DNA of 64,000 bases from Buchnera aphidicola (Acyrthosiphon lactucae) (lineage in GTDB: Bacteria > Pseudomonadota > Gammaproteobacteria > Enterobacterales > Enterobacteriaceae). This document shows positions 1 through 64,000 of this stretch, piece by piece; positions within the stretch are counted from its first letter, which is position 1; every line of letters begins with the position of its first letter. The DNA lies in the NCBI RefSeq assembly GCF_005083565.1, contig NZ_CP034891.1, forward strand, positions 434,001 through 498,000, in the 5' to 3' direction. The position numbers and the translations under genes are program-made. The notes beneath the pieces are model-generated. The model searched no databases and was not told where the DNA came from. It saw only the letters and a program-made list of their open reading frames with translations.

Positions 1-797
1 TATTAATTGATACAGCAGGACGCTTGCATGTTGATAAAAAAATGATGAGTGAAATTCAAGAAATACAAAATTTATCAAAACCTATTGAAACACTATTAAT
101 AGTAGATTCAATGATGGGTCAAGATGCTATGAATATGGCAAAAATATTTAATAATGATTTATTGATCTCTGGTATAATATTAACTAAAACAGATGGTGAT
201 TCTAGAAGTGGTATTGCTTTATCTATGCGTTATATTACTGGAAAACCTATTAAATTTATAGGAACAGGAGAAAAAATAACATCATTAGAAGCATTTTATC
301 CTGAAAGAATAGCTGATAGAATTCTTGGAATGAACGATATCATATCTCTTATTGAAGATATTGAAGAAAAAGTAGATCAGTCACAAATTCAAAAACTAAC
401 AAAAAAATTAAAAAAAGGTCAAAGTTTTAATTTAAATGACTTTTTAACACAAATTAAACAAATGAAAAAAATAGGCGGTTTAAATTATTTTATAGAAAAA
501 TTTTCTATCAATCATCAACTGTCTAATAATATATCTTTATTAAATACAGATAAAAATACTTTAAATAAAATAGAAGCAATGATATGTTCTATGACACCTA
601 AAGAAAGAATAAAGCCCATAATTATAAAGGGTTCAAGAAAACGCAGAATAGCTTTAGGTTCTGGTACAACAATACAAGATGTAAATAAATTATTAAAAAA
701 TTTTGATGATATAAGGAGAATAATGAAAAAAATTAAAACTAATGGTATCACAAAAGTAATGCGTAGCATAAAAAATATAATACCTAAAAATTTTTAA
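1..797 (+). CDS. ffh: Signal recognition particle protein Ffh, 3' part (5' end outside window)
   Basis: The reading frame enters the window at base 3 and runs to a stop at 795-797, giving about 264 residues of the roughly 450-residue SRP54 GTPase. The visible part begins inside the G domain with the DTAGR motif (G3), followed by TKTDGDSRSG (G4, TKxD), and ends in the methionine-containing M domain that binds 4.5S RNA and signal peptides (GSRKRRIALGSGTT and the C-terminal MRS motif). Ffh with 4.5S RNA targets nascent membrane proteins to FtsY. It lies directly upstream of rpsP, as in E. coli. The truncation is only the window edge. Confidence 0.96.
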   Translation, partial: LIDTAGRLHVDKKMMSEIQEIQNLSKPIETLLIVDSMMGQDAMNMAKIFNNDLLISGIILTKTDGDSRSGIALSMRYITGKPIKFIGTGEKITSLEAFYPERIADRILGMNDIISLIEDIEEKVDQSQIQKLTKKLKKGQSFNLNDFLTQIKQMKKIGGLNYFIEKFSINHQLSNNISLLNTDKNTLNKIEAMICSMTPKERIKPIIIKGSRKRRIALGSGTTIQDVNKLLKNFDDIRRIMKKIKTNGITKVMRSIKNIIPKNF

Positions 798-925
798 AAA
801 AATTATATTGTAAAAAATTAATTTAGTAAATTTTTTATATTTTATTTAATCTAAAAATTATAATTTTACTTTTTAATTTATTTTTAATAATCCTTTTAAT
901 TTAATAACTTTTAAGAAGAAAAGAA

Positions 926-1174
926 ATGGTAAAAATTCGTTTAGCTAGATATGGAACAAAAAAACGTCCTTTTTATAAAATGGTAGCAGCTGATAGTCGC
1001 TTTTCTAGAAACGGTCGTTTCATTGAACGTTTAGGATATTTTAATCCTATTGCTAAAGGAAAATCTGAAACAATAAAATTAGATTTAGAACGTATTAAAT
1101 ACTGGACTAATCAAGGTGCTCAAATGTCAGAAAGAACTAAAAAAATAATAAAATTACTAAATAAAAAGAGGTAA
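926..1174 (+). CDS. rpsP: 30S ribosomal protein S16
   Basis: This 82-residue protein has exactly the E. coli S16 length and the typical N-terminus [18 protein letters not shown]16 binds 16S rRNA early in 30S assembly. The ATG is preceded by a purine-rich ribosome binding site (AAGAAGAAAAG). It is the first gene of the conserved rpsP-rimM-trmD-rplS operon; 128 bases of very AT-rich sequence separate it from ffh and probably carry the operon promoter, which I cannot place confidently. Confidence 0.98.
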
Positions 1175-1196
1175 TATTATAAATATTAGTATTAAT

Positions 1197-1706
1197 ATGC
1201 CAGATCAACCATTGTTAATAGGAAAGGTTGGAAAATCTTACGGAATATTAGGTTGGACAAGCATTTCTTCTTTTACAGAAGAACCACAAAAAATATTTGA
1301 TTATCTTCCCTGGTTTTTTTTTAAAGAAGGACAATGGACAAAAATTCAGATTCAAAATTGGAAAAAACATAAAAATAATTTTATTGTTCATATAAAAGGT
1401 ATTTCCGATCGTTCAATAATTAGAAATTTTACTAATGCAGACATAATGATTAGTAAACGTACATTACCTATATTAAAAAAAAATAATTACTACTGGAATG
1501 ATATTATTAATTATAAAGTTTTTGATATAAATAAGAATTATTTAGGAATCGTAATTGATTTAATAAGAACAAAAAATAACGATATTCTTGTAGTAGAAAA
1601 TAAATTTAATATATCTAAAAAGAATATATTAATTCCATTTATCGAGAATAAAATAATAAAAAATGTAAATACTAATAATAAATTCATACTAGTTCAATGG
1701 AACTAA
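1197..1706 (+). CDS. rimM: 16S rRNA processing / ribosome maturation factor RimM
   Basis: This 169-residue protein (E. coli 182) assists maturation of the 30S head near S19. The N-terminal RimM fold shows GKVGKSYGILGW, and the C-terminal PRC-barrel begins near YYWNDIINYKVF. The shorter length is due to a clipped N-terminus. It starts 22 bases after the rpsP stop, so it is cotranscribed. No clear Shine-Dalgarno is visible before the ATG. Confidence 0.95.
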   Translation: MPDQPLLIGKVGKSYGILGWTSISSFTEEPQKIFDYLPWFFFKEGQWTKIQIQNWKKHKNNFIVHIKGISDRSIIRNFTNADIMISKRTLPILKKNNYYWNDIINYKVFDINKNYLGIVIDLIRTKNNDILVVENKFNISKKNILIPFIENKIIKNVNTNNKFILVQWN

Positions 1707-1747
1707 ATCATGTGCTCTCAATGAAAAAAAAATATAATGATACTAAG

Positions 1748-2496
1748 ATGTGGTTTAATATTATTACTATTTTTCCAGAAATGTTTCGTGCAATTACTGA
1801 TTACGGTATCGTCGGACAGGCAATTAAAAAAGAAATTATTAATATTAATTTTTTTAATCCAAGAAATTTTAGTAAAAATAAATATAAATCTATAGATAAT
1901 CGTCCTTATGGAGGAGGACCTGGAATGTTAATGAGTGTTGAACCATTGTATCTAGCTATTAAAGCAGCAAAATCTGAATTAAAAGATGCTTCTATTATTT
2001 ATTTATCTCCTCAAGGAAACGAATTACAACAAAGTAATATAGAACAACTAATTAAGAAAAAAAAAATTATTTTTATATGTGGTCGATATGAAGGAATAGA
2101 TCAAAGAATTATTGATTATCAAGTAGATGAAGAATGGTCGATCGGAAATTATATACTTACTGGAGGAGAATTAGCTTCTATGGTTATGATTGACTCTATC
2201 TCACGATTAATTCCAGGTGTTATTAAAACTAAAAAATCAATAGAAGAAGATTCTTTTTCTAATAATTTACTTGATTATCCTAGTTATACCCGACCTAAAA
2301 TTATAGAAAAAATGTCAGTACCAGAAGTATTGTTGTCTGGAAATCATAATAAAATTCGTATTTGGCGTTTAAAGCAGTCGCTTGGAAAAACATGGATTAA
2401 AAGACCTGATCTTTTAAAAAAAAAATATTAACAAAAGAAGAAAAAATTCTATTAGAAGAATTTAAAGAAAAATTTAGAAAAAAAAATAATTATTAA
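1748..2496 (+). CDS. trmD: tRNA (guanine-37-N1)-methyltransferase TrmD, frame broken at a 10-A tract near the 3' end
   Basis: TrmD makes m1G37 in tRNAs reading CNN/CCN codons and prevents +1 frameshifting. The chosen ATG at 1748 begins MWFNIITIFPEMFRAITDYG, matching the E. coli start; an in-frame upstream ATG overlaps rimM and adds 17 unrelated residues. The trefoil-knot SAM site is seen (YLSPQG, GRYEGID, SIGNYILTGGELA). The annotated-frame stop at 2429-2431 follows ten A's (2416-2425). In the -1 frame the sequence continues to a stop at 2494-2496 with LTKEEKILLEEFKEKF, homologous to the E. coli C-terminus (LTEEQARLLAEFK). One extra A gives a gapless 249-residue protein (E. coli 255). Without slippage the product lacks about 20 C-terminal residues. 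Confidence 0.93.
2416..2425 (+). repeat. A10 tract at the trmD frame break
   Basis: Ten A's sit at the point where the trmD frame changes from the ATG frame to the -1 frame. Eleven (or eight) A's would make a single open reading frame; eleven gives a gapless alignment with E. coli TrmD. Candidate site of RNA polymerase slippage. Confidence 0.85.
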
Positions 2497-2528
2497 TTTC
2501 TTTTGTTATCTGAATTAAAGAGGAAATC

Positions 2529-2876
2529 ATGCTCAGTATAATTCAAAAAATAGAAAAAAAACAAATCAAAAAAAACATACCTATTTTTAGACCAGGAGAT
2601 ACTATAGAAGTCAAGGTATGGGTTATCGAAGGTTCTAAAAAACGTCTACAATCCTTTGAAGGAATAGTGATAGCAATAAGAAATCGTTATTTAAATTCTT
2701 CTTTTACTGTACGTAAAATATCTAATGGAGAGGGTATCGAAAGAGTTTTTCAAACACATTCTCATAGTATTAATGAAATTTTTATCAAAAGAAAAGGTTT
2801 AGTTAGAAAAGCAAAATTATATTATTTAAGAAATAGAACTGGTAAAGCTGCTCGTATTAAAGAAAGACTAAATTAA
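2529..2876 (+). CDS. rplS: 50S ribosomal protein L19
   Basis: This 115-residue protein has the E. coli L19 length, with conserved [22 protein letters not shown] and the basic C-terminus [17 protein letters not shown]19 lies at the 30S-50S interface. A strong ribosome binding site (AAGAGGAAATC) precedes the ATG. It is the last gene of the rpsP operon and is followed by a hairpin terminator. Confidence 0.98.
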
Positions 2877-2883
2877 TATTAAT

Positions 2884-2913
2884 ATGCAGTCATGACAAAA
2901 TTCTTGACTGCAT
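2884..2913 (+). terminator. Rho-independent terminator after rplS
   Basis: ATGCAGTCA pairs with TGACTGCAT (9 bp, loop 12), followed by TATTTTTTAT. It lies 8 bases after the rplS stop and ends the rpsP operon; facing tldD is read toward it from the other side. Confidence 0.85.
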
Positions 2914-2956
2914 TATTTTTTATGGTATATAAATCATAGTATTTTTTTCAAGAAAA

Positions 2957-4408
2957 TTAAATAGTTCCACCTATAGTTAATTTTTCTAATTTCATAGATG
3001 GCTGACCTATTCCTACTGGAATATTTTGACCGTCTTTTCCACACATACCCATTCCCTGATCCATTTTTAAATCGTCTCCAACCATTGATATTTGTTGCAT
3101 AACTTCTAAACCTGATCCTATTAGAGTTGTATTTTTAATCGGTGTAATAATTTTACCTTGTTTAATTAAATAAGCTTCTGCGGTAGAAAAAACAAATTTT
3201 CCAGACGTAATATCAACTTGACCGCCGGAAAAATTTACAGCATATACTCCGTAATGAACACTTTTAATTATATCATCTATTTTGGAATTTCCAGATAACA
3301 TATAAGTATTAGTCATACGAGGCATAGGTAAATACGAATAAGATTCACGACGTCCATTTCCAGTAGATTCTGTTCCCATTAAACGGGCATTAAGTTTATC
3401 TTGCATATACTTTTTTAGTATTCCATTTTCAATTAAAATATTATATTGACCAGGAGTACCTTCATCATCAATACTTAATGATCCACGTTGATCTTTAATT
3501 GTACCATCATCAATAATAGTACATAATTCTGATGCAACTTTTTTACCAATCATATTAGTAAATATTGAAGTTCCTCTTCTATTAAAGTCACCTTCTAAAC
3601 CATGTCCTACTGCTTCATGTAATAAAACGCCTGGCCATCCAGATCCTAAAACTACTGGAAATGTTCCTGAAGGAGCTTCTTTTGAAGATAAATTCAATAG
3701 AGCTATACGAACAGCTTCTTTAGACCAATAGTCAATTCTAATTTCTCTTGAAAAATCATCTTTATTTAAAAAAAAGTTATAGTCAGTACGACTTCCTCCT
3801 CCACTGCGACCACGTTCTCTTTTTCCGCGATCTTCAACTAAAACACTAATTGAAAATTGTACTAATGGTCTGATATCTGAAACTAAATTGCCATCAGTAG
3901 AAGCAATTAAAATTTGTTCATATGATCCTGTCAAATTTGCATTTACTTCTATAACCCGATGATCAAGACTACGTGCTATATGATCTGCTCTGTAGAGAAG
4001 ATCGATTTTTTCTCTATAGGAGAAAATGTTTAACGGATTAGTAGTACTATAAAAGGGTTGTATTTTTTTTCTTGATAAAGTTTTTGTTTTTCCTGAACCT
4101 TTTATAAAAATAATACTACGTGCTTTTTGAGTACTTATTCTTAAAGAATCTCTTGATATTTGATCTGCATATGCAAATCCTGTACTTTCACCTGTAATGG
4201 CTCTTACACCAATACCTTCGTCTGAATGATAATTTCCTTCTTTTATAATACCATTTTCTAGCGTCCAAGATTCATGAAGATGAGATTGAAAATAAAAATC
4301 TCCATAATCTATTTTTGATGTGCAAAGATCTTCTAAAGAAACAAAAATATCTTGATGGTTTATTTTGTTTGCAGTTAATAAAGATTCACTAACTAATTCA
4401 AATGTCAT
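2957..4408 (-). CDS. tldD: Metalloprotease TldD
   Basis: This 483-residue protein (E. coli 481) is the catalytic half of the TldD/TldE (PmbA) peptidase, which degrades unfolded peptides and in E. coli takes part in microcin B17 maturation and CcdA turnover. The zinc-binding HEAVGH is at about residues 264-269, followed by [12 protein letters not shown]. The C-terminal metal ligand region (GMCGKDGQ...G.GQPSMK) is intact. It stands alone on the minus strand between the rplS terminator and aroQ; tldE is not in the window. Confidence 0.96.
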
Positions 4409-4533
4409 TTAAACTCACTTAATTTATGATAATATTATAAATATCTATTATAAAAGATAAAACAAAAAACAAAAAATATTTTTTAAAATTATATTTTAAT
4501 ATATTCAGTATATAATTATTTAAAGAGCTAAAA

Positions 4534-4989
4534 ATGAAAAAAAATATAAATATATTACTAATAAATGGACCTAATTTAAATCTTTTAGGAACACGAGAAA
4601 CTGAAATTTATGGAAAAGTTACTTTGTCTGATTTATTAAAAAATTTAGAAAAAAAATCAAAAAAACTTAACATATCTTTACATCATATACAATCTAATGC
4701 AGAACATGTATTAATTGATAAAATTCATTCTTCAAGAAAAAATATTGATTATATAATTATTAATCCAGCAGCATTTACACATACTAGTATAGCTATTAGA
4801 GATGCATTAATTGCAGTTAACATTCCTTTTATTGAAGTTCATATTTCAAATATTTATTCTAGAGAAAATTTTCGCTCTCATTCATGGTTGTCTGATATTT
4901 CACAAGGTGTCATTTGTGGACTAGGTCTAGATGGTTATTATTGGGCATTAAAGACAATATCTAATAGAATGATGAGCTTTAAAAAATAA
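4534..4989 (+). CDS. aroQ: 3-dehydroquinate dehydratase, type II
   Basis: This enzyme of 151 residues dehydrates 3-dehydroquinate to 3-dehydroshikimate in the shikimate pathway, feeding aromatic amino-acid supply to the host. Type II signatures are clear: [13 protein letters not shown] at the N-terminus with the lid tyrosine (IYGK), [11 protein letters not shown] and [15 protein letters not shown]. coli uses the unrelated type I enzyme AroD, so this is a different family from the model relative. It is transcribed divergently from tldD. Confidence 0.95.
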
Positions 4990-5037
4990 AAAAATTATAA
5001 TTCTAAAAAATAATATAATAGTTAAAAACAAACTTTT

Positions 5038-5074
5038 GCACTCTCTTGATTTCTTATTAAAAAATAGAAAGTGC
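5038..5074. terminator. Hairpin between convergent aroQ and fis
   Basis: GCACTCTC pairs with GAAAGTGC (one mismatch, long AT-rich loop) between two convergent genes, with a T/A-rich flank (GTTTAAAAAAA). It could serve both genes. Confidence 0.5.
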
Positions 5075-5104
5075 AGTTTAAAAAAATAAAAATCTTTAAA
5101 ATAA

Positions 5105-5401
5105 TTAATTCATATTATATTTTTTTAATTTTTTTCGTAATGTACTACGATTTATTCCCATCATTAAAGCAGCACGTGTTTGATTTCCTCTAGTATACTG
5201 CATTATTGTATCTAAAAGCGGCTGTTCTAATTCTGATAATACTAATTCATATAAATTATTTACATGTTTACCATTTAAATTTAATAAATAATATTTTAAA
5301 GATTTTTTAATTAATTCACGTAAAGGTTTTTTTTTATTTTTATCTTGAATATTTAAAGTGGATAAAAATAAAAATTCTGTATTTATTTTTTTTTCTAGCA
5401 T
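5105..5401 (-). CDS. fis: DNA-binding protein Fis
   Basis: Fis is a nucleoid protein that bends DNA and activates rRNA and tRNA promoters. I choose the ATG at 5401 ([10 protein letters not shown]), which gives 98 residues, exactly the E. coli length; the longer in-frame start at 5455 adds 18 residues with no counterpart. The C-terminal helix-turn-helix ([20 protein letters not shown]) is almost unchanged from E. coli, while the N-terminal arm has drifted. In E. coli fis follows dusB; here dusB is absent. Confidence 0.96.
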
Positions 5402-5560
5402 GATACTATCAACTCTCAATTTTTTTATATTGTATATATTATTTTTTAAAATCATACTTAAAAAAATAATTTTTTATGTATTAAATAATATTTTTTAAAA
5501 TTTTTTATAAAATAAATAATATGTTTCATTAAAATCAATTTAATAAATAAAAAAATTTTA

Positions 5561-6529
5561 TTAAATATTATATATTTGAGAAATAAGTTCCTGCATATCT
5601 TGAGGAAGAGGTATTGTCCAAGACATTAAATTTTTATTAATAGGATGATGAAAAGAAAGACGGTTAGCATGTAATGCTTGACGAGAAAATTTATATATTT
5701 TATTATTATCTTCATCTTTTCTACAATTTAATTGAATTTGTGAACCACCATAAAAAGGATCTCCAACTAATGGATATTTAATATATAACATGTGAACACG
5801 AATTTGATGAGTACGTCCTGTTTCTAATCGTATTGCTATATGTGTATAAGATTTAAAACGATTAATTATTTTATAATGTGTCACTGATTTTTTCCCTAAT
5901 TTATGAACCATCATACAGGTCCTTTTAGTACGATGACGCATTATAGGCTTATTTATAGTTCCACCTGAGATCATTTTTCCTTTAACAACCCCTTCATATT
6001 CTCGAATAATTTTTCTTTTTTTTAATAATTCTAATAAACAATTATAAGAAAAAAAAGTTTTTGCGATTACCATTAATCCACTAGTATCTTTATCTAAACG
6101 ATGAACTATACCTGCACGGGGTATATATTTGATATTTTTATAATGATATAATAAAGAATTTAAAATAGTACCTTTTTCATTTCCAGGACCTGGATGAACA
6201 ACTAAACCAGCAGGTTTATTAATCACTAATATATGATCATCTTCATAAATTATATTTAAAAAAATTTTTTCAGGAACGTTAAACAATACATCTTTAGAAA
6301 AGGGGTAAATTGTAAGAATTTCACCTCCTAATATTTTTTTATCGGGTTGATTTATAATATTTTTATCAACACATACTCTATTCATAATAATTAAATTTTT
6401 TAAGTAAGAACGAGAATATTCTTTAAATAATTTAGATAAAACTAAATCCAATCTTTGTCCTGAAAATAAATAATATGATGCAATACTACTTAATTCTACT
6501 TTTTTCAATATAATTATCCTTGTATCCAC
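5561..6529 (-). CDS. rluD: 23S rRNA pseudouridine(1911/1915/1917) synthase RluD
   Basis: This 322-residue protein (E. coli 326) modifies helix 69 of 23S rRNA. An N-terminal S4 domain (GQRLDLVLSKLFKEYSRSYL) precedes the RluA-type catalytic domain, whose aspartate motif HRLDKDTSGL is present, with GRTHQIRVHM and LVGDPFYGG. It is divergent from bamD, as in E. coli (rluD next to yfiO/bamD). Confidence 0.96.
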   Translation of the reverse strand: MDTRIIILKKVELSSIASYYLFSGQRLDLVLSKLFKEYSRSYLKNLIIMNRVCVDKNIINQPDKKILGGEILTIYPFSKDVLFNVPEKIFLNIIYEDDHILVINKPAGLVVHPGPGNEKGTILNSLLYHYKNIKYIPRAGIVHRLDKDTSGLMVIAKTFFSYNCLLELLKKRKIIREYEGVVKGKMISGGTINKPIMRHRTKRTCMMVHKLGKKSVTHYKIINRFKSYTHIAIRLETGRTHQIRVHMLYIKYPLVGDPFYGGSQIQLNCRKDEDNNKIYKFSRQALHANRLSFHHPINKNLMSWTIPLPQDMQELISQIYNI

Positions 6530-6665
6530 ATGAATATTCTTGTAACTTCAATACTGAATCTTTAATATTTACAAATATAATATTCTATTTTTAGAATATG
6601 ATATTCTATATTATTATAAACATAAATATTTTTGAAAAAAAATTTTATTAATTTAAATTGAACAC

Positions 6666-7406
6666 ATGATAATGAAAAAAAAGAATAGTATTATATTTAT
6701 ATGTATGGTTTTATTTTTAAATTTAACAGTTCATTCTAAATCTTTAAAAAATAATTATTTTGTAGAAACATATACTCTCTATGAAAAATCTAAAAAAGAA
6801 TTAAAAAAAGAACATTTTGATAATGCTATATTTATATTAGAAAAGATAAAAAAAAATAATATTAGTAGTTTTAGTAATGATAAAATTCAAATGCATTTAA
6901 TTTATGCTTACTATAAAAATTTAAATTTCAATATGGCTCAAAAAAACATAAAAGAATTTATATATTCCTATCCAAACCATCCCAATTTAGATTACGTTAT
7001 ATATATACAATGTTTAATTAGCATCTCTTTAGATAAAAACATATTTTTTAAAATTTTACCTCTAGACTACCATAAAAATGATCTTAATTATGCAATAAAT
7101 GCATTCTTTCAATTGAAAAAATTTATTTATCAGTATCCTAAAAGTTTCTATGTTGTAAATGCCAAAAAAAATTTAATATATCTCAAAAATCGTTTATCTG
7201 AAAGTGAACTTGAAATCTTAAAATTTTATTTTTTTAAAAAAGAATATATAGCTGTTGTAAATAGAGGAGAAGAAATAATTCAGAAATATTCAGAAACACC
7301 AGCTGCACGGAAAGCTCTCATATATATAGAAAAATCTTATAAAGCATTGAAAATTTTTGATACAGCAAAAAAAATATCAAAAATAATTTCATTAAATAAA
7401 ATTTAA
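6666..7406 (+). CDS. bamD: Outer membrane assembly factor BamD (YfiO), lipobox cysteine missing
   Basis: BamD is the essential TPR lipoprotein of the BAM complex that inserts beta-barrel proteins in the outer membrane. The 246 residues align along their length with E. coli BamD (245): an N-terminal hydrophobic signal, then [31 protein letters not shown] and [22 protein letters not shown]. Where E. coli has LAGC, this protein has no cysteine (NLTVHSKS), so lipid anchoring is not apparent. The start could be the ATG at 6666 or 6672; no ribosome binding site decides it. Confidence 0.88.
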
Positions 7407-7458
7407 GAGAATTAAAATTTATATAAAAAATATTTATTTTTACATTAAAAGCAAAATA

Positions 7459-10095
7459 ATGAATAAAACAACAAATAAAATACGTCAAGCTTTTTTGAAA
7501 TTTTTTAAAGAAAAAAAACATACGATTATCCCAAGTAGTTCTTTAATACCACATAATGATTCTACATTATTATTTACTAATGCGGGTATGAACCAATTTA
7601 AAGAAATATTTTTAGGTGAAAAAAAAAGTAAATATTCACGTGTAGCTACTGTGCAAAGATGTTTAAGAACTGGAGGAAAACACAACGATTTAGACAATGT
7701 AGGATATACTTCAAAACATCATACATTTTTTGAAATGCTTGGAAATTTTAGTTTTGGAGATTATTTTAAACAACAAGCAATAGAGTATGCTTGGGAATTA
7801 TTAACATCAAAAAAATGGTTTAATATACCAAAAAATAAATTATGGATTTCAGTATATAAAGATGATAACGAAACATATGAAATTTGGAATAAAATAATCA
7901 AAATACCTTCTGAACGTATTATCAGAATAGGCGATAAAAACAACAATCAATATGATTCTGAAAATTTCTGGCAAATGGGTGACAATGGACCATGTGGTCC
8001 TTGTACTGAAATATTTTATGATTATGAAAATAAAATCATAGATAATTATCTAGAATTTTTAGAAAATAAAAATGGTCGTTTTGTTGAAATATGGAATATT
8101 GTTTTTATAGAATTTAATCGTATCTCAAAAACAGAAATTATTGCCTTAAAAAACAAATCTATAGATACAGGTATGGGATTAGAAAGAATATCTGCTGTTT
8201 TACAGAATGTTTATTCTAATTATGATATCGATATATTTCAAAAACTCATAAAAAATATATCTGAATTAAGTTCTATAAATAATTTAAACCATGTTTCTTT
8301 ACAAATTATAGCAGATCATATTAGATCTTGTTCATATATTATTGCAGATAATATTATTCCATCAAATGAACATAGAGGTTACGTTTTAAGAAGAATTATT
8401 AGAAGAGCATTAAGACACGTATATAAAATTGGAATCAAAAAAAATGTTTTTTATAAACTAGTATCTGGTGTTATTCAAGTTATGGGAGAAACCGCTAATA
8501 TTTTAAAAGAAAAACAGAAAAAAATAGAAGAGATTTTAAAAATAGAAGAAATACAATTTTCTTATACCCTTAATAAAGGTATAAAAATATTAAATGATGA
8601 AATAGAAAAAATACAGAATAATATTCTTCCTGGTAAAACTGTATTTTATCTTTATGATACTTTTGGTTTTCCAATTGATTTAACATCAGATTTTTGTCGC
8701 GAAAAAAATATTGAAATAGATTATACTGGCTATAAATTAGCTAAAGAAAAACAAAAAAAACAATCAAATATTAATGAAAAATTTCATAAAAATTATAATG
8801 ATAGTATTATCATAAATGATACATGTGTGTTTAAAGGTTATAAAAAACATACAATACAATCAATAGTAAAATACATTTTTATAAATAATAAATCTGTTTC
8901 AAATATTACAAAAAATGAAAATGGAATTATTTTTCTTGATAAAACATCATTTTATGGTGAATCAGGAGGGCAAATAGGTGATATAGGTGAATTATATTCT
9001 CAAAAATCATCTTTTATAGTAGAAAATACAAAAAAATATGGAAAAGCAATAGGACATATTGGAAAATTAATTTCAGGAAAAATTACGGTTAATGATTCTA
9101 TTTGTAGCAAAATTAACGAAGATTATAGAAATTTGATCCAATTAAATCATTCTGCAACACATTTGCTGCATGCTGCATTACGAAAAATTTTAGGAAATAA
9201 TATTAGTCAAAAAGGTTCTTTAGTAACTAATACACATTTAAGATTTGATTTTTCTTATTTTAAACCAATAGAAACAATTCAAATAAAAAAAATTGAACAT
9301 ATTATTAATTTTCATATTCGTAATAATTTTAAGATTGAAACTCAAAAATTGAGTTTAGACGAGGCTAAGAAAAAAAAGGCAATAGCTTTATTTGATAATC
9401 AATATAGTTCGATTGTACGAGTTGTATCTATAAATAATTTTTCAATCGAATTATGTGGCGGAACACATGCTAAAAGAACTGGTGATATTGGATTATTTAA
9501 AATTATTTCTCAATCAAGCGTAGCATCAGGAATTAAAAGAATCGAAGCTGTAACAGGAATAGAAGCTATAAATTATTTGCATAAAAAAGATGATTATATA
9601 AAAGATATATCTCTAATACTAAATTGTAATAGTTTAGATATTAAAGAAAAGATAAAAAAACTTATAATAAAAATAAAAAATCTAGAAGAAAAAATTAGTA
9701 AACTACAAAATAAAGAAAATATACAATATATTAAAAAATTACTTAAAAATATTTCGGATATACAAGGAACAAAATTTTTAACAAATATATTTTATGATTA
9801 TGATCATAAATTATTAAGAACAATAGTTGATCAATTAAAAAAAGAACTAAAAAATGCAATTATTATCTTAATAAATATTATCAATAACCGTTTTACTATT
9901 GTTATTGGAGTTACAAAAAATTTATTTAATCAAATAACAGCAATTAAAATTATGGATATAATTAAAAATAAAACAAACTGGAAAGGAGGAGGAAAAAAAG
10001 ATATTGCTGAAGGAGGAGGGATTTATGAAAAAAAACTACTTATTATTTTAAAAAATATAGAATTATGGATTAATACACAGTTAAATAAAAAATAA
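7459..10095 (+). CDS. alaS: Alanyl-tRNA synthetase
   Basis: This 878-residue class II synthetase (E. coli 876) has the aminoacylation domain (FTNAGMNQFKEIFLG, TGGKHNDLDNVG), the tRNA-recognition domain and the editing domain. The editing zinc ligands fall at the E. coli positions: HSATH gives H564 and H568, and CGGTH gives C666 and H670. The C-Ala domain ends with GGGKKDIAEGGG. Editing of Ser/Gly-tRNA(Ala) therefore looks intact, unlike LeuRS in this window. It is upstream of csrA, as in E. coli; recA/recX are absent. Confidence 0.98.
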   Translation: MNKTTNKIRQAFLKFFKEKKHTIIPSSSLIPHNDSTLLFTNAGMNQFKEIFLGEKKSKYSRVATVQRCLRTGGKHNDLDNVGYTSKHHTFFEMLGNFSFGDYFKQQAIEYAWELLTSKKWFNIPKNKLWISVYKDDNETYEIWNKIIKIPSERIIRIGDKNNNQYDSENFWQMGDNGPCGPCTEIFYDYENKIIDNYLEFLENKNGRFVEIWNIVFIEFNRISKTEIIALKNKSIDTGMGLERISAVLQNVYSNYDIDIFQKLIKNISELSSINNLNHVSLQIIADHIRSCSYIIADNIIPSNEHRGYVLRRIIRRALRHVYKIGIKKNVFYKLVSGVIQVMGETANILKEKQKKIEEILKIEEIQFSYTLNKGIKILNDEIEKIQNNILPGKTVFYLYDTFGFPIDLTSDFCREKNIEIDYTGYKLAKEKQKKQSNINEKFHKNYNDSIIINDTCVFKGYKKHTIQSIVKYIFINNKSVSNITKNENGIIFLDKTSFYGESGGQIGDIGELYSQKSSFIVENTKKYGKAIGHIGKLISGKITVNDSICSKINEDYRNLIQLNHSATHLLHAALRKILGNNISQKGSLVTNTHLRFDFSYFKPIETIQIKKIEHIINFHIRNNFKIETQKLSLDEAKKKKAIALFDNQYSSIVRVVSINNFSIELCGGTHAKRTGDIGLFKIISQSSVASGIKRIEAVTGIEAINYLHKKDDYIKDISLILNCNSLDIKEKIKKLIIKIKNLEEKISKLQNKENIQYIKKLLKNISDIQGTKFLTNIFYDYDHKLLRTIVDQLKKELKNAIIILINIINNRFTIVIGVTKNLFNQITAIKIMDIIKNKTNWKGGGKKDIAEGGGIYEKKLLIILKNIELWINTQLNKK

Positions 10096-10200
10096 AAATA
10101 ACAAGTATTTTTTATATATAAAATCAATTAAATGTTGAAAACGTTATTAATTTAAATTTATTTAAAATATGTAATAAGAATATATTATAAAAATATTTTA

Positions 10201-10281
10201 TGGTCTACGTTTAACCCTGTATTATTCATGACGCCAGGAACTAGAGAGGCCGAACTCTTTTAATATTTCAAGGAACAAAGA
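10201..10281 (+). promoter_or_regulatory. csrA 5' leader with candidate CsrA-binding GGA sites
   Basis: The 60 bases 10201-10260 are about 45% G+C by hand count, far above the neighbouring spacers. The leader contains CAGGAAC (around 10237) and CAAGGAAC overlapping the ribosome binding site just before the csrA ATG. In E. coli, CsrA represses its own translation by binding GGA sites in this leader. That the same happens here is inference. Confidence 0.5.
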
Positions 10282-10467
10282 ATGCTTATTCTAACTCGTC
10301 GGGTCGGCGAAACGTTAATAATTGGCGATGAGATAACTGTAACAGTACTAGGAGTTAAAGGTAACCAAGTCCGTATTGGTGTAAATGCCCCTAAAGAAGT
10401 TTCGGTACATCGTGAAGAAATATATCAACGTATTCAAGCTGAGAAAAAACAACAAAAAGATTACTAA
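10282..10467 (+). CDS. csrA: Carbon storage regulator CsrA
   Basis: The 61-residue RNA-binding regulator has the E. coli length and almost the same sequence ([37 protein letters not shown]). Its dimer binds GGA motifs in mRNA leaders and alters translation or stability. The RNA-binding residues (Leu4, Arg6, Arg44 region) are kept. It is one of very few global regulators visible in this reduced genome. The coding sequence is richer in G+C than its neighbours, consistent with strong purifying selection. Confidence 0.98.
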
Positions 10468-10473
10468 TCAATA

Positions 10474-10504
10474 CTGCATCTTACTAATATCAAGTAAGAT
10501 GTAG
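10474..10504 (+). terminator. Rho-independent terminator after csrA
   Basis: CTGCATCTTACT pairs with AGTAAGATGTAG (12 bp including one G-U pair, loop of 7), followed by CTTTCATATTT. It begins 7 bases after the csrA stop. Confidence 0.8.
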
Positions 10505-10563
10505 CTTTCATATTTAATTGCAAATAAATACAACAGACATTTTTTTACGTAAAAAAATTATGT

Positions 10564-10591
10564 TTGACTTATATAAAAAAAAAAGTAAAAT
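10564..10591 (+). promoter_or_regulatory. Candidate sigma70 promoter for the tRNA-Ser/tRNA-Arg unit
   Basis: TTGACT (10564-10569) and TAAAAT (10586-10591) are separated by 16 bases, about 35 bases upstream of the tRNA-Ser 5' end. In such AT-rich DNA the -10 match is weak evidence, but the TTGACT is distinctive. Confidence 0.5.
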
Positions 10592-10625
10592 AAAATTATC
10601 AAAATTAAAAAAATTTTTATATTTC

Positions 10626-10714
10626 GGTGAGATGGCCGAGAGGATGAAGGCGCTCCCCTGCTAAGGGAGTATGCAGAAAAATCTGCATCGAGGGTTCGAA
10701 TCCCTCTCTCACCG
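10626..10714 (+). tRNA. tRNA-Ser (anticodon GCU)
   Basis: A type II tRNA with a long variable arm. The acceptor arms GGTGAGA/TCTCACC pair, the anticodon loop is CTGCTAA within the CTCCC/GGGAG stem, and the T loop is GGTTCGAATCC. It reads AGC/AGU. The encoded 3' end reads GCCG rather than GCCA, so the final CCA must be completed by nucleotidyltransferase. It lies upstream of tRNA-Arg, as in the E. coli serV-argV region beside csrA. Confidence 0.96.
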
Positions 10715-10735
10715 CCGCATGTTAATTTTAAAATT

Positions 10736-10809
10736 GCATCCGTAGCTCAGTTGGATAGAGTACTCGGCTACGAACCGAGCGGTCGGAGGTTCGAATCCTT
10801 CCGGATGCA
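10736..10809 (+). tRNA. tRNA-Arg (anticodon ACG)
   Basis: GCATCCG pairs with CGGATGC in the acceptor stem; the anticodon stem CTCGG/CCGAG encloses CTACGAA, giving ACG. A34 would be deaminated to inosine by TadA to read CGU/CGC/CGA. CCA is not encoded. It lies 21 bases after tRNA-Ser, so the two are probably cotranscribed. Confidence 0.96.
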
Positions 10810-10911
10810 AAAAATAGAATTTAAATAATCTCTTAACTCAAAAATAATAAAAAAAGTATTTATAAAATATTTTTTCAGAAGTATTTCAATATTTTAGATC
10901 AGGAGATAAAA

Positions 10912-12468
10912 TTGATAGAAGATATCTCGAAAAAAATTGCTTGGTTAAAAGCAAATCCGAAAATGTTAAAAGGTATTTTTCGAGGAATTGAACGTGAAAC
11001 TTTAAGAATTCAAAAAAATGGAATTTTTTCTCAAAAAACACATCCATACTCAATTGGATCTTCTTTAACTCATAAATGGATAACTACTGATTTTGCCGAA
11101 AATTTATTAGAATTTATTACACCTACTAGTGATAATATAGATTATTTATTATCTTTCTTAACAGATCTTCATTGTTTTACAGCATCAAAAATAAAGAATG
11201 AACGTATGTGGCCTTTTAGTATACCTTATCTTACTAATAAGAAAAAAAATATCCAAATAGCTCAATACGGAAAATCTAATCTTGGAAAAATGAAAAACAC
11301 TTATAGAATAGGTTTAAAAAATCGCTATGGTGATTTGATAAATACTATTTCAGGTGTACATTATAATTTTTCATTACCCTTATCATTTTGGGAAAATTGG
11401 AACAAAAATAAAAACAAAGAAAATAATTCCGATTACATTTCATCAGGATATTTACATTTAATTAGAAATTATTACCGATTTGGTTGGATTATTCCTTATT
11501 TATTTGGATCATCACCTGCAATATCATCATGTTTTTTAAAAAATACAAAAAAAAAATATAAATTTAAAAAAAATAAAGAAAATATATTTTATTTACCATG
11601 GTCTACTTCATTAAGACTGAGTGATCTTGGATATACTAATACAAAAATTTTAGATCTAAATATTATGTTTAATGATTTTCATCAATATACTGAATCATTA
11701 AAAAATGCTCTTGAAACACCATCAAGACAATTTACTAATATAGGACTAAAAGACATATATGGTAATTTTAAACAATTAAATACTAATTTTTTGCAAATAG
11801 AAAACGAACTTTATACTCAAATAAGACCTAAAAGAAAAACAGAAAATGGTGAATCACTTTTAGAAGCGTTAAAAAATAGAGGCATTGAATATGTTGAAAT
11901 ACGTTCTTTAGATATTAATCCATTTTCACCTATAGGAATAAGTAAAAATCAAATACTTTTATTAGATTTATTTTTGATTTGGTGTACTTTAGTTGATTCC
12001 CCTAAAATTAATAAAATAGATTTTCTATTAATAACCAAAAATTGGGAAAGAATAATTTATGAAGGAAGAAAACCAAATCAAAAAATTTATATCAATACTA
12101 AAAAAGAAACAAAAACATTAATTGAAATAAGCAATGTTATATTTAAAGATTTATACGAAATTGCTTTAATACTTGATTATAATTCAAATGATCTATCATA
12201 TCAAACAGCATGCAAAGAAATAAAGCTATTTTTTAAAAATCCAGATTTAACCTATTCTGCTCAATGTTTAAAATTTTTAATTCAAAAGGGTATGAAAAAA
12301 ACAGGTTTATCTTTAGCTAATAAATATCATAAAAAATTTATTAACGAAAACTACTTAAATATAAATAAAAAAAATTTAGAAAAAGAAACTATACGTTCTC
12401 ATCAAAAACAAATACAAATAGAACAAGAAGACAGATTAACTTTTGAAGAATATATAAAAAATAAATAA
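10912..12468 (+). CDS. gshA: Glutamate-cysteine ligase (gamma-glutamylcysteine synthetase)
   Basis: GshA makes gamma-glutamylcysteine, the first step to glutathione. The 518 residues equal the E. coli length. Conserved blocks include [48 protein letters not shown] and [15 protein letters not shown]. Translation starts at TTG (10912) with AGGAG seven bases upstream; E. coli gshA also uses TTG, so a rare start has been kept in an otherwise ATG-dominated set. No upstream in-frame ATG matches the family better. Confidence 0.96.
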
Positions 12469-12471
12469 TTT

Positions 12472-12492
12472 TCCCATGTTAAAAACATGGGA
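12472..12492. terminator. Perfect hairpin between convergent gshA and metK
   Basis: TCCCATGTT and AACATGGGA form a 9-bp perfect stem with an AAA loop, right after the gshA stop, between two convergent genes. The downstream T-run is weak. Confidence 0.7.
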
Positions 12493-12600
12493 TGTATGTA
12501 AAACATTAATATAATCTTTCATATTAAATGTACTATTTTATTTATAAAAAAATATTTTTAAAGTATTTGATTTGTAAATTATAGAATTATTCTGTTAATT

Positions 12601-13740
12601 TTATTGAGATAATTCGTCTACTTTATCAATTTTTTCCCAGGGAAATTCCTCTCTCCCAAAATGCCCATATGCTGCTGTTTTTAAATAAATAGGTTGAAGA
12701 AGATCAAGCATTTTAATTAATCCATACGGACGTAAATCAAAAATATTACGAATTAAAAAAATTAAAGAACTATTACTTATTTTTCCAGTTCTAAAAGTAT
12801 CTATCATAATAGAAATAGGTTCTGCTATTCCAATAGCATATGAAAGTTGAATTTCACAACGATCAGCTAATCCAGCAGCCACAATATTTTTAGCTACATA
12901 TCTAGCAGCGTATGCTGCAGAACGATCCACTTTTGAAGGATCTTTACCAGAAAAAGCACCTCCACCATGTCTAGACATACCTCCATAAGTATCAACAATA
13001 ATTTTACGGCCAGTCAAACCACAGTCTCCCATAGGTCCCCCTATAACAAATCTACCGGTAGGATTAATAAAAAATTTTGTATTCTTTTTTAACCATTTTT
13101 TGGGTAATACTGGTTTAATAATTTCATCCATAACTGCTTCTTTTAACTGTTTTTGAGAAACGTTTTCTCCATGTTGTGTAGAAAAAACTACAGTATCTAT
13201 TCCTATTATTTTCCCATTATTATATTTAAATGTAACTTGACTTTTAGCATCAGGTCTTAACCAAGGCAAAATGTTTTTTTTTCTTAATTCAGATTGTTTT
13301 TTCATTAAAAGATGAGCATAAGTAATAGGTGCTGGCATTAAAAATTCAGTTTCATTAGTAGCATAACCAAATATAATCCCTTGATCTCCAGCTCCTTGTT
13401 CTAAAGGATTAAGACGATTTACACCCTGATTGATATCAGGTGATTGTTTACCGATTGCACTTAAAACCGCACACGAATTAGCATCAAATCCAGCGTCAGA
13501 ATTAATATAACCGATATTATTGATAGTATTTCGAGTAATTTCTTCGACATCAACCCATGCAGTTGTTGAAATCTCTCCACCAATTAAAACCATACCTGTT
13601 TTAACATAAGTTTCACAAGCAACTCGTGCTTTAAGATCTTGTTTAAGTATTTCATCAAGTAAAGCATCAGAAATTTGATCAGCAATCTTATCTGGATGAC
13701 CTTCTGAAACTGATTCAGATGTAAAAAGATATTCAGTCAT
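12601..13740 (-). CDS. metK: S-adenosylmethionine synthetase
   Basis: MetK makes S-adenosylmethionine from methionine and ATP, the methyl donor for TrmD, RsmE and CysG nearby. The 379 residues (E. coli 384) carry the signatures [29 protein letters not shown] and [16 protein letters not shown]. The C-terminus is slightly shorter than in E. coli. It is divergent from endA across a 291-base spacer in which I see no further gene. Confidence 0.97.
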
Positions 13741-14031
13741 ATTCTATCTACCTTGTTTAAAAATAATTTTATTTCTATATTCTTTAGAAATTCAAAATCT
13801 TTTTTATATAAAAAATCGAATATAAAATATATTAAGATTTATATTTTTTAAATTTACAATAAAATATTACTGTATTACAATATTTTTTAAAATAAAAACT
13901 TATAACTAGATATTTATTGTTAATATATGAAATATAGTATATTTTTAAAATAAGAAAAAATAACAGATGTTTTTAATTTTTAACAAAAACATATTACAAA
14001 AATTTATTTTTTAAAAACAGAATAAATAAAA

Positions 14032-14744
14032 ATGATAAAAAAAATATTTATTATTATAGTTACTACGTTTTTTTTTTATCTTCGTATCAAAAAAGTTATT
14101 TAAAAAAAAATACTATAAAAAATTTCTACCAAGCAAAACTTACAGCAATTCAAATTCACAAAAATGCACCAGGTTCTTTTTATTGTGGATGCAAAATTAT
14201 TTGGAAAGAAAAAAAAGGAATTCCTAATCTATATTCTTGTGGATATAAAATTCGAAAAAACAAAAATCGTGCAACAAGAATTGAATGGGAACATGTAGTA
14301 CCAGCATGGCAATTTGGACATCAGAAAAAATGTTGGAAAAAAGGAGGTCGTAAAAAATGTGTCTCTAATAAAATATATCAATTTATTGAATCTGATCTTC
14401 ATAATTTACAACCAGCTATTGGAGAAATAAATGGGGATCGTTCTAATTTTATGTATGGTGAATTAAAAAATAAAATTTCACAATATGGAAGATGTAATAT
14501 GAAAATAGATTTTCAAAAAAAAATAGCAGAACCACCTGAAAGAGCCCGTGGTACTATAGCTAGAACTTATTTTTATATGAGTGAAAAATACAATATTATT
14601 TTATCTAAACAAGAAAAAAAAATATTTTTGAAATGGGATAGAAAATTTCCTGTAACAGAATGGGAATGTGAAAGAGAAAAAATAATATTTAAGATACAAG
14701 GTAATCATAACAATTATATCTATAAAAAGTGTTATAAAAAATAA
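14032..14744 (+). CDS. endA: DNA-specific endonuclease I (EndA), frame broken at a 10-T tract in the signal peptide
   Basis: EndA is a periplasmic nuclease. From the ATG at 14032 the frame reads [15 protein letters not shown] and then terminates shortly after a T10 tract (14068-14077). Reading the -1 frame after the tract gives LSSYQKS and then the whole enzyme to the stop at 14742-14744, including FYCGCKI, the betabeta-alpha-Me motif region [33 protein letters not shown] and TEWECERE. One added T gives 237 residues (E. coli 235) with a well-formed signal peptide. Every residue after the tract looks under selection, so this seems a slippage-rescued gene rather than a decaying pseudogene. Confidence 0.85.
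14068..14077 (+). repeat. T10 tract at the endA frame break
   Basis: Ten T's lie in the hydrophobic core of the endA signal-peptide codons; eleven would fuse the ATG frame to the enzyme frame. Poly(U) slippage is less documented than poly(A), but the frame geometry is the same as in the other five broken genes. Confidence 0.8.
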
Positions 14745-14749
14745 AAAAT

Positions 14750-15487
14750 ATGAATAAAAATATTCCACGAATATATATGCAAGATTCTTTCAATATTAAT
14801 AATATTTATGTTTTATCAGAATCAAACGTACATTATATTCAAAAAGTTTTAAGAATGAAAATTCAAGATACATTAGAGATATTTAATGATACTAACTATA
14901 TTTTTTTAGCTCAAATAATATATATTTCTAAGAAAAAAATTGAAATTAAAATCATTGAAAATAAATTAAAAAATATTGAATCCCCAATTCATATTCATTT
15001 AGGACAAGTTATTTCGACAAATGAAAAAATGGATTTTACTATTCAAAAATCTACTGAAATGGGTATTAATATTGTCACACCATTATTTTTTAAAAATAGC
15101 TATTTTCAAAAAAAAAATATAAATATATCTAAAAAAATACAACGTTGGAAAAAAATAGCAATTTCTGCATGTCAACAGTGTAATCGCAATATTCTTCCTA
15201 AAATAAAAAATCCTACAGATATTTTTTCATGGTGTAAAAATAATAAATATAACGATATAAAAATTGTTTTTCACCCGAAATCGATATTAACAATTCATCA
15301 TTTAATAAAACCTATTAAATATATTCGAATAATAATTGGATCTGAAAGAGGTTTTTCAGCTGATGAAATTCAAAAAATTATTAAATATGGATTTATTTCA
15401 ATGAGATTAGGACCTAGAATTTTAAGAACAGAAACAGCTTCTATTGCAGCAATTACTGCATTGCAAACAAAATTTGGCGATTTTTAG
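14750..15487 (+). CDS. rsmE: 16S rRNA (uracil-1498-N3)-methyltransferase RsmE (YggJ)
   Basis: The SPOUT methyltransferase of 245 residues (E. coli 243) modifies U1498 of 16S rRNA. It shows an N-terminal PUA-like domain (SNVHYIQKVLRMK), KMDFTIQKSTEMGI, and the knot motifs IIGSERGFSADE and LGPRILRTETAS. It begins 5 bases after the endA stop, the endA-rsmE order of E. coli; gshB, which follows rsmE there, is absent here. Confidence 0.95.
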   Translation: MNKNIPRIYMQDSFNINNIYVLSESNVHYIQKVLRMKIQDTLEIFNDTNYIFLAQIIYISKKKIEIKIIENKLKNIESPIHIHLGQVISTNEKMDFTIQKSTEMGINIVTPLFFKNSYFQKKNINISKKIQRWKKIAISACQQCNRNILPKIKNPTDIFSWCKNNKYNDIKIVFHPKSILTIHHLIKPIKYIRIIIGSERGFSADEIQKIIKYGFISMRLGPRILRTETASIAAITALQTKFGDF

Positions 15488-15572
15488 AAAAATATTATTT
15501 TTCTACTATTTTTAGTTTTTATTTATAATTTTAAAAATTATTTTATTATTTTTTTAAATATAAAAATATTGG

Positions 15573-15591
15573 CTCTTAATTATTATAAGAG
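15573..15591. terminator. Short hairpin between convergent rsmE and rpiA
   Basis: CTCTTA pairs with TAAGAG around a 7-base loop in the gap between two convergent genes. It is short and AT-rich, so this is a weak call. Confidence 0.4.
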
Positions 15592-15646
15592 AATATTTCT
15601 ACATGATTAAGAGTGAAAATAGTTTTATATGTTTACTGAAAAAATT

Positions 15647-16306
15647 TTATTTTTTGATAGTTTGTATTCCATTTTTTTTTCCAATTAAAATAATATCGGC
15701 ACTTCTAGAAGCAAATAAACCTACTGTTACTACTCCTGGTAATGAATTAATTTTTTTTTCCATTGATATAGGATCTTTTATAGATAAATTATATACATCT
15801 ATAATTATATTACCATTATCTGTGATAAAATTTTTCCGATATTTCGGTATTCCTCCAATTTTTACCATTTCCTGCAAAAAATAAGAAAAGGCCATAGGAA
15901 TGATTTCAACAGGTAGAGGAAATTTTCCCAGAACATCTACTTTTTTTGTTTTATCAATAATACAAATAAATTTTTTTGCGATTTTAGCAATAATTTTTTC
16001 TCTAGTTAAAGCACCGCCTCCACCTTTAATCATTTGCATACGACTATTGATTTCATCAGCACTATCAACATAAATATTAAGTGAACTAAAATTTTTTAAG
16101 TTAAATACTTCTATACCCTTTTTTTTCAATAATACAGTAGAAGAATTAGAACTAGAAACTGCCCCATATATTAAATTTTTTATTGTACTTAAAGCTTCAA
16201 TAAAATAAAAAATAGTTGTACCAGTTCCTACTCCAATAATAGTACCAGGATGAATATAATCTAATGCGGCCCATGCCGCTTTTTTTTTTAGTTCATTTAA
16301 ATTCAT
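15647..16306 (-). CDS. rpiA: Ribose-5-phosphate isomerase A
   Basis: RpiA interconverts ribose-5-phosphate and ribulose-5-phosphate in the pentose phosphate pathway. The 219 residues equal the E. coli length; signatures are [33 protein letters not shown] and [10 protein letters not shown]. The N-terminus contains an A10 tract (16280-16289 as T's on the plus strand) that is in frame (NELKKKAAW), a useful contrast with the broken tracts elsewhere. Confidence 0.96.
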
Positions 16307-16461
16307 GATATAAAGAATTTTTTTATTCTTAATAAAATAGAAAATAGTAGATTTTTAATCTAATTCAATTAATAATTCAATATTATATATTGAATGAATA
16401 ATGTTAAACTATAATTTTAATATTTTTTTAAATTTAAAATAAAAAAAATGCTTTTTTAAAG

Positions 16462-16536
16462 TGGCTGGGGTACCTGGATTCGAACCAGGGATGCCGGTAT
16501 CAAAAACCGGTGCCTTAACCACTTGGCTATACCCCA
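16462..16536 (-). tRNA. tRNA-Gln (anticodon UUG)
   Basis: On the minus strand TGGGGTA pairs with TACCCCA (U1-A72, the usual tRNA-Gln feature), the anticodon stem-loop CCGGTTTTTGATACCGG gives UUG, and the T arm is CCTGGTTCGAATCCAGG. CCA is encoded. It is the last tRNA of a Met-Leu-Gln cluster matching E. coli metT-leuW-glnU. Confidence 0.97.
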
Positions 16537-16578
16537 TAATTATAATATATTTTAATATTTTTATTATTGTAAGAAATA

Positions 16579-16660
16579 TACGGGAGGCGAGATTTGAACT
16601 CGCACACCTTTCGGTGCCAGAACCTAAATCTGGTGCGTCTACCAATTTCGCCACTCCCGC
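16579..16660 (-). tRNA. tRNA-Leu (anticodon UAG)
   Basis: A type II tRNA with a variable arm; the anticodon loop AGATTTAGGTTCT gives UAG, reading CUN codons, as E. coli leuW. The acceptor is GCGGGAG/CTCCCGT, so position 1-72 is a G-U pair instead of G-C. CCA is not encoded. Confidence 0.95.
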
Positions 16661-16670
16661 TTTAGTAAAA

Positions 16671-16747
16671 TGGTAGCTACGACGGGAATCGAACCCATGA
16701 CCCCAGCGTTATGAGTGCTGTGCTCTAACCAACTGAGCTACGTAGCC
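16671..16747 (-). tRNA. tRNA-Met (elongator, anticodon CAU)
   Basis: The minus strand gives a type I tRNA beginning GGCTACGTAGCTCAG, with anticodon loop CTCATAA, matching E. coli metT rather than the initiator (no C1-A72 mismatch, no three G-C pairs in the anticodon stem). The acceptor 1-72 pair is G-U (GGCTACG/CGTAGCT), and the 31-39 position is an A-C mismatch. CCA is encoded. It is the first of the three-tRNA cluster. Confidence 0.93.
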
Positions 16748-16778
16748 TAATAAAAATATTTTTATATAATAAAAATAT

Positions 16779-16807
16779 ATTTTATAATATATAAATTGAA
16801 TAATCAA
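16779..16807 (-). promoter_or_regulatory. Candidate sigma70 promoter for the tRNA-Met/Leu/Gln cluster
   Basis: On the minus strand TTGATT (16802-16807) and TAAAAT (16779-16784) are separated by exactly 17 bases, about 30 bases upstream of tRNA-Met. The region is shared with divergent glnS. Confidence 0.45.
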
Positions 16808-16846
16808 CACAATTATGTTAATTAAAAAAATAATATTAGGAATATA

Positions 16847-18529
16847 ATGAATACTAAAATAAAAAATAATAATTTTATTTGTCAAATTATTAATAAAGAT
16901 TTTAATAAAAATAAAGATTTATCTTTTCGTACTCGTTTTCCACCTGAGCCAAATGGATATCTTCATATTGGTCATGCCAAATCAATATGTTTAAATTTTG
17001 AACTTGCACATTTATATAAAGGACAATGTAATCTTCGATTTGATGACACAAATCCACTAAAAGAAAATATAAAATATATTGACTCTATAAAATATGATAT
17101 TAATTGGTTAGGTTATAAATGGTATGGGGAAATTCGCTATTCTTCTGAATATTTTTCAAAATTATATCAATATGCACAAGAATTAATTAAAAAAGGTTTA
17201 GCTTATGTAGATCACTTAAACAAAGAACAAATACGTGAATATAGAGGGACTTTAAATACTCCCGGTAAAAATAGTCCCTATAGAAATAGAACAATTAAGG
17301 AAAACATAGAACTTTTCCAAAAAATGAAAAAAGGAGAATTTTCTGAAGGAGAAGCATGTTTACGTGCTAAAATAGATATGAGTTCTTCTTTTATTATTAT
17401 GCGCGATCCTGTTTTATATCGAATTATTTTCACTAAACATCACCAGACTAAAAAAAAATGGTGCATATATCCTATGTATGATTTTGCTCATTGTCTGTCT
17501 GATTCTATTGAAGGAATTACTCATTCATTATGTACATTAGAATTTCAAGATAATAAATGTTTATATAATTGGATTTTAAAGCACACTAGTGTTACACACC
17601 ATCCTAAACAATATGAATTTTCTCGACTTAATCTAGAATTTTCAATTTTATCTAAAAGAAAATTAAAAATACTTATTGATAAAAATATAATAAAAGGATG
17701 GGACGATCCTCGAATACCTACACTTTCTGGATTAAGAAGAAAAGGATATACGCCATCTTCTATTAAAGAATTTTGTCAAAAAATCGGTGTTACTAAACAA
17801 AATAATTTAATAGAATTTGGAATGCTAGAATATTGTATTCGAAAAGAGCTAAATCAGACTGCTATACGTACTATGGCTATACTAGAACCAATTAAAGTTT
17901 TTTTATATAATTTAGATCAAAATCATAAAGAAAAATTTATAGTTCCGAATCATCCTGATAATCCTGAAATGGGTACTCATGAAATTATTTTTACTAATAC
18001 TATATATATTGAACGTTCAGATTTTAAGGAAAAATACGACAAAAAATACAAAAGATTAAAACTTGGAGAAAAAATACGTCTAAGATATTCTTATATAATT
18101 ACAGCAGAAAAAATAGAAAAAGATAAAGACAATAACATTATTAGTATAATATGTTATTGTGATTTACATACTTTAGGTAAAAAACCAAAAAACAATAAAA
18201 ACCCTCCTGTAATCCATTGGATTTCAGTAAACAATACGATTCCAGCAGAATTTAGATTATATAGTCAGTTATTCAATATAAAAAATCCAGAACAACAAAA
18301 AAATTTTTTATTTTACATCAATCCAGCATCTTTAATAAAAAAAAATGGCTTTATAGAAAAAAAAATAGGAGAAACAATACAAAAAAAAATCAATGATAAT
18401 ATAAAATTATTTTTTCAATTTGAAAGAATTGGTTATTTTTGCATAGATAATATAGATTCTAAAAAAAATTATTTAATATTTAATCGTACTGTTAGCTTAC
18501 GCGATATATGGAATTCAAAAAAAAATTAG
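16847..18529 (+). CDS. glnS: Glutaminyl-tRNA synthetase
   Basis: This class I synthetase of 560 residues (E. coli 554) charges tRNA-Gln, encoded just upstream on the other strand. The HIGH motif is in [16 protein letters not shown] and the KMSKS loop reads LSKRKL; C-terminal beta-barrels contact the anticodon ([13 protein letters not shown]). The N-terminus is a few residues longer than in E. coli. Confidence 0.97.
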
Positions 18530-18689
18530 AACAAAAAAACATTACTAATAATGACTATCAGTATATAATCTTAAAGATATATTATAAATTGAAATACAAT
18601 CAAGTAAAAATAGTATATATATATTCTTATAAAAAATTTTATATTAACAACTATATTTTATGATTTAATATCATAATTAAATATTTTAA

Positions 18690-20369
<1,680 letters not shown>

Positions 20370-20397
20370 AAAATTTTAAAAGATATTAAGGCTAAAC

Positions 20398-21702
20398 ATG
20401 TCTAAAATTATAAAAATTATAGCTCGTGAAATTATAGATTCTCGAGGCACCCCTACTGTAGAATCTGAAGTACATTTAGAAGGTGGTTTTGTTGGGCTAG
20501 CTTCTTCTCCCTCTGGGGCTTCTACAGGTTCTTTAGAAGCTATAGAATTAAGAGATAAAAATAAAAATAGATTCATGGGAAAGGGAGTAAAAAAAGCAGT
20601 TTCGTTAATAAACGAAAAAATATCTTATGCATTAAAAAATCAAAATGCTAAAGATCAAAGTAATATTGACAGCATTATGATTAATTTAGATGGAACAATC
20701 AATAAATCTAAATTAGGTGCAAATTCAATCTTATCTGTATCTTTAGCTGTTGCAAAAGCAGCTGCTGCATCTAAGGGAATGCCATTATATGAACATATTG
20801 CAGAAATTAACGATACACCAGGTGTTTTTTCTATGCCACTACCAATGATTAATATTATTAATGGAGGGAAACATGCTAATAATAATATTGATATTCAAGA
20901 ATTTATGATTCAACCAATTAGTGCAAAAACAATAAAAGAAGCTATACGTATAGGTTGTGAAATATTTTATACATTAGGACAATTGTTAAAAGAAAAAGGA
21001 ATGAGTACAACAGTAGGAGACGAAGGTGGATATGCTCCAAATTTACAATCTAATGAAGAAGCTTTAAATATTATTCAAGATGCAATACATAGAACTAAAT
21101 ATGTATTAGGAAAAGATATAAAATTAGCAATAGATTGTGCTGCATCAGAATTGTATGACAAAAATGAGAAAAAATATCGACTAAAGGGAGAGAATATTTA
21201 TTTTTCTTCTGAAGAATTTACTCATTATTTGGAAAAATTATCACAAAAATATCCAATAATTTCAATTGAAGATGGACAAGATGAGTCAGATTGGGAAGGA
21301 TTTTTATATCAAACAAATTTACTAGGTAATAAAATGCAACTAGTAGGAGATGATTTATTTGTAACCAATACTAGTATTTTAAAAAAAGGCATAAAAAAAG
21401 GAATTGCTAATTCTATACTCATTAAATTAAATCAAATTGGTACATTAACTGAAACTATTGAAGCGATAAAAATGGCAAAAAAAGCAAATTATGGTGTTAT
21501 TATTTCTCATCGTTCAGGTGAAACAGAAGATGCTTCAATAGCTGATTTGTCTGTAGGAACATCGTCAGGACAAATTAAAACTGGCTCTATGAGTCGATCT
21601 GATAGAACTGCAAAATATAATCAATTAATTAGAATTGAAGAAAATTTAGGTAGAAAAAATGCTCCTTTTTATGGTTTAAAAGAAATTAAATCAATATCAT
21701 AA
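20398..21702 (+). CDS. eno: Enolase
   Basis: Enolase (434 residues, E. coli 432) converts 2-phosphoglycerate to phosphoenolpyruvate and in E. coli is also a degradosome component. Signatures include [31 protein letters not shown], the metal site IEDGQDE and LIKLNQIGT with SHRSGETED. It starts 28 bases after pyrG, with AAGG in the spacer. Confidence 0.98.
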
Positions 21703-21723
21703 ATTTAAAAATAATCTATTAAA

Positions 21724-21759
21724 AAGAATCAGGTATTTTTTATAATATGCCTGTTTCTT
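21724..21759. terminator. Terminator hairpin between convergent eno and nlpD
   Basis: AAGAATCAGG pairs with CCTGTTTCTT (one T-T mismatch) 21 bases after eno, followed by ATTTAAG. It sits between convergent genes and may act on both. Confidence 0.6.
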
Positions 21760-21857
21760 ATTTAAGAAGATAAAAATAAAAAAAAATTCTATATACTCTT
21801 TTATCTTTATTTTTTAAACTATATCTAGTTTAATTTAGATTATAAAAATATAATAAA

Positions 21858-22856
21858 TTAGATATTTGCATGAATTTTAGGTAGAACATTTAATGGATTT
21901 ATAGATTCTCCTAAATAACGTATTTCAAAATAAAGTTGGGGCAAATTAGTATCTGATGACAATCCCATTGTAGCAATTTGTTGTTTTGCATATACTTTAT
22001 CTTTTTCTTTTACTAAAACTGAATCGTTAAAAGCATAAATGCTAAGATAATTTTTATTATGCCTAATAATAATTAATTGACCATATTTTTTAAATAAATT
22101 AGTAACACACACAACTTCGCCTGTAGCTGCAGAAAAAACAGGTTGTCCTTTAAAACCAGAAATTTCTATTTTTTTATTATCTAATTTTTTATTGTAAAAA
22201 TACTGAATATTTGTATTTTTAACTGGCCAATACCAATTATTAGAAAAATAAAAAGACTTTAAATGTGGAAAAATATTATTTTTTTTTAATTTCTCATTAC
22301 AAAAAAAACATATTTTATTTGATTTGATATTGTTTTTTAAAAAATTTTTAATATTCAATGGTGTTTTAAAAATAAATTCACAAGAACCATATTTTTTTAT
22401 AGTATCATTTTTTAAGTTTACAATAGAACAATTATTTTTATTTTTGTTAATGAAAAAATCTCCCATCCATATTTTTTGACCTACAATTATCTTATAAGGT
22501 TTTTTAATAGCATTAAAATTAGATAATTCATTATAATTATAACCAGAATTTTTGGCAATAGAATAGAGAGTATCTTTTGATTTTACAATATAAAATATTT
22601 TAAACCTATTTTCTTGAAAAAAACCAATAAAATTATTATTACCGATAAAAACTTTTTCTTTTTTAAAAAAAAATATTTTTTGAGATTTTAAAAATGTAAA
22701 GCATTCATTTTTTTTTAAAAATAAAAAATCTTTTATATATTTCTTATTAAAATGAAAATTATAATAATTTTTAGATAATCCAAAAGCAAAATTATCTAAA
22801 GAAATCAATAAAAATAATAAAAAAAACAATTTAAATAAAAAATTTTTTAATTGCAT
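21858..22856 (-). CDS. nlpD: NlpD-like murein hydrolase activator (LysM plus LytM/M23 domains), lipobox missing
   Basis: NlpD activates the amidase AmiC during cell separation. The 332 residues (E. coli 379) begin with a hydrophobic signal segment (about 5-25), then a LysM domain near residues 88-131 (YIVKSKDTLYSIAKNSGYN...VGQKIWM) and a LytM/M23 domain from about 210 (GQPVFSAATGEVV, IIIRHNKNYLSIYAF, LYFEIRYLGESINPLNVL). The zinc-ligand residues of active M23 peptidases are absent, as expected for NlpD. The E. coli lipobox cysteine has no counterpart. The nlpD-ispF neighbourhood agrees; pcm, surE and truD, which lie between them in E. coli, are gone. Confidence 0.85.
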   Translation of the reverse strand: MQLKNFLFKLFFLLFLLISLDNFAFGLSKNYYNFHFNKKYIKDFLFLKKNECFTFLKSQKIFFFKKEKVFIGNNNFIGFFQENRFKIFYIVKSKDTLYSIAKNSGYNYNELSNFNAIKKPYKIIVGQKIWMGDFFINKNKNNCSIVNLKNDTIKKYGSCEFIFKTPLNIKNFLKNNIKSNKICFFCNEKLKKNNIFPHLKSFYFSNNWYWPVKNTNIQYFYNKKLDNKKIEISGFKGQPVFSAATGEVVCVTNLFKKYGQLIIIRHNKNYLSIYAFNDSVLVKEKDKVYAKQQIATMGLSSDTNLPQLYFEIRYLGESINPLNVLPKIHANI

Positions 22857-22953
22857 TAATTTTATCCATTTAATAAAAACATAAATTCTTTTATATAATA
22901 TTGTTATATATTTAAAAAATTAAAAGAATATTGTATCTATTTAAATATATTTT

Positions 22954-23427
22954 TTATTTTTTTATAAGCATGGCAATCGCTTGACAGGCAATTCCTTCTT
23001 TTCTTCCAATACATCCTATTTTTTTAGAGCTGGTAGATTTAATACTAATATTATCTATTTTAATATTAAGATCTAATGATAAATTTGATCTCATGAAAAA
23101 TATATAAGGTGACATTTTTGGATCTTCTGCAATAATAGTAACGTCAATATTAGATATATTATAATTTTCTAATCTAATTTTTGTCCAAATGTTTTTTAAA
23201 AGTATTCTACTATTAATATTTTTATACATTTTATTGTCACTTGGGAAAAAAGTACCAATGTCACCCATTGCAGCAGCACCTAATAATGCATCTATTATAG
23301 AATGTATTAATAAATCACCGTCTGAATGAGCAATTAAACCTTTCTTATAAGGAATCAAAACACCACCAATAATTAATGGTTTTTTACTTCCAAAAGAATG
23401 AAGATCAAAACCATATCCAATCCTCAT
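22954..23427 (-). CDS. ispF: 2-C-methyl-D-erythritol 2,4-cyclodiphosphate synthase
   Basis: IspF (157 residues, E. coli 159) carries out the fifth step of the MEP isoprenoid pathway. The metal-binding GYGFDLHSF and [12 protein letters not shown] motifs are present, as is [12 protein letters not shown] at the C-terminus. It starts 17 bases downstream of ispD. Confidence 0.97.
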
Positions 23428-23444
23428 ATAAATATCCTTTTTTA

Positions 23445-24155
23445 TTAATTTTTATTTTGTTCTTTCAAATAAAAATCTGCAAGAAGAAGATCTTCAGGCC
23501 AAGTAATTTTAATATTTCTACAACTTCCTACAACTAATAATGGATTGTACCCGCAATATTCTAATGCTGATGCCTCATCTGTTATACTAATTTTATCTTT
23601 TATAATTTTTTTTAAACAGATTTTTAGTAAATTTATTTGAAATAACTGAGGAGTTAAAGCATGCCATAAATTTTTTCTATGTACAGTATGTAATACTTTT
23701 TCTTGTTTTAAATTACTATATTTAATGGTGTCAGAAACAGGTCTTGCTAAAATCGCTCCTACTGGATTCTTTTTAATAATAGATATCAATTTTTCTAAAT
23801 CTTTATAACTCAAACATGGACGAACTGCATCATGTACTATAACCCAATCTACATTTTTTGCTATTATTAAGCCTGATAAAACTGAATTTATTCTTTCTTT
23901 TCCACCAATTACAGAAACAATACGAAAATTAGATGATATAGATAATTTATGAAAGTAATCATCTTTTTGATTCAAGCTTACAATTATACGAACTATATTA
24001 GGATGTAATAACAATGTTGTTAAAGTATGCTCTAGAATAGTACGATTTTGAATTTTTATATATTGTTTAGGTAAATCTATCTGCATTCTACTGCCTATTC
24101 CAGCAGCAGGTACAATAGCTATAATTTTGGGTTTAAATAAATTGACCAAGATCAT
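23445..24155 (-). CDS. ispD: 2-C-methyl-D-erythritol 4-phosphate cytidylyltransferase
   Basis: IspD (236 residues, same as E. coli) couples CTP to MEP. The nucleotide-binding loop [11 protein letters not shown] appears here as [19 protein letters not shown], followed by VHDAVRPC and [11 protein letters not shown]. It is in an ftsB-ispD-ispF-nlpD run on the minus strand, the E. coli order with intervening genes deleted. Confidence 0.97.
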
Positions 24156-24237
24156 TTTATATCCAAAATAATACTGAAAAAATTTTATTTGAATTTAATA
24201 TAAAAAAAAGATTTAAGTAAAATAATTTATATAAGTA

Positions 24238-24453
24238 TCATATTTTTTTTTTGTCTTTATCAAGATGATGATTAAATTTGTTAATCTCCAAGATTATTTG
24301 ATTATTACGCATATCAAGATATTCATTATTTTTTTTTTGCATTTCAACTTTTTTATATATTTTTATGTAATCTAAAATACCATTTTTTCCCAGCCAGAGA
24401 GAATATTGCAACCAAAAAAGTAAGACAAATAAAAATATTTTTAATATCTTCAT
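24238..24453 (-). CDS. ftsB: Cell division protein FtsB, C-terminally truncated
   Basis: FtsB is a bitopic divisome protein that bridges FtsL and FtsQ. The N-terminus is unmistakable (FWLQYSLWLGKNGILDY), with one membrane segment at residues 4-21 followed by a coiled coil. Only 71 residues are encoded against 103 in E. coli; the conserved C-terminal FtsQ-binding part (RNELSM..PGE.F) is missing. The final codons lie on an A10 tract (T's at 24243-24252), but neither shifted frame restores a recognisable C-terminus. It appears to be a genuine shortening. Confidence 0.85.
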   Translation of the reverse strand: MKILKIFLFVLLFWLQYSLWLGKNGILDYIKIYKKVEMQKKNNEYLDMRNNQIILEINKFNHHLDKDKKKI

Positions 24454-24510
24454 ATTTATTCTAAAAAAATTAATTTCATATCAATAAAAAATATTTTATA
24501 TTAAATATAT

Positions 24511-25131
24511 TTAATTTGTGTTTAAAAAAGATATCACATTATGATCATATAACATTTTTATTAGTTTCTTTGAATTATCTTCTAAAGAATCTGTACCATT
24601 TAAAAGAATGTCAGGTTTTTTTGGAATTTCGTATATAGATTGTATACCAGTAAAATTAGATATTTTTCCAGATCTAGCTTTCTTATATAATTTTTTAGGA
24701 TCTCGAGATTCACAAATACTAATAGGTGTATCAACAAATATTTCTAGAAAATTTTTTTTCCCTATCATTTGACAAATCATTTCTCTTTGATATCTATAAG
24801 GAGAAATAACTGATATTAATACTATCATACCAGCATCTAACATTATTTTTACTACCTCTCCAATACGTCTAATATTTTCTTGTCGATCAATAACACTAAA
24901 ACTTAAATCAGAACATAGACCAGATCTAATATTATCTCCATCTAATAAATAACTATTAATTTTATTTTTAAATAGTATTTTTTCTAAAAAATTAGCAATA
25001 CTTGATTTTCCTGAACCTGAAAGTCCAGTAAACCATACTGCAATTGATTTATGAGCATTTTTTTTTTCACGTTTTGTACGTGTAATTGAATGTTTTTGCC
25101 AAATAATATTATTTTTAAAATTATTATCCAT
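24511..25131 (-). CDS. cysC: Adenylyl-sulfate (APS) kinase
   Basis: CysC phosphorylates APS to PAPS. I choose the ATG at 25131 (MDNNFKNNIIWQKHS), giving 206 residues (E. coli 201) and starting 5 bases after cysN; the longer start at 25176 would overlap cysN by 40 bases without family support. Walker A is WFTGLSGSGKSS, followed by LLDGDNIRSGLCSDL, FVDTPISICE and DPKKLYKKARSG. It is the last gene of cysGDNC. Confidence 0.95.
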   Translation of the reverse strand: MDNNFKNNIIWQKHSITRTKREKKNAHKSIAVWFTGLSGSGKSSIANFLEKILFKNKINSYLLDGDNIRSGLCSDLSFSVIDRQENIRRIGEVVKIMLDAGMIVLISVISPYRYQREMICQMIGKKNFLEIFVDTPISICESRDPKKLYKKARSGKISNFTGIQSIYEIPKKPDILLNGTDSLEDNSKKLIKMLYDHNVISFLNTN

Positions 25132-25136
25132 TTTAA

Positions 25137-26555
25137 TTAAAAAACCTTTTTTGTAGAAAGTTTTGGTATGTTCCAATGTGGAAAATATCGAGAAATTAAA
25201 TTATGAAAATCTGATTCAAAATCTTTTTTGTCATTAATTAATATTTTTTCTTTTTTTTCTAAACCATTTATAATCATTCCAGCACCTACTGTAATATTTG
25301 TCAAAAGATCAATAAAAATCATATTACCTGTCATTCTATTTTCACTATAACTATCAAAAATCATAGGTTCACTAAAGAGAACTTTAACTTGACCAATGCT
25401 GTTTAAACTAAGAGTATTGCTTTTTATTTTTTCTAAAGTATTAATATCGATCTTAAATAAAACTTCTTTTATATAAACACGTGTTTTTTTACCAGATAAC
25501 TTAATATTATATGACTGTCCTTTTAATAAAACATTATCTGTCATCCAAACAATATTAATAATAGATTCTTGAGATGGTTGTAAAACAGATTCAATATTTA
25601 CAAAAAAATCACCACGATTAATATCTATTTCATCTTTTAAAACTATTGTAATTGATTGACCCATTTCTGCTTTTTTCAAGTCTTTATCAAAAGTTACAAT
25701 ACGAGAAATATGAGAATGTATATTTTCAGGTAAAATTTTAATAGGTTGTCCAACATGTATTCTTCCAGATAGCAAGATTCCAGAATATCCACGAAAATCT
25801 GGATTAGGACGATTTATATATTGTACTGGAAACCTAATTTCTTTTGAACCAGTTCTATTTTCAATTTTTATCGTTTCTAAAAAATCTAATAATGTTAAAC
25901 CAGTATACCAAGGCATAAAATTTTTTTTAAAAACAATATTTTCCCCAATTAACGCAGACATTGGAATAAAAAAAATATTTAAATTACTAGGAAGTTTTTT
26001 AGAAAAAAGTAAAAATTCTTCTTTAATATTTTTAAATACTTCTTTTTTGTAGTTCACTAAATCCATTTTATTAATAGCAACAACTAAATGGTTAATACCG
26101 AGTAAGGTGGAAATAAAACTATGTCGGTAAGTTTGTTTTGATAAGCCTTTTCTAGCATCAACTAATAAAATAGACAAATCACATGTGGAAGCTCCTGTCA
26201 CCATATTTCTAGTATATTGTTCATGTCCAGGTGTATCTGCAATAATAAATTTTCTTTTATCAGTAGAAAAATAACGATAAGCTACATCAATTGTAATTCC
26301 TTGCTCACGTTCAGATTGAAGACCATCTACTAATAATGCAAGATCCATTTTGTTACCCTGTGTTCCATGACGTTTACTATCACTTTTTAAAGAAAATAAT
26401 TGATCATCATAAATTTGTTTAGTATCATGCAATAAGCGACCAATTAATGTACTTTTTCCATCATCTACACTACCACATGTTAAAAATTTTAATAAAGTTT
26501 TTTTTTGTTGTAAATCAAACCATCTGTCAAAATTATCTTTTGTGTTAATATTCAT
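25137..26555 (-). CDS. cysN: Sulfate adenylyltransferase subunit 1 (GTPase)
   Basis: CysN (472 residues, E. coli 475) is the GTPase that drives APS formation by CysD. The G motifs are CGSVDDGKSTLIGRLL, DTPGHEQYTRNM and NKMDLV. EF-Tu-like domains 2 and 3 follow. It starts 17 bases after cysD. Confidence 0.97.
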   Translation of the reverse strand: MNINTKDNFDRWFDLQQKKTLLKFLTCGSVDDGKSTLIGRLLHDTKQIYDDQLFSLKSDSKRHGTQGNKMDLALLVDGLQSEREQGITIDVAYRYFSTDKRKFIIADTPGHEQYTRNMVTGASTCDLSILLVDARKGLSKQTYRHSFISTLLGINHLVVAINKMDLVNYKKEVFKNIKEEFLLFSKKLPSNLNIFFIPMSALIGENIVFKKNFMPWYTGLTLLDFLETIKIENRTGSKEIRFPVQYINRPNPDFRGYSGILLSGRIHVGQPIKILPENIHSHISRIVTFDKDLKKAEMGQSITIVLKDEIDINRGDFFVNIESVLQPSQESIINIVWMTDNVLLKGQSYNIKLSGKKTRVYIKEVLFKIDINTLEKIKSNTLSLNSIGQVKVLFSEPMIFDSYSENRMTGNMIFIDLLTNITVGAGMIINGLEKKEKILINDKKDFESDFHNLISRYFPHWNIPKLSTKKVF

Positions 26556-26572
26556 TTTTTAAATTTCTCTTT

Positions 26573-27481
26573 TTAAAAATAACCTTGTCTTTTTTTAAAT
26601 TCCATTGAACTTTTTTGATCGTAATCAATAGTTCGACCAATTCTTTCGCTTGTTTTAACTATTAAAGTTTCCTTAATCACATCTTGAACATTTTTAGCTT
26701 CTGATTCAATTGCATTAGTTAAAGGCCAACAACCCAATGTGCGAAACCTAATCATTTTTTCTGTTATTATTTCATTAGACTGAATTTCAATACGGTCATC
26801 ATCAATCATTATTAATACTCCATTTCTCTCTAAAACTGGACGCATAGCAGCAAAATAAAGTGGAACAATTTCAATGTTTTCTAAAAAAATATATTGCCAA
26901 ATATCTAATTCAGTCCAATTTGAAAGCGGAAAAACACGAATATTTTCTCCTTTATTGATTTGACCATTATAGTTCCACCATAATTCAGGACGTTGTTTTT
27001 TTGGATCCCATTGATGAAGTGAATCACGAAAAGAATATATGCGTTCTTTAGAACGTGATTTTTCTTCATCTCGTCTAGCTCCACCAAAAGCAGAATCAAA
27101 ATTATATTTATTTATAGCTTCTTTTAACCCTTCTGTTTTCATAACATCAGTATATTTACTTCCTCCGTGTTGAAAAGGATTTAAACCTAATGATTTTCCT
27201 TTAGAATACGAATGAATTATTAATTCTATTTTTGAATTACTAGCAATATAATCTCTGAAAATGTACATTTCTTTAAACTTCCATCCAGTATCTATATGTA
27301 ATAAAGGAAATGGTATTGATCCAGGATAAAAAGCTTTTTTTGCTAGATGTAACATAACTGAAGAATCTTTTCCAATAGAATACAACATTACAGGATTTTG
27401 AAAATCTGCAATTACTTCTCTCATTATATAAATACTTTCTGATTCTAATTGACATAAATGAGTAGTGTTTTTTTTAAACAT
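26573..27481 (-). CDS. cysD: Sulfate adenylyltransferase subunit 2
   Basis: CysD (302 residues, as in E. coli) adenylates sulfate with ATP. The PP-loop is [14 protein letters not shown], and [15 protein letters not shown] and [11 protein letters not shown] are conserved. It follows cysG by 9 bases, so cysG-D-N-C form one transcription unit. Confidence 0.97.
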
Positions 27482-27490
27482 TTTTTCTCC

Positions 27491-28912
27491 TTAAAGCAAT
27501 TTTACTATAGAAAAGTTTTTTTTTATGTTATTCAATATATTTTCATTTTGAAACCATGCTAATTTTTTATGTAAAAAAACAACATCTCCAATAATTAATA
27601 AAGATGGAGTTGTAGTAAATTGAATTATTTTTTCAATTTCACTTAAACATCCTATAATAACTTTTTGATGAATAGTAGTTCCATGAGAAATAATTGCTAT
27701 TGGTGTTGATTTTGATCGACCTAATGTAATTAGTTTTTTAGCAATATATACGGCCTGAAAAGTACCCATATATACAACTAAGGTATAAGATGAATCAGAT
27801 AAAATTGACCAATTATTTACAAAACCATTAATACACTTATGTCCTGTAATAAATATAACACCTTGTGCATATTTTCGATGTGTCAATGGTATTCCAGTAT
27901 AAGCGGAAATACCAATTGCTGAAGTAATACCGGGTACAACTTGAAAATTAATGCCTGCATTTTTTGCAGCTTCTATTTCTTCACTACCTCGTCCAAAAAT
28001 AAAAGGATCTCCACCTTTTAAACGTACTACTTTTTTACCTTTTTGTGCTAAAAAAATTAATAATTTAATAATTTCATCCTGATTCATATTTTGAAAACCA
28101 GCACGTTTTCCAACACATATAGTTTTTGCATCACGACGAATAAGATCTAAAATATCTTTAGAAACTAAAAAATCATATAAAACAACATCTGCTTCCTGTA
28201 ATATTTGCAATCCTTTTAAAGTTAATAAACCACTATCTCCTGGTCCAGCACCTACTAAAATAATTTCACCTGGTAATAAATTATTTTTATGCATATTTTC
28301 TTTTAAAATTTTAATTGCTTGTTCTTTTTTCCCATTAAGAATATGATTAACAAAAATACTCTTAAATAATTTTTCCCAAAATCGACGTCTTTCTAAAAGA
28401 TTCGAAAAATGTTTTTGAATTACTGATCTCCATTTACCTGCGATTTTAGCAACGTTACCTAGTTTCATCGGTAAAATTGCTTCAATTTTTTCACGTAATA
28501 AACGTAATAATACAGGAGCAGTGCCTCCAGAAGAAATAGCTACAACTATAGGAGAACGATCGATAATAGAAGGAAAAATAAAAGAACATTTCAATGTATC
28601 ATCAACTACATTTACTAATAAACAACGCTCATTACACTTTTTAAATATATATTCATTTAATTTTATATCGTTTGTAGCTGAAATTACTAAAAACATTTTC
28701 TTTAAATAAATTAAATCAAATTTTTTAGATAACCAATTTATTTTCTTATGACGCAAAAGAGATTTCATTTCTAAACATAATTCTTTAGCAATAACATTTA
28801 CTTTAGCTTTAGAACGAAGCAGTAATTTAATTTTATTAAAAGCTACTTCTCCAGCACCAATAACTAAAACGTTTTTAGATTTTAAATTTATAAAAAGAGG
28901 AAGATAATTCAC
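27491..28912 (-). CDS. cysG: Siroheme synthase CysG (uroporphyrinogen methyltransferase / dehydrogenase / ferrochelatase)
   Basis: CysG (473 residues, E. coli 457) makes siroheme, the cofactor of CysI. The N-terminal bismethyltransferase-dehydrogenase/ferrochelatase part has the NAD site VIGAGEVAFNKIKLLL and the SSGGTAPVLLRLLRE segment containing the phosphoserine region. The C-terminal SUMT domain has LVGAGPGDSGLLTLKGL and VRLKGGDPFIFGRG. In E. coli K-12 cysG is with nir genes; here it heads the cysDNC unit, coupling cofactor and pathway. Confidence 0.97.
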   Translation of the reverse strand: MNYLPLFINLKSKNVLVIGAGEVAFNKIKLLLRSKAKVNVIAKELCLEMKSLLRHKKINWLSKKFDLIYLKKMFLVISATNDIKLNEYIFKKCNERCLLVNVVDDTLKCSFIFPSIIDRSPIVVAISSGGTAPVLLRLLREKIEAILPMKLGNVAKIAGKWRSVIQKHFSNLLERRRFWEKLFKSIFVNHILNGKKEQAIKILKENMHKNNLLPGEIILVGAGPGDSGLLTLKGLQILQEADVVLYDFLVSKDILDLIRRDAKTICVGKRAGFQNMNQDEIIKLLIFLAQKGKKVVRLKGGDPFIFGRGSEEIEAAKNAGINFQVVPGITSAIGISAYTGIPLTHRKYAQGVIFITGHKCINGFVNNWSILSDSSYTLVVYMGTFQAVYIAKKLITLGRSKSTPIAIISHGTTIHQKVIIGCLSEIEKIIQFTTTPSLLIIGDVVFLHKKLAWFQNENILNNIKKNFSIVKLL

Positions 28913-29189
28913 AGTAGCCTTATTTAAAAAAATACAAAATTTATTAATAAGAAAACAATATTCAAAATATTAAAAAAGAATTTCATAATATAATTCCGAA
29001 ATTTACATGACATATTACGTAGAATATTTTTTTTTATATTAATGAAATTTTAAAAAACAGTATATATGTTATATAAATATATAAGAAATCTGCTATTAAA
29101 AAATATTTTCAATAACTTAATATTTTAATTTTTGAAAATTTTTATTATTGTAATATATTAGAAGAAAGTTAATATGAAAAATTTTAAAT
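28913..29189 (-). other. Spacer between cysH and cysG, likely promoter region
   Basis: About 277 bases of very AT-rich DNA separate the cysJIH and cysGDNC units. I see no open reading frame, RNA gene or clear hairpin. It is one of the longest spacers in the window and probably holds the cysG promoter. Confidence 0.4.
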
Positions 29190-29924
29190 TTAATTCTCAT
29201 GCAAACCACATTCTCGTTTTAATCCAAAAAAACGAGTTTCTTCCTCTAGCATACCAGGCATGTGTTTTGTAGTAGTATGTACATCTCCTACGGATGAATA
29301 TCCATTCTTATATAAAGGATGAACATCTAAATTATTTTTTTTCATATAACTCTGTATTTTATTATTAGACCAATCTAATATGGGTAAAATTTTAAATATT
29401 CCTTTTTGAATAGAAAGATATGGTAATAAATTTCGACTTTTTGATTGATCATGACGTAATCCAGCAAACCATGTTTCAGCTGATAATTCATTTAAAGCAA
29501 AATTCATCGGCTGTACTTTATTAATATTATTATAAAAATTAATTCCATTTAGTCCCTTTTCCCATAATTTTCCATATCGTGCTTCCTGCCATGCTGGAGA
29601 TATTTTTGATCTAAAAACTTTTAAATTTAAATTAAATTTATTAGTTAATATATCAATAAAATTATATGTTTCAGGAAATAAATAACCCGTATCAATTAAT
29701 ATTATCGGAATATCAGATTTTTGTTTAGTAATCAGATGTATCAAAACTATTGATTGAATCCCAAAACTAGATGACATGATATGTATATGAGGTAAATTTT
29801 TTAATGCCCAAGAAATACGTTCTTCTGCAGAATATTTTGATAGAAGTAAATTAGATTCAGATAATATTTTATTTCTATTTTCAACATCTAATAGATAAAT
29901 TTTTTTCATACGAAAAATAGACAT
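29190..29924 (-). CDS. cysH: Phosphoadenylyl-sulfate (PAPS) reductase
   Basis: CysH (244 residues, as in E. coli) reduces PAPS to sulfite with thioredoxin. The PP-loop-like MSSSFGIQS and the C-terminal catalytic cysteine in RECGLHEN are present; the extra cysteine pairs of APS-type reductases are absent, so it uses PAPS, in keeping with cysC. Confidence 0.96.
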
Positions 29925-29939
29925 TATATTTTCTCCATA

Positions 29940-31649
29940 CTAACTCCAAAAATCATTAATAGGATTAATGATTTCTTTAATAATTTTTTTTCTGATAACA
30001 AAATCTCCAAAATCTTCATTTTTTCTTCGTTCATTAGACCAAGTTTTAATTAGATGTTTTAAATGAATTAATATTTCTTTTTCAGTAATATTTTCTTTAT
30101 AAATTTTTGAAATTCGATTTCCGATTCGATTTCCTCCTATATATAAATTATATCGACTAAGAGATTTTCCTATTAAACCAATTTCAGCTAATAAAGATCT
30201 TCCACAACCGTTAGGACATCCAGAAACACGTAAAATTATTGTCTCTTTTTCTACACCATATTTTAACATGATATTTTCTAGTTGAGTAACAAAACAAGAT
30301 AACATACGTTCTGCTTCAGCCATTGCTAAAGGACAAGTAGGAAATGAAACACATGCCATAGAATTTTGACGTAAATTACTGATTTTATTCATTAATCCAT
30401 ATGATAAAGCTATTTTTTCTATTTGGTTTTTATTTTTTTCAGATACTTCAGAAACTATTATATTTTGATTAGATGTAATTCTAAAATTACCATCATGAAT
30501 ACTTGCTATTTTTGCTAATCCAGTTTTATATAATTTATCATCATGATCATATATACGGCCATTTTGAATAAATAATGTTAAACTCCAATTATTATTAATA
30601 TCTTTAATCCAACCAAATCTATCTCCTCTACTGATAAAATTATAATCACGAATTGGTTCAAAAGTAATATTTGCTCGTATCTCAATTTCTTTTTTAAAAG
30701 CATCTAAACCAAAGTTTTTTATAGTATACCTAGTTTTAGCGTTTGTTCGATCAGTACGATTTCCCCAATCTCTTTGAACTGTTACTATAGCTTTAGCAAT
30801 AGAGAGAGTATTTTCTATGGAAATATAACCTATTTCTACTGCAAGAAATGGCCATGTATTTTTATTTCCATGAATAAAAGATAATCCTCCCCCAACTAAT
30901 ACATTAAAACCAATAATTTTTTTATTTTCCGAAATAACAACAAAGTTCATATCATTAGCATATAAATCTACATCATTATATGGTGGAATTACTAATGTTG
31001 TTTTAAATTTTCTAGGTAAATATGTTCTTCCTAATATAGGTTCTTTATCTGTTGTAATAATTTTTTTTTGATCTAACCAAATTTCTGCATATGCTTTAGT
31101 ATGTGGTAATAAAAAATTTGAAATTTTCTGTGCCCATTCATAGGCTTGTTGATGGATTGAAGATTCCATAGGATTTGATGTACAAAGTACATTTCTATTT
31201 ACATCATTAGCAGTAGCCAATGAATCTAATCCTATATTGTGCAACATTTTATGCACGTTTTTTAATTTTTTTTTTAAAATTCCATGGAATTGAAAAGTTT
31301 GACGATTAGTTAATCGAATAGTTCCATATAATGTATTTTTACTAGCAAAATCATCAATTTTTAACCATTTTTTTGCTTTAATCACTCCACCAGGTAATCG
31401 ACAACGAAGCATCATTGCATGACGAGGTTCTAGTTTCTGTTCATTACGTTCTATACGCAAATCACGATCATCTTGCTGATACATACCATGAAATCGAATA
31501 AGTGAAAAATTATCTCCACTAAAACCATTGGTAATCTCATTTTTTAAATCATTAACAATCGTGCCTCGAAGATAATTACTATTTTTTTTAATACGTTCTG
31601 CATCAGTTAATTCTTTTTCTGTAACTATTTTATTATAGTTTTTTTCCAT
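29940..31649 (-). CDS. cysI: Sulfite reductase hemoprotein beta subunit
   Basis: CysI (569 residues, E. coli 570) reduces sulfite to sulfide by six electrons at a siroheme-4Fe4S centre. The cluster ligands appear as CVSFPTC and [12 protein letters not shown], and the sulfite-binding region [10 protein letters not shown] is intact. It overlaps the cysJ stop by one base, so subunits are made together. Confidence 0.97.
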
Positions 31650-33454
31650 TAATATACATCTCTTTTATAACGTTTATTTACACGAAGATTATTTAAAAAT
31701 TCATGAGAATCTTCAATATTTAAACCACTATTTTTAGTAATAATATCTAATAATGCTTTTTCAACATCTTTTGCCATTTTAGAAGCGTTTCCACACACAT
31801 ATATTTCAGCTCCTTCTTCTATCCAGGACCATATTTCTTTTCCATTTTCTCTTATTCTATCTTGTACATATACTTTATGTTCCTGATCCCGCGACCAAGC
31901 TAGATGCATATTCGTAATAAGTCCTTTTTTGACATATTGTTGCCACTCTGTTTGATATAAAAAATCTTCAGTAAAATTAGGATTTCCAAAAAAAATCCAA
32001 TTTTTTCCGTTAGATCCATCATTGTCTCTTTGCTGCATAAAAGAACGAAACGGAGCAATTCCTGTTCCTGAACCAATCATTATTATTGGAGTATTTTGAT
32101 CGACAGGTAATCTAAAATTATTGTTAGTTTCAATAAAAATTTTTATTGTATCATCAGGTTTTAAAGATTCTGCAAGATAACCTGAAGCTCCTCCTAAATA
32201 TAATCGACCAGAAATTAAATTTTTTACAACTCCGACAGTAATGTGAATTTCATCCTGAGTTTCTGCTTGCGAAGAAGAAATAGAATATAATCTAGGTGTT
32301 AATGGACGAAGTAAACTGATTAATTGTTCAGAAGATAACTTTGATGGATAATCATTTATCATTTTAATTAAAGGAGTTTGAATTGTATAATTTTGTAAAT
32401 TTGCATCATTAGATATGATATTTTTTAAAAATTTATTATTTGTGATAATTGCATAATTTTTAACAATATTTTTAGTATTAGTTGTTAATTCAAAATTATT
32501 TTGTAAAGCATCAACAATTGTAATCAAATCATTTTTAATTTTAATTGTATCAAACATGTTAATAGAGAGTAATTCTAACATATTTTTTACTAAATCAATA
32601 TTATTTTTATACCACACACCAACTGCATCACCAGGTATATAATTAATATTCAAATTTGTAATATCAATTTCAATATGACGAATATCTTTTTCAGAATTAC
32701 GACCAGTAATTTTTTGATTCGTTAAAATAATAGCTTTAGCAGGATTTTTTTTTGTATAATAAGATTTTGAAAATTTAGTTCTATCTTCTTTTCCTGAAGA
32801 TAATAAAGAATTTTTAGAATTTATTTCTTTATTATCAATAGAATTCAACAAGTCTTGAGACCATTTATTATAATTATCTTCATATTCAATATCAGAATCA
32901 AATCGATCTAATAAAGAATTTCCACCTAATTCTTTGAATCTTTTATCAAAATCTTTTCCTGCTTGACAAAATAAATTATAAGAAGTATCTCCTAACCCAA
33001 AAATACTATAATATAAATTACTCAAATTAGGAGCATTTTTTGACATTATAAACTTATATAAAGATAATGCTTCCTCTGGAGGTTCACCTTCACCTTGAGT
33101 TGAAATAATTAAAATTAATATTTTTTCATCTTTTATTTTTTTAAATTTATAATCACTTGCATTAATTAAACGACTTATTTTATTATTTTTATTAAAATAT
33201 TCATGAAGACGTTCAGATAATGACTTTGCATTACCAGTTTGAGATGCAGAAATAATAGTAATAACTTGATTACTTTTATTTGATTGATTTATTGTCAGAG
33301 ATTTTGTATCAGATCTTTGATTGGCAATTTTCCAGAAATAACCTGATAACCAAGCACTTTGAATATTAGTACAAGTACTTTCAAGTTGTTTTAAATTATT
33401 TAATTGTTCTGAACTCAATGGAAGTAAAATATCAGACATATTTTGATTTTTCAT
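31649..33454 (-). CDS. cysJ: Sulfite reductase flavoprotein alpha subunit
   Basis: CysJ (601 residues, E. coli 599) transfers electrons from NADPH through FAD and FMN to CysI. An N-terminal flavodoxin domain ([28 protein letters not shown]) is followed by FAD (RLYSISSSQ) and NADPH ([14 protein letters not shown]) domains and the conserved RYKRDVY end. It is the first gene of cysJIH. Confidence 0.97.
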
Positions 33455-33640
33455 TGTACTAAAGATCCAAATTTTGTTACATTAAAAACTTAATATTATC
33501 TATAGAATATAATTTGCAGAAAATCTTAGTTCTGCACTAATTTCTAATGATAAAATTAAAATTTTATATAAAATTGTTTATTTTTAAAATTTTAAGTAAA
33601 TTATTGATATAACATATTTAAAATATACTATTAAAAAATA

Positions 33641-36052
33641 TTACATATTCTCCAGTTCTATTAATTTCATTTTTGCGTTTTCTATCACGCTATTAGGCAA
33701 TCCAGATAATGAAGCAACTGATATACCGTAACTTTTTTTTGATACACCATTTTTAATTTTATATAAAAAGGCTATATTTGAATTATTTTCAATAGCAGTA
33801 AAATGAAAATTTTTTACAAATTTTTCTATTAATTCTAATTTTGTTAACTCAAAAAAATGTGTAGATAATAGTGTCATAGATTTATTATGATTCATTAAAT
33901 ATCTTGAACATGACCAAGCTAAAGACAATCCTTCATTAGTTGAAGTTCCTCTTCCTAATTCATCAATTAAAACTAAACTATTAGGTGTTGCATTATGCAG
34001 AATATTAGATATTTCTGTCATTTCCATCATAAATGTCGAATATCCATTACTCAAATCATCTGCAGAACCAATTCTCGTAAAAATTTTATCAATTGGACCA
34101 ATTAGAGCATATCTCGCAGGAACAAAACTACCTATCCAAGACATAATTACAATAAGAGCAATTTGACGCATATAAGTACTTTTTCCGCCCATATTTGGAC
34201 CTGTTATAATAAGCATTCTTTGCTTTTTTGATAAAACAACAGAATTGCTTATAAATGGTGTATTTAAAAAACATTCCACTACAGGATGTCGACTATCTAA
34301 TAAAGAAACACCATATTTTTTACTCATAATAGGACATACATAATTTAAAGATATCGCACGTTCAGATAAATTTACTAATACATCTAATTCTGATAATGCT
34401 AATGCACTATTTTGTAATTTTTCTAAAAAAGGTTCTATGATATTAAAGATTTCTAAATACAATTTTTTTTCTAAAAATAAACATTGAACTTCTGAAGTTG
34501 AAACTTTTTCTTCATATTTTTTTAATAAAGGAATACTATAACGTTCTGTATTTTTTAATGTTTGTATTCTTATATAATGTTCTGGAATTAAATGAGCATG
34601 ACGTTTACTCACTTGAATATAATAACCAATAATCTTATTAAATCTAATTTTAAATGATTCAATCATTAATTTTTTTTTTTCTTTCTGTTCAAAAATTTTA
34701 ATATATTCTTTAGAATTATTTTTAATAGATCGTAAATCATCAAGTTGAACATTATAGAATGAAGCTATTACACCTCCATCTCGAATAGATGGAGATGGAT
34801 TTAAACTAATTGCTTTTTTTAATAAAAACAAAATTTCTTTAAAATATCCAATAGATAAACGTATTTTTTTTATATGTTTTAATTTAATTTTTTTTAATAT
34901 TAAATGTAAATCAGGCAAGATTTCTAATGTAGAACGCATACGTACAAAATCATGAGGTGAAGCAGTATGTAAATATAAACGAGAATAAATTCTTTCTAAA
35001 TCATTCACTTGACGAAGAATGGGTTGTAATTGTTTATAAAAAAACCGTAAAGTTTTAACACTTTCATGACGATTTTTAACTATGTTAAAATCTTTCAATG
35101 GTGAGTTTAACCAACGATTTAACATTCTACTACCCATAGATGTCACCGTTTTATTTAATATCGCAGATAGAGTATTTTTTTTTTCTCCTAAAATATTTTG
35201 AGTAATTTCTAAATTTTTACGCGTACTAAAATTCATAAAAATACTATCTTCTATATAATTGTATTTTAAATGACGAATATTAGGGAGAACAGACATATGC
35301 ATTAATTTAGCATATTGTAATAAACAACCGGCAGCACGTATTATAAAATCATCTTTTTCTATACCAAATCCATTTAAACTACAAGTTTTAAATTGTAAGT
35401 TAAGCAACTTATATGATGTATCTAAATCAAATTCTAATAATGGACGTTTTCGAATACATTTTCTGTTTTCAATTAAAAAAACATCTGAAAAATTTTCTGG
35501 ATAAAGTATTTCTTTAGGGTTTGTACGTTCAATTTCTGAAAGTAAATCACCAGAATAAAAAATTTTAGAGACACCAAAAAAACCTAGAGAAATATCTAAA
35601 ATAGAATATCCAAATTGATTATTTTCTTTCCAAATAGCAGCTATAAAATTATCTTCGTTTTCCTCAAGAAATGCTTCATCGGTAATAGTTCCTGGCGTAA
35701 TTACACGAACTACTTTACGAGAAATTAATTTATTTTTATAATCAGTTTCTTTTTCTTGATTACATATTGCAATAGATTCTCCTAATTTTACAAGTTTTGA
35801 CAAATAATATTCTGACTTATGGCATGGAATTCCAGCCATAGGTACAATCTTATTATTTGAATATCCTTTACTAGTTAAAGTAATTTTTAATAATTCAGAA
35901 ATACGTTCAGCATCTTTATAAAAGAGCTCATAAAAATCACCCATTTGATAAAATAGCAGCATATCAGGATATTTCGATTTTAAAGATAAATACTGTTTTA
36001 TCATTGGAGTGTGGTTATGAATATCACTATCAATATTTATTTTTTTTTTCAT
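33641..36052 (-). CDS. mutS: DNA mismatch repair protein MutS, without the C-terminal tetramerisation segment
   Basis: MutS recognises mismatches. The 803 residues (E. coli 853) include the mismatch-wedge GDFYELF, the Walker A TGPNMGGKSTYMRQ and the signature STFMMEM; ST..DELGRGTS follows. The protein stops just after the helix IENAKMKLIELENM, so the E. coli C-terminal tetramerisation part is absent, with no poly(A) tract nearby to explain it. The gene contains in-frame A11 (plus-strand T's 34670-34680) and A10 (35175-35184) tracts. Confidence 0.95.
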   Translation of the reverse strand: MKKKINIDSDIHNHTPMIKQYLSLKSKYPDMLLFYQMGDFYELFYKDAERISELLKITLTSKGYSNNKIVPMAGIPCHKSEYYLSKLVKLGESIAICNQEKETDYKNKLISRKVVRVITPGTITDEAFLEENEDNFIAAIWKENNQFGYSILDISLGFFGVSKIFYSGDLLSEIERTNPKEILYPENFSDVFLIENRKCIRKRPLLEFDLDTSYKLLNLQFKTCSLNGFGIEKDDFIIRAAGCLLQYAKLMHMSVLPNIRHLKYNYIEDSIFMNFSTRKNLEITQNILGEKKNTLSAILNKTVTSMGSRMLNRWLNSPLKDFNIVKNRHESVKTLRFFYKQLQPILRQVNDLERIYSRLYLHTASPHDFVRMRSTLEILPDLHLILKKIKLKHIKKIRLSIGYFKEILFLLKKAISLNPSPSIRDGGVIASFYNVQLDDLRSIKNNSKEYIKIFEQKEKKKLMIESFKIRFNKIIGYYIQVSKRHAHLIPEHYIRIQTLKNTERYSIPLLKKYEEKVSTSEVQCLFLEKKLYLEIFNIIEPFLEKLQNSALALSELDVLVNLSERAISLNYVCPIMSKKYGVSLLDSRHPVVECFLNTPFISNSVVLSKKQRMLIITGPNMGGKSTYMRQIALIVIMSWIGSFVPARYALIGPIDKIFTRIGSADDLSNGYSTFMMEMTEISNILHNATPNSLVLIDELGRGTSTNEGLSLAWSCSRYLMNHNKSMTLLSTHFFELTKLELIEKFVKNFHFTAIENNSNIAFLYKIKNGVSKKSYGISVASLSGLPNSVIENAKMKLIELENM

Positions 36053-36207
36053 AATATAAAGTATATATTCTCTATTTATATAAAAACAACAATGTTAAAA
36101 TTTATAATATATATAGTATTTTACATTCATATATTATATTATTTTTAAAATCACTTTTATTCTTTTAAAATTATATAAAAAAATAAAAAATAAATTAGGT
36201 GATTAAA

Positions 36208-36837
36208 ATGAAAAAAATATTAATTATATTATGGACTCTGATCTTATCTTGTAACGTTTTTGCTTATGAATTTAAAAATGGAAAAGAATATACTACAAAA
36301 AATAAAATCATATCTGGTATCCCTAATATAACAGAATTTTTTTCCTTTTTTTGTCCCTATTGTTATGAATTTGAAAAAACACATAACACAAGATATTTAA
36401 TAAAAAACAATATTAAAAAAAATATAAGTTTTCAAATATATCACGTTAATTTTTTAGGAGGAAAATTAAGCTCTATTTTAACGAAATCTTGGATAATAGC
36501 ACAACAAATTGGAATTGAAAAAAAAATTGCTCTACCTATTTTTAAAGGAATTCAAGAAACACATTCAATTAATAATCTTAATAATATAAAAAAAATATTT
36601 AAAAAAGAAGCAGGAGTTAACGAAAGTACATTCAATAGTTTTTGGAATAGTTTAACACTTAAAATATTAGTTCAAAAACAAAAAAAAGATATTAAAAAAT
36701 CTCATTTAGAAAACATTCCAACAATGCTTATCAATGGAAAATATCTAATCGATTATTCAAAAATAGAAAATATTTTTAAAGATAATTTTTCTCAAAAATA
36801 TATTAATTTAATACAATTTTTGATAAATAAAAAATAA
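36208..36837 (+). CDS. dsbA: Periplasmic thiol:disulfide oxidoreductase DsbA, CPYC active site
   Basis: DsbA introduces disulfides into exported proteins. The ATG at 36208 follows TTAGGTGA, and the product has 209 residues (E. coli 208); a GTG nine bases upstream lies within that ribosome binding site and is less likely. A signal peptide ends near residue 19 (NVFA|YEF). The thioredoxin motif is FFCPYCYEF, with cysteines 49 and 52; E. coli has CPHC. The cis-proline is in ENIPTML. In E. coli dsbA also lies just upstream of polA. Confidence 0.93.
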   Translation: MKKILIILWTLILSCNVFAYEFKNGKEYTTKNKIISGIPNITEFFSFFCPYCYEFEKTHNTRYLIKNNIKKNISFQIYHVNFLGGKLSSILTKSWIIAQQIGIEKKIALPIFKGIQETHSINNLNNIKKIFKKEAGVNESTFNSFWNSLTLKILVQKQKKDIKKSHLENIPTMLINGKYLIDYSKIENIFKDNFSQKYINLIQFLINKK

Positions 36838-36966
36838 AATTTTTTTTAAATGTATTTTATTCAAGTTAAATCAAAATACTTAATTAGTATAACTTATAAT
36901 ATTTATCAATTTTAATTTTTCTCAAAAACATCTTTAGATAAAAAATATCTATGTAAAAGAGTCAAT

Positions 36967-37857
36967 ATGAATAAAATAAAAAATAACCCTGTTATCATAA
37001 TAGATGGAAGTTTATATTTATATTCATCTTATTATGCATTCCGTGATTTTCAAAATACTTCAGGAGAACCATTTGGAGCAATATATGGAATGTTAAAAAT
37101 GATAGATAATATTTTAAAAAAATATAAAAATTCAAAAAAATTTATTATTATTTTTGATTCATCTAAAAAAACATTTAGGAAAAAAATATTTAAAGAATAT
37201 AAAAACAATAGACCACCTATGCCGAATTCACTATATATTCAAATTCAACCTCTTTTTGAAATACTTAAAAAAATTGGTATTAAAGTATTAACTATTCCAG
37301 GAATTGAAGCAGATGATATTATCGGCAGTTTATCCTATAAATTAGAAAAAAAAGGAGAAAAAATATTAATTATAAGTCATGATAAAGACATGCTTCAACT
37401 TGTAACAAATGATATTAATATCTTTAATAAAAAAGATAATCGTATTATTACACCAGAAATAATAAAAGAAAAATATGGTATTAAGCCTAAAGAATTTATT
37501 GATTTTTTAGCTTTAATGGGAGATGTTTCTGATAATATTCCAGGAGTTCCTAAAATTGGAATTAAAACTGCATTATCTTTATTGAAAAATTTTTCTAATA
37601 TTAAAAATATTTATAATAATATTGAAAAAATAAAATTTTTACCATTTCGAAACGCTAAGAATATTGCTATTGAACTAAAAAAAAATAAAGAAATAGCTTT
37701 TCTTTCTTATAAATTAGCAAAAATAAAATTAGATATTCCAATTAATATTAATTTTAAAGATATGATTTTAGATAAATATTCTTCTCAAAATACATTTCAA
37801 GTTTTTAAAAATTATATTTTTAAGTCAAAAAAAAATAAAAAATTTTTATATAAATAA
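36967..37857 (+). CDS. polA: DNA polymerase I reduced to its 5'-3' exonuclease domain
   Basis: The 296 residues match only the N-terminal 5' nuclease of E. coli PolI (928 residues). Metal-binding acidic residues are seen in IIDGSLYLYSSYYAF, FDSSKKTFRKK, GIEADDIIGSL, ISHDKDMLQL and GDVSDNIPGVPKIGIKTA. The polymerase and proofreading domains are absent, and the 36 bases to engB hold no remnant. It is a stand-alone flap/RNA-primer nuclease; gap filling must be done by another polymerase. Confidence 0.95.
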   Translation: MNKIKNNPVIIIDGSLYLYSSYYAFRDFQNTSGEPFGAIYGMLKMIDNILKKYKNSKKFIIIFDSSKKTFRKKIFKEYKNNRPPMPNSLYIQIQPLFEILKKIGIKVLTIPGIEADDIIGSLSYKLEKKGEKILIISHDKDMLQLVTNDINIFNKKDNRIITPEIIKEKYGIKPKEFIDFLALMGDVSDNIPGVPKIGIKTALSLLKNFSNIKNIYNNIEKIKFLPFRNAKNIAIELKKNKEIAFLSYKLAKIKLDIPININFKDMILDKYSSQNTFQVFKNYIFKSKKNKKFLYK

Positions 37858-37893
37858 AAATTATTCAATATTTTATTTATTATGTAGACATCA

Positions 37894-38511
37894 TTATTTA
37901 TTTAAAATAATATACTGGTTATACCAATTATTTAAAATTAATTTTAATTCTTTAATACCAATATTTTTATGAGACGAAAATAATAAAATTTCAAAAAAAT
38001 CTAATAAAAAATTTAATTTTTTATATACTGTATTAACTTGAATATTTTGTTGATTTATTGTTAATTTATCACATTTAGTTAACAATACTAAGATCGAAAC
38101 TTTTTTATGTAAGGCTATATTAATTATTTTTTGATCGAGTTTTTTTAATGGAAATCTGATATCCATTAGAAATACAAAACCTTTAATTTGATTTCTTTTT
38201 TTTAAATAATCATATACTATTTTTTGCCACTTTTCTCTTATTAATAAAGGCGCTTTAGCATAACCATATCCCGGTAGATCAACTATTCTTAGATCTGAAA
38301 CTACTTCAAAAAAATTAATTAATTGAGTTCTTCCAGGAGTTTTACTAAAACGAGCTAATTTTTTTTGATTAGTTAATGCATTAATAGCACTAGATTTTCC
38401 TGAATTAGAATAACCAATAAAAGCAATTTCAATACCATCTTGAATTTCTATATCAGTTATTTTTGAATAACTTTTTAAAAATCTTGTTTTATTATAGTCT
38501 AATGAATTCAA
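37894..38511 (-). CDS. engB: Ribosome biogenesis GTPase EngB (YihA/YsxC)
   Basis: The 205-residue GTPase (E. coli 210) assists 50S assembly. The motifs are GYSNSGKSSAINAL (G1), DLPGYGYAKA (G3) and LTKCDKL (G4). It is convergent with polA as in E. coli, but the Spot 42 RNA gene (spf) that lies between them there has no room here. Confidence 0.95.
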   Translation of the reverse strand: MNSLDYNKTRFLKSYSKITDIEIQDGIEIAFIGYSNSGKSSAINALTNQKKLARFSKTPGRTQLINFFEVVSDLRIVDLPGYGYAKAPLLIREKWQKIVYDYLKKRNQIKGFVFLMDIRFPLKKLDQKIINIALHKKVSILVLLTKCDKLTINQQNIQVNTVYKKLNFLLDFFEILLFSSHKNIGIKELKLILNNWYNQYIILNK

Positions 38512-38754
38512 AATTTAATCCTATTTGTTAAATCTATAAGAAATTTCTTAAATAAAAATTTATTTTTTATATAAAAAACTTTTAATATGAAATTTATCTT
38601 CCAACTTCTATAGTTATAAAAAAGTATTTTTTACAGATACTTATAAAAAGTAGCATACAAGTAATATTTCCTCAATAACGAATCTAATCTTATGATTCTA
38701 TCTGAAAAAAGTCTGTAATATACCTATTTATTACTATTTTAAAAAGGAAAAAAA

Positions 38755-40575
38755 ATGCATCACAATATAAGAAATATAGCAATTATAGCACATGTTGATC
38801 ATGGAAAAACTACATTACTTGATAAACTATTACAGCAATCAGGAACATTTCAAGAACATGAAGAAAAAACTGAAAGAATCATGGATTCTAATGATTTAGA
38901 AAAAGAACGAGGCATTACAATTTTATCTAAAAACACTTCTATTAAATGGAAAAATTATAAAATAAATATAGTAGATACTCCGGGACATGCTGATTTTGGT
39001 GGTGAAGTAGAACGCGTAATGTCTATGGTGGATTCAGTTCTTTTAGTAGTAGATGCTTTAGATGGACCAATGCCACAAACACGATTTGTTACTAAAAAAG
39101 CATTTAAATATGGTTTAAATCCTATAGTTGTTATCAATAAAATTGATAGAATTAATTCTCGTCCTGACTGGGTAGTAGATCAAATTTTTGATCTTTTTGT
39201 TAACTTAGATGCAAATGATCAACAACTTGATTTTCCTATTATTTACACATCTGCTGTTCTTGGAACTTCAGGAATAGATTATCTAAAAATGAAAAATAAC
39301 ATGATTCCATTATATGAATCTATTATTCGATATGCTCCTGCTCCTAATGTTAATCCTAATTATAAATTTCAAATGCAAATCTCACAACTTGATTATGATA
39401 ATTATCTAGGAGTTGTAGGCGTTGGTCGAATTAAACAAGGATATATTAAGCCTAACGATCAAGTGACTATTATTGATAATCTTGGAAAAAATTATAATGG
39501 AAAAATTAATAAAGTTTTGAATTATTTTGGATTGAAAAGAATAGAAATTAGTAAAGGAAATGCAGGAGATATAATTGCTGTTACAGGTATTAATAACCTA
39601 AAAATTTCTGATACAATTTGTCATCCAGATAATTTACAATCTCTACCAGCATTAAGTATAGATGAACCTACAGTAAATATGTTTTTTTCAGTAAATACTT
39701 CACCTTTTTCAGGAAAAGAGGGCAAATATATTACATCACGTCAAATTTTGGCACGATTAAAAAAAGAAACCATGCATAATGTTGCTTTACAAATTAAAGA
39801 AACTCAAGATGCAAATATTTTTTCCGTCTCTGGACGTGGTGAATTACATTTATCTATATTAATTGAAAATATGCGTCGTGAAGGATTTGAGTTTCAAGTG
39901 TCTCGTCCAAAAATTATCTTTCGTATAATTGATGGAGTCCAAAAAGAACCATTTGAATATGTAACTTTAGATATTGAAGAAAAAAATCAAGGCAGTATTA
40001 TGCAATTTATAGGTACAAGGAAAGGTGAATTAAAAAATATGATTATGGATGGAAAAGGAAGAGTACGACTTGAATATATATTATCTAGTAGAGCATTAAT
40101 TGGTTTTCGTACAGAATTTATGAGTTTAACTTCTGGAACAGGACTTTTCTATTCATCTTTTAGTCACTATGGTAATCTTCAAAAAAATAATATTGGACAA
40201 AGAAAAAATGGAGTTTTAATATCTAATAGTATGGGTATGGCTGTTGGTTTTTCTCTATTTAACTTACAGGAAAGAGGAAAGTTATTTATAGGACATGGCG
40301 CTCAAGTATATGAAGGACAAATTATAGGACTTCACAATCGATCTAATGATTTAACAGTTAATTGTTTAACTGGAAAAAAATTAACTAATATGAGAGCCTC
40401 TGGAACAGATGAAGCAATAGTTTTAACAACAGCTATCAATTTAACATTAGAAGAAGCTATAGGATTTATCAATGATGATGAACTTGTAGAAATTACACCT
40501 CATTCCATACGATTACGTAAATTTTATTTAAAAGAAAACGAAAGAAAAAGAGCTAACCGTAATAAAAAAGATTGA
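38755..40575 (+). CDS. typA: Ribosome-associated GTPase TypA/BipA
   Basis: BipA (606 residues, E. coli 607) is an EF-G-like GTPase needed for 50S assembly at low temperature and stress. G motifs are [29 protein letters not shown] and NKIDR; the BipA-specific C-terminal domain is complete ([24 protein letters not shown]). AAAAAGGAAAAAA precedes the ATG. The 243-base divergent spacer from engB shows no further gene. Confidence 0.97.
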
Positions 40576-40627
40576 TTTTAAATAAAGAAAACTATAAGTA
40601 AAAAAAATAAAATACTTAATTTTTTAA

Positions 40628-40662
40628 TTATATAATTCTATTTTTTCAATAGAATTATATAA
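40628..40662. terminator. Perfect 15-bp inverted repeat between convergent typA and gmk
   Basis: TTATATAATTCTATT and AATAGAATTATATAA form a perfect 15-bp stem around TTTTC. It lies midway between convergent stops and is followed by T-rich sequence on each strand, as a bidirectional terminator would be. Confidence 0.75.
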
Positions 40663-40696
40663 AAGTATTTTTTTACATATTCAACTTTTTCTAAAA

Positions 40697-41320
40697 TTAA
40701 CGTTTTAATAAATTAGAAATTAATAAATCATATTTATTTTTCTGATGAAATAAACATAAATGTTCAGCAGTAATAATTGTTGTTAAATCATTTACTGCTT
40801 TTTTAAAATCATCATTAATAATTAGATAATCATATTCTGAATAATGTTTCATTTCATCTACTGCTTTTTCCATTCTATTTGCAATTACCACATCACTATC
40901 TTGACCTCTTTCTCTTAGTCTTTTATATAATGTATCTTTAGATGGTGGTAATAAAAAGATACTTTTTGATTTTGGCATTTTGCATTTAATTTGCTTAGCT
41001 CCTTGCCAATCAATATCGAGAAAAACATCAATTCCAGAAAATAACATTTCTTCAATAGATTGACGAGAAGTTCCATAATAATTACTAAAAACTTTAGCAT
41101 ATTCTAAAAAAGATTCTTGTTTAATCATAATTTGAAATTCTTTTTTAGATATAAAATAATAATGTTTTCCATGTAATTCACCGGGTCGTATAATTCGAGT
41201 GGTATGAGAAATAGATACTTGTACATTATATAAATTTTTTGACTTTAATAATCCTTGAATTAAACTTGATTTTCCTGTTCCACTTGGAGCTGAAATAATA
41301 AAAAGAATACCTTGAGACAT
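40697..41320 (-). CDS. gmk: Guanylate kinase
   Basis: Gmk (207 residues, as in E. coli) phosphorylates GMP to GDP. Walker A is [18 protein letters not shown]; the GMP-binding TTR..RPGE.HGKHYYF and [10 protein letters not shown] are conserved. The E. coli neighbours rpoZ and spoT are not present here. Confidence 0.97.
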
Positions 41321-41430
41321 AATTTTTTAAAAAAGATTTTCGGCTAAAATTTTAAAAAAAATAAATATGTTTTTTAAAAAACGTTATATTTTTATAATAT
41401 ATAAATAAAAAACAACTTCTATATCACTAT

Positions 41431-42390
41431 CTAATTTCTTATTAAAAAAATGTTTTTAAATCCATATATTCTGAATGAATTATTTACATCTATAGATTTA
41501 CGTAAAACTACCTGTATATGAATTTCTTGAGATTTAACATAAACTATAGATAATAATACACCAATTTTACACCATTTATTGTTTATCTGTGTTTCAATAA
41601 ATACACCTATTTCAGGAAAAATATTCCCTGTACTTGTTAAATAACATAAAAAATATTTATTTATTTTTTTAAAAAATATTCGAGCTATTGTTTCTTGTCC
41701 ATAATAACATCCTTTTTTAAAACTTATAGCATTAAGCTTATCTAAATTAATTGCCTGTGGTGTAAATCTTTTAGAACATATTTTATCAATAATAGGAAAT
41801 CCTGCTTCCATATCTAATAATAACCACTGTTTGCTGTTGTTAAAAAATATATTTTCATTAATTTTTCTTTTTAAAATTAAAAAATCTGAAAAAGATAAAA
41901 CTAATAAAAATCGTTCAGACGGTTCTCTATACCATAATATTGTTGTATTATTTTCATGAATTACTGAACAATTTTTATCTGGTATTTTAATAAAAAAATT
42001 CAATAAAAATGATCTAGCATTTAATCCTGCAAATCCAACTAAAAACATATTATTTAATTCATTTATTTTTATTTTTGAAAAAATAGAATATTTATGGATT
42101 TCTTCAATTTGAATTTTAGAAATACTTTTTCGTTGAATATAACCATAACCTTTTTGATAATGAAATAAATGCATAGTGCTTGATACTTTTCCATTAAAAT
42201 TACAGTATGCACAAAGTGTATGATGAGTTTTAGACAATAAATTCATATCAATAGTTAATTGACTTTGAAGATATTTTTTACTATCAATACCTTCTACATA
42301 AGTTAAAGACCACTCTTCTAGTAATATCATTGTTAATGATAATTCATGTGAAGGATAAACTAGGTTTTGTAACGATATAAATGATGACAT
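41431..42390 (-). CDS. ygfZ: Folate-dependent iron-sulfur cluster protein YgfZ
   Basis: YgfZ (319 residues, E. coli 326) is a GcvT-like, folate-binding protein that helps make or repair some Fe-S enzymes such as MiaB, which is encoded in this window. The diagnostic KGCYYGQE motif is intact. It is alone on the minus strand, upstream of and divergent from prfB. Confidence 0.93.
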   Translation of the reverse strand: MSSFISLQNLVYPSHELSLTMILLEEWSLTYVEGIDSKKYLQSQLTIDMNLLSKTHHTLCAYCNFNGKVSSTMHLFHYQKGYGYIQRKSISKIQIEEIHKYSIFSKIKINELNNMFLVGFAGLNARSFLLNFFIKIPDKNCSVIHENNTTILWYREPSERFLLVLSFSDFLILKRKINENIFFNNSKQWLLLDMEAGFPIIDKICSKRFTPQAINLDKLNAISFKKGCYYGQETIARIFFKKINKYFLCYLTSTGNIFPEIGVFIETQINNKWCKIGVLLSIVYVKSQEIHIQVVLRKSIDVNNSFRIYGFKNIFLIRN

Positions 42391-42564
42391 TATTTTTATT
42401 TCCTAAAATACATTTAATATAAAGCATATAAAATTAAAATAAATGTACCTATTCAATTAAAAAGATATAATAAAAAATATAATTTTTACATATTGTAAAA
42501 GAATATATCAATAAAAGTTAAAAATTTTTTAATTTAATTTAATTAAAAGAAGAACTATAAAACT

Positions 42565-43663
42565 ATGCTAGAAAAAAATATGCTAACTAATCAAATTAAA
42601 AATATTAAAAAAAGAATACAAGATCTTAAGAGGTATCTTTGACTATAATAAAAAAACAATACGTCTTTCAGAAATTAATTTAGAACTATTATTACCTGAA
42701 ACATGGGAAAATCAGATATCTATAAAAAAACTTAATAAAGAAAAATATTTGTTAAGTTCTATAATTAAAAATATTGATGAAATAGAAGAAATTATAAAAG
42801 AAACGATTATTTTTTTAGAATTAGCAGTAGAAACAGGAGATAATATAGTATTAAAAGACTCTTTTACAGAAATACAAAAAATAGAAAAAAGAATAAAAAA
42901 ACTTGAATTTTATCGCATGTTTTCTAAAAAAAATGACAGTTGTAATTGTTATATTGATATACAATCTGGTTCAGGAGGAACAGAAGCACAAGATTGGTCT
43001 AAAATGTTACTTAGAATGTATTTAAGATGGGCTGAAAAAAAAGGGTTTCAGATAGAAATAATTCACGAATCTATGGGAGAAATAGTTGGTATTAAATCTT
43101 CTACTATTAAAGTAATTGGAGAATATGCTTTTGGATGGTTACGAACAGAAACAGGAATACATCGATTAATTAGAAAAAGTCCTTTTGATTCTGGGAATCG
43201 ACGTCATACTTCTTTTAGTTCGGTTTTTATATATCCAGATATAGATGATAAAATTTGTGTAAATATTAATTCTTCTGATCTAAGAATTGACGTTTATAGA
43301 GCATCTGGAGCCGGAGGTCAACATGTAAATAGAACAGAATCAGCTGTTCGTATTACTCATTTGCCTACAAATCTTGTTACTCAATGTCAGAATAATCGTT
43401 CTCAACATAAGAATAAGGAACAAGCAATAAAACAAATGAAGTCAAAATTATACGAAATGCAAATCAGAAAAAAACAAAAAGAAAAACAACAACTCGAAAA
43501 AAATAAATCAGATATAACCTGGGGAAATCAAATACGCTCATATATATTAGATCATTCAAAAATTAAAGATCTTCGTACTGGAATTGAAAAAAATCATGTT
43601 CAATCTGTTTTAGATGGTGATCTAGATGATTTTATTGAACAAAGCTTAATAATTGGATTATAA
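42565..43663 (+). CDS. prfB: Peptide chain release factor 2, with programmed +1 frameshift
   Basis: RF2 terminates at UAA and UGA. The ATG at 42565 opens a 25-codon frame ([11 protein letters not shown]...LKRYL) ending in an in-frame TGA at 42640-42642; shifting +1 at CTT TGA C continues [16 protein letters not shown] to the stop at 43661-43663. The joined product is 365 residues, exactly the E. coli length. SPF at 205-207 (stop-codon recognition) and GGQ at 250-252 (hydrolysis) fall at the E. coli numbers, and residue 246 is Ala. The frameshift autoregulates RF2. A shorter TTG-initiated frame at 42749 would lack domain 1 and is rejected. Confidence 0.96.
42627..42643 (+). promoter_or_regulatory. 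prfB programmed +1 frameshift site
   Basis: The signal reads AAGAGGTATCTTTGAC: a Shine-Dalgarno-like AGAGG with the E. coli spacing to the CTT slippery codon, followed by TGA and C, the weakest termination context. E. coli has AGGGGG at the same place, so the stimulatory SD here is weaker. Confidence 0.92.
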
Positions 43664-43672
43664 GGGATCAAA

Positions 43673-45193
43673 ATGTTAGAAATAAAAAAAAAGAATAATG
43701 ATAATGGTAATATTTCTAATAATGAAATGACAAGTAGAGAAAAAAAACTTATTAATATGAAAAAAAAAGGATTTTCTTTTCCAAATAATTTCAGAAGAAA
43801 TACAACTTCAAAAAAAATTTATAAAAAACATCAAAAAAAAGATAGAAACGAACTTAAAATATCAAATATTGAAGTTTCTATTGCTGGTCGTATGATACAA
43901 AGACGTATTATGGGAAAAGCTTCTTTTTTTACACTACAAGATATGGAAGGGAAAATACAAATTTATATAAATGAAAAAAACATATCATCTGAATTTTATA
44001 ATACTCATTTCAAAAAATGGGACATTGGAGATATTTTAGGTGTAATTGGAATATTATTTAAAACTAAAACAGGAGAATTATCTGTTCATTGTCAAAATAT
44101 TAAAATACTCAATAAGTCTTTAAAATCTTTACCAGATAAATTTCATGGTTTATCTAATCAAGAAATACGTTATCGACAAAGATATCTCGATTTAATTAGT
44201 AATAATAAATTACATGATATTTTTAAAAAACGTTCTAATATTATTATGGCAATTCGTAATTTCATGATAAAAAATGATTTTTTAGAAGTAGAAACTCCAA
44301 TGTTACAAAGTATTCCTGGAGGAGCAAATGCTCGTCCTTTTATTACTTATCATAATGAAATAAATGCTAAAATGTATTTAAGAATAGCTCCTGAATTATA
44401 TTTAAAAAAATTAATTATTGGTGGTTTTGAACGTATTTTTGAACTTAATAGAAATTTTCGAAATGAGGGAGTATCAGCTCGTCACAATCCAGAATTTACT
44501 ATGATGGAAGCATACATTGCATATTCTAACTATGAAGACATGATGATATTAATCGAAAATCTTTTTAAAAGTATTACTAAATTTCTTTTTAACGATAATA
44601 AAATTATATTTAATAAAAATAATTTTGATTTTAGTCAACCATTTCATAGATTAACTATGAAAAATGCTATTCTTCAATTTAATCCCAAAATTACCTTATC
44701 TGATTTAAATGATTTTAAAAAGATAAAAAAAATTGCAAAATCTATAGGTATAAAAGTAAAAAAACAATGGGGAAACGGTCAAATAGAAAATGAAATTTTT
44801 GAAAAAACAGTAGAAAAAAAATTAATACAACCAACTTTTATTACTCAGTATCCAGTAGAAGTTTCTCCATTAGCAAGACGTAATGACATTAATCCAGACA
44901 CAACTGATAGATTTGAACTTTTTATTGCTGGATATGAAATAGGAAATGGATTTTCAGAACTAAATGATGTAGAAGATCAAAAAACACGATTTTTAAATCA
45001 AATTAAAAAAGCAAATAAGGAAGAAAATAAAAATATGTTTTATGATGAAGATTATATAGAAGCATTAAAATATGGTTTACCACCAACATCAGGATTAGGA
45101 ATTGGAATAGATCGTTTAATTATGATATTAACTGATCAAATTAGTATTCGTGATGTAATTTTATTTCCAACACTTCGTTCTTTTAAAAAATAA
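43673..45193 (+). CDS. lysS: Lysyl-tRNA synthetase (class II)
   Basis: LysRS (506 residues, E. coli 505) has an OB-fold anticodon domain (IAGRMIQRRIMGKASFFTLQD) and class II motifs (motif 2 RNFRNEGVSARHNPEFTMME; motif 3 GLGIGIDRLIM). It starts 9 bases after prfB, the E. coli prfB-lysS operon. The N-terminal extension is lysine- and asparagine-rich. Confidence 0.97.
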   Translation: MLEIKKKNNDNGNISNNEMTSREKKLINMKKKGFSFPNNFRRNTTSKKIYKKHQKKDRNELKISNIEVSIAGRMIQRRIMGKASFFTLQDMEGKIQIYINEKNISSEFYNTHFKKWDIGDILGVIGILFKTKTGELSVHCQNIKILNKSLKSLPDKFHGLSNQEIRYRQRYLDLISNNKLHDIFKKRSNIIMAIRNFMIKNDFLEVETPMLQSIPGGANARPFITYHNEINAKMYLRIAPELYLKKLIIGGFERIFELNRNFRNEGVSARHNPEFTMMEAYIAYSNYEDMMILIENLFKSITKFLFNDNKIIFNKNNFDFSQPFHRLTMKNAILQFNPKITLSDLNDFKKIKKIAKSIGIKVKKQWGNGQIENEIFEKTVEKKLIQPTFITQYPVEVSPLARRNDINPDTTDRFELFIAGYEIGNGFSELNDVEDQKTRFLNQIKKANKEENKNMFYDEDYIEALKYGLPPTSGLGIGIDRLIMILTDQISIRDVILFPTLRSFKK

Positions 45194-45195
45194 TT

Positions 45196-45230
45196 TTCAT
45201 ATATTAAAAGTTTATCTTTTTAAATATGAA
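45196..45230 (+). terminator. Imperfect hairpin in the lysS-lysA spacer
   Basis: TTCATATATTAAAAG and CTTTTTAAATATGAA pair except at two positions around TTTAT. The right arm contains the first in-frame ATG of the lysA frame (45226), which argues for a lysA start further downstream. Weak, AT-only stem. Confidence 0.35.
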
Positions 45231-45261
45231 AAATTTCATAAATTCAATGAGATATAACATC

Positions 45262-46509
45262 ATGCCACAACTTCTAAACAATACTGAAAGTAATCTCAAT
45301 ATAAAAAACGTTAAAAAACTAATAAAAAAATATCAACCTCCATTTTGGGTTTATGACTCTAATATTATCTATAAAAAAATTAAATTGTTAAAACAATTTG
45401 ATGTTATTAGATTTGCTCAAAAATCTTGTTCAAACATTAATATATTAAAGTTAATAAAAAATAAAAATGTAAAAATAGACGCTGTTTCATTAGGTGAAAT
45501 TGAAAGAGCTTTATCATCTGGATTTAAACCAAATACAAATGAAATTATCTTTACTGCAGATATTTTAGATGCAGAAACGTTATTTAAAGTAGTGGATTGT
45601 AAAATACCAGTAAATGCTGGTTCTTTAGATATGTTAACACAATTAGGAAAAGTTTCACCAGGTCATCATGTCTGGCTTAGAATTAATCCCAGATTTGGAT
45701 ATGGACATAGTAAAAAAACTAACACTGGAGGGGAAAATAGTAAACATGGAATTTGGGAACCTAAACTAGCAATTCCAATTATAAAAGAATATAAATTAAA
45801 ATTAATAGGCTTGCATATGCATATAGGTTCAGGAGTAAATTATTTACATTTAAAAAAAGTTTGTCAATCTATGATTAAATATGCTTTTGAATTAAATCAA
45901 AAAATATCATATATTTCTGTTGGCGGAGGATTACCCATACCTTATAAATTCGATGATAAAACTATTGATATAAAAAAATATTTTATGTTATGGGATATAG
46001 CAAGAAAAAAAATATCTAAATTTTTAGGAAAAAAAATTCAATTAGAAATTGAACCTGGAAGATTTTTAGTTGCAGAATCAGGTATTTTAATTTCTAGAGT
46101 ATGGGCTATAAAAAAAATGGGTAATAAAAATTTTGTTTTAGTAGATGTAGGATTTAATGATTTAATGAGACCAACTCTGTATGGTAGTTACCATCATATA
46201 TCTGTTGTTTCTGGAGATAATAGATATATTAACGAAAAAGAAACAATTGATACTGTTGTCGCAGGTCCTTTATGTGAATCAGGAGATATTTTTACACAAA
46301 AGGAAGGAGGAACAGTCCAAACTAGAAAATTACCTATTATAAAATTAGGTGACTATTTAATTTTTCATGATACAGGAGCTTATGGAGCTACAATGTCATC
46401 TAATTATAATACAAGACCACTTATTCCAGAAATATTATTAAAAAATAATGATTCGATTATTATTCGAAGACGTCAGACAATCGAAGAAATATTAAGTTTA
46501 GAAAAATAA
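45262..46509 (+). CDS. lysA: Diaminopimelate decarboxylase
   Basis: LysA makes lysine from meso-diaminopimelate, a nutritional product for the aphid. I prefer the ATG at 45262 (MPQLLNNTESN), giving 415 residues (E. coli 420) and the same N-terminal extent; ATGs at 45226 and 45247 would add unmatched residues, though the ribosome binding site does not settle it. The PLP lysine is in RFAQKSCSN, with HIGSGVNY, GGGLPIPY, EPGRFLVAESG and GPLCESGD conserved. Confidence 0.94.
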   Translation: MPQLLNNTESNLNIKNVKKLIKKYQPPFWVYDSNIIYKKIKLLKQFDVIRFAQKSCSNINILKLIKNKNVKIDAVSLGEIERALSSGFKPNTNEIIFTADILDAETLFKVVDCKIPVNAGSLDMLTQLGKVSPGHHVWLRINPRFGYGHSKKTNTGGENSKHGIWEPKLAIPIIKEYKLKLIGLHMHIGSGVNYLHLKKVCQSMIKYAFELNQKISYISVGGGLPIPYKFDDKTIDIKKYFMLWDIARKKISKFLGKKIQLEIEPGRFLVAESGILISRVWAIKKMGNKNFVLVDVGFNDLMRPTLYGSYHHISVVSGDNRYINEKETIDTVVAGPLCESGDIFTQKEGGTVQTRKLPIIKLGDYLIFHDTGAYGATMSSNYNTRPLIPEILLKNNDSIIIRRRQTIEEILSLEK

Positions 46510-46572
46510 TGCTTTTAAAAATAATTTGAAAATATAAAAATATTTTTTTATGAAGAGGTATTTCCAAAAAAA

Positions 46573-47424
46573 ATGTACATTTTTTTTCCTGACTTAAATC
46601 CTGTAATTTTTACTATTGGTCCTATATCTGCTCGTTGGTATGGTTTGATGTATATAATTAGTTTTTTATTTGCAATGTGGTATGGAAAAAAACTCAATAT
46701 TAAAAATAAAAAAAAATGGCATGAAAAAAAAGTCGAGACACTAGTATATGCTATTTTTTTAGGATCCTGTATTGGAGGGAGAATAGGATATATTATTTTT
46801 TATAATTTTACATATTTTTCTAAAAATATATTTCACATTTTTTATATATGGGAAGGAGGAATGTCATTTCATGGAGGATTAATAGGTGCCATATTTATAA
46901 TAGTATATTTTTCATTTAAATATAAAAAAAAAATACTAGAAATATCTGATTTTATAACTCCATTGATACCTTTTGGTTTAGGTGCTGGAAGATTAGGAAA
47001 TTTTATTAACAGTGAACTATGGGGTCGTGTATCAACAAATTTTTCATATGCAATGATTTTTCCTAATTCTCAATATCAAGATACAGAAATAATAAAAAAA
47101 TATCCTCAATTAACACCATTATTAGAAAAATATGGTGCATTACCACGTCATCCTTCACAATTATATGAATTTTTTTTAGAAGGAATTCTATTGTTTTTTA
47201 TAATTTATTTTTTTTCAAAAAAAAATAGACCAACAGGTAGTATTAGCGGTTTATTTTTAATTTGTTATGGAGTATTTAGAATATTTATAGAATTTTTTAG
47301 AGAACCAGATCCTCAAATAGGACTATTTAAAAATATGATTACTATGGGACAAATATTATCATTACCAATGATTATTTCTGGATTAATTATCATGTATAAA
47401 TCTTTCTATAAAAATCAATCATGA
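46573..47424 (+). CDS. lgt: Prolipoprotein diacylglyceryl transferase
   Basis: Lgt (283 residues, E. coli 291) attaches diacylglycerol to the lipobox cysteine of prolipoproteins in the inner membrane. Seven or so hydrophobic segments are visible; the catalytic region GGMSFHGGLIGA and the signature GRLGNFINSELWGR are intact. It is 6 bases upstream of thyA, the E. coli lgt-thyA pair. Its retention is notable because BamD and NlpD in this window have lost their lipobox. Confidence 0.97.
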   Translation: MYIFFPDLNPVIFTIGPISARWYGLMYIISFLFAMWYGKKLNIKNKKKWHEKKVETLVYAIFLGSCIGGRIGYIIFYNFTYFSKNIFHIFYIWEGGMSFHGGLIGAIFIIVYFSFKYKKKILEISDFITPLIPFGLGAGRLGNFINSELWGRVSTNFSYAMIFPNSQYQDTEIIKKYPQLTPLLEKYGALPRHPSQLYEFFLEGILLFFIIYFFSKKNRPTGSISGLFLICYGVFRIFIEFFREPDPQIGLFKNMITMGQILSLPMIISGLIIMYKSFYKNQS

Positions 47425-47430
47425 GGAATT

Positions 47431-48225
47431 ATGAAACAATATATTAAATTAATTAAAAAAATAATAAAAGTTGGAAATCAAAAGAAAGATCGTACAGGTA
47501 CAGGTACTTTATCTATTTTTGGTTATAACATGAAATTTAATTTAAAGAAAGGTTTCCCACTTCTTACAACAAAAAAATGTCATATTCCATCTATTATTTA
47601 TGAACTTTTATGGTTTTTAAAAGGAGATACTAATGTAAACTATCTTAATAAAAACAAAATATCAATTTGGAATAATTGGGCAAATAAATTTGGAGATGTT
47701 GGTCCAATATATGGAAAACAATGGAGAAGTTGGAGTACATTAGAAGGAAGTAACATCGATCAAATAAAGAATATATTAATAGAATTAAAACAAAATCCTG
47801 ATTCCCGTAGAATGATAGTTTCTAGTTGGAATGTAGGAGATATAAATAAAATGCGATTGCCTCCTTGCCATGTTCTTTTTCAATTTTATGTTTTTAAAAA
47901 TATATTAAGTTGTCAACTATATCAACGTTCTTGTGATGTATTTCTCGGACTACCTTTTAATATAGCTAGTTATGCAATACTTATACATATGGTAGCACAA
48001 CAGTGTAATTTTAAAGTTGGAGAATTTTTATGGACAGGAGGCGATGTTCACTTATATAATAATCATATTGAATTAGCAAAAAAACAAATACTTAGAACAC
48101 CTCGTAAACTTCCAGAATTAATAATTCTTAAAAAACCTAAATCATTATTCCAATATTCTTTTGAAGATTTTAAAATTGTTGGATACCATCCTTATCCTTC
48201 TATTAAAGGGAAAATATCTATATAA
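47431..48225 (+). CDS. thyA: Thymidylate synthase
   Basis: ThyA (264 residues, as in E. coli) methylates dUMP. The nucleophile C146 is in [12 protein letters not shown], and [25 protein letters not shown] and HLYNNH are conserved. A GAGGAATT site precedes the ATG. Confidence 0.98.
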
Positions 48226-48282
48226 AAAATTTATATTCAAAAGAATATCTTTATAAATTCACTTGGATTAATTTTTATACAT

Positions 48283-49608
48283 ATGAAATATATATACATA
48301 AAAACTTGGGGTTGTCAAATGAATGAATATGATTCATCTATGATAATCACCTTATTACAAAAAAAAAACAAATATTTAATTACTGAATCAGTAGAAAACG
48401 CTGATATATTAATATTAAATACTTGTTCTATAAGAGAAAAAGCTCAAGAAAAAGTTTTTCATCAACTTGGAAGATGGAAAAAAATAAAAAATAAAAATCC
48501 AAAAGTTATTATTGCTGTAGGAGGTTGTGTAGCAACTCAAGAAGGTAAAGAAATTTTTAAAAGAGCAAATTACGTAGATATTATATTTGGAACTCAAACT
48601 TTACATAAATTACCTAAAATGATTTCTGAAGTAGAAAAAACAAAAAAATTATCTATTGATATTAGTTTTCCTAAATTAGAAAAATTTAAACATGTTTTAG
48701 AATCTAAAATAACAGGATATACAGCAAATGTTTCTATTATGGAAGGATGTAATAAATACTGTTCATTTTGTATAGTACCGTATACTAGAGGAAATGAAAT
48801 TAGTCGTCCATGTGATGATATTTTATTTGAAATATCAATTTTAGCAAAACAAGGAGTAAGAGAAATAAATTTATTAGGACAAAATGTTAATGCATATCAA
48901 GGTCCGACTTTTAACGGAAAAATTTGTTATTTTTCAGAATTAATCAGATTAGTTGCAGAAATAGATGGTATTGATAGAATTCGTTTTATTACTAGCAATC
49001 CACTCGAATTTACTGATGATATTATCGAAGTATATGAAGATACACCAAAACTAGTTAGCTTTTTACATCTTCCTGTTCAAAGTGGTTCTAATAAAATTCT
49101 AAATTTAATGAAACGTTCATATACAATAGAAGATTATGAGTCTATTGTTAAAAAACTCATTATTGCTAGACCTAATATTCAAATTAGTTCTGATTTTATT
49201 GTAGGTTTTCCTGGGGAATCTGAAATAGACTTTCAACAAACTATGATATTTATAAAAAATATAAATTTTGATATGAGCTTTAGTTTTATATACTCTAACC
49301 GACCTGGAACACCTGCTTCTAAAATGGAAGATAATATTGATATCAAGGAGAAAAAAAGACGTTTGTATATTTTACAAGATCGTATAAATAAACAAACTAT
49401 GTCATGGAGCAGAAAAATGTTTGGAAGCATACAATCTATTTTAGTAGAAGGTGTGTCTAATGAAAATATTATGTATTTATATGGACGAACAGAAAACAAT
49501 AGAATTGTTACTTTTAAAGGTTCATCTAAAATGATTGGACAATTTGTTAATATAAAAATTAAAAAAGTACATACACATTCATTAAAAGGTGAATTATTTG
49601 AAAATTAA
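48283..49608 (+). CDS. miaB: tRNA-2-methylthio-N6-dimethylallyladenosine synthase MiaB
   Basis: MiaB (441 residues, E. coli 474) is a radical-SAM methylthiotransferase acting on i6A37. N-terminal cluster cysteines are in [19 protein letters not shown] and GGCVATQ; the radical-SAM CxxxCxxC is in [17 protein letters not shown]. The TRAM domain is present, and about 30 residues at the C-terminus are absent relative to E. coli. ybeZ, which follows miaB in E. coli, has been lost. Confidence 0.96.
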
Positions 49609-49622
49609 TTCAATTAAAATAT

Positions 49623-50089
49623 ATGAAAAATATTATTATAAATCTTCAACTTTGTTGTAAAAAAAACAAAAATATACCAAAAAAAATACATTTTAAAAAA
49701 TGGATCCAAAAAATTTTATATAAAAAAAAAATATTAATATAATAACAATAAGAATTGTAGACGAATTAGAAATTAAAAAGTTAAATTTTACTTATAGAAA
49801 AAAAAACAAACCAACAAATATTTTATCATTTCCTTTTAATAATTTTATCAAAGTTAATCATAAATTATTAGGAGATCTAGTATTATGTAAAAACATAATA
49901 GAAAAAGAATCTCTAAAATATAATAAATCACTGGAATCACATTGGGCTCATATAACAATACATGGAATATTACATTTATTAGGATATGATCATCAAAACG
50001 ATAAAGAAACAGATATTATGGAAAAAATGGAAAATAAAATAATGGTATCTTTAAATTATAAAAAACCACATATTTTAAAAAATTATTAA
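49623..50089 (+). CDS. ybeY: Endoribonuclease YbeY, frame broken at a 10-A tract
   Basis: YbeY is a metal-dependent RNase for 16S rRNA maturation and ribosome quality control. From the ATG at 49623 the frame reads MKNIIINLQLCCKK...WIQKILYKKK and ends at a stop at 49740-49742, just after an A10 tract. In the -1 frame the protein continues ITIRIVDELEIKKLNLTYR...PTNILSFPF to a stop at 50087-50089 and includes the metal motif HGILHLLGYDH. Adding one A gives 155 residues, exactly the E. coli length, with a gapless alignment through the tract. It precedes corC as in E. coli. Confidence 0.9.
49722..49731 (+). repeat. A10 tract at the ybeY frame break
   Basis: Ten A's at the frame change in ybeY; eleven restore one frame and the exact E. 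coli protein length. Confidence 0.88.
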
Positions 50090-50169
50090 TCTTTTATAAA
50101 AAATATTTTAACTCAAGCATTTCTACAATAGAATAGTAAAATATATTTTAAAATAGATAATCTAATACC

Positions 50170-51054
50170 ATGAGTGATAAGTATTCTCAAAACTGTGATA
50201 AAATTAATAGAAAAGGTTTTTTTTCCATTTTATTAAATCATATTTTTCATGATGAGCCTAAAAATAGAGAAGAATTATTAGTATTAATTCGTGATTCAGA
50301 ACAAAATGAACTAATTGATCAAGATACTTGCGATATGTTAGAAGGAGTTATGCATATTGTCAAAAAAAGAATAAAAGAAATTATGATCCCAAGAACACAA
50401 ATGATAACATTGAAATTAAACTATAATTTAAATGAATGTCTTGATATTATCATCGAATCTGCTCATTCGCGTTTTCCAGTAATGAGTAGTGATAATAATT
50501 ATGTTGAAGGATTTTTAATTGCTAAAGATTTATTACCATTTATGAAGAATTCAAATAACGTTTTTTTTATAAAAAATATATTGCGACCAGCCGTTGTAGT
50601 TCCAGAAAGTAAATATGTAGATAGAATGTTAAAAGAATTTCGTTCACAAAGAAACCATATGGCTATAGTAATAGACGAATTTGGAGCTGTTTCAGGTTTA
50701 GTAACTATAGAAGATATACTTGAATTAATCGTTGGAGAAATTGAAGATGAATATGATGACGAAGAAACATTAAATATTAGAAAAATTCAAAAATGCACAT
50801 TTTCTATTAGAGCACTTACAGAAATAAAAGAATTCAATGAAACTTTCAATACTAATTTTAGTGATAAAGAAGTAGATACTATAGGAGGATTAGTTATGAA
50901 AGAATTTGGTCATTTGCCAAGTCGTGGTGAAAGTATTAATATTGATGGTTATTCTTTTAAAATTTCTATAGCAGACAGTACAAAAGTTATACAACTACAT
51001 GTAACTATTCCAGACAACAAAGTACCAGTACTAATAGAATCAGAACAAAAATAA
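50170..51054 (+). CDS. corC: CorC/YbeX family CBS-domain protein (magnesium/cobalt efflux or ribosome-linked)
   Basis: The 294 residues (E. coli YbeX 292) have two CBS domains (IMIPRTQMITL...RFPVMSSDNNYVEGFLIAKDLL; HMAIVIDEFGAVSGLVTIEDILELIVGEIEDEYD) and a C-terminal CorC_HlyC domain. It has no membrane segments, so it is the cytosolic CorC type. It follows ybeY as in E. coli; lnt, the next E. coli gene, is missing. Confidence 0.94.
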   Translation: MSDKYSQNCDKINRKGFFSILLNHIFHDEPKNREELLVLIRDSEQNELIDQDTCDMLEGVMHIVKKRIKEIMIPRTQMITLKLNYNLNECLDIIIESAHSRFPVMSSDNNYVEGFLIAKDLLPFMKNSNNVFFIKNILRPAVVVPESKYVDRMLKEFRSQRNHMAIVIDEFGAVSGLVTIEDILELIVGEIEDEYDDEETLNIRKIQKCTFSIRALTEIKEFNETFNTNFSDKEVDTIGGLVMKEFGHLPSRGESINIDGYSFKISIADSTKVIQLHVTIPDNKVPVLIESEQK

Positions 51055-51147
51055 TGTTTTGTATTTAAACAAATAAAGAAATAAAATTATTTTTTAATTG
51101 ATATTAAAAAGTATTATATTTATTAAATATTTCTTTCAGAGAAAAAT

Positions 51148-53736
51148 ATGGAAAAAGAATATTCACCAAAAAAAATAGAACTTTACGTACAGGAATATTG
51201 GAAAAAAAATAAAACTTTTAAAGTAAAAGAAGATTTTAAAAAAGAAAAATATTATTGTCTTCCTATGCTCCCATACCCTTCTGGAAAACTACATATGGGT
51301 CATGTTAGAAATTATACTATTAGCGATGTTATTGCTCGATATCAAAGAATGCTAGGGAAAAATGTCTTACAACCAATGGGTTGGGATGCTTTTGGTTTAC
51401 CTGCCGAAGAAGCTGCAATAAAAAACAATACAACTCCTTTTTCCTGGACTGAAAAAAATATAAAATATATGAAAAAACAACTTCAATCATTAGGTTTTAG
51501 TTATGATTGGAGTCGTGAAATAACTACATGTAATCCAGAATATTACCGTTGGGAACAATGGTTTTTTACTAAATTATATGAGAAAAAACTTGTCTATAAA
51601 AAAAATAGTTTAGTTAACTGGTGTTCCCACGATAACACAGTTTTAGCAAACGAACAAGTTATTGATGGCTGCTGTTGGAGATGTAATAATAAAATAATAA
51701 TAAAAAAAATTCCACAGTGGTTTATAAAGATAAGAAATTATGCTGAATCTTTATATCAAGATTTAAAAAAATTAACTGACTGGCCTGAAAATGTAAAAAA
51801 TATGCAAAGGAATTGGATTGGACGGATAAAGGGATTTCAAATCACCTTAAATATTTTTAATACTCCTAAAAAATTAAAAGCGTTTACTAATAGATTAGAT
51901 CTTATAATGGGTATTACATATGTTTCAATATCTATTTGTCATGAATTATCTGTAAATTTATCTAAAAAAAATAAAATAATTAAAAAATTTATAAAGAAAT
52001 ATAAATATATCTCACCAGAAGAATTTAAAAAAGTCAAATATATAGGAATCAATACAAATCTATTTATTGTTCATCCGATTACAGAAGAAAAAATACCAAT
52101 TTGGATTTCAAATTTTACTATAAAAGAATATGGTACAAATGCAATATTATGTACTCCTGGACATAATGAAAACGATTGGAATTTCGCAGTCAAAAATAAT
52201 TTAAAAATTAAATATGTTGTTTTTAATCCTAAAAATAAAAAATTAAATTCAGATAGTTCTTTTATAAATATAAAAGGAATATTATTTAATTCTCAAGAAT
52301 TTGATGGGTTAAACTTTCAAGATAGTAGTGAAAAAATAAAAATAATATTATATCAAAAAAAAATATTAGAAGAAAAAATTAATTATAGATTACAAGACTG
52401 GTGCGTATCAAGACAACGTTATTGGGGAACTCCTATTCCAATGGCAAAATTTAAAAACGGGAAAATAATACCAATACCAGAAAATAAATTACCTGTAATC
52501 TTACCAAAAATTAAAAAAAATATTAATTTATTACAAAATCCGATTGACCGTAATTCTAATTGGGCTAAAATTTGTATAAATAATAAAAAAGCTATTAGAG
52601 AGACAGATACTTTTGATACGTTTATGGAGTCATCTTGGTACTATGCAAGATATACCTGTCCAAATTTTAATATAGGTATGATTGATTCAATAGCATCAAA
52701 ATATTGGCTGCCTGTCGATCAATATGTTGGTGGAATAGAACATGCAATTATGCATTTAATGTATTTTAGATTTTATCATAAATTATTACGTGATTTTAAA
52801 TTAGTAGATTCTGATGAACCAGTTAAAAGTTTATTATGTCAAGGTATGGTTCTTGCTGAAGCTTTTTATGAAATTGATAAAAAATCGCAACGAAATTGGT
52901 TGCATTCCTCATCAGTATTGATAAAACGTAATTTAAAAGGAGAAATTATTAAATCATATAATAAAGAAGGAAAAGAATTAATCTATGCAGGCATGATTAA
53001 AATGTCTAAATCAAAAAATAATGGCATCGAACCAGAACTAATGATTCAACGCTATGGAGCTGATACAATCCGTTTATTTATAATGTTTTCTGCCCCTGTA
53101 GAATCTTCATTAGAATGGAAAGAATCTGGTGTCAAAGGAGTATATCGTTTTTTAAATAAACTTTGGAAACTAATATTAAATTATATTGAAATACAAAACA
53201 CACATCAAAAAATGAATTTTAATTCTTTAAACTATCAACAGAGTGAATTACGTTACCAATTACATAAAACTATTTCTAAAGTTTCTGATGATATAAGTCG
53301 TCGAAAAACATTTAATACTGCTATTTCGGCAATTATGGAATTAGTAAACAAACTAGTAAAAGCTCCCATACAAGAAGAACAAGATAAATCTATTATGAGG
53401 GAATCTTTGATTTGTATTATCAAAATGCTATATCCATTTACACCTCATTTTTGTTTTTTTGTTTGGAATTACTTTTATGAAAAAACACCTATTGATAATG
53501 AAAAATGGCCTATGGTTAAAGAAGATATACTTCTTAAAAAATATGATATAATTATCGTTCAAATTAATGGAAAAACACGACATACTATAAAAATATCTAA
53601 TAATTTAAATAAAGAAGAAATTTTTTTACATATAAAAAATGAACCTACAATAAAAAAATATTTAGACAATGTTAATATAAAAAACATAATATACATTCCT
53701 AAAAAAATAATAAATTTTGTACTATACACTAAATAA
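51148..53736 (+). CDS. leuS: Leucyl-tRNA synthetase, editing site altered
   Basis: LeuRS (862 residues, E. coli 860) charges tRNA-Leu. The HMGH and KMSKS (618-622) signatures and the zinc region are intact, so aminoacylation should work. The CP1 editing domain is present but its active site has drifted: the E. coli TTRPDT (247-252) reads TNRLDL at the same residue numbers, so Thr248 is Asn and Thr252 is Leu, and the later GHDQRD reads GHNEND with only the last Asp kept. Hydrolysis of mischarged tRNA-Leu is therefore likely impaired (inference). lptE, the next E. coli gene, is lost. Confidence 0.96.
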   Translation: MEKEYSPKKIELYVQEYWKKNKTFKVKEDFKKEKYYCLPMLPYPSGKLHMGHVRNYTISDVIARYQRMLGKNVLQPMGWDAFGLPAEEAAIKNNTTPFSWTEKNIKYMKKQLQSLGFSYDWSREITTCNPEYYRWEQWFFTKLYEKKLVYKKNSLVNWCSHDNTVLANEQVIDGCCWRCNNKIIIKKIPQWFIKIRNYAESLYQDLKKLTDWPENVKNMQRNWIGRIKGFQITLNIFNTPKKLKAFTNRLDLIMGITYVSISICHELSVNLSKKNKIIKKFIKKYKYISPEEFKKVKYIGINTNLFIVHPITEEKIPIWISNFTIKEYGTNAILCTPGHNENDWNFAVKNNLKIKYVVFNPKNKKLNSDSSFINIKGILFNSQEFDGLNFQDSSEKIKIILYQKKILEEKINYRLQDWCVSRQRYWGTPIPMAKFKNGKIIPIPENKLPVILPKIKKNINLLQNPIDRNSNWAKICINNKKAIRETDTFDTFMESSWYYARYTCPNFNIGMIDSIASKYWLPVDQYVGGIEHAIMHLMYFRFYHKLLRDFKLVDSDEPVKSLLCQGMVLAEAFYEIDKKSQRNWLHSSSVLIKRNLKGEIIKSYNKEGKELIYAGMIKMSKSKNNGIEPELMIQRYGADTIRLFIMFSAPVESSLEWKESGVKGVYRFLNKLWKLILNYIEIQNTHQKMNFNSLNYQQSELRYQLHKTISKVSDDISRRKTFNTAISAIMELVNKLVKAPIQEEQDKSIMRESLICIIKMLYPFTPHFCFFVWNYFYEKTPIDNEKWPMVKEDILLKKYDIIIVQINGKTRHTIKISNNLNKEEIFLHIKNEPTIKKYLDNVNIKNIIYIPKKIINFVLYTK

Positions 53737-53764
53737 TACTTATAAAAATAGCACAATTTCTTAT

Positions 53765-54759
53765 ATGAAAAGTATAAATCCAGATGAATTAAAAAAAAAA
53801 TAATGCATAAATTAAACTCCTTTTATATTTTTTTAGGAGAAGATCTTTTCTTATTAGAAAGAAATCAAGATTTAATATTAAATTTTGCATATAAAAAGGG
53901 ATTTTCAGAAAAAGTGATAATTGATATAGAAAAGGATAAAGATTGGGAAAAAGTGATTTTATTTTATAAAAATAAAAATTTATTTTTTAAAAAAACTACT
54001 TTAGTCGTTAATTTTCTTATAAAAAAATTAAATATTGTTTTAGTTAAACATATTCATGAAATATTTTCTGTTTTAAATCTAGATATATTAATCATATTAA
54101 AATTTAATCATTTATCTCGTTTTATTGAAAAGAATAAATTTTTAAACAAATTTAAAAAATTTAATATAGTTTCTTGTTTTACACCGTATAATTTACATTT
54201 TATTAATTGGATCAAATATGAAATTCAAGAAAAAAATATAAATATAGAAGAAAAAGCATTTCTTTTATTATGTAAATACTATGAAGGTAATACTTTATTT
54301 ATATATAAAATTTTAGATATACTATTAATAACATGGCCCAATAGTTGCATCACAGTAGAAAAAATAAAAAAAATTATTATTGATTTTTTTGATTTGTCTC
54401 CATTACATTGGATTAACTCTATATTTCAAGGTCAAATAGAAAAAGCTATTTATATACTAAATCATTTTTGTAAAAAAAAATACAACCCGCTTATTCTAGT
54501 ACGTTCTTTACAAAAGGATTTATTTAAATTAATTTATATTAGACGTGAAAAAACAATAATTACTAATTCACTATTAGATAAAAATAATATTTGGCATACT
54601 AGATATAAATTTTTTAAAAATGCTTGTAAAAAAATTAATAATAATAGTTTGTTAAAAGCTATTAAAATACTTGTAAAAATAGAAATAAACATTAAAAAAA
54701 AATATAATACTAACGTTTGGAATCAACTACAAGAATTAACTTTAACATTATGTAACTAA
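53765..54759 (+). CDS. holA: DNA polymerase III delta subunit HolA, frame broken at a 10-A tract near the start
   Basis: HolA opens the beta clamp within the clamp loader. The ATG at 53765 reads MKSINPDELKKK and meets a stop at 53801-53803 after an A10 tract. In the -1 frame the protein continues IMHKLNSFYIFLGEDLFLLERNQD to 54759. With one added A, the first 36 residues align without gaps to E. coli (MIRLYPEQLRAQLNEGL...YLLLGNDPLLLQESQD) and the product is 331 residues (E. coli 343). An internal ATG at 53803 could instead give a protein 13 residues shorter. It sits between leuS and nadD as in E. coli. Confidence 0.9.
53791..53800 (+). repeat. A10 tract at the holA frame break
   Basis: Ten A's directly followed by TAATG, where the stop of the first frame and an internal ATG of the second overlap. 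Eleven A's fuse the frames. Confidence 0.85.
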
Positions 54760-54780
54760 GACCCTATATATTAATAAAAA

Positions 54781-55434
54781 ATGGAAAAATTACATGCAAT
54801 ATTTGGTGGAAATTTCGATCCTATTCATTATGGACATATTTATTCTGCTGAAAAATTAGCCAAAGAAATATCTATAGAAAAAATAATATTTTTACCAAAT
54901 AACTGCCCCCCTCATAGAGATAAGACTAAAACATCGATAATAGATAAAATAAAAATGATTAAACTTGCTATTCAGAATAATCCTTTATTCCAAATAAGTT
55001 ATTTAGAAACAAAAAAAAATAATTTTTTTTATACTATAGATACATTAAAAAAAATTAGAAAAACAATAAGTTATTCAAGACCTTTGTGCTTTATAATAGG
55101 AGAAGATAACTTAAAAAAATTCTATCTCTGGAAAGATTGGAAAAAAATATTATTATATTGTCACCTGTTAATTTGTCCTAGAAAACATAAAAAAAATGAT
55201 ATTATTAAAAATAATAATGAATTTAAAAATTGGATCTATTCTAATACAGTATACGATTTTAACTTACTACATCAGAAATCATTTGGTTTAATTTTTTTTT
55301 CAAAAACATCTCTTATTAATATTTCTTCAAGTAAAATAAGAAAAAATTATTCTACGGGCGTAAGTTCTTGTGCACTCTTGCCATCTATTGTAAATAATTA
55401 TATTTTATCAAAAAAATTATACTGTTATAATTAA
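54781..55434 (+). CDS. nadD: Nicotinate-nucleotide adenylyltransferase
   Basis: NadD (217 residues, E. coli 213) makes NaAD in NAD synthesis. The nucleotidyltransferase motif is FGGNFDPIHYGHI, with FLPNNCPPHR and the C-terminal ISSSKIRKN. It follows holA by 21 bases. The cobC, rsfS and rlmH genes that follow in E. coli are absent. Confidence 0.96.
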   Translation: MEKLHAIFGGNFDPIHYGHIYSAEKLAKEISIEKIIFLPNNCPPHRDKTKTSIIDKIKMIKLAIQNNPLFQISYLETKKNNFFYTIDTLKKIRKTISYSRPLCFIIGEDNLKKFYLWKDWKKILLYCHLLICPRKHKKNDIIKNNNEFKNWIYSNTVYDFNLLHQKSFGLIFFSKTSLINISSSKIRKNYSTGVSSCALLPSIVNNYILSKKLYCYN

Positions 55435-55507
55435 TAATATTTTTACTTCTTTATTGGATGTTTTTATAAAACTTAAACAAATAATGTGAAATATATTTAA
55501 TAAAAAA

Positions 55508-55743
55508 ATGAAAAAAAAAAAAATATTATATTGAATCTAATTGGACTACGATGTCCAGAACCGATTATGGTCATAAGAAAAACAATTCGTAATATAAAAA
55601 AAAATGAAAAAATATTAGTTTTATCAGATGATCCGGCAACTAAAAGAGATATTCCAAACTTTTGTTATTTTATGGAACATCAATTATTAAAACATGAAAT
55701 AACAATCAAACCTTATCGTTTTTTGTTAAAAAAAGGATTGTAA
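55508..55743 (+). CDS. tusA: Sulfurtransferase TusA, frame broken at a 13-A tract after the start codon
   Basis: TusA relays sulfur from IscS toward MnmA for 2-thiouridine in tRNA. The body is clear: [17 protein letters not shown] with the active cysteine, then [17 protein letters not shown]. The only ATG upstream (55508) is followed by thirteen A's (55511-55523) and is out of frame; one extra A would give [19 protein letters not shown], 78 residues in total (E. coli 81). Starting instead at TTG 55531 would give 70 residues with an N-terminus shorter than the family. No ribosome binding site is obvious for either. Confidence 0.85.
55511..55523 (+). repeat. A13 tract immediately after the tusA ATG
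   Basis: Thirteen A's, the longest homopolymer I noticed in the window. The frame relation (-1) equals that of the other broken genes; eleven or fourteen A's would join ATG and coding frame. Confidence 0.85.
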
Positions 55744-55873
55744 ATTTTGAAAAACATTTCTAATAATAATTAAATATTTAATATATACACTTTAAAATTT
55801 AATATATAATTATTATATATTAAATATAGTGTATATATTTTAAAAAATCTATTTTCTAATAATATAAAATATA

Positions 55874-56986
55874 TTAAAGATTAATTAATATATTTAACAT
55901 TCTTCTTAAAGGTTCTGCAGCACCCCATAAAAGTTGGTCTCCGACAGTAAAAGCAGATAAATATTTTTTACCCATGTTTAATTTTCTTAAACGACCTATT
56001 GGGATATCTAATGTATTAGTTACAGCAGATGGAGTTAATTTTAATAATGTATCTCTTATATTATTTGGAACAACATTAACCCACTGATTATGATTTTCAA
56101 TAATTTCTTCAATATTTTCTAAAGAAAGATCTTTTTTTAATTTAACAACAAATGATTGACTATGACAACGAAGCGAAGCTATTCGTACACATATACCGTC
56201 AATTAAAATATTATTTTTAGTTCCTAAAATTTTATTAGTTTCAGCTTGACCTTTCCATTCTTCTCGACTTTGACCATTACTCATTTCTATATCGATCCAG
56301 GGTATTAAGCTACCAGCTAATGGAACAGAAAAATTTTCGACAGGAAAATTCAAACTTCGAGACATTTGAGTTACTTTATGTTCAATATTTAAAATTGAAA
56401 GAGAATCTTCTAATAAATCTTTTGATACAATGTTATATAGCATTCCCATTTGATTTAATAACTCTATCATATGACGTGCACCTGCACCAGATGCCGCTTG
56501 ATAAGTAGATATAGAAATCCATTCAATTAGTTCTTTTTCAAATAAACCTCCTAAAGACATAAGCATTAAACTAATAGTACAGTTACCTCCTATAAAAGTT
56601 TTAATCCCTTTTTTTATAGAACTTTGTATAAAATGATAATTAATAGGATCTAAAATAATCACAGAATCACTGTTCATTCGTAAATTAGAGGCAGCATCTA
56701 TCCAATAACCCTTCCAAGCATTTTTTCGCAATTTTGGATAAATTTCTTTAGTATAAATACCTCCTTGACATGTAATTATAATATCCATGTCTTTTAAAGC
56801 ATCAATGTTATAAGCATCTTCTAGAATATTAGAAGCTGAATTATTTATAATAGGACTATTTTGACCAGATTGAGATGTTGAAAAAAAAACAGGTTTGATT
56901 TTTAAAAAATCATTTTCTTCTTGCATTCTTTTTAATAAAACTGATCCAACCATTCCACGCCAACCAACTAAACCTACAATTTTCAT
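55874..56986 (-). CDS. asd: Aspartate-semialdehyde dehydrogenase
   Basis: Asd reduces aspartyl phosphate, feeding lysine, threonine and methionine synthesis. The ATG at 56986 ([17 protein letters not shown]) matches the E. coli start and gives 370 residues (E. coli 367); the ATG at 57001 adds five residues without support. The catalytic cysteine is in [10 protein letters not shown], and [10 protein letters not shown] is conserved. It works upstream of lysA in the same pathway. Confidence 0.97.
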
Positions 56987-57289
56987 AATCAATAAATACA
57001 CGGATAATTTACATTAATAATAATATTTATTAAAACTATTAATAAACATATTTAAAGTAAACTTTTTTCCGGCTCCTAAGAATAATCAGTAAAAGAACAT
57101 TAATTAATAATTAAAAATTTTATATAAGAAAAATATATACTCTCTAAAGATATAAGAGATTTTTAATAAAAATATTAAAATATAAAATTCTATTTTAATT
57201 TTAAATATACTATAAAATCATAATTTTATATTAGAAAAAATATTTTATATAAGAAAGAGCATAACTTTAAAAGGATAGAAAGAATTAAA

Positions 57290-57883
57290 ATGACTGAAAT
57301 AATCTCTACAACTATATTATTAGTTCTAATTATGGATCCTTTAGGAAATCTTCCAATATTCATGACAATATTAAAACACCTAGAAGCAAAAAGACGAAGA
57401 ATTGTAGTTATACGTGAAATGATTATAGCATTAATTGTTATGCTATTATTCTTATTTGTTGGAGAAAAGATACTTATTATTCTAAATTTAAAAACTGAAA
57501 CCGTTTCAATATCTGGAGGTATTATTTTATTTTTAATTGCTATTAAAATGATTTTCCCTTCTGAAGAAAACAATAGTAATGATGTTTCTTCATATGAAGA
57601 ACCTTTTTTAGTTCCTTTAGCTATTCCATTAGTTGCTGGACCATCTTTATTAGCAACATTAATGCTTCTATCGCATCAATATTTATATCATATGTTTTAT
57701 TTAGTTGGATCATTACTAATTGCATGGTGCTTTACTGTTATAATATTATTATTATCTGGTTTATTTTTAAAATTATTTGGTGCAAAAGGTGTTAATGCTT
57801 TAGAACGTCTTATGGGTTTAGTTTTAATTATGCTTTCTACTCAAATGTTTTTAGATGGAATTAGAGCATGGTTTAAAAATTAG
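57290..57883 (+). CDS. yhgN: MarC family inner membrane protein YhgN
   Basis: The 197 residues (as in E. coli YhgN) form about six membrane segments with the MarC signature DPLGNLPIFMTILKH and FLVPLAIPLVAGPSLLATLM. The function is unknown; some YhgN homologues are suggested to be amino-acid exporters, which is not shown here. In E. coli it also lies next to asd. An AAAAGGATAG site precedes the ATG. Confidence 0.93.
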   Translation: MTEIISTTILLVLIMDPLGNLPIFMTILKHLEAKRRRIVVIREMIIALIVMLLFLFVGEKILIILNLKTETVSISGGIILFLIAIKMIFPSEENNSNDVSSYEEPFLVPLAIPLVAGPSLLATLMLLSHQYLYHMFYLVGSLLIAWCFTVIILLLSGLFLKLFGAKGVNALERLMGLVLIMLSTQMFLDGIRAWFKN

Positions 57884-57902
57884 AATATATTATTTCTTTA
57901 AG

Positions 57903-57929
57903 AACCTGTTATCAGTAGAATAACAGGTT
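57903..57929 (+). terminator. Rho-independent terminator after yhgN
   Basis: AACCTGTTAT and ATAACAGGTT form a 10-bp perfect stem with a 7-base loop, followed by AAAATAAATTTTTTTT. Confidence 0.8.
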
Positions 57930-58002
57930 AAAATAAATTTTTTTTAAAAATATAAAAAAATTAAGAAAAATTACATACAAATTACTGTAAAAAGGTATGA
58001 TT

Positions 58003-59178
58003 ATGACTATAAAAAAAATAACTGAAATAAATATAACTGGAAAAAGAGTTTTAATAAGAAGTGATTTAAATGTTCCTATAGAAAAAGGAGTTATTCAATC
58101 TGATGCAAGAATTTTAGCTTCTCTTCCTACTATTGAATTTGCCATTAAAAAAAACGCGAAAGTAATTATTATGTCTCATTTAGGACGACCAAAAGAAGAA
58201 TGTTATACAAAAGAATATTCTTTATTCCCTATATTTGAATATTTTAAAAAAAAATTTAATTATACAAAAATATATTTTTCCGATAATTTTTTAGAAGATG
58301 TTCAACTTAATTCAGGAGAAATTGCAATTTTAGAAAATACTCGTTTTAATAAAGGAGAATTAGATAACCATGACAAACTATCTAAAAAATATTCTAATAT
58401 TTGCGATATATTTGTAATGGATGCATTTGGAAGTGCACACAGAATGCAATCATCTACTTACGGCGTAGGAAAATTTGTTAAAGTTGCATGTGCTGGACTT
58501 CTTCTAATAAATGAAATAAATGCTTTAAAAAAAGCGTTAAAAAAACCAAAACGTCCAATGGTAGCTATAATTGGAGGCTCAAAAGTATCAACTAAATTTA
58601 ATGTATTAAACAAATTAGCTACAATTGCAGATACAATAATAGTTGGAGGAGGAATAGCAAATACTTTTTTAGCTATTGATTATAAAATAGGAAAATCACT
58701 ACATGAACCAGATTTTATATTTGAAGCTAAAAAATTACGTGATAAGTACAATATTATTGTACCAATCGATTCACGTGTGGGGGAAAATTTTTGTAAAAAT
58801 GAAAAATCTATAATTAAATTACCTAATAATATTACAGAAAATGAAGAAATTATGGATTTTGGTGATAAAAGTATTGAAAAAATTATTCATATTCTTAAAC
58901 AATCTCAAACAATTATTTGGAATGGACCAGTTGGAGTATTTGAATTTCCAAATTTTAGAAAAGGCACTGAAATGATTGCAAAAACAATTGCAGATAGCCA
59001 TGCTTTTTCAATAGCAGGAGGAGGAGATACATTATCTGTGATTGATATGTTTAATATAAAAAATAATATCTCTTATATTTCAACTGGAGGAGGAGCTTTT
59101 TTAGAATTTATAGAAGGGAAAAAACTACCTGCAATACACATGTTAGAAGAACATTTTAAAAAACAAATAAATAATTAA
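58003..59178 (+). CDS. pgk: Phosphoglycerate kinase
   Basis: Pgk (391 residues from the ATG at 58003; E. coli 387) makes ATP from 1,3-bisphosphoglycerate. AAAAAGG lies seven bases before this ATG, while the ATG at 57997 is too close to it. Signatures are RVLIRSDLNVPI, SHLGRP, GGSKVSTKFNVL and the nucleotide-binding GGGDTLSVI. It is upstream of fbaA as in E. coli, where epd precedes it; epd is absent. Confidence 0.97.
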   Translation: MTIKKITEINITGKRVLIRSDLNVPIEKGVIQSDARILASLPTIEFAIKKNAKVIIMSHLGRPKEECYTKEYSLFPIFEYFKKKFNYTKIYFSDNFLEDVQLNSGEIAILENTRFNKGELDNHDKLSKKYSNICDIFVMDAFGSAHRMQSSTYGVGKFVKVACAGLLLINEINALKKALKKPKRPMVAIIGGSKVSTKFNVLNKLATIADTIIVGGGIANTFLAIDYKIGKSLHEPDFIFEAKKLRDKYNIIVPIDSRVGENFCKNEKSIIKLPNNITENEEIMDFGDKSIEKIIHILKQSQTIIWNGPVGVFEFPNFRKGTEMIAKTIADSHAFSIAGGGDTLSVIDMFNIKNNISYISTGGGAFLEFIEGKKLPAIHMLEEHFKKQINN

Positions 59179-59189
59179 TAGGAAAAAAA

Positions 59190-60266
59190 TTGAATATTTT
59201 AAATATTATTAAACCAGGTGTTATGAATGGTAATGAAGCTCGCAAAATATTTGAATTAGCCAAAAAAAAACAATTTGCAATACCAGCTATAAATTGTATA
59301 GGAACTGATTCTATTAATAGTGTTTTAGAAACTGCAGCTAGAGTAAAATCCCCAGTTATCATACAATTTTCTTATGGAGGAGCTGCTTTTATTGCAGGTT
59401 ATAAAAATAGGTTATCAATAAATCATGAACAAGCAATAAAAGGATCTATATCTGGTGCTCAACATGTACATTTAATGGCAAAATATTATAAAATCCCGGT
59501 AATACTTCATACTGATCATTGTCCGAAAGAAACGCTGTCATGGATTGACGGACTACTAGAAGTAGGCGAAAAATATTATTATAATAATAACAGACCTCTT
59601 TTTACTTCTCATATGATTGATTTATCAAAAGAAATTTTACAAGAAAATATTTCTATTTGTAAAAAATATTTTAAAAAAATGAAAAATATTAATATGATGT
59701 TAGAAATAGAATTAGGATGTACAGGAGGAGAAGAAGATGGTATTGATAATACTACAATAGATAAAAAATTACTTTATACACAACCTCAAGATGTAAATTA
59801 TGCTTATGAAGAATTAAGTAAAATTAGTAAAAATTTTAGCATTGCTGCTTCATTTGGTAATATACATGGTGTTTATCAACCGGGAAATATTGATCTTAGA
59901 CCTATTATTTTAAAAAATTCACAAGAATTAGTAAGTACTAAACATAATTTGAAAAAAAATCCATTAAATTTAGTATTTCATGGAGGTTCAGGTTCAAATT
60001 TAAAAGAAATTAAGGAATCAATTAAATATGGCATTGTTAAAATGAATATTGATACTGATATACAATGGGCAGCATGGAAAGGTGTATTAAACTTTTATAA
60101 AAAAAATAAAGAATTTTTACAAAATCAATTAGGAAATAAAATTGATAAAAATAAACCTAATAAAAAATACTACGACCCAAGATCATGGATAAGAAAATCA
60201 CAAGAATCAATGTCAGTTAGATTAGAGAAATCATTTAAAGAATTAAATTCTTGTAATATTTTATAA
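59190..60266 (+). CDS. fbaA: Fructose-bisphosphate aldolase, class II, TTG start
   Basis: FbaA (358 residues, E. coli 359) is the zinc aldolase of glycolysis. Zinc and substrate residues are in HTDHC, ELGCTGGEEDGID, GNIHGVY and VFHGGSGS. The TTG at 59190 (MNILNIIKPGVMNG) is preceded by TAGGAAAAAAA and matches the E. coli N-terminus; the first ATG downstream would remove the start of the first helix. Confidence 0.96.
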   Translation: MNILNIIKPGVMNGNEARKIFELAKKKQFAIPAINCIGTDSINSVLETAARVKSPVIIQFSYGGAAFIAGYKNRLSINHEQAIKGSISGAQHVHLMAKYYKIPVILHTDHCPKETLSWIDGLLEVGEKYYYNNNRPLFTSHMIDLSKEILQENISICKKYFKKMKNINMMLEIELGCTGGEEDGIDNTTIDKKLLYTQPQDVNYAYEELSKISKNFSIAASFGNIHGVYQPGNIDLRPIILKNSQELVSTKHNLKKNPLNLVFHGGSGSNLKEIKESIKYGIVKMNIDTDIQWAAWKGVLNFYKKNKEFLQNQLGNKIDKNKPNKKYYDPRSWIRKSQESMSVRLEKSFKELNSCNIL

Positions 60267-60296
60267 AAATTTTTATCAAAAATTTTAACTATATTC

Positions 60297-60321
60297 CGGG
60301 GAATAAATAAAATATTCTCCG
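60297..60321 (+). terminator. Terminator hairpin after fbaA
   Basis: CGGGGAATA pairs with TATTCTCCG (9 bp, one G-U) around an AT-rich loop, 30 bases after fbaA. Likely end of the pgk-fbaA unit. Confidence 0.65.
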
Positions 60322-60409
60322 AAAAATCACTTTATTGAAATATATACTATGTATTAAAATAAATAACTATAATTTTTTTTAATTAATAAAAAAATATACA
60401 GAGATCATA

Positions 60410-61255
60410 ATGGACGAATTAAATGTAGTAAATGATATCAATCATGCAGGAAATTGGTTGATACGTAATCAAGAATTATTACTTGGATACATAGTGAATC
60501 TGACATCTGCTATTATTATTTTAGTTTCTGGAATGTTTATATCTAAAATCATATCAAATGGAGTTAACCAAGTATTAATTACTCGTAATATTGATGCTAC
60601 TATTGCTGGTTTTCTTTCTGCATTAATGCGATATATTGTTATTACTTTTACACTCATTGCTGCATTAGGTCGAATTGGAGTACAAACAACATCAGTAATT
60701 GCTATATTAGGAGCAGCTGGTATGGCAATAGGTTTAGCTTTACAAGGATCTTTATCTAATTTTGCAGCCGGTGTGTTATTAGTAACACTTAGACCATTAA
60801 AAACTGGAGAATATGTCAATTTAGGAAATGTTTCAGGAACTGTATTAAATATTCACATTTTTTATACGACACTTCGTACTTTAGATGGGAAAATTGTAGT
60901 AGTTCCTAATAATAAAATTATTTCTGGTAATATAATTAATTATTCAAGAGAACCAGCACGTCGTAATGAATTTATTATAAGTGTCTCTTATAATAGTGAT
61001 ATTGACTTGGTCATAAAAATTTTACGAACAGTAATAGAAAAAGAAGATCGAGTTATTAAAGATAGAGATATTATTGTCGGTCTTAGTGAATTAGCTCCAT
61101 CTTCTTTAAATTTTATAGTTCGTTGTTGGAGTAAAAATAACGATTTAAATTCAGTATATTGGGATTTAATGGCTAAATTTAAAAAAGAATTAGATAAAAA
61201 TAATATTAATATTCCTTATCCTCAACTAGATATACATGTTTATAAAAAAAAATAA
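60410..61255 (+). CDS. mscS: Small-conductance mechanosensitive channel MscS (YggB)
   Basis: MscS (281 residues, E. coli 286) protects the cell from hypo-osmotic lysis. Three membrane helices are followed by the pore-lining TM3 segment [20 protein letters not shown] and the cytoplasmic vestibule ([23 protein letters not shown]). The gene order pgk-fbaA-mscS is the E. coli one. Confidence 0.97.
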
Positions 61256-61318
61256 GATAATATAAAAAAATAAATAAAATTTTAAAAAATTACTAATTTA
61301 TTTAAATAATAGGTAGTT

Positions 61319-64000
61319 ATGTTTACGGTTTATAAATCAAATTCACTAAATATACTATTATTAAAAGCATATAATATTATTCAAAAAAAACCTCTTTCTA
61401 ATATTTTAGAAAAAGATATTTTTATTTATGATAATAAAATACTATTTCAATACTTAAATGTATTTTTTGCTGAAAAAATAGGAATTTCTGCTAATTTTAA
61501 ATTATATCATCCTAATGATTTTATATGGAAATTATTTCAAATCATTTTATCTAAAAAAGATCTAAAAAATACATTCACGCATTCTATGATGATATGGAAA
61601 ATCATGAAAGTTTTAGATAATGAGGATTTTTTAAAAAATTCTAATAAAAAAGACGATAAAATTCAAAAATTTAAATTTTCATTTTTAATGGCGAATATAT
61701 TTGAGCAATATATTTTTTATCGTCCTAATTGGATTAACGAATGGGAAATAGGAAAAAATATATCAATAATTGATCAAAATAAAAAATGGCAAATAAAATT
61801 ATGGATGAAAATAATATATAATATAAAAAAAACAAATCAATCTATTCATCATTTTTCAAATTTGTTTTATAATTTTAAACAATTAATTAAAGAAAAAAAA
61901 ATAAAAAAAAAATATTTACCTGATCGTTTTTTTATTATTTCTTCTTTTTCATTACATCCTTCTTATATAAAAATATTTAAAAAAATAAGCGCATATATTA
62001 ATATTTACTTTTTATGTATTACACCATATAAAAACAATATATTTCATTTGATTGAAAATAACAAAATTTGTTTAAATAAAAAAATCCAAGAAAAAGATGT
62101 ATTTAGTGATTCACTCATAACATTATGGGGGCAATACGAAAAAATTTATGCTTTATATATTATTAAATCTAGAAAAACTAAAATAATTAATTGTTTTCAA
62201 AAAAATAAAAATAACAATTTACTAAATATTATTAAAAATGATTTTTTTCACGGTAATAAATTAATAAAAAAAAAAGATTTTTAAAATTAACAGATAATTC
62301 AATTTCTATTAATATTTGTTTTAATAAAAAAAATGAAATAGAAGTACTATATGAGAAATTATTAATATTTTTAAATGAAAATCCATCTATAAATCCTGGT
62401 GATATCGTTGTTACTTCTTTTTCCATTGATGAATATACTTCATATATTCAATCAATATTTACATCAGCAGATGATAAAAAACAAATTCCTTTTTTTATAT
62501 CTAAAAATTTTTCAAAAAAAACTGAAATAATACTATCTTGTTTTAAAAAAATATTAAATTTATCAAATAGTCGTTTCGAAAACGAAGAAATATTAGAATT
62601 ACTCGATATTCCTGAAATAGCAAAAAAATTTAATTTTTTAGAAGAAGAGATAAAAGTTTTATATAATTGGATAGAAGAAACAAATATTCGATGGGCTATT
62701 GATGATAAACATAAAGATTATTTATCTTTTCCTAGAAATAAACAAAATACATGGTTTTATGGTATAGAAAAATTACTTCTTAGCTATGCAATGAATGATA
62801 CGAAAGTAATTTGGAATGATATTTTATCATGTAGTTTAATTAATGGTTCTAGAGCAGAGCTTATATCAAAATTAATTATATTTATAAAAATTCTAAAAAA
62901 ATGGCAAAGAAAATTATCAAAATCACAACATCTTAAAGATTGGCATTCATTATCTGGAAAATTAATTAGTGACTTTTTTTACCCTAGTAAAAAAATAGAA
63001 AAATCCATTCGGATAATTCAAAAAAATTGGATAGAAATGATAAACGAGAGTTTATTATCAAATTATTCAAAAAAAATTTCAATTAACATACTGAGAAAAA
63101 TTTTTTTTTATAAATGTTTTAATACTAATAAAAAAAAATTTTTACCTGGTGTAATAAATTTTTGTCATCCTACAGCTGTATGTTATCTTCCATTTAAAGT
63201 AATATGTATTATTGGAGCCGATCATTTAAGTATTCCAAAAACAAATTATTTAGATAATTTAAATTTATTAAAAAATTATCCATTAATTGGAGATATTGAT
63301 ATTTATCAAAAATATTGTTACTTATTTGCCCAAAGTATATCCTGTGCTGAAAAATATTTTTATATCAGTTATATTGGATATTCTATTAAAGATGAAAGTA
63401 AAAGATACCCGTCAGTTTTAATTGACCAATTGTTAAATTATATAGCATTTAATTTCTGTTTTATAGGAGATAAAAATTTAAGTTTAGAAGATAATACTAA
63501 AAAAATAATTAAACATCTATGCAAAAAATATAAAAAAGAACATTTTTATAAAAAACAAAATATAGATTTCTTTAAAAAAAGAAATTTACAAAATTTTTTT
63601 CAACATCCAGATGAAAAAATACATTATAAAAATTTATTAGAAGAAAAGAGTTGTAATAAAATCAATTTAAAAGATTTAATAAATTTTTGGAAAAATCCGA
63701 TATGCTATTTTTTTAATTTTAATTTAAAAATAAAATTTAATAAAAAAAAACAACAAATTCATACAACAGAACCTTTTCTAGTAAATCAATTAGATTCTTT
63801 TAAAATAAAAACTATTATATTAAATAAAATAATAAATAATCAAGATACAATGGAATTATTTCAACATTATCTTCTTTCTGGAAATTTACCTTATAATTTT
63901 TTTGGCAAGATATTTTGGAATAAGAATATTCAAGAAATGACCCTTATAGCAAAAGAAGTTATGAAATATAGAGTTTTAACAGAAGAAAAAAAAATTAATT
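61319..64000 (+). CDS. recC: Exonuclease V gamma chain RecC, 5' part, frame broken at a 10-A tract
   Basis: RecC is the Chi-recognising subunit of RecBCD. The start MFTVYKSNSLNILLLKAY matches E. coli RecC. The first frame (321 residues) stops at 62282-62284 after an A10 tract (62266-62275). The -1 frame is open from there to the window end, about 575 codons without a stop, with helicase-like text such as GDIVVTSFSIDEY, AVCYLPFKVICIIGADHL and DESKRYPSVLIDQLLNYI. One added A makes a single gene. The 3' end lies outside the window. Such a long intact second frame is not expected of an old pseudogene. Confidence 0.9.
62266..62275 (+). repeat. A10 tract at the recC frame break
   Basis: Ten A's where recC changes frame by -1; eleven join both parts. 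Confidence 0.85.

Follow-up and report, generated by a model that had tools for sequence, protein, structure and literature searches.

Ancient one-base deficits at A/T tracts of ybeY and endA in Buchnera, probably rescued by transcriptional slippage

Genes interrupted at A/T tracts in the window

The window, the whole 64,000-nucleotide stretch of Buchnera aphidicola (Acyrthosiphon lactucae) analysed here (contig NZ_CP034891.1, positions 434,001 to 498,000), contains seven genes, all named by NCBIfam assignment, that change frame at or close to a long A/T tract:

1721..2493, plus strand: trmD, with an A10 tract at 2416-2425 and about 25 C-terminal residues in the other frame (alignment, NCBIfam)
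14032..14744, plus strand: endA (deoxyribonuclease I), lacking one base in the part that encodes the signal peptide (alignment, NCBIfam)
14068..14077, plus strand: T10 tract in endA, exactly ten bases in 26 of 35 relatives (including one in-frame copy) and at least nine in 30 of 35
24238..24453, minus strand: ftsB, with an A10 tract at 24243-24252 and one surplus base, 11 residues before the reference ends
49623..50089, plus strand: ybeY (rRNA maturation RNase), with a one-base deficit at its tract, its ATG at 49623 and its stop codon (50087-50089) in the downstream frame (alignment, NCBIfam)
49722..49731, plus strand: A10 tract in ybeY, exactly ten bases in 23 of 35 relatives (including one in-frame copy) and at least nine in 29 of 35
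53765..54759, plus strand: holA, with an A10 tract at 53791-53800, about nine codons in; also broken in genome G012
55508..55743, plus strand: tusA, an ATG followed by an A13 tract (55511-55523), one base short (NCBIfam)
61319..64000, plus strand: recC, running off the window, with an A10 tract at 62266-62275, at about residue 315 of 1074 (NCBIfam)

A first-pass annotation had described all of these genes except ftsB as broken at poly(A/T) tracts, in a uniform direction and each repairable by one added base. Aligning the DNA with the protein of the closest intact Buchnera orthologue, with frameshifts allowed, bore out the one-base deficit in trmD, endA, ybeY, holA and recC, and that of tusA, which the alignment program did not flag, was read directly from the ATG, the A13 and the following T. 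All six tracts, each at least ten bases long, and all six deficits stand, except that the exact base is not fixed in endA, where the alignment set the junction 16 bases past the T10 and a frame count from the ATG to FYCGC gives the same deficit. The direction is shared by six of the seven genes, as ftsB has a base in excess. The in-frame tracts cited earlier as lying in mutS and rpiA are indeed within long open reading frames. Two further candidates, glnS (A9, 18517) and position 22957 (A7), gave marginal C-terminal matches and were set aside as end effects. Beyond the holA tract, an ATG at 53803 could start a protein about 12 residues shorter; in tusA, direct reading found no in-frame ATG, and a TTG at 55531 would yield 70 residues.

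Distribution and age of the breaks

The orthologous tracts were compared between the window genome and 35 other genomes of the genus (36 in all), as proposed with the first-pass annotation, and the same tracts are broken elsewhere; counts over these genomes are not independent, owing to shared ancestry. Junctions within 12 residues of the C-terminal end were left out of the break counts, which removes ftsB, and the first four residues were also left out of the break-rate, direction and run-length counts, the only counts from which group C58 was left out. Breaks are ordinary in the genus, with five passing the filter in the window and one to seven per 64 kb stretch in the 35 other genomes.

Across the 36 genomes, ybeY is one base short in 24 (23 with A10), has an excess in two and is in frame in ten. 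All 24 deficits lie at runs of 9-10 and none at A7, though A7 would be equally out of frame, and the run is shorter than ten in nine of the ten in-frame copies. The downstream part of ybeY carries the HxxxHxxxxxH motif, and in the window the first ATG, GTG or TTG of the downstream frame comes 98 codons in. Seven broken genomes have a start codon 11-21 codons into this frame, and G018 and G020 have an ATG in the same frame ahead of the tract, so that an alternative ybeY start is conceivable in these genomes. The copy in G025 carries further damage. As for endA, which was not found in one of the 36 genomes, 28 of the other 35 copies are one base short (26 with T10) and seven are in frame; the G006 copy, for which the program called an excess from an alignment starting at residue 11, was scored as a deficit by frame count. 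Fitch parsimony gave deficit as the root state for both genes, from which we infer that both breaks were already in the genus ancestor and are shared by descent.

The six breaks are real but unlike in age and weight. Those of trmD, holA, tusA and recC recur in two to seven genomes each, the window genome included. The trmD tract is broken in 7 of 36 genomes, with at least three changes by parsimony. A tusA deficit is present in 4 of the 28 genomes in which its motif could be located (the search gave no match in the remaining 8 of 36). The sister genomes G001, G007 and G009 form a clade with the same deficit at A10, and the break in the window is separate. The breaks of holA and recC are scattered, the holA tract being one base short in two of 36 genomes and recC at long runs in four, this one included in both counts. 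G002, G008 and G013 carry the recC deficit at this position too, and G018 has one nearby; over the genus, long runs interrupt the gene at several sites (eight genomes, plus G013).

Outside the genus, an Enterobacteriaceae-wide search gave ybeY matches in 244 of 246 genomes. Among 12 chosen loci that were inspected, including five selected because their open frame is short, ybeY is broken near the tract site, near A9-A11, in G048, G250 and G144, and has a deficit nearer the N-terminal end in G119 and G198; the other seven have no break.

Constraint on the genes and their tracts

Both sides of the ybeY tract are under purifying selection. Before the tract the pooled omega of broken pairs is 0.25 and that of intact pairs 0.28; after it, omega is higher in broken pairs (0.22) than in intact pairs (0.13). 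The range in 12 control genes is 0.08-0.24. The part of endA after its tract is also under purifying selection (pooled omega 0.19). For trmD and holA constraint was estimated from pairwise comparisons, that of the trmD tail being noisy.

The window has 53 A/T runs of length 9, 19 of 10, one of 11 and one of 13, compared to 54, 17 and 2 for the first three lengths in G029. Conservation was ranked over 73 of these 74 tracts of at least nine bases, one being too close to the window end. The endA T10 ranks first and the ybeY A10 second. The other five out-of-frame tracts rank 24, 25, 28, 34 and 54, so most breaks bear no sign of tract selection. In addition, Lys and Phe codons are strongly biased to AAA and TTT (AAG 5.6%, TTC 9.2%), which would slow the interruption of any run and counts against tract selection. 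Although the ybeY tract is so well conserved, its residues are dispensable, as the intact lineages show.

Direction and run length

Over the 36 genomes, breaks at runs of at least nine comprise 104 deficits and 23 excesses, compared to 125 and 67 elsewhere. Without ybeY and endA the ratios are 60:21 and 118:66, and without seven hot genes 17:8 and 109:55. Counted by distinct gene sites, there are 33 deficits to 12 excesses (p = 0.0025 against 1:1); since background breaks lean the same way about 2:1, a 1:1 null is the wrong one for this value, and the shared direction was rejected as proof of slippage. Polarised changes at intergenic runs number five (four of +1, one of them listed twice, and one of -1), too few for a mutational null. 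The dependence on length is steep: of in-gene runs of length 9, 11 per 1000 are broken, and of those of length 10, 191 per 1000 (17-fold), or 7.8 and 114 without ybeY and endA.

Discussion

In Buchnera RNA, 151 of 157 insertions are reported in homopolymers compared to 16 of 57 deletions; the insertions rise exponentially with run length, and deletions in runs rise with length as well (PMC5574713). We propose that a run of A10 or T10 leaving ybeY and endA one base short was present in the genus ancestor and has been kept since. RNA polymerase would slip on the run and add a base in a fraction of the transcripts, and only these transcripts would encode full-length YbeY and EndA, with selection keeping the coding sequence as well as a run that is uninterrupted and of slip length. 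After younger, recurrent breaks, trmD and tusA would probably persist likewise, and holA and recC perhaps. We consider this the probable explanation. The first-pass suggestion of slippage rescue is well supported for ybeY and endA, short of proof, by the age of the breaks, the tract lengths, the coding constraint and, in the window, the late first start codon of the downstream ybeY frame; its extension to a general slippage-dependent expression layer would go beyond these results, as would any regulatory purpose.

Tamas et al. 2008 reportedly found that transcriptional slippage rescues poly(A) frameshifts of Buchnera and Blochmannia, and Wernegreen et al. 2010 are said to have found ancient homopolymer frameshifts kept by selection. 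The former cases are alike in that an AT-rich insect symbiont has a gene broken at a long A run and otherwise intact. The latter share with ours a frameshift common to related symbionts in an otherwise preserved gene, but here a whole Buchnera genus was covered with 36 genomes, and the remaining long tracts of the same region served as comparison for the broken ones. Slippage rescue at poly(A) in insect symbionts is also described in PMC4389277, and the rescued cases given in PMC5009743, with 12-50% corrected transcripts, are cell-wall genes and a histidine gene, unlike ybeY and endA, which are seen in genomes and one of which has a T run. The same lesion in the same organism was tallied in PMC3164680 (Table 1), with 8 to 18 homopolymeric frameshifts per genome in Ua, Ak, three A. 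pisum strains and Sg, one in Bp and three in Cc; ybeY, endA and trmD are absent from its main text. A frameshifted ybeY is reported in another insect symbiont, Blochmannia turneri, in a passage of PMC4389277 that gives neither tract nor direction. Altogether, the kind of break is already known, and ybeY and endA appear to be new and unusually old members of it.

The frame might instead be corrected by the ribosome, through a -1 shift on A_AAA_AAA or U_UUU_UUU. Each of the six deficits is in the direction that such a shift would repair, the poly-A/U runs supply the heptamer, and poly-A heptamers are known -1 sites (PMC3711429). However, although seven bases suffice for a heptamer, runs of 7-9 are rarely broken and the jump comes at ten, none of the 24 ybeY deficits carries A7, and a search of the 60 bases after the tract, made on ybeY, found no stimulatory structure (mean z 0.11 over 26 sequences, against simple base shuffles). 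We regard ribosomal correction as unlikely, the jump at length ten fitting polymerase slippage better than heptamer frameshifting; the two can act together. A homopolymer under-call, by which the DNA would have one more base and the genes would be intact, might be suspected because each tract in the window strain rests on one assembly, and because this genome has 33 overlapping A11 windows, fewer than G029 (50) and G001 (65) in a genus range of 20 to 101. Its run-length spectrum nevertheless resembles that of G029, and deficits occur at the same trmD, holA, tusA and recC tracts in other genomes. APS and Sg were presumably Sanger sequenced. The A10 of ybeY and the T10 of endA are found again throughout the genus, also in genomes that match the published APS and Sg chromosomes in size (PMC3164680, Table 1), which is strong evidence against under-calling. 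We hold it to be a very improbable explanation, particularly for ybeY, endA and trmD, and it is made less likely for holA, tusA and recC by the other genomes broken at the same tracts.

In ordinary decay, the breaks would be the first steps of pseudogene formation and yield no full-length protein. The several long-run places at which recC is broken agree with this, as does the count of 42 single-genome homopolymer breaks among 69 pseudogenes of four Buchnera genomes (PMC3164680), whereas throughout the genus ybeY and endA remain constrained and all but a few of their downstream frames stay open. Decay is scarcely credible as the general explanation; recC, and possibly holA, suit it better than ybeY and endA do. 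Slippage rescue of trmD and tusA is plausible, and their breaks, like those of holA and recC, are indistinguishable from early decay.

Beyond transcriptional slippage itself, which we favor, selection might keep the out-of-frame run in ybeY and endA as a fixed damper, the slippage rate setting the output of the two nucleases, and ybeY might be independently slippage-dependent in several insect-symbiont genera; we offer this extension tentatively and think it rather doubtful. Lineages with the deficit, set against those in frame, offer a natural test of whether selection favors such tracts or merely tolerates them, and the ten-base threshold is directly measurable in RNA. Annotation that drops frameshifted genes (PMC9116674) would, if the slippage reading is true, miss ybeY, which is counted among minimal-genome genes (PMC9035817). 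In that case, most of a symbiont genus would rely on polymerase slippage for an enzyme of rRNA maturation.

Frame breaks at homopolymeric tracts

In a genome of 653,487 bases in three contigs, the window occupies positions 434001-498000 on the main contig, with a G+C content of 24%. The first-pass annotation had claimed six genes broken at homopolymers, all in the same direction. All six tracts and frame breaks were found, and each is a deficit (the gene is one base short of frame at the tract). The uniform direction holds for these six, but not for a seventh tract, in ftsB, which is an excess (one base too many). NCBIfam assigns the names TrmD, deoxyribonuclease I (EndA), YbeY, HolA, TusA, RecC and FtsB.

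2416-2425, A10 in trmD, deficit
14068-14077, T10 in endA, deficit
24243-24252, minus strand, A10 near the C-terminus of ftsB, excess
49722-49731, A10 in ybeY, deficit
53791-53800, A10 in holA, deficit
55511-55523, A13 in tusA, deficit
62266-62275, A10 in recC, deficit

Start codons lie shortly past the tract in holA and in tusA. Near the end of glnS there is also an A9 (18517-18525, plus strand), where the sequence matching the ten C-terminal residues of the closest orthologue is in another frame. Elsewhere in this genome, A runs of at least 11 on the plus strand seem clustered before ~217 kb, among the matches listed.

Comparison across the genus

Syntenic stretches of ~64.5 kb were taken from 35 other genomes, giving a genus set of 36 with the present genome included. 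Four relatives are putatively APS (G029), Sg (G001), Ak (G002) and Ua (G016); the published chromosome sizes of the first two are 640,681 and 641,454, respectively (PMC3164680, Table 1). The 2018 ORFs were clustered and 59 groups kept, and the closest intact protein was aligned to each genome by three-frame alignment allowing one-base shifts. In total, 344 shifts were found in 2042 gene-genome alignments, 120 of them at A/T runs of at least 9 and no closer than 12 residues to the C-terminal end (102 deficits and 18 excesses); a second count with another distance rule gave 104 deficits and 23 excesses at runs of at least 9. Long runs also break two genes that are intact in the window, nadD (54781-55434) and the gene at 46573-47424 (groups C43 and C00): 14 and 10 of the relatives are affected, the sites recur, and the breaks go both ways.

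The ybeY gene has a deficit in 24 of the 36 genomes (23 with A10, one with A9) and an excess in two (A13 and A9), and is in frame in ten. Similarly, endA has a deficit in 28 of 35 genomes (26 with T10, two with T9) and is in frame in seven; it was not found in the remaining one of the 36. The 28 combines the alignment (27; G006 called an excess) with a frame count (27; G026 uncountable). A midpoint-rooted tree was built from 12 concatenated proteins (5425 columns), with weak support on some inner branches. On this tree Fitch parsimony assigns the deficit to the root for both genes, and by this reconstruction the two breaks appear ancient. The state of each gene tracks the tree only loosely, as the changes between broken and intact number six for ybeY, against a shuffled mean of 8.9 and minimum of 5, and six for endA, against a mean of 6.6, and in-frame copies originated more than once.

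The trmD break, present at the window's site in 7 of the 36 genomes, is derived by the same parsimony. The recC deficit recurs at the same place in G000 (this genome), G002 and G008 (all A10) and G013 (A13), and nearby in G018, among 36 aligned genomes, and holA is broken at the window's site only in this genome and G012. Among the 28 genomes in which the tusA motif was found, an in-frame ATG is missing from four: this one (A13) and G001, G007 and G009, a group of sister genomes (A10). In this clade of three, tusA begins with ATG and A10, one base short, and neither TTG nor GTG was found in the open frame of G007 or G009; its expression may also depend on slippage. Taken together, none of the six breaks is confined to this strain, and the same tracts have been hit in unrelated lineages.

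Conservation of the ybeY and endA tracts

The window has 74 A/T runs of at least 9, and 73 of them were compared with each relative by the length of the longest run at the corresponding position. The endA T10 ranks first (at least 9 kept in 30 of 35 relatives, exactly 10 in 26) and the ybeY A10 second (29 and 23, respectively); the best of the other tracts, the T10 at 16280, is kept in 26 of 35. The chance of a given pair ranking first and second is 0.0004, a descriptive value since this pair was chosen post hoc for its age. Comparison of the seven out-of-frame tracts with the remaining tracts gave p = 0.04 (one-sided). In-frame ybeY lineages carry different residues or shorter runs at the tract site, and none has A11, so the lysines are dispensable for the YbeY protein.

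Coding constraint persists beyond the tracts. For the five pairs with both ybeY copies broken, pooled omega is 0.25 upstream of the ybeY tract, 0.22 downstream of it and 0.19 downstream of the endA tract, compared to 0.08-0.24 for 12 control genes in the broken pairs; three pairs with intact ybeY gave 0.28, 0.13 and 0.21, respectively. The stretch before the ybeY tract has only 32 codons, and nine individual broken pairs spread from 0.10 to 0.94.

Origin and possible rescue of the breaks

Translation of the downstream ybeY frame from a start of its own is unlikely in the window, as its first ATG, GTG or TTG lies 98 codons in. In seven other broken genomes such a codon lies 11-21 codons into this frame, and G018 and G020 have an ATG in it before the tract. 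An under-call, by which the DNA would have one more base, is possible as an assembly error at any single tract of this strain. However, the ybeY A10 and endA T10 deficits are present in both the putative APS and the putative Sg, which we take to be Sanger projects, and the trmD A10 break is also present in the putative APS. Moreover, the tract length spectrum of the window is similar to that of the putative APS.

Under polymerase slippage, RNA polymerase would add a base at the run and bring some transcripts into frame. Across the whole genus set, breaks per 1000 runs within genes are 3.0, 5.1, 8.9, 11.2, 191, 205 and 346 at lengths 6 to 12, respectively. The step from length 9 to 10 persists without ybeY and endA (7.8 to 114) and without seven hot genes (1.0 to 64). 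As the RNA-DNA hybrid is 9 bases long (PMC5574713), a threshold near ten is natural for polymerase slippage and supports it, short of proof, for replication slippage also climbs with length. Of the Buchnera RNA errors reported, 151 of 157 insertions and 16 of 57 deletions fall in homopolymers, with 70 deletions counted elsewhere in the same paper (PMC5574713); a polymerase that mostly inserts at runs would favor the retention of deficits. The uniform direction itself adds little, because background breaks already run ~2:1 toward deficits.

Beyond the genus, ybeY is broken near the same place in at least three family members (L257-L259), with an A11 deficit in G250, an A11 excess in G144 and an A9 deficit in G048, and is in frame in G079 (the putative Bp of PMC3164680). 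A frameshifted ybeY is also reported for Blochmannia turneri (PMC4389277). In the parts of the literature available, no mention of ybeY or endA frameshifts in Buchnera was found, though Tamas et al. (2008), Wernegreen et al. (2010) or supplementary files may hold one. Judged from sequence, rescue by polymerase slippage is the best reading for ybeY and endA. The type of lesion is known, and these two genes appear to be unusually old and well-conserved members of it.
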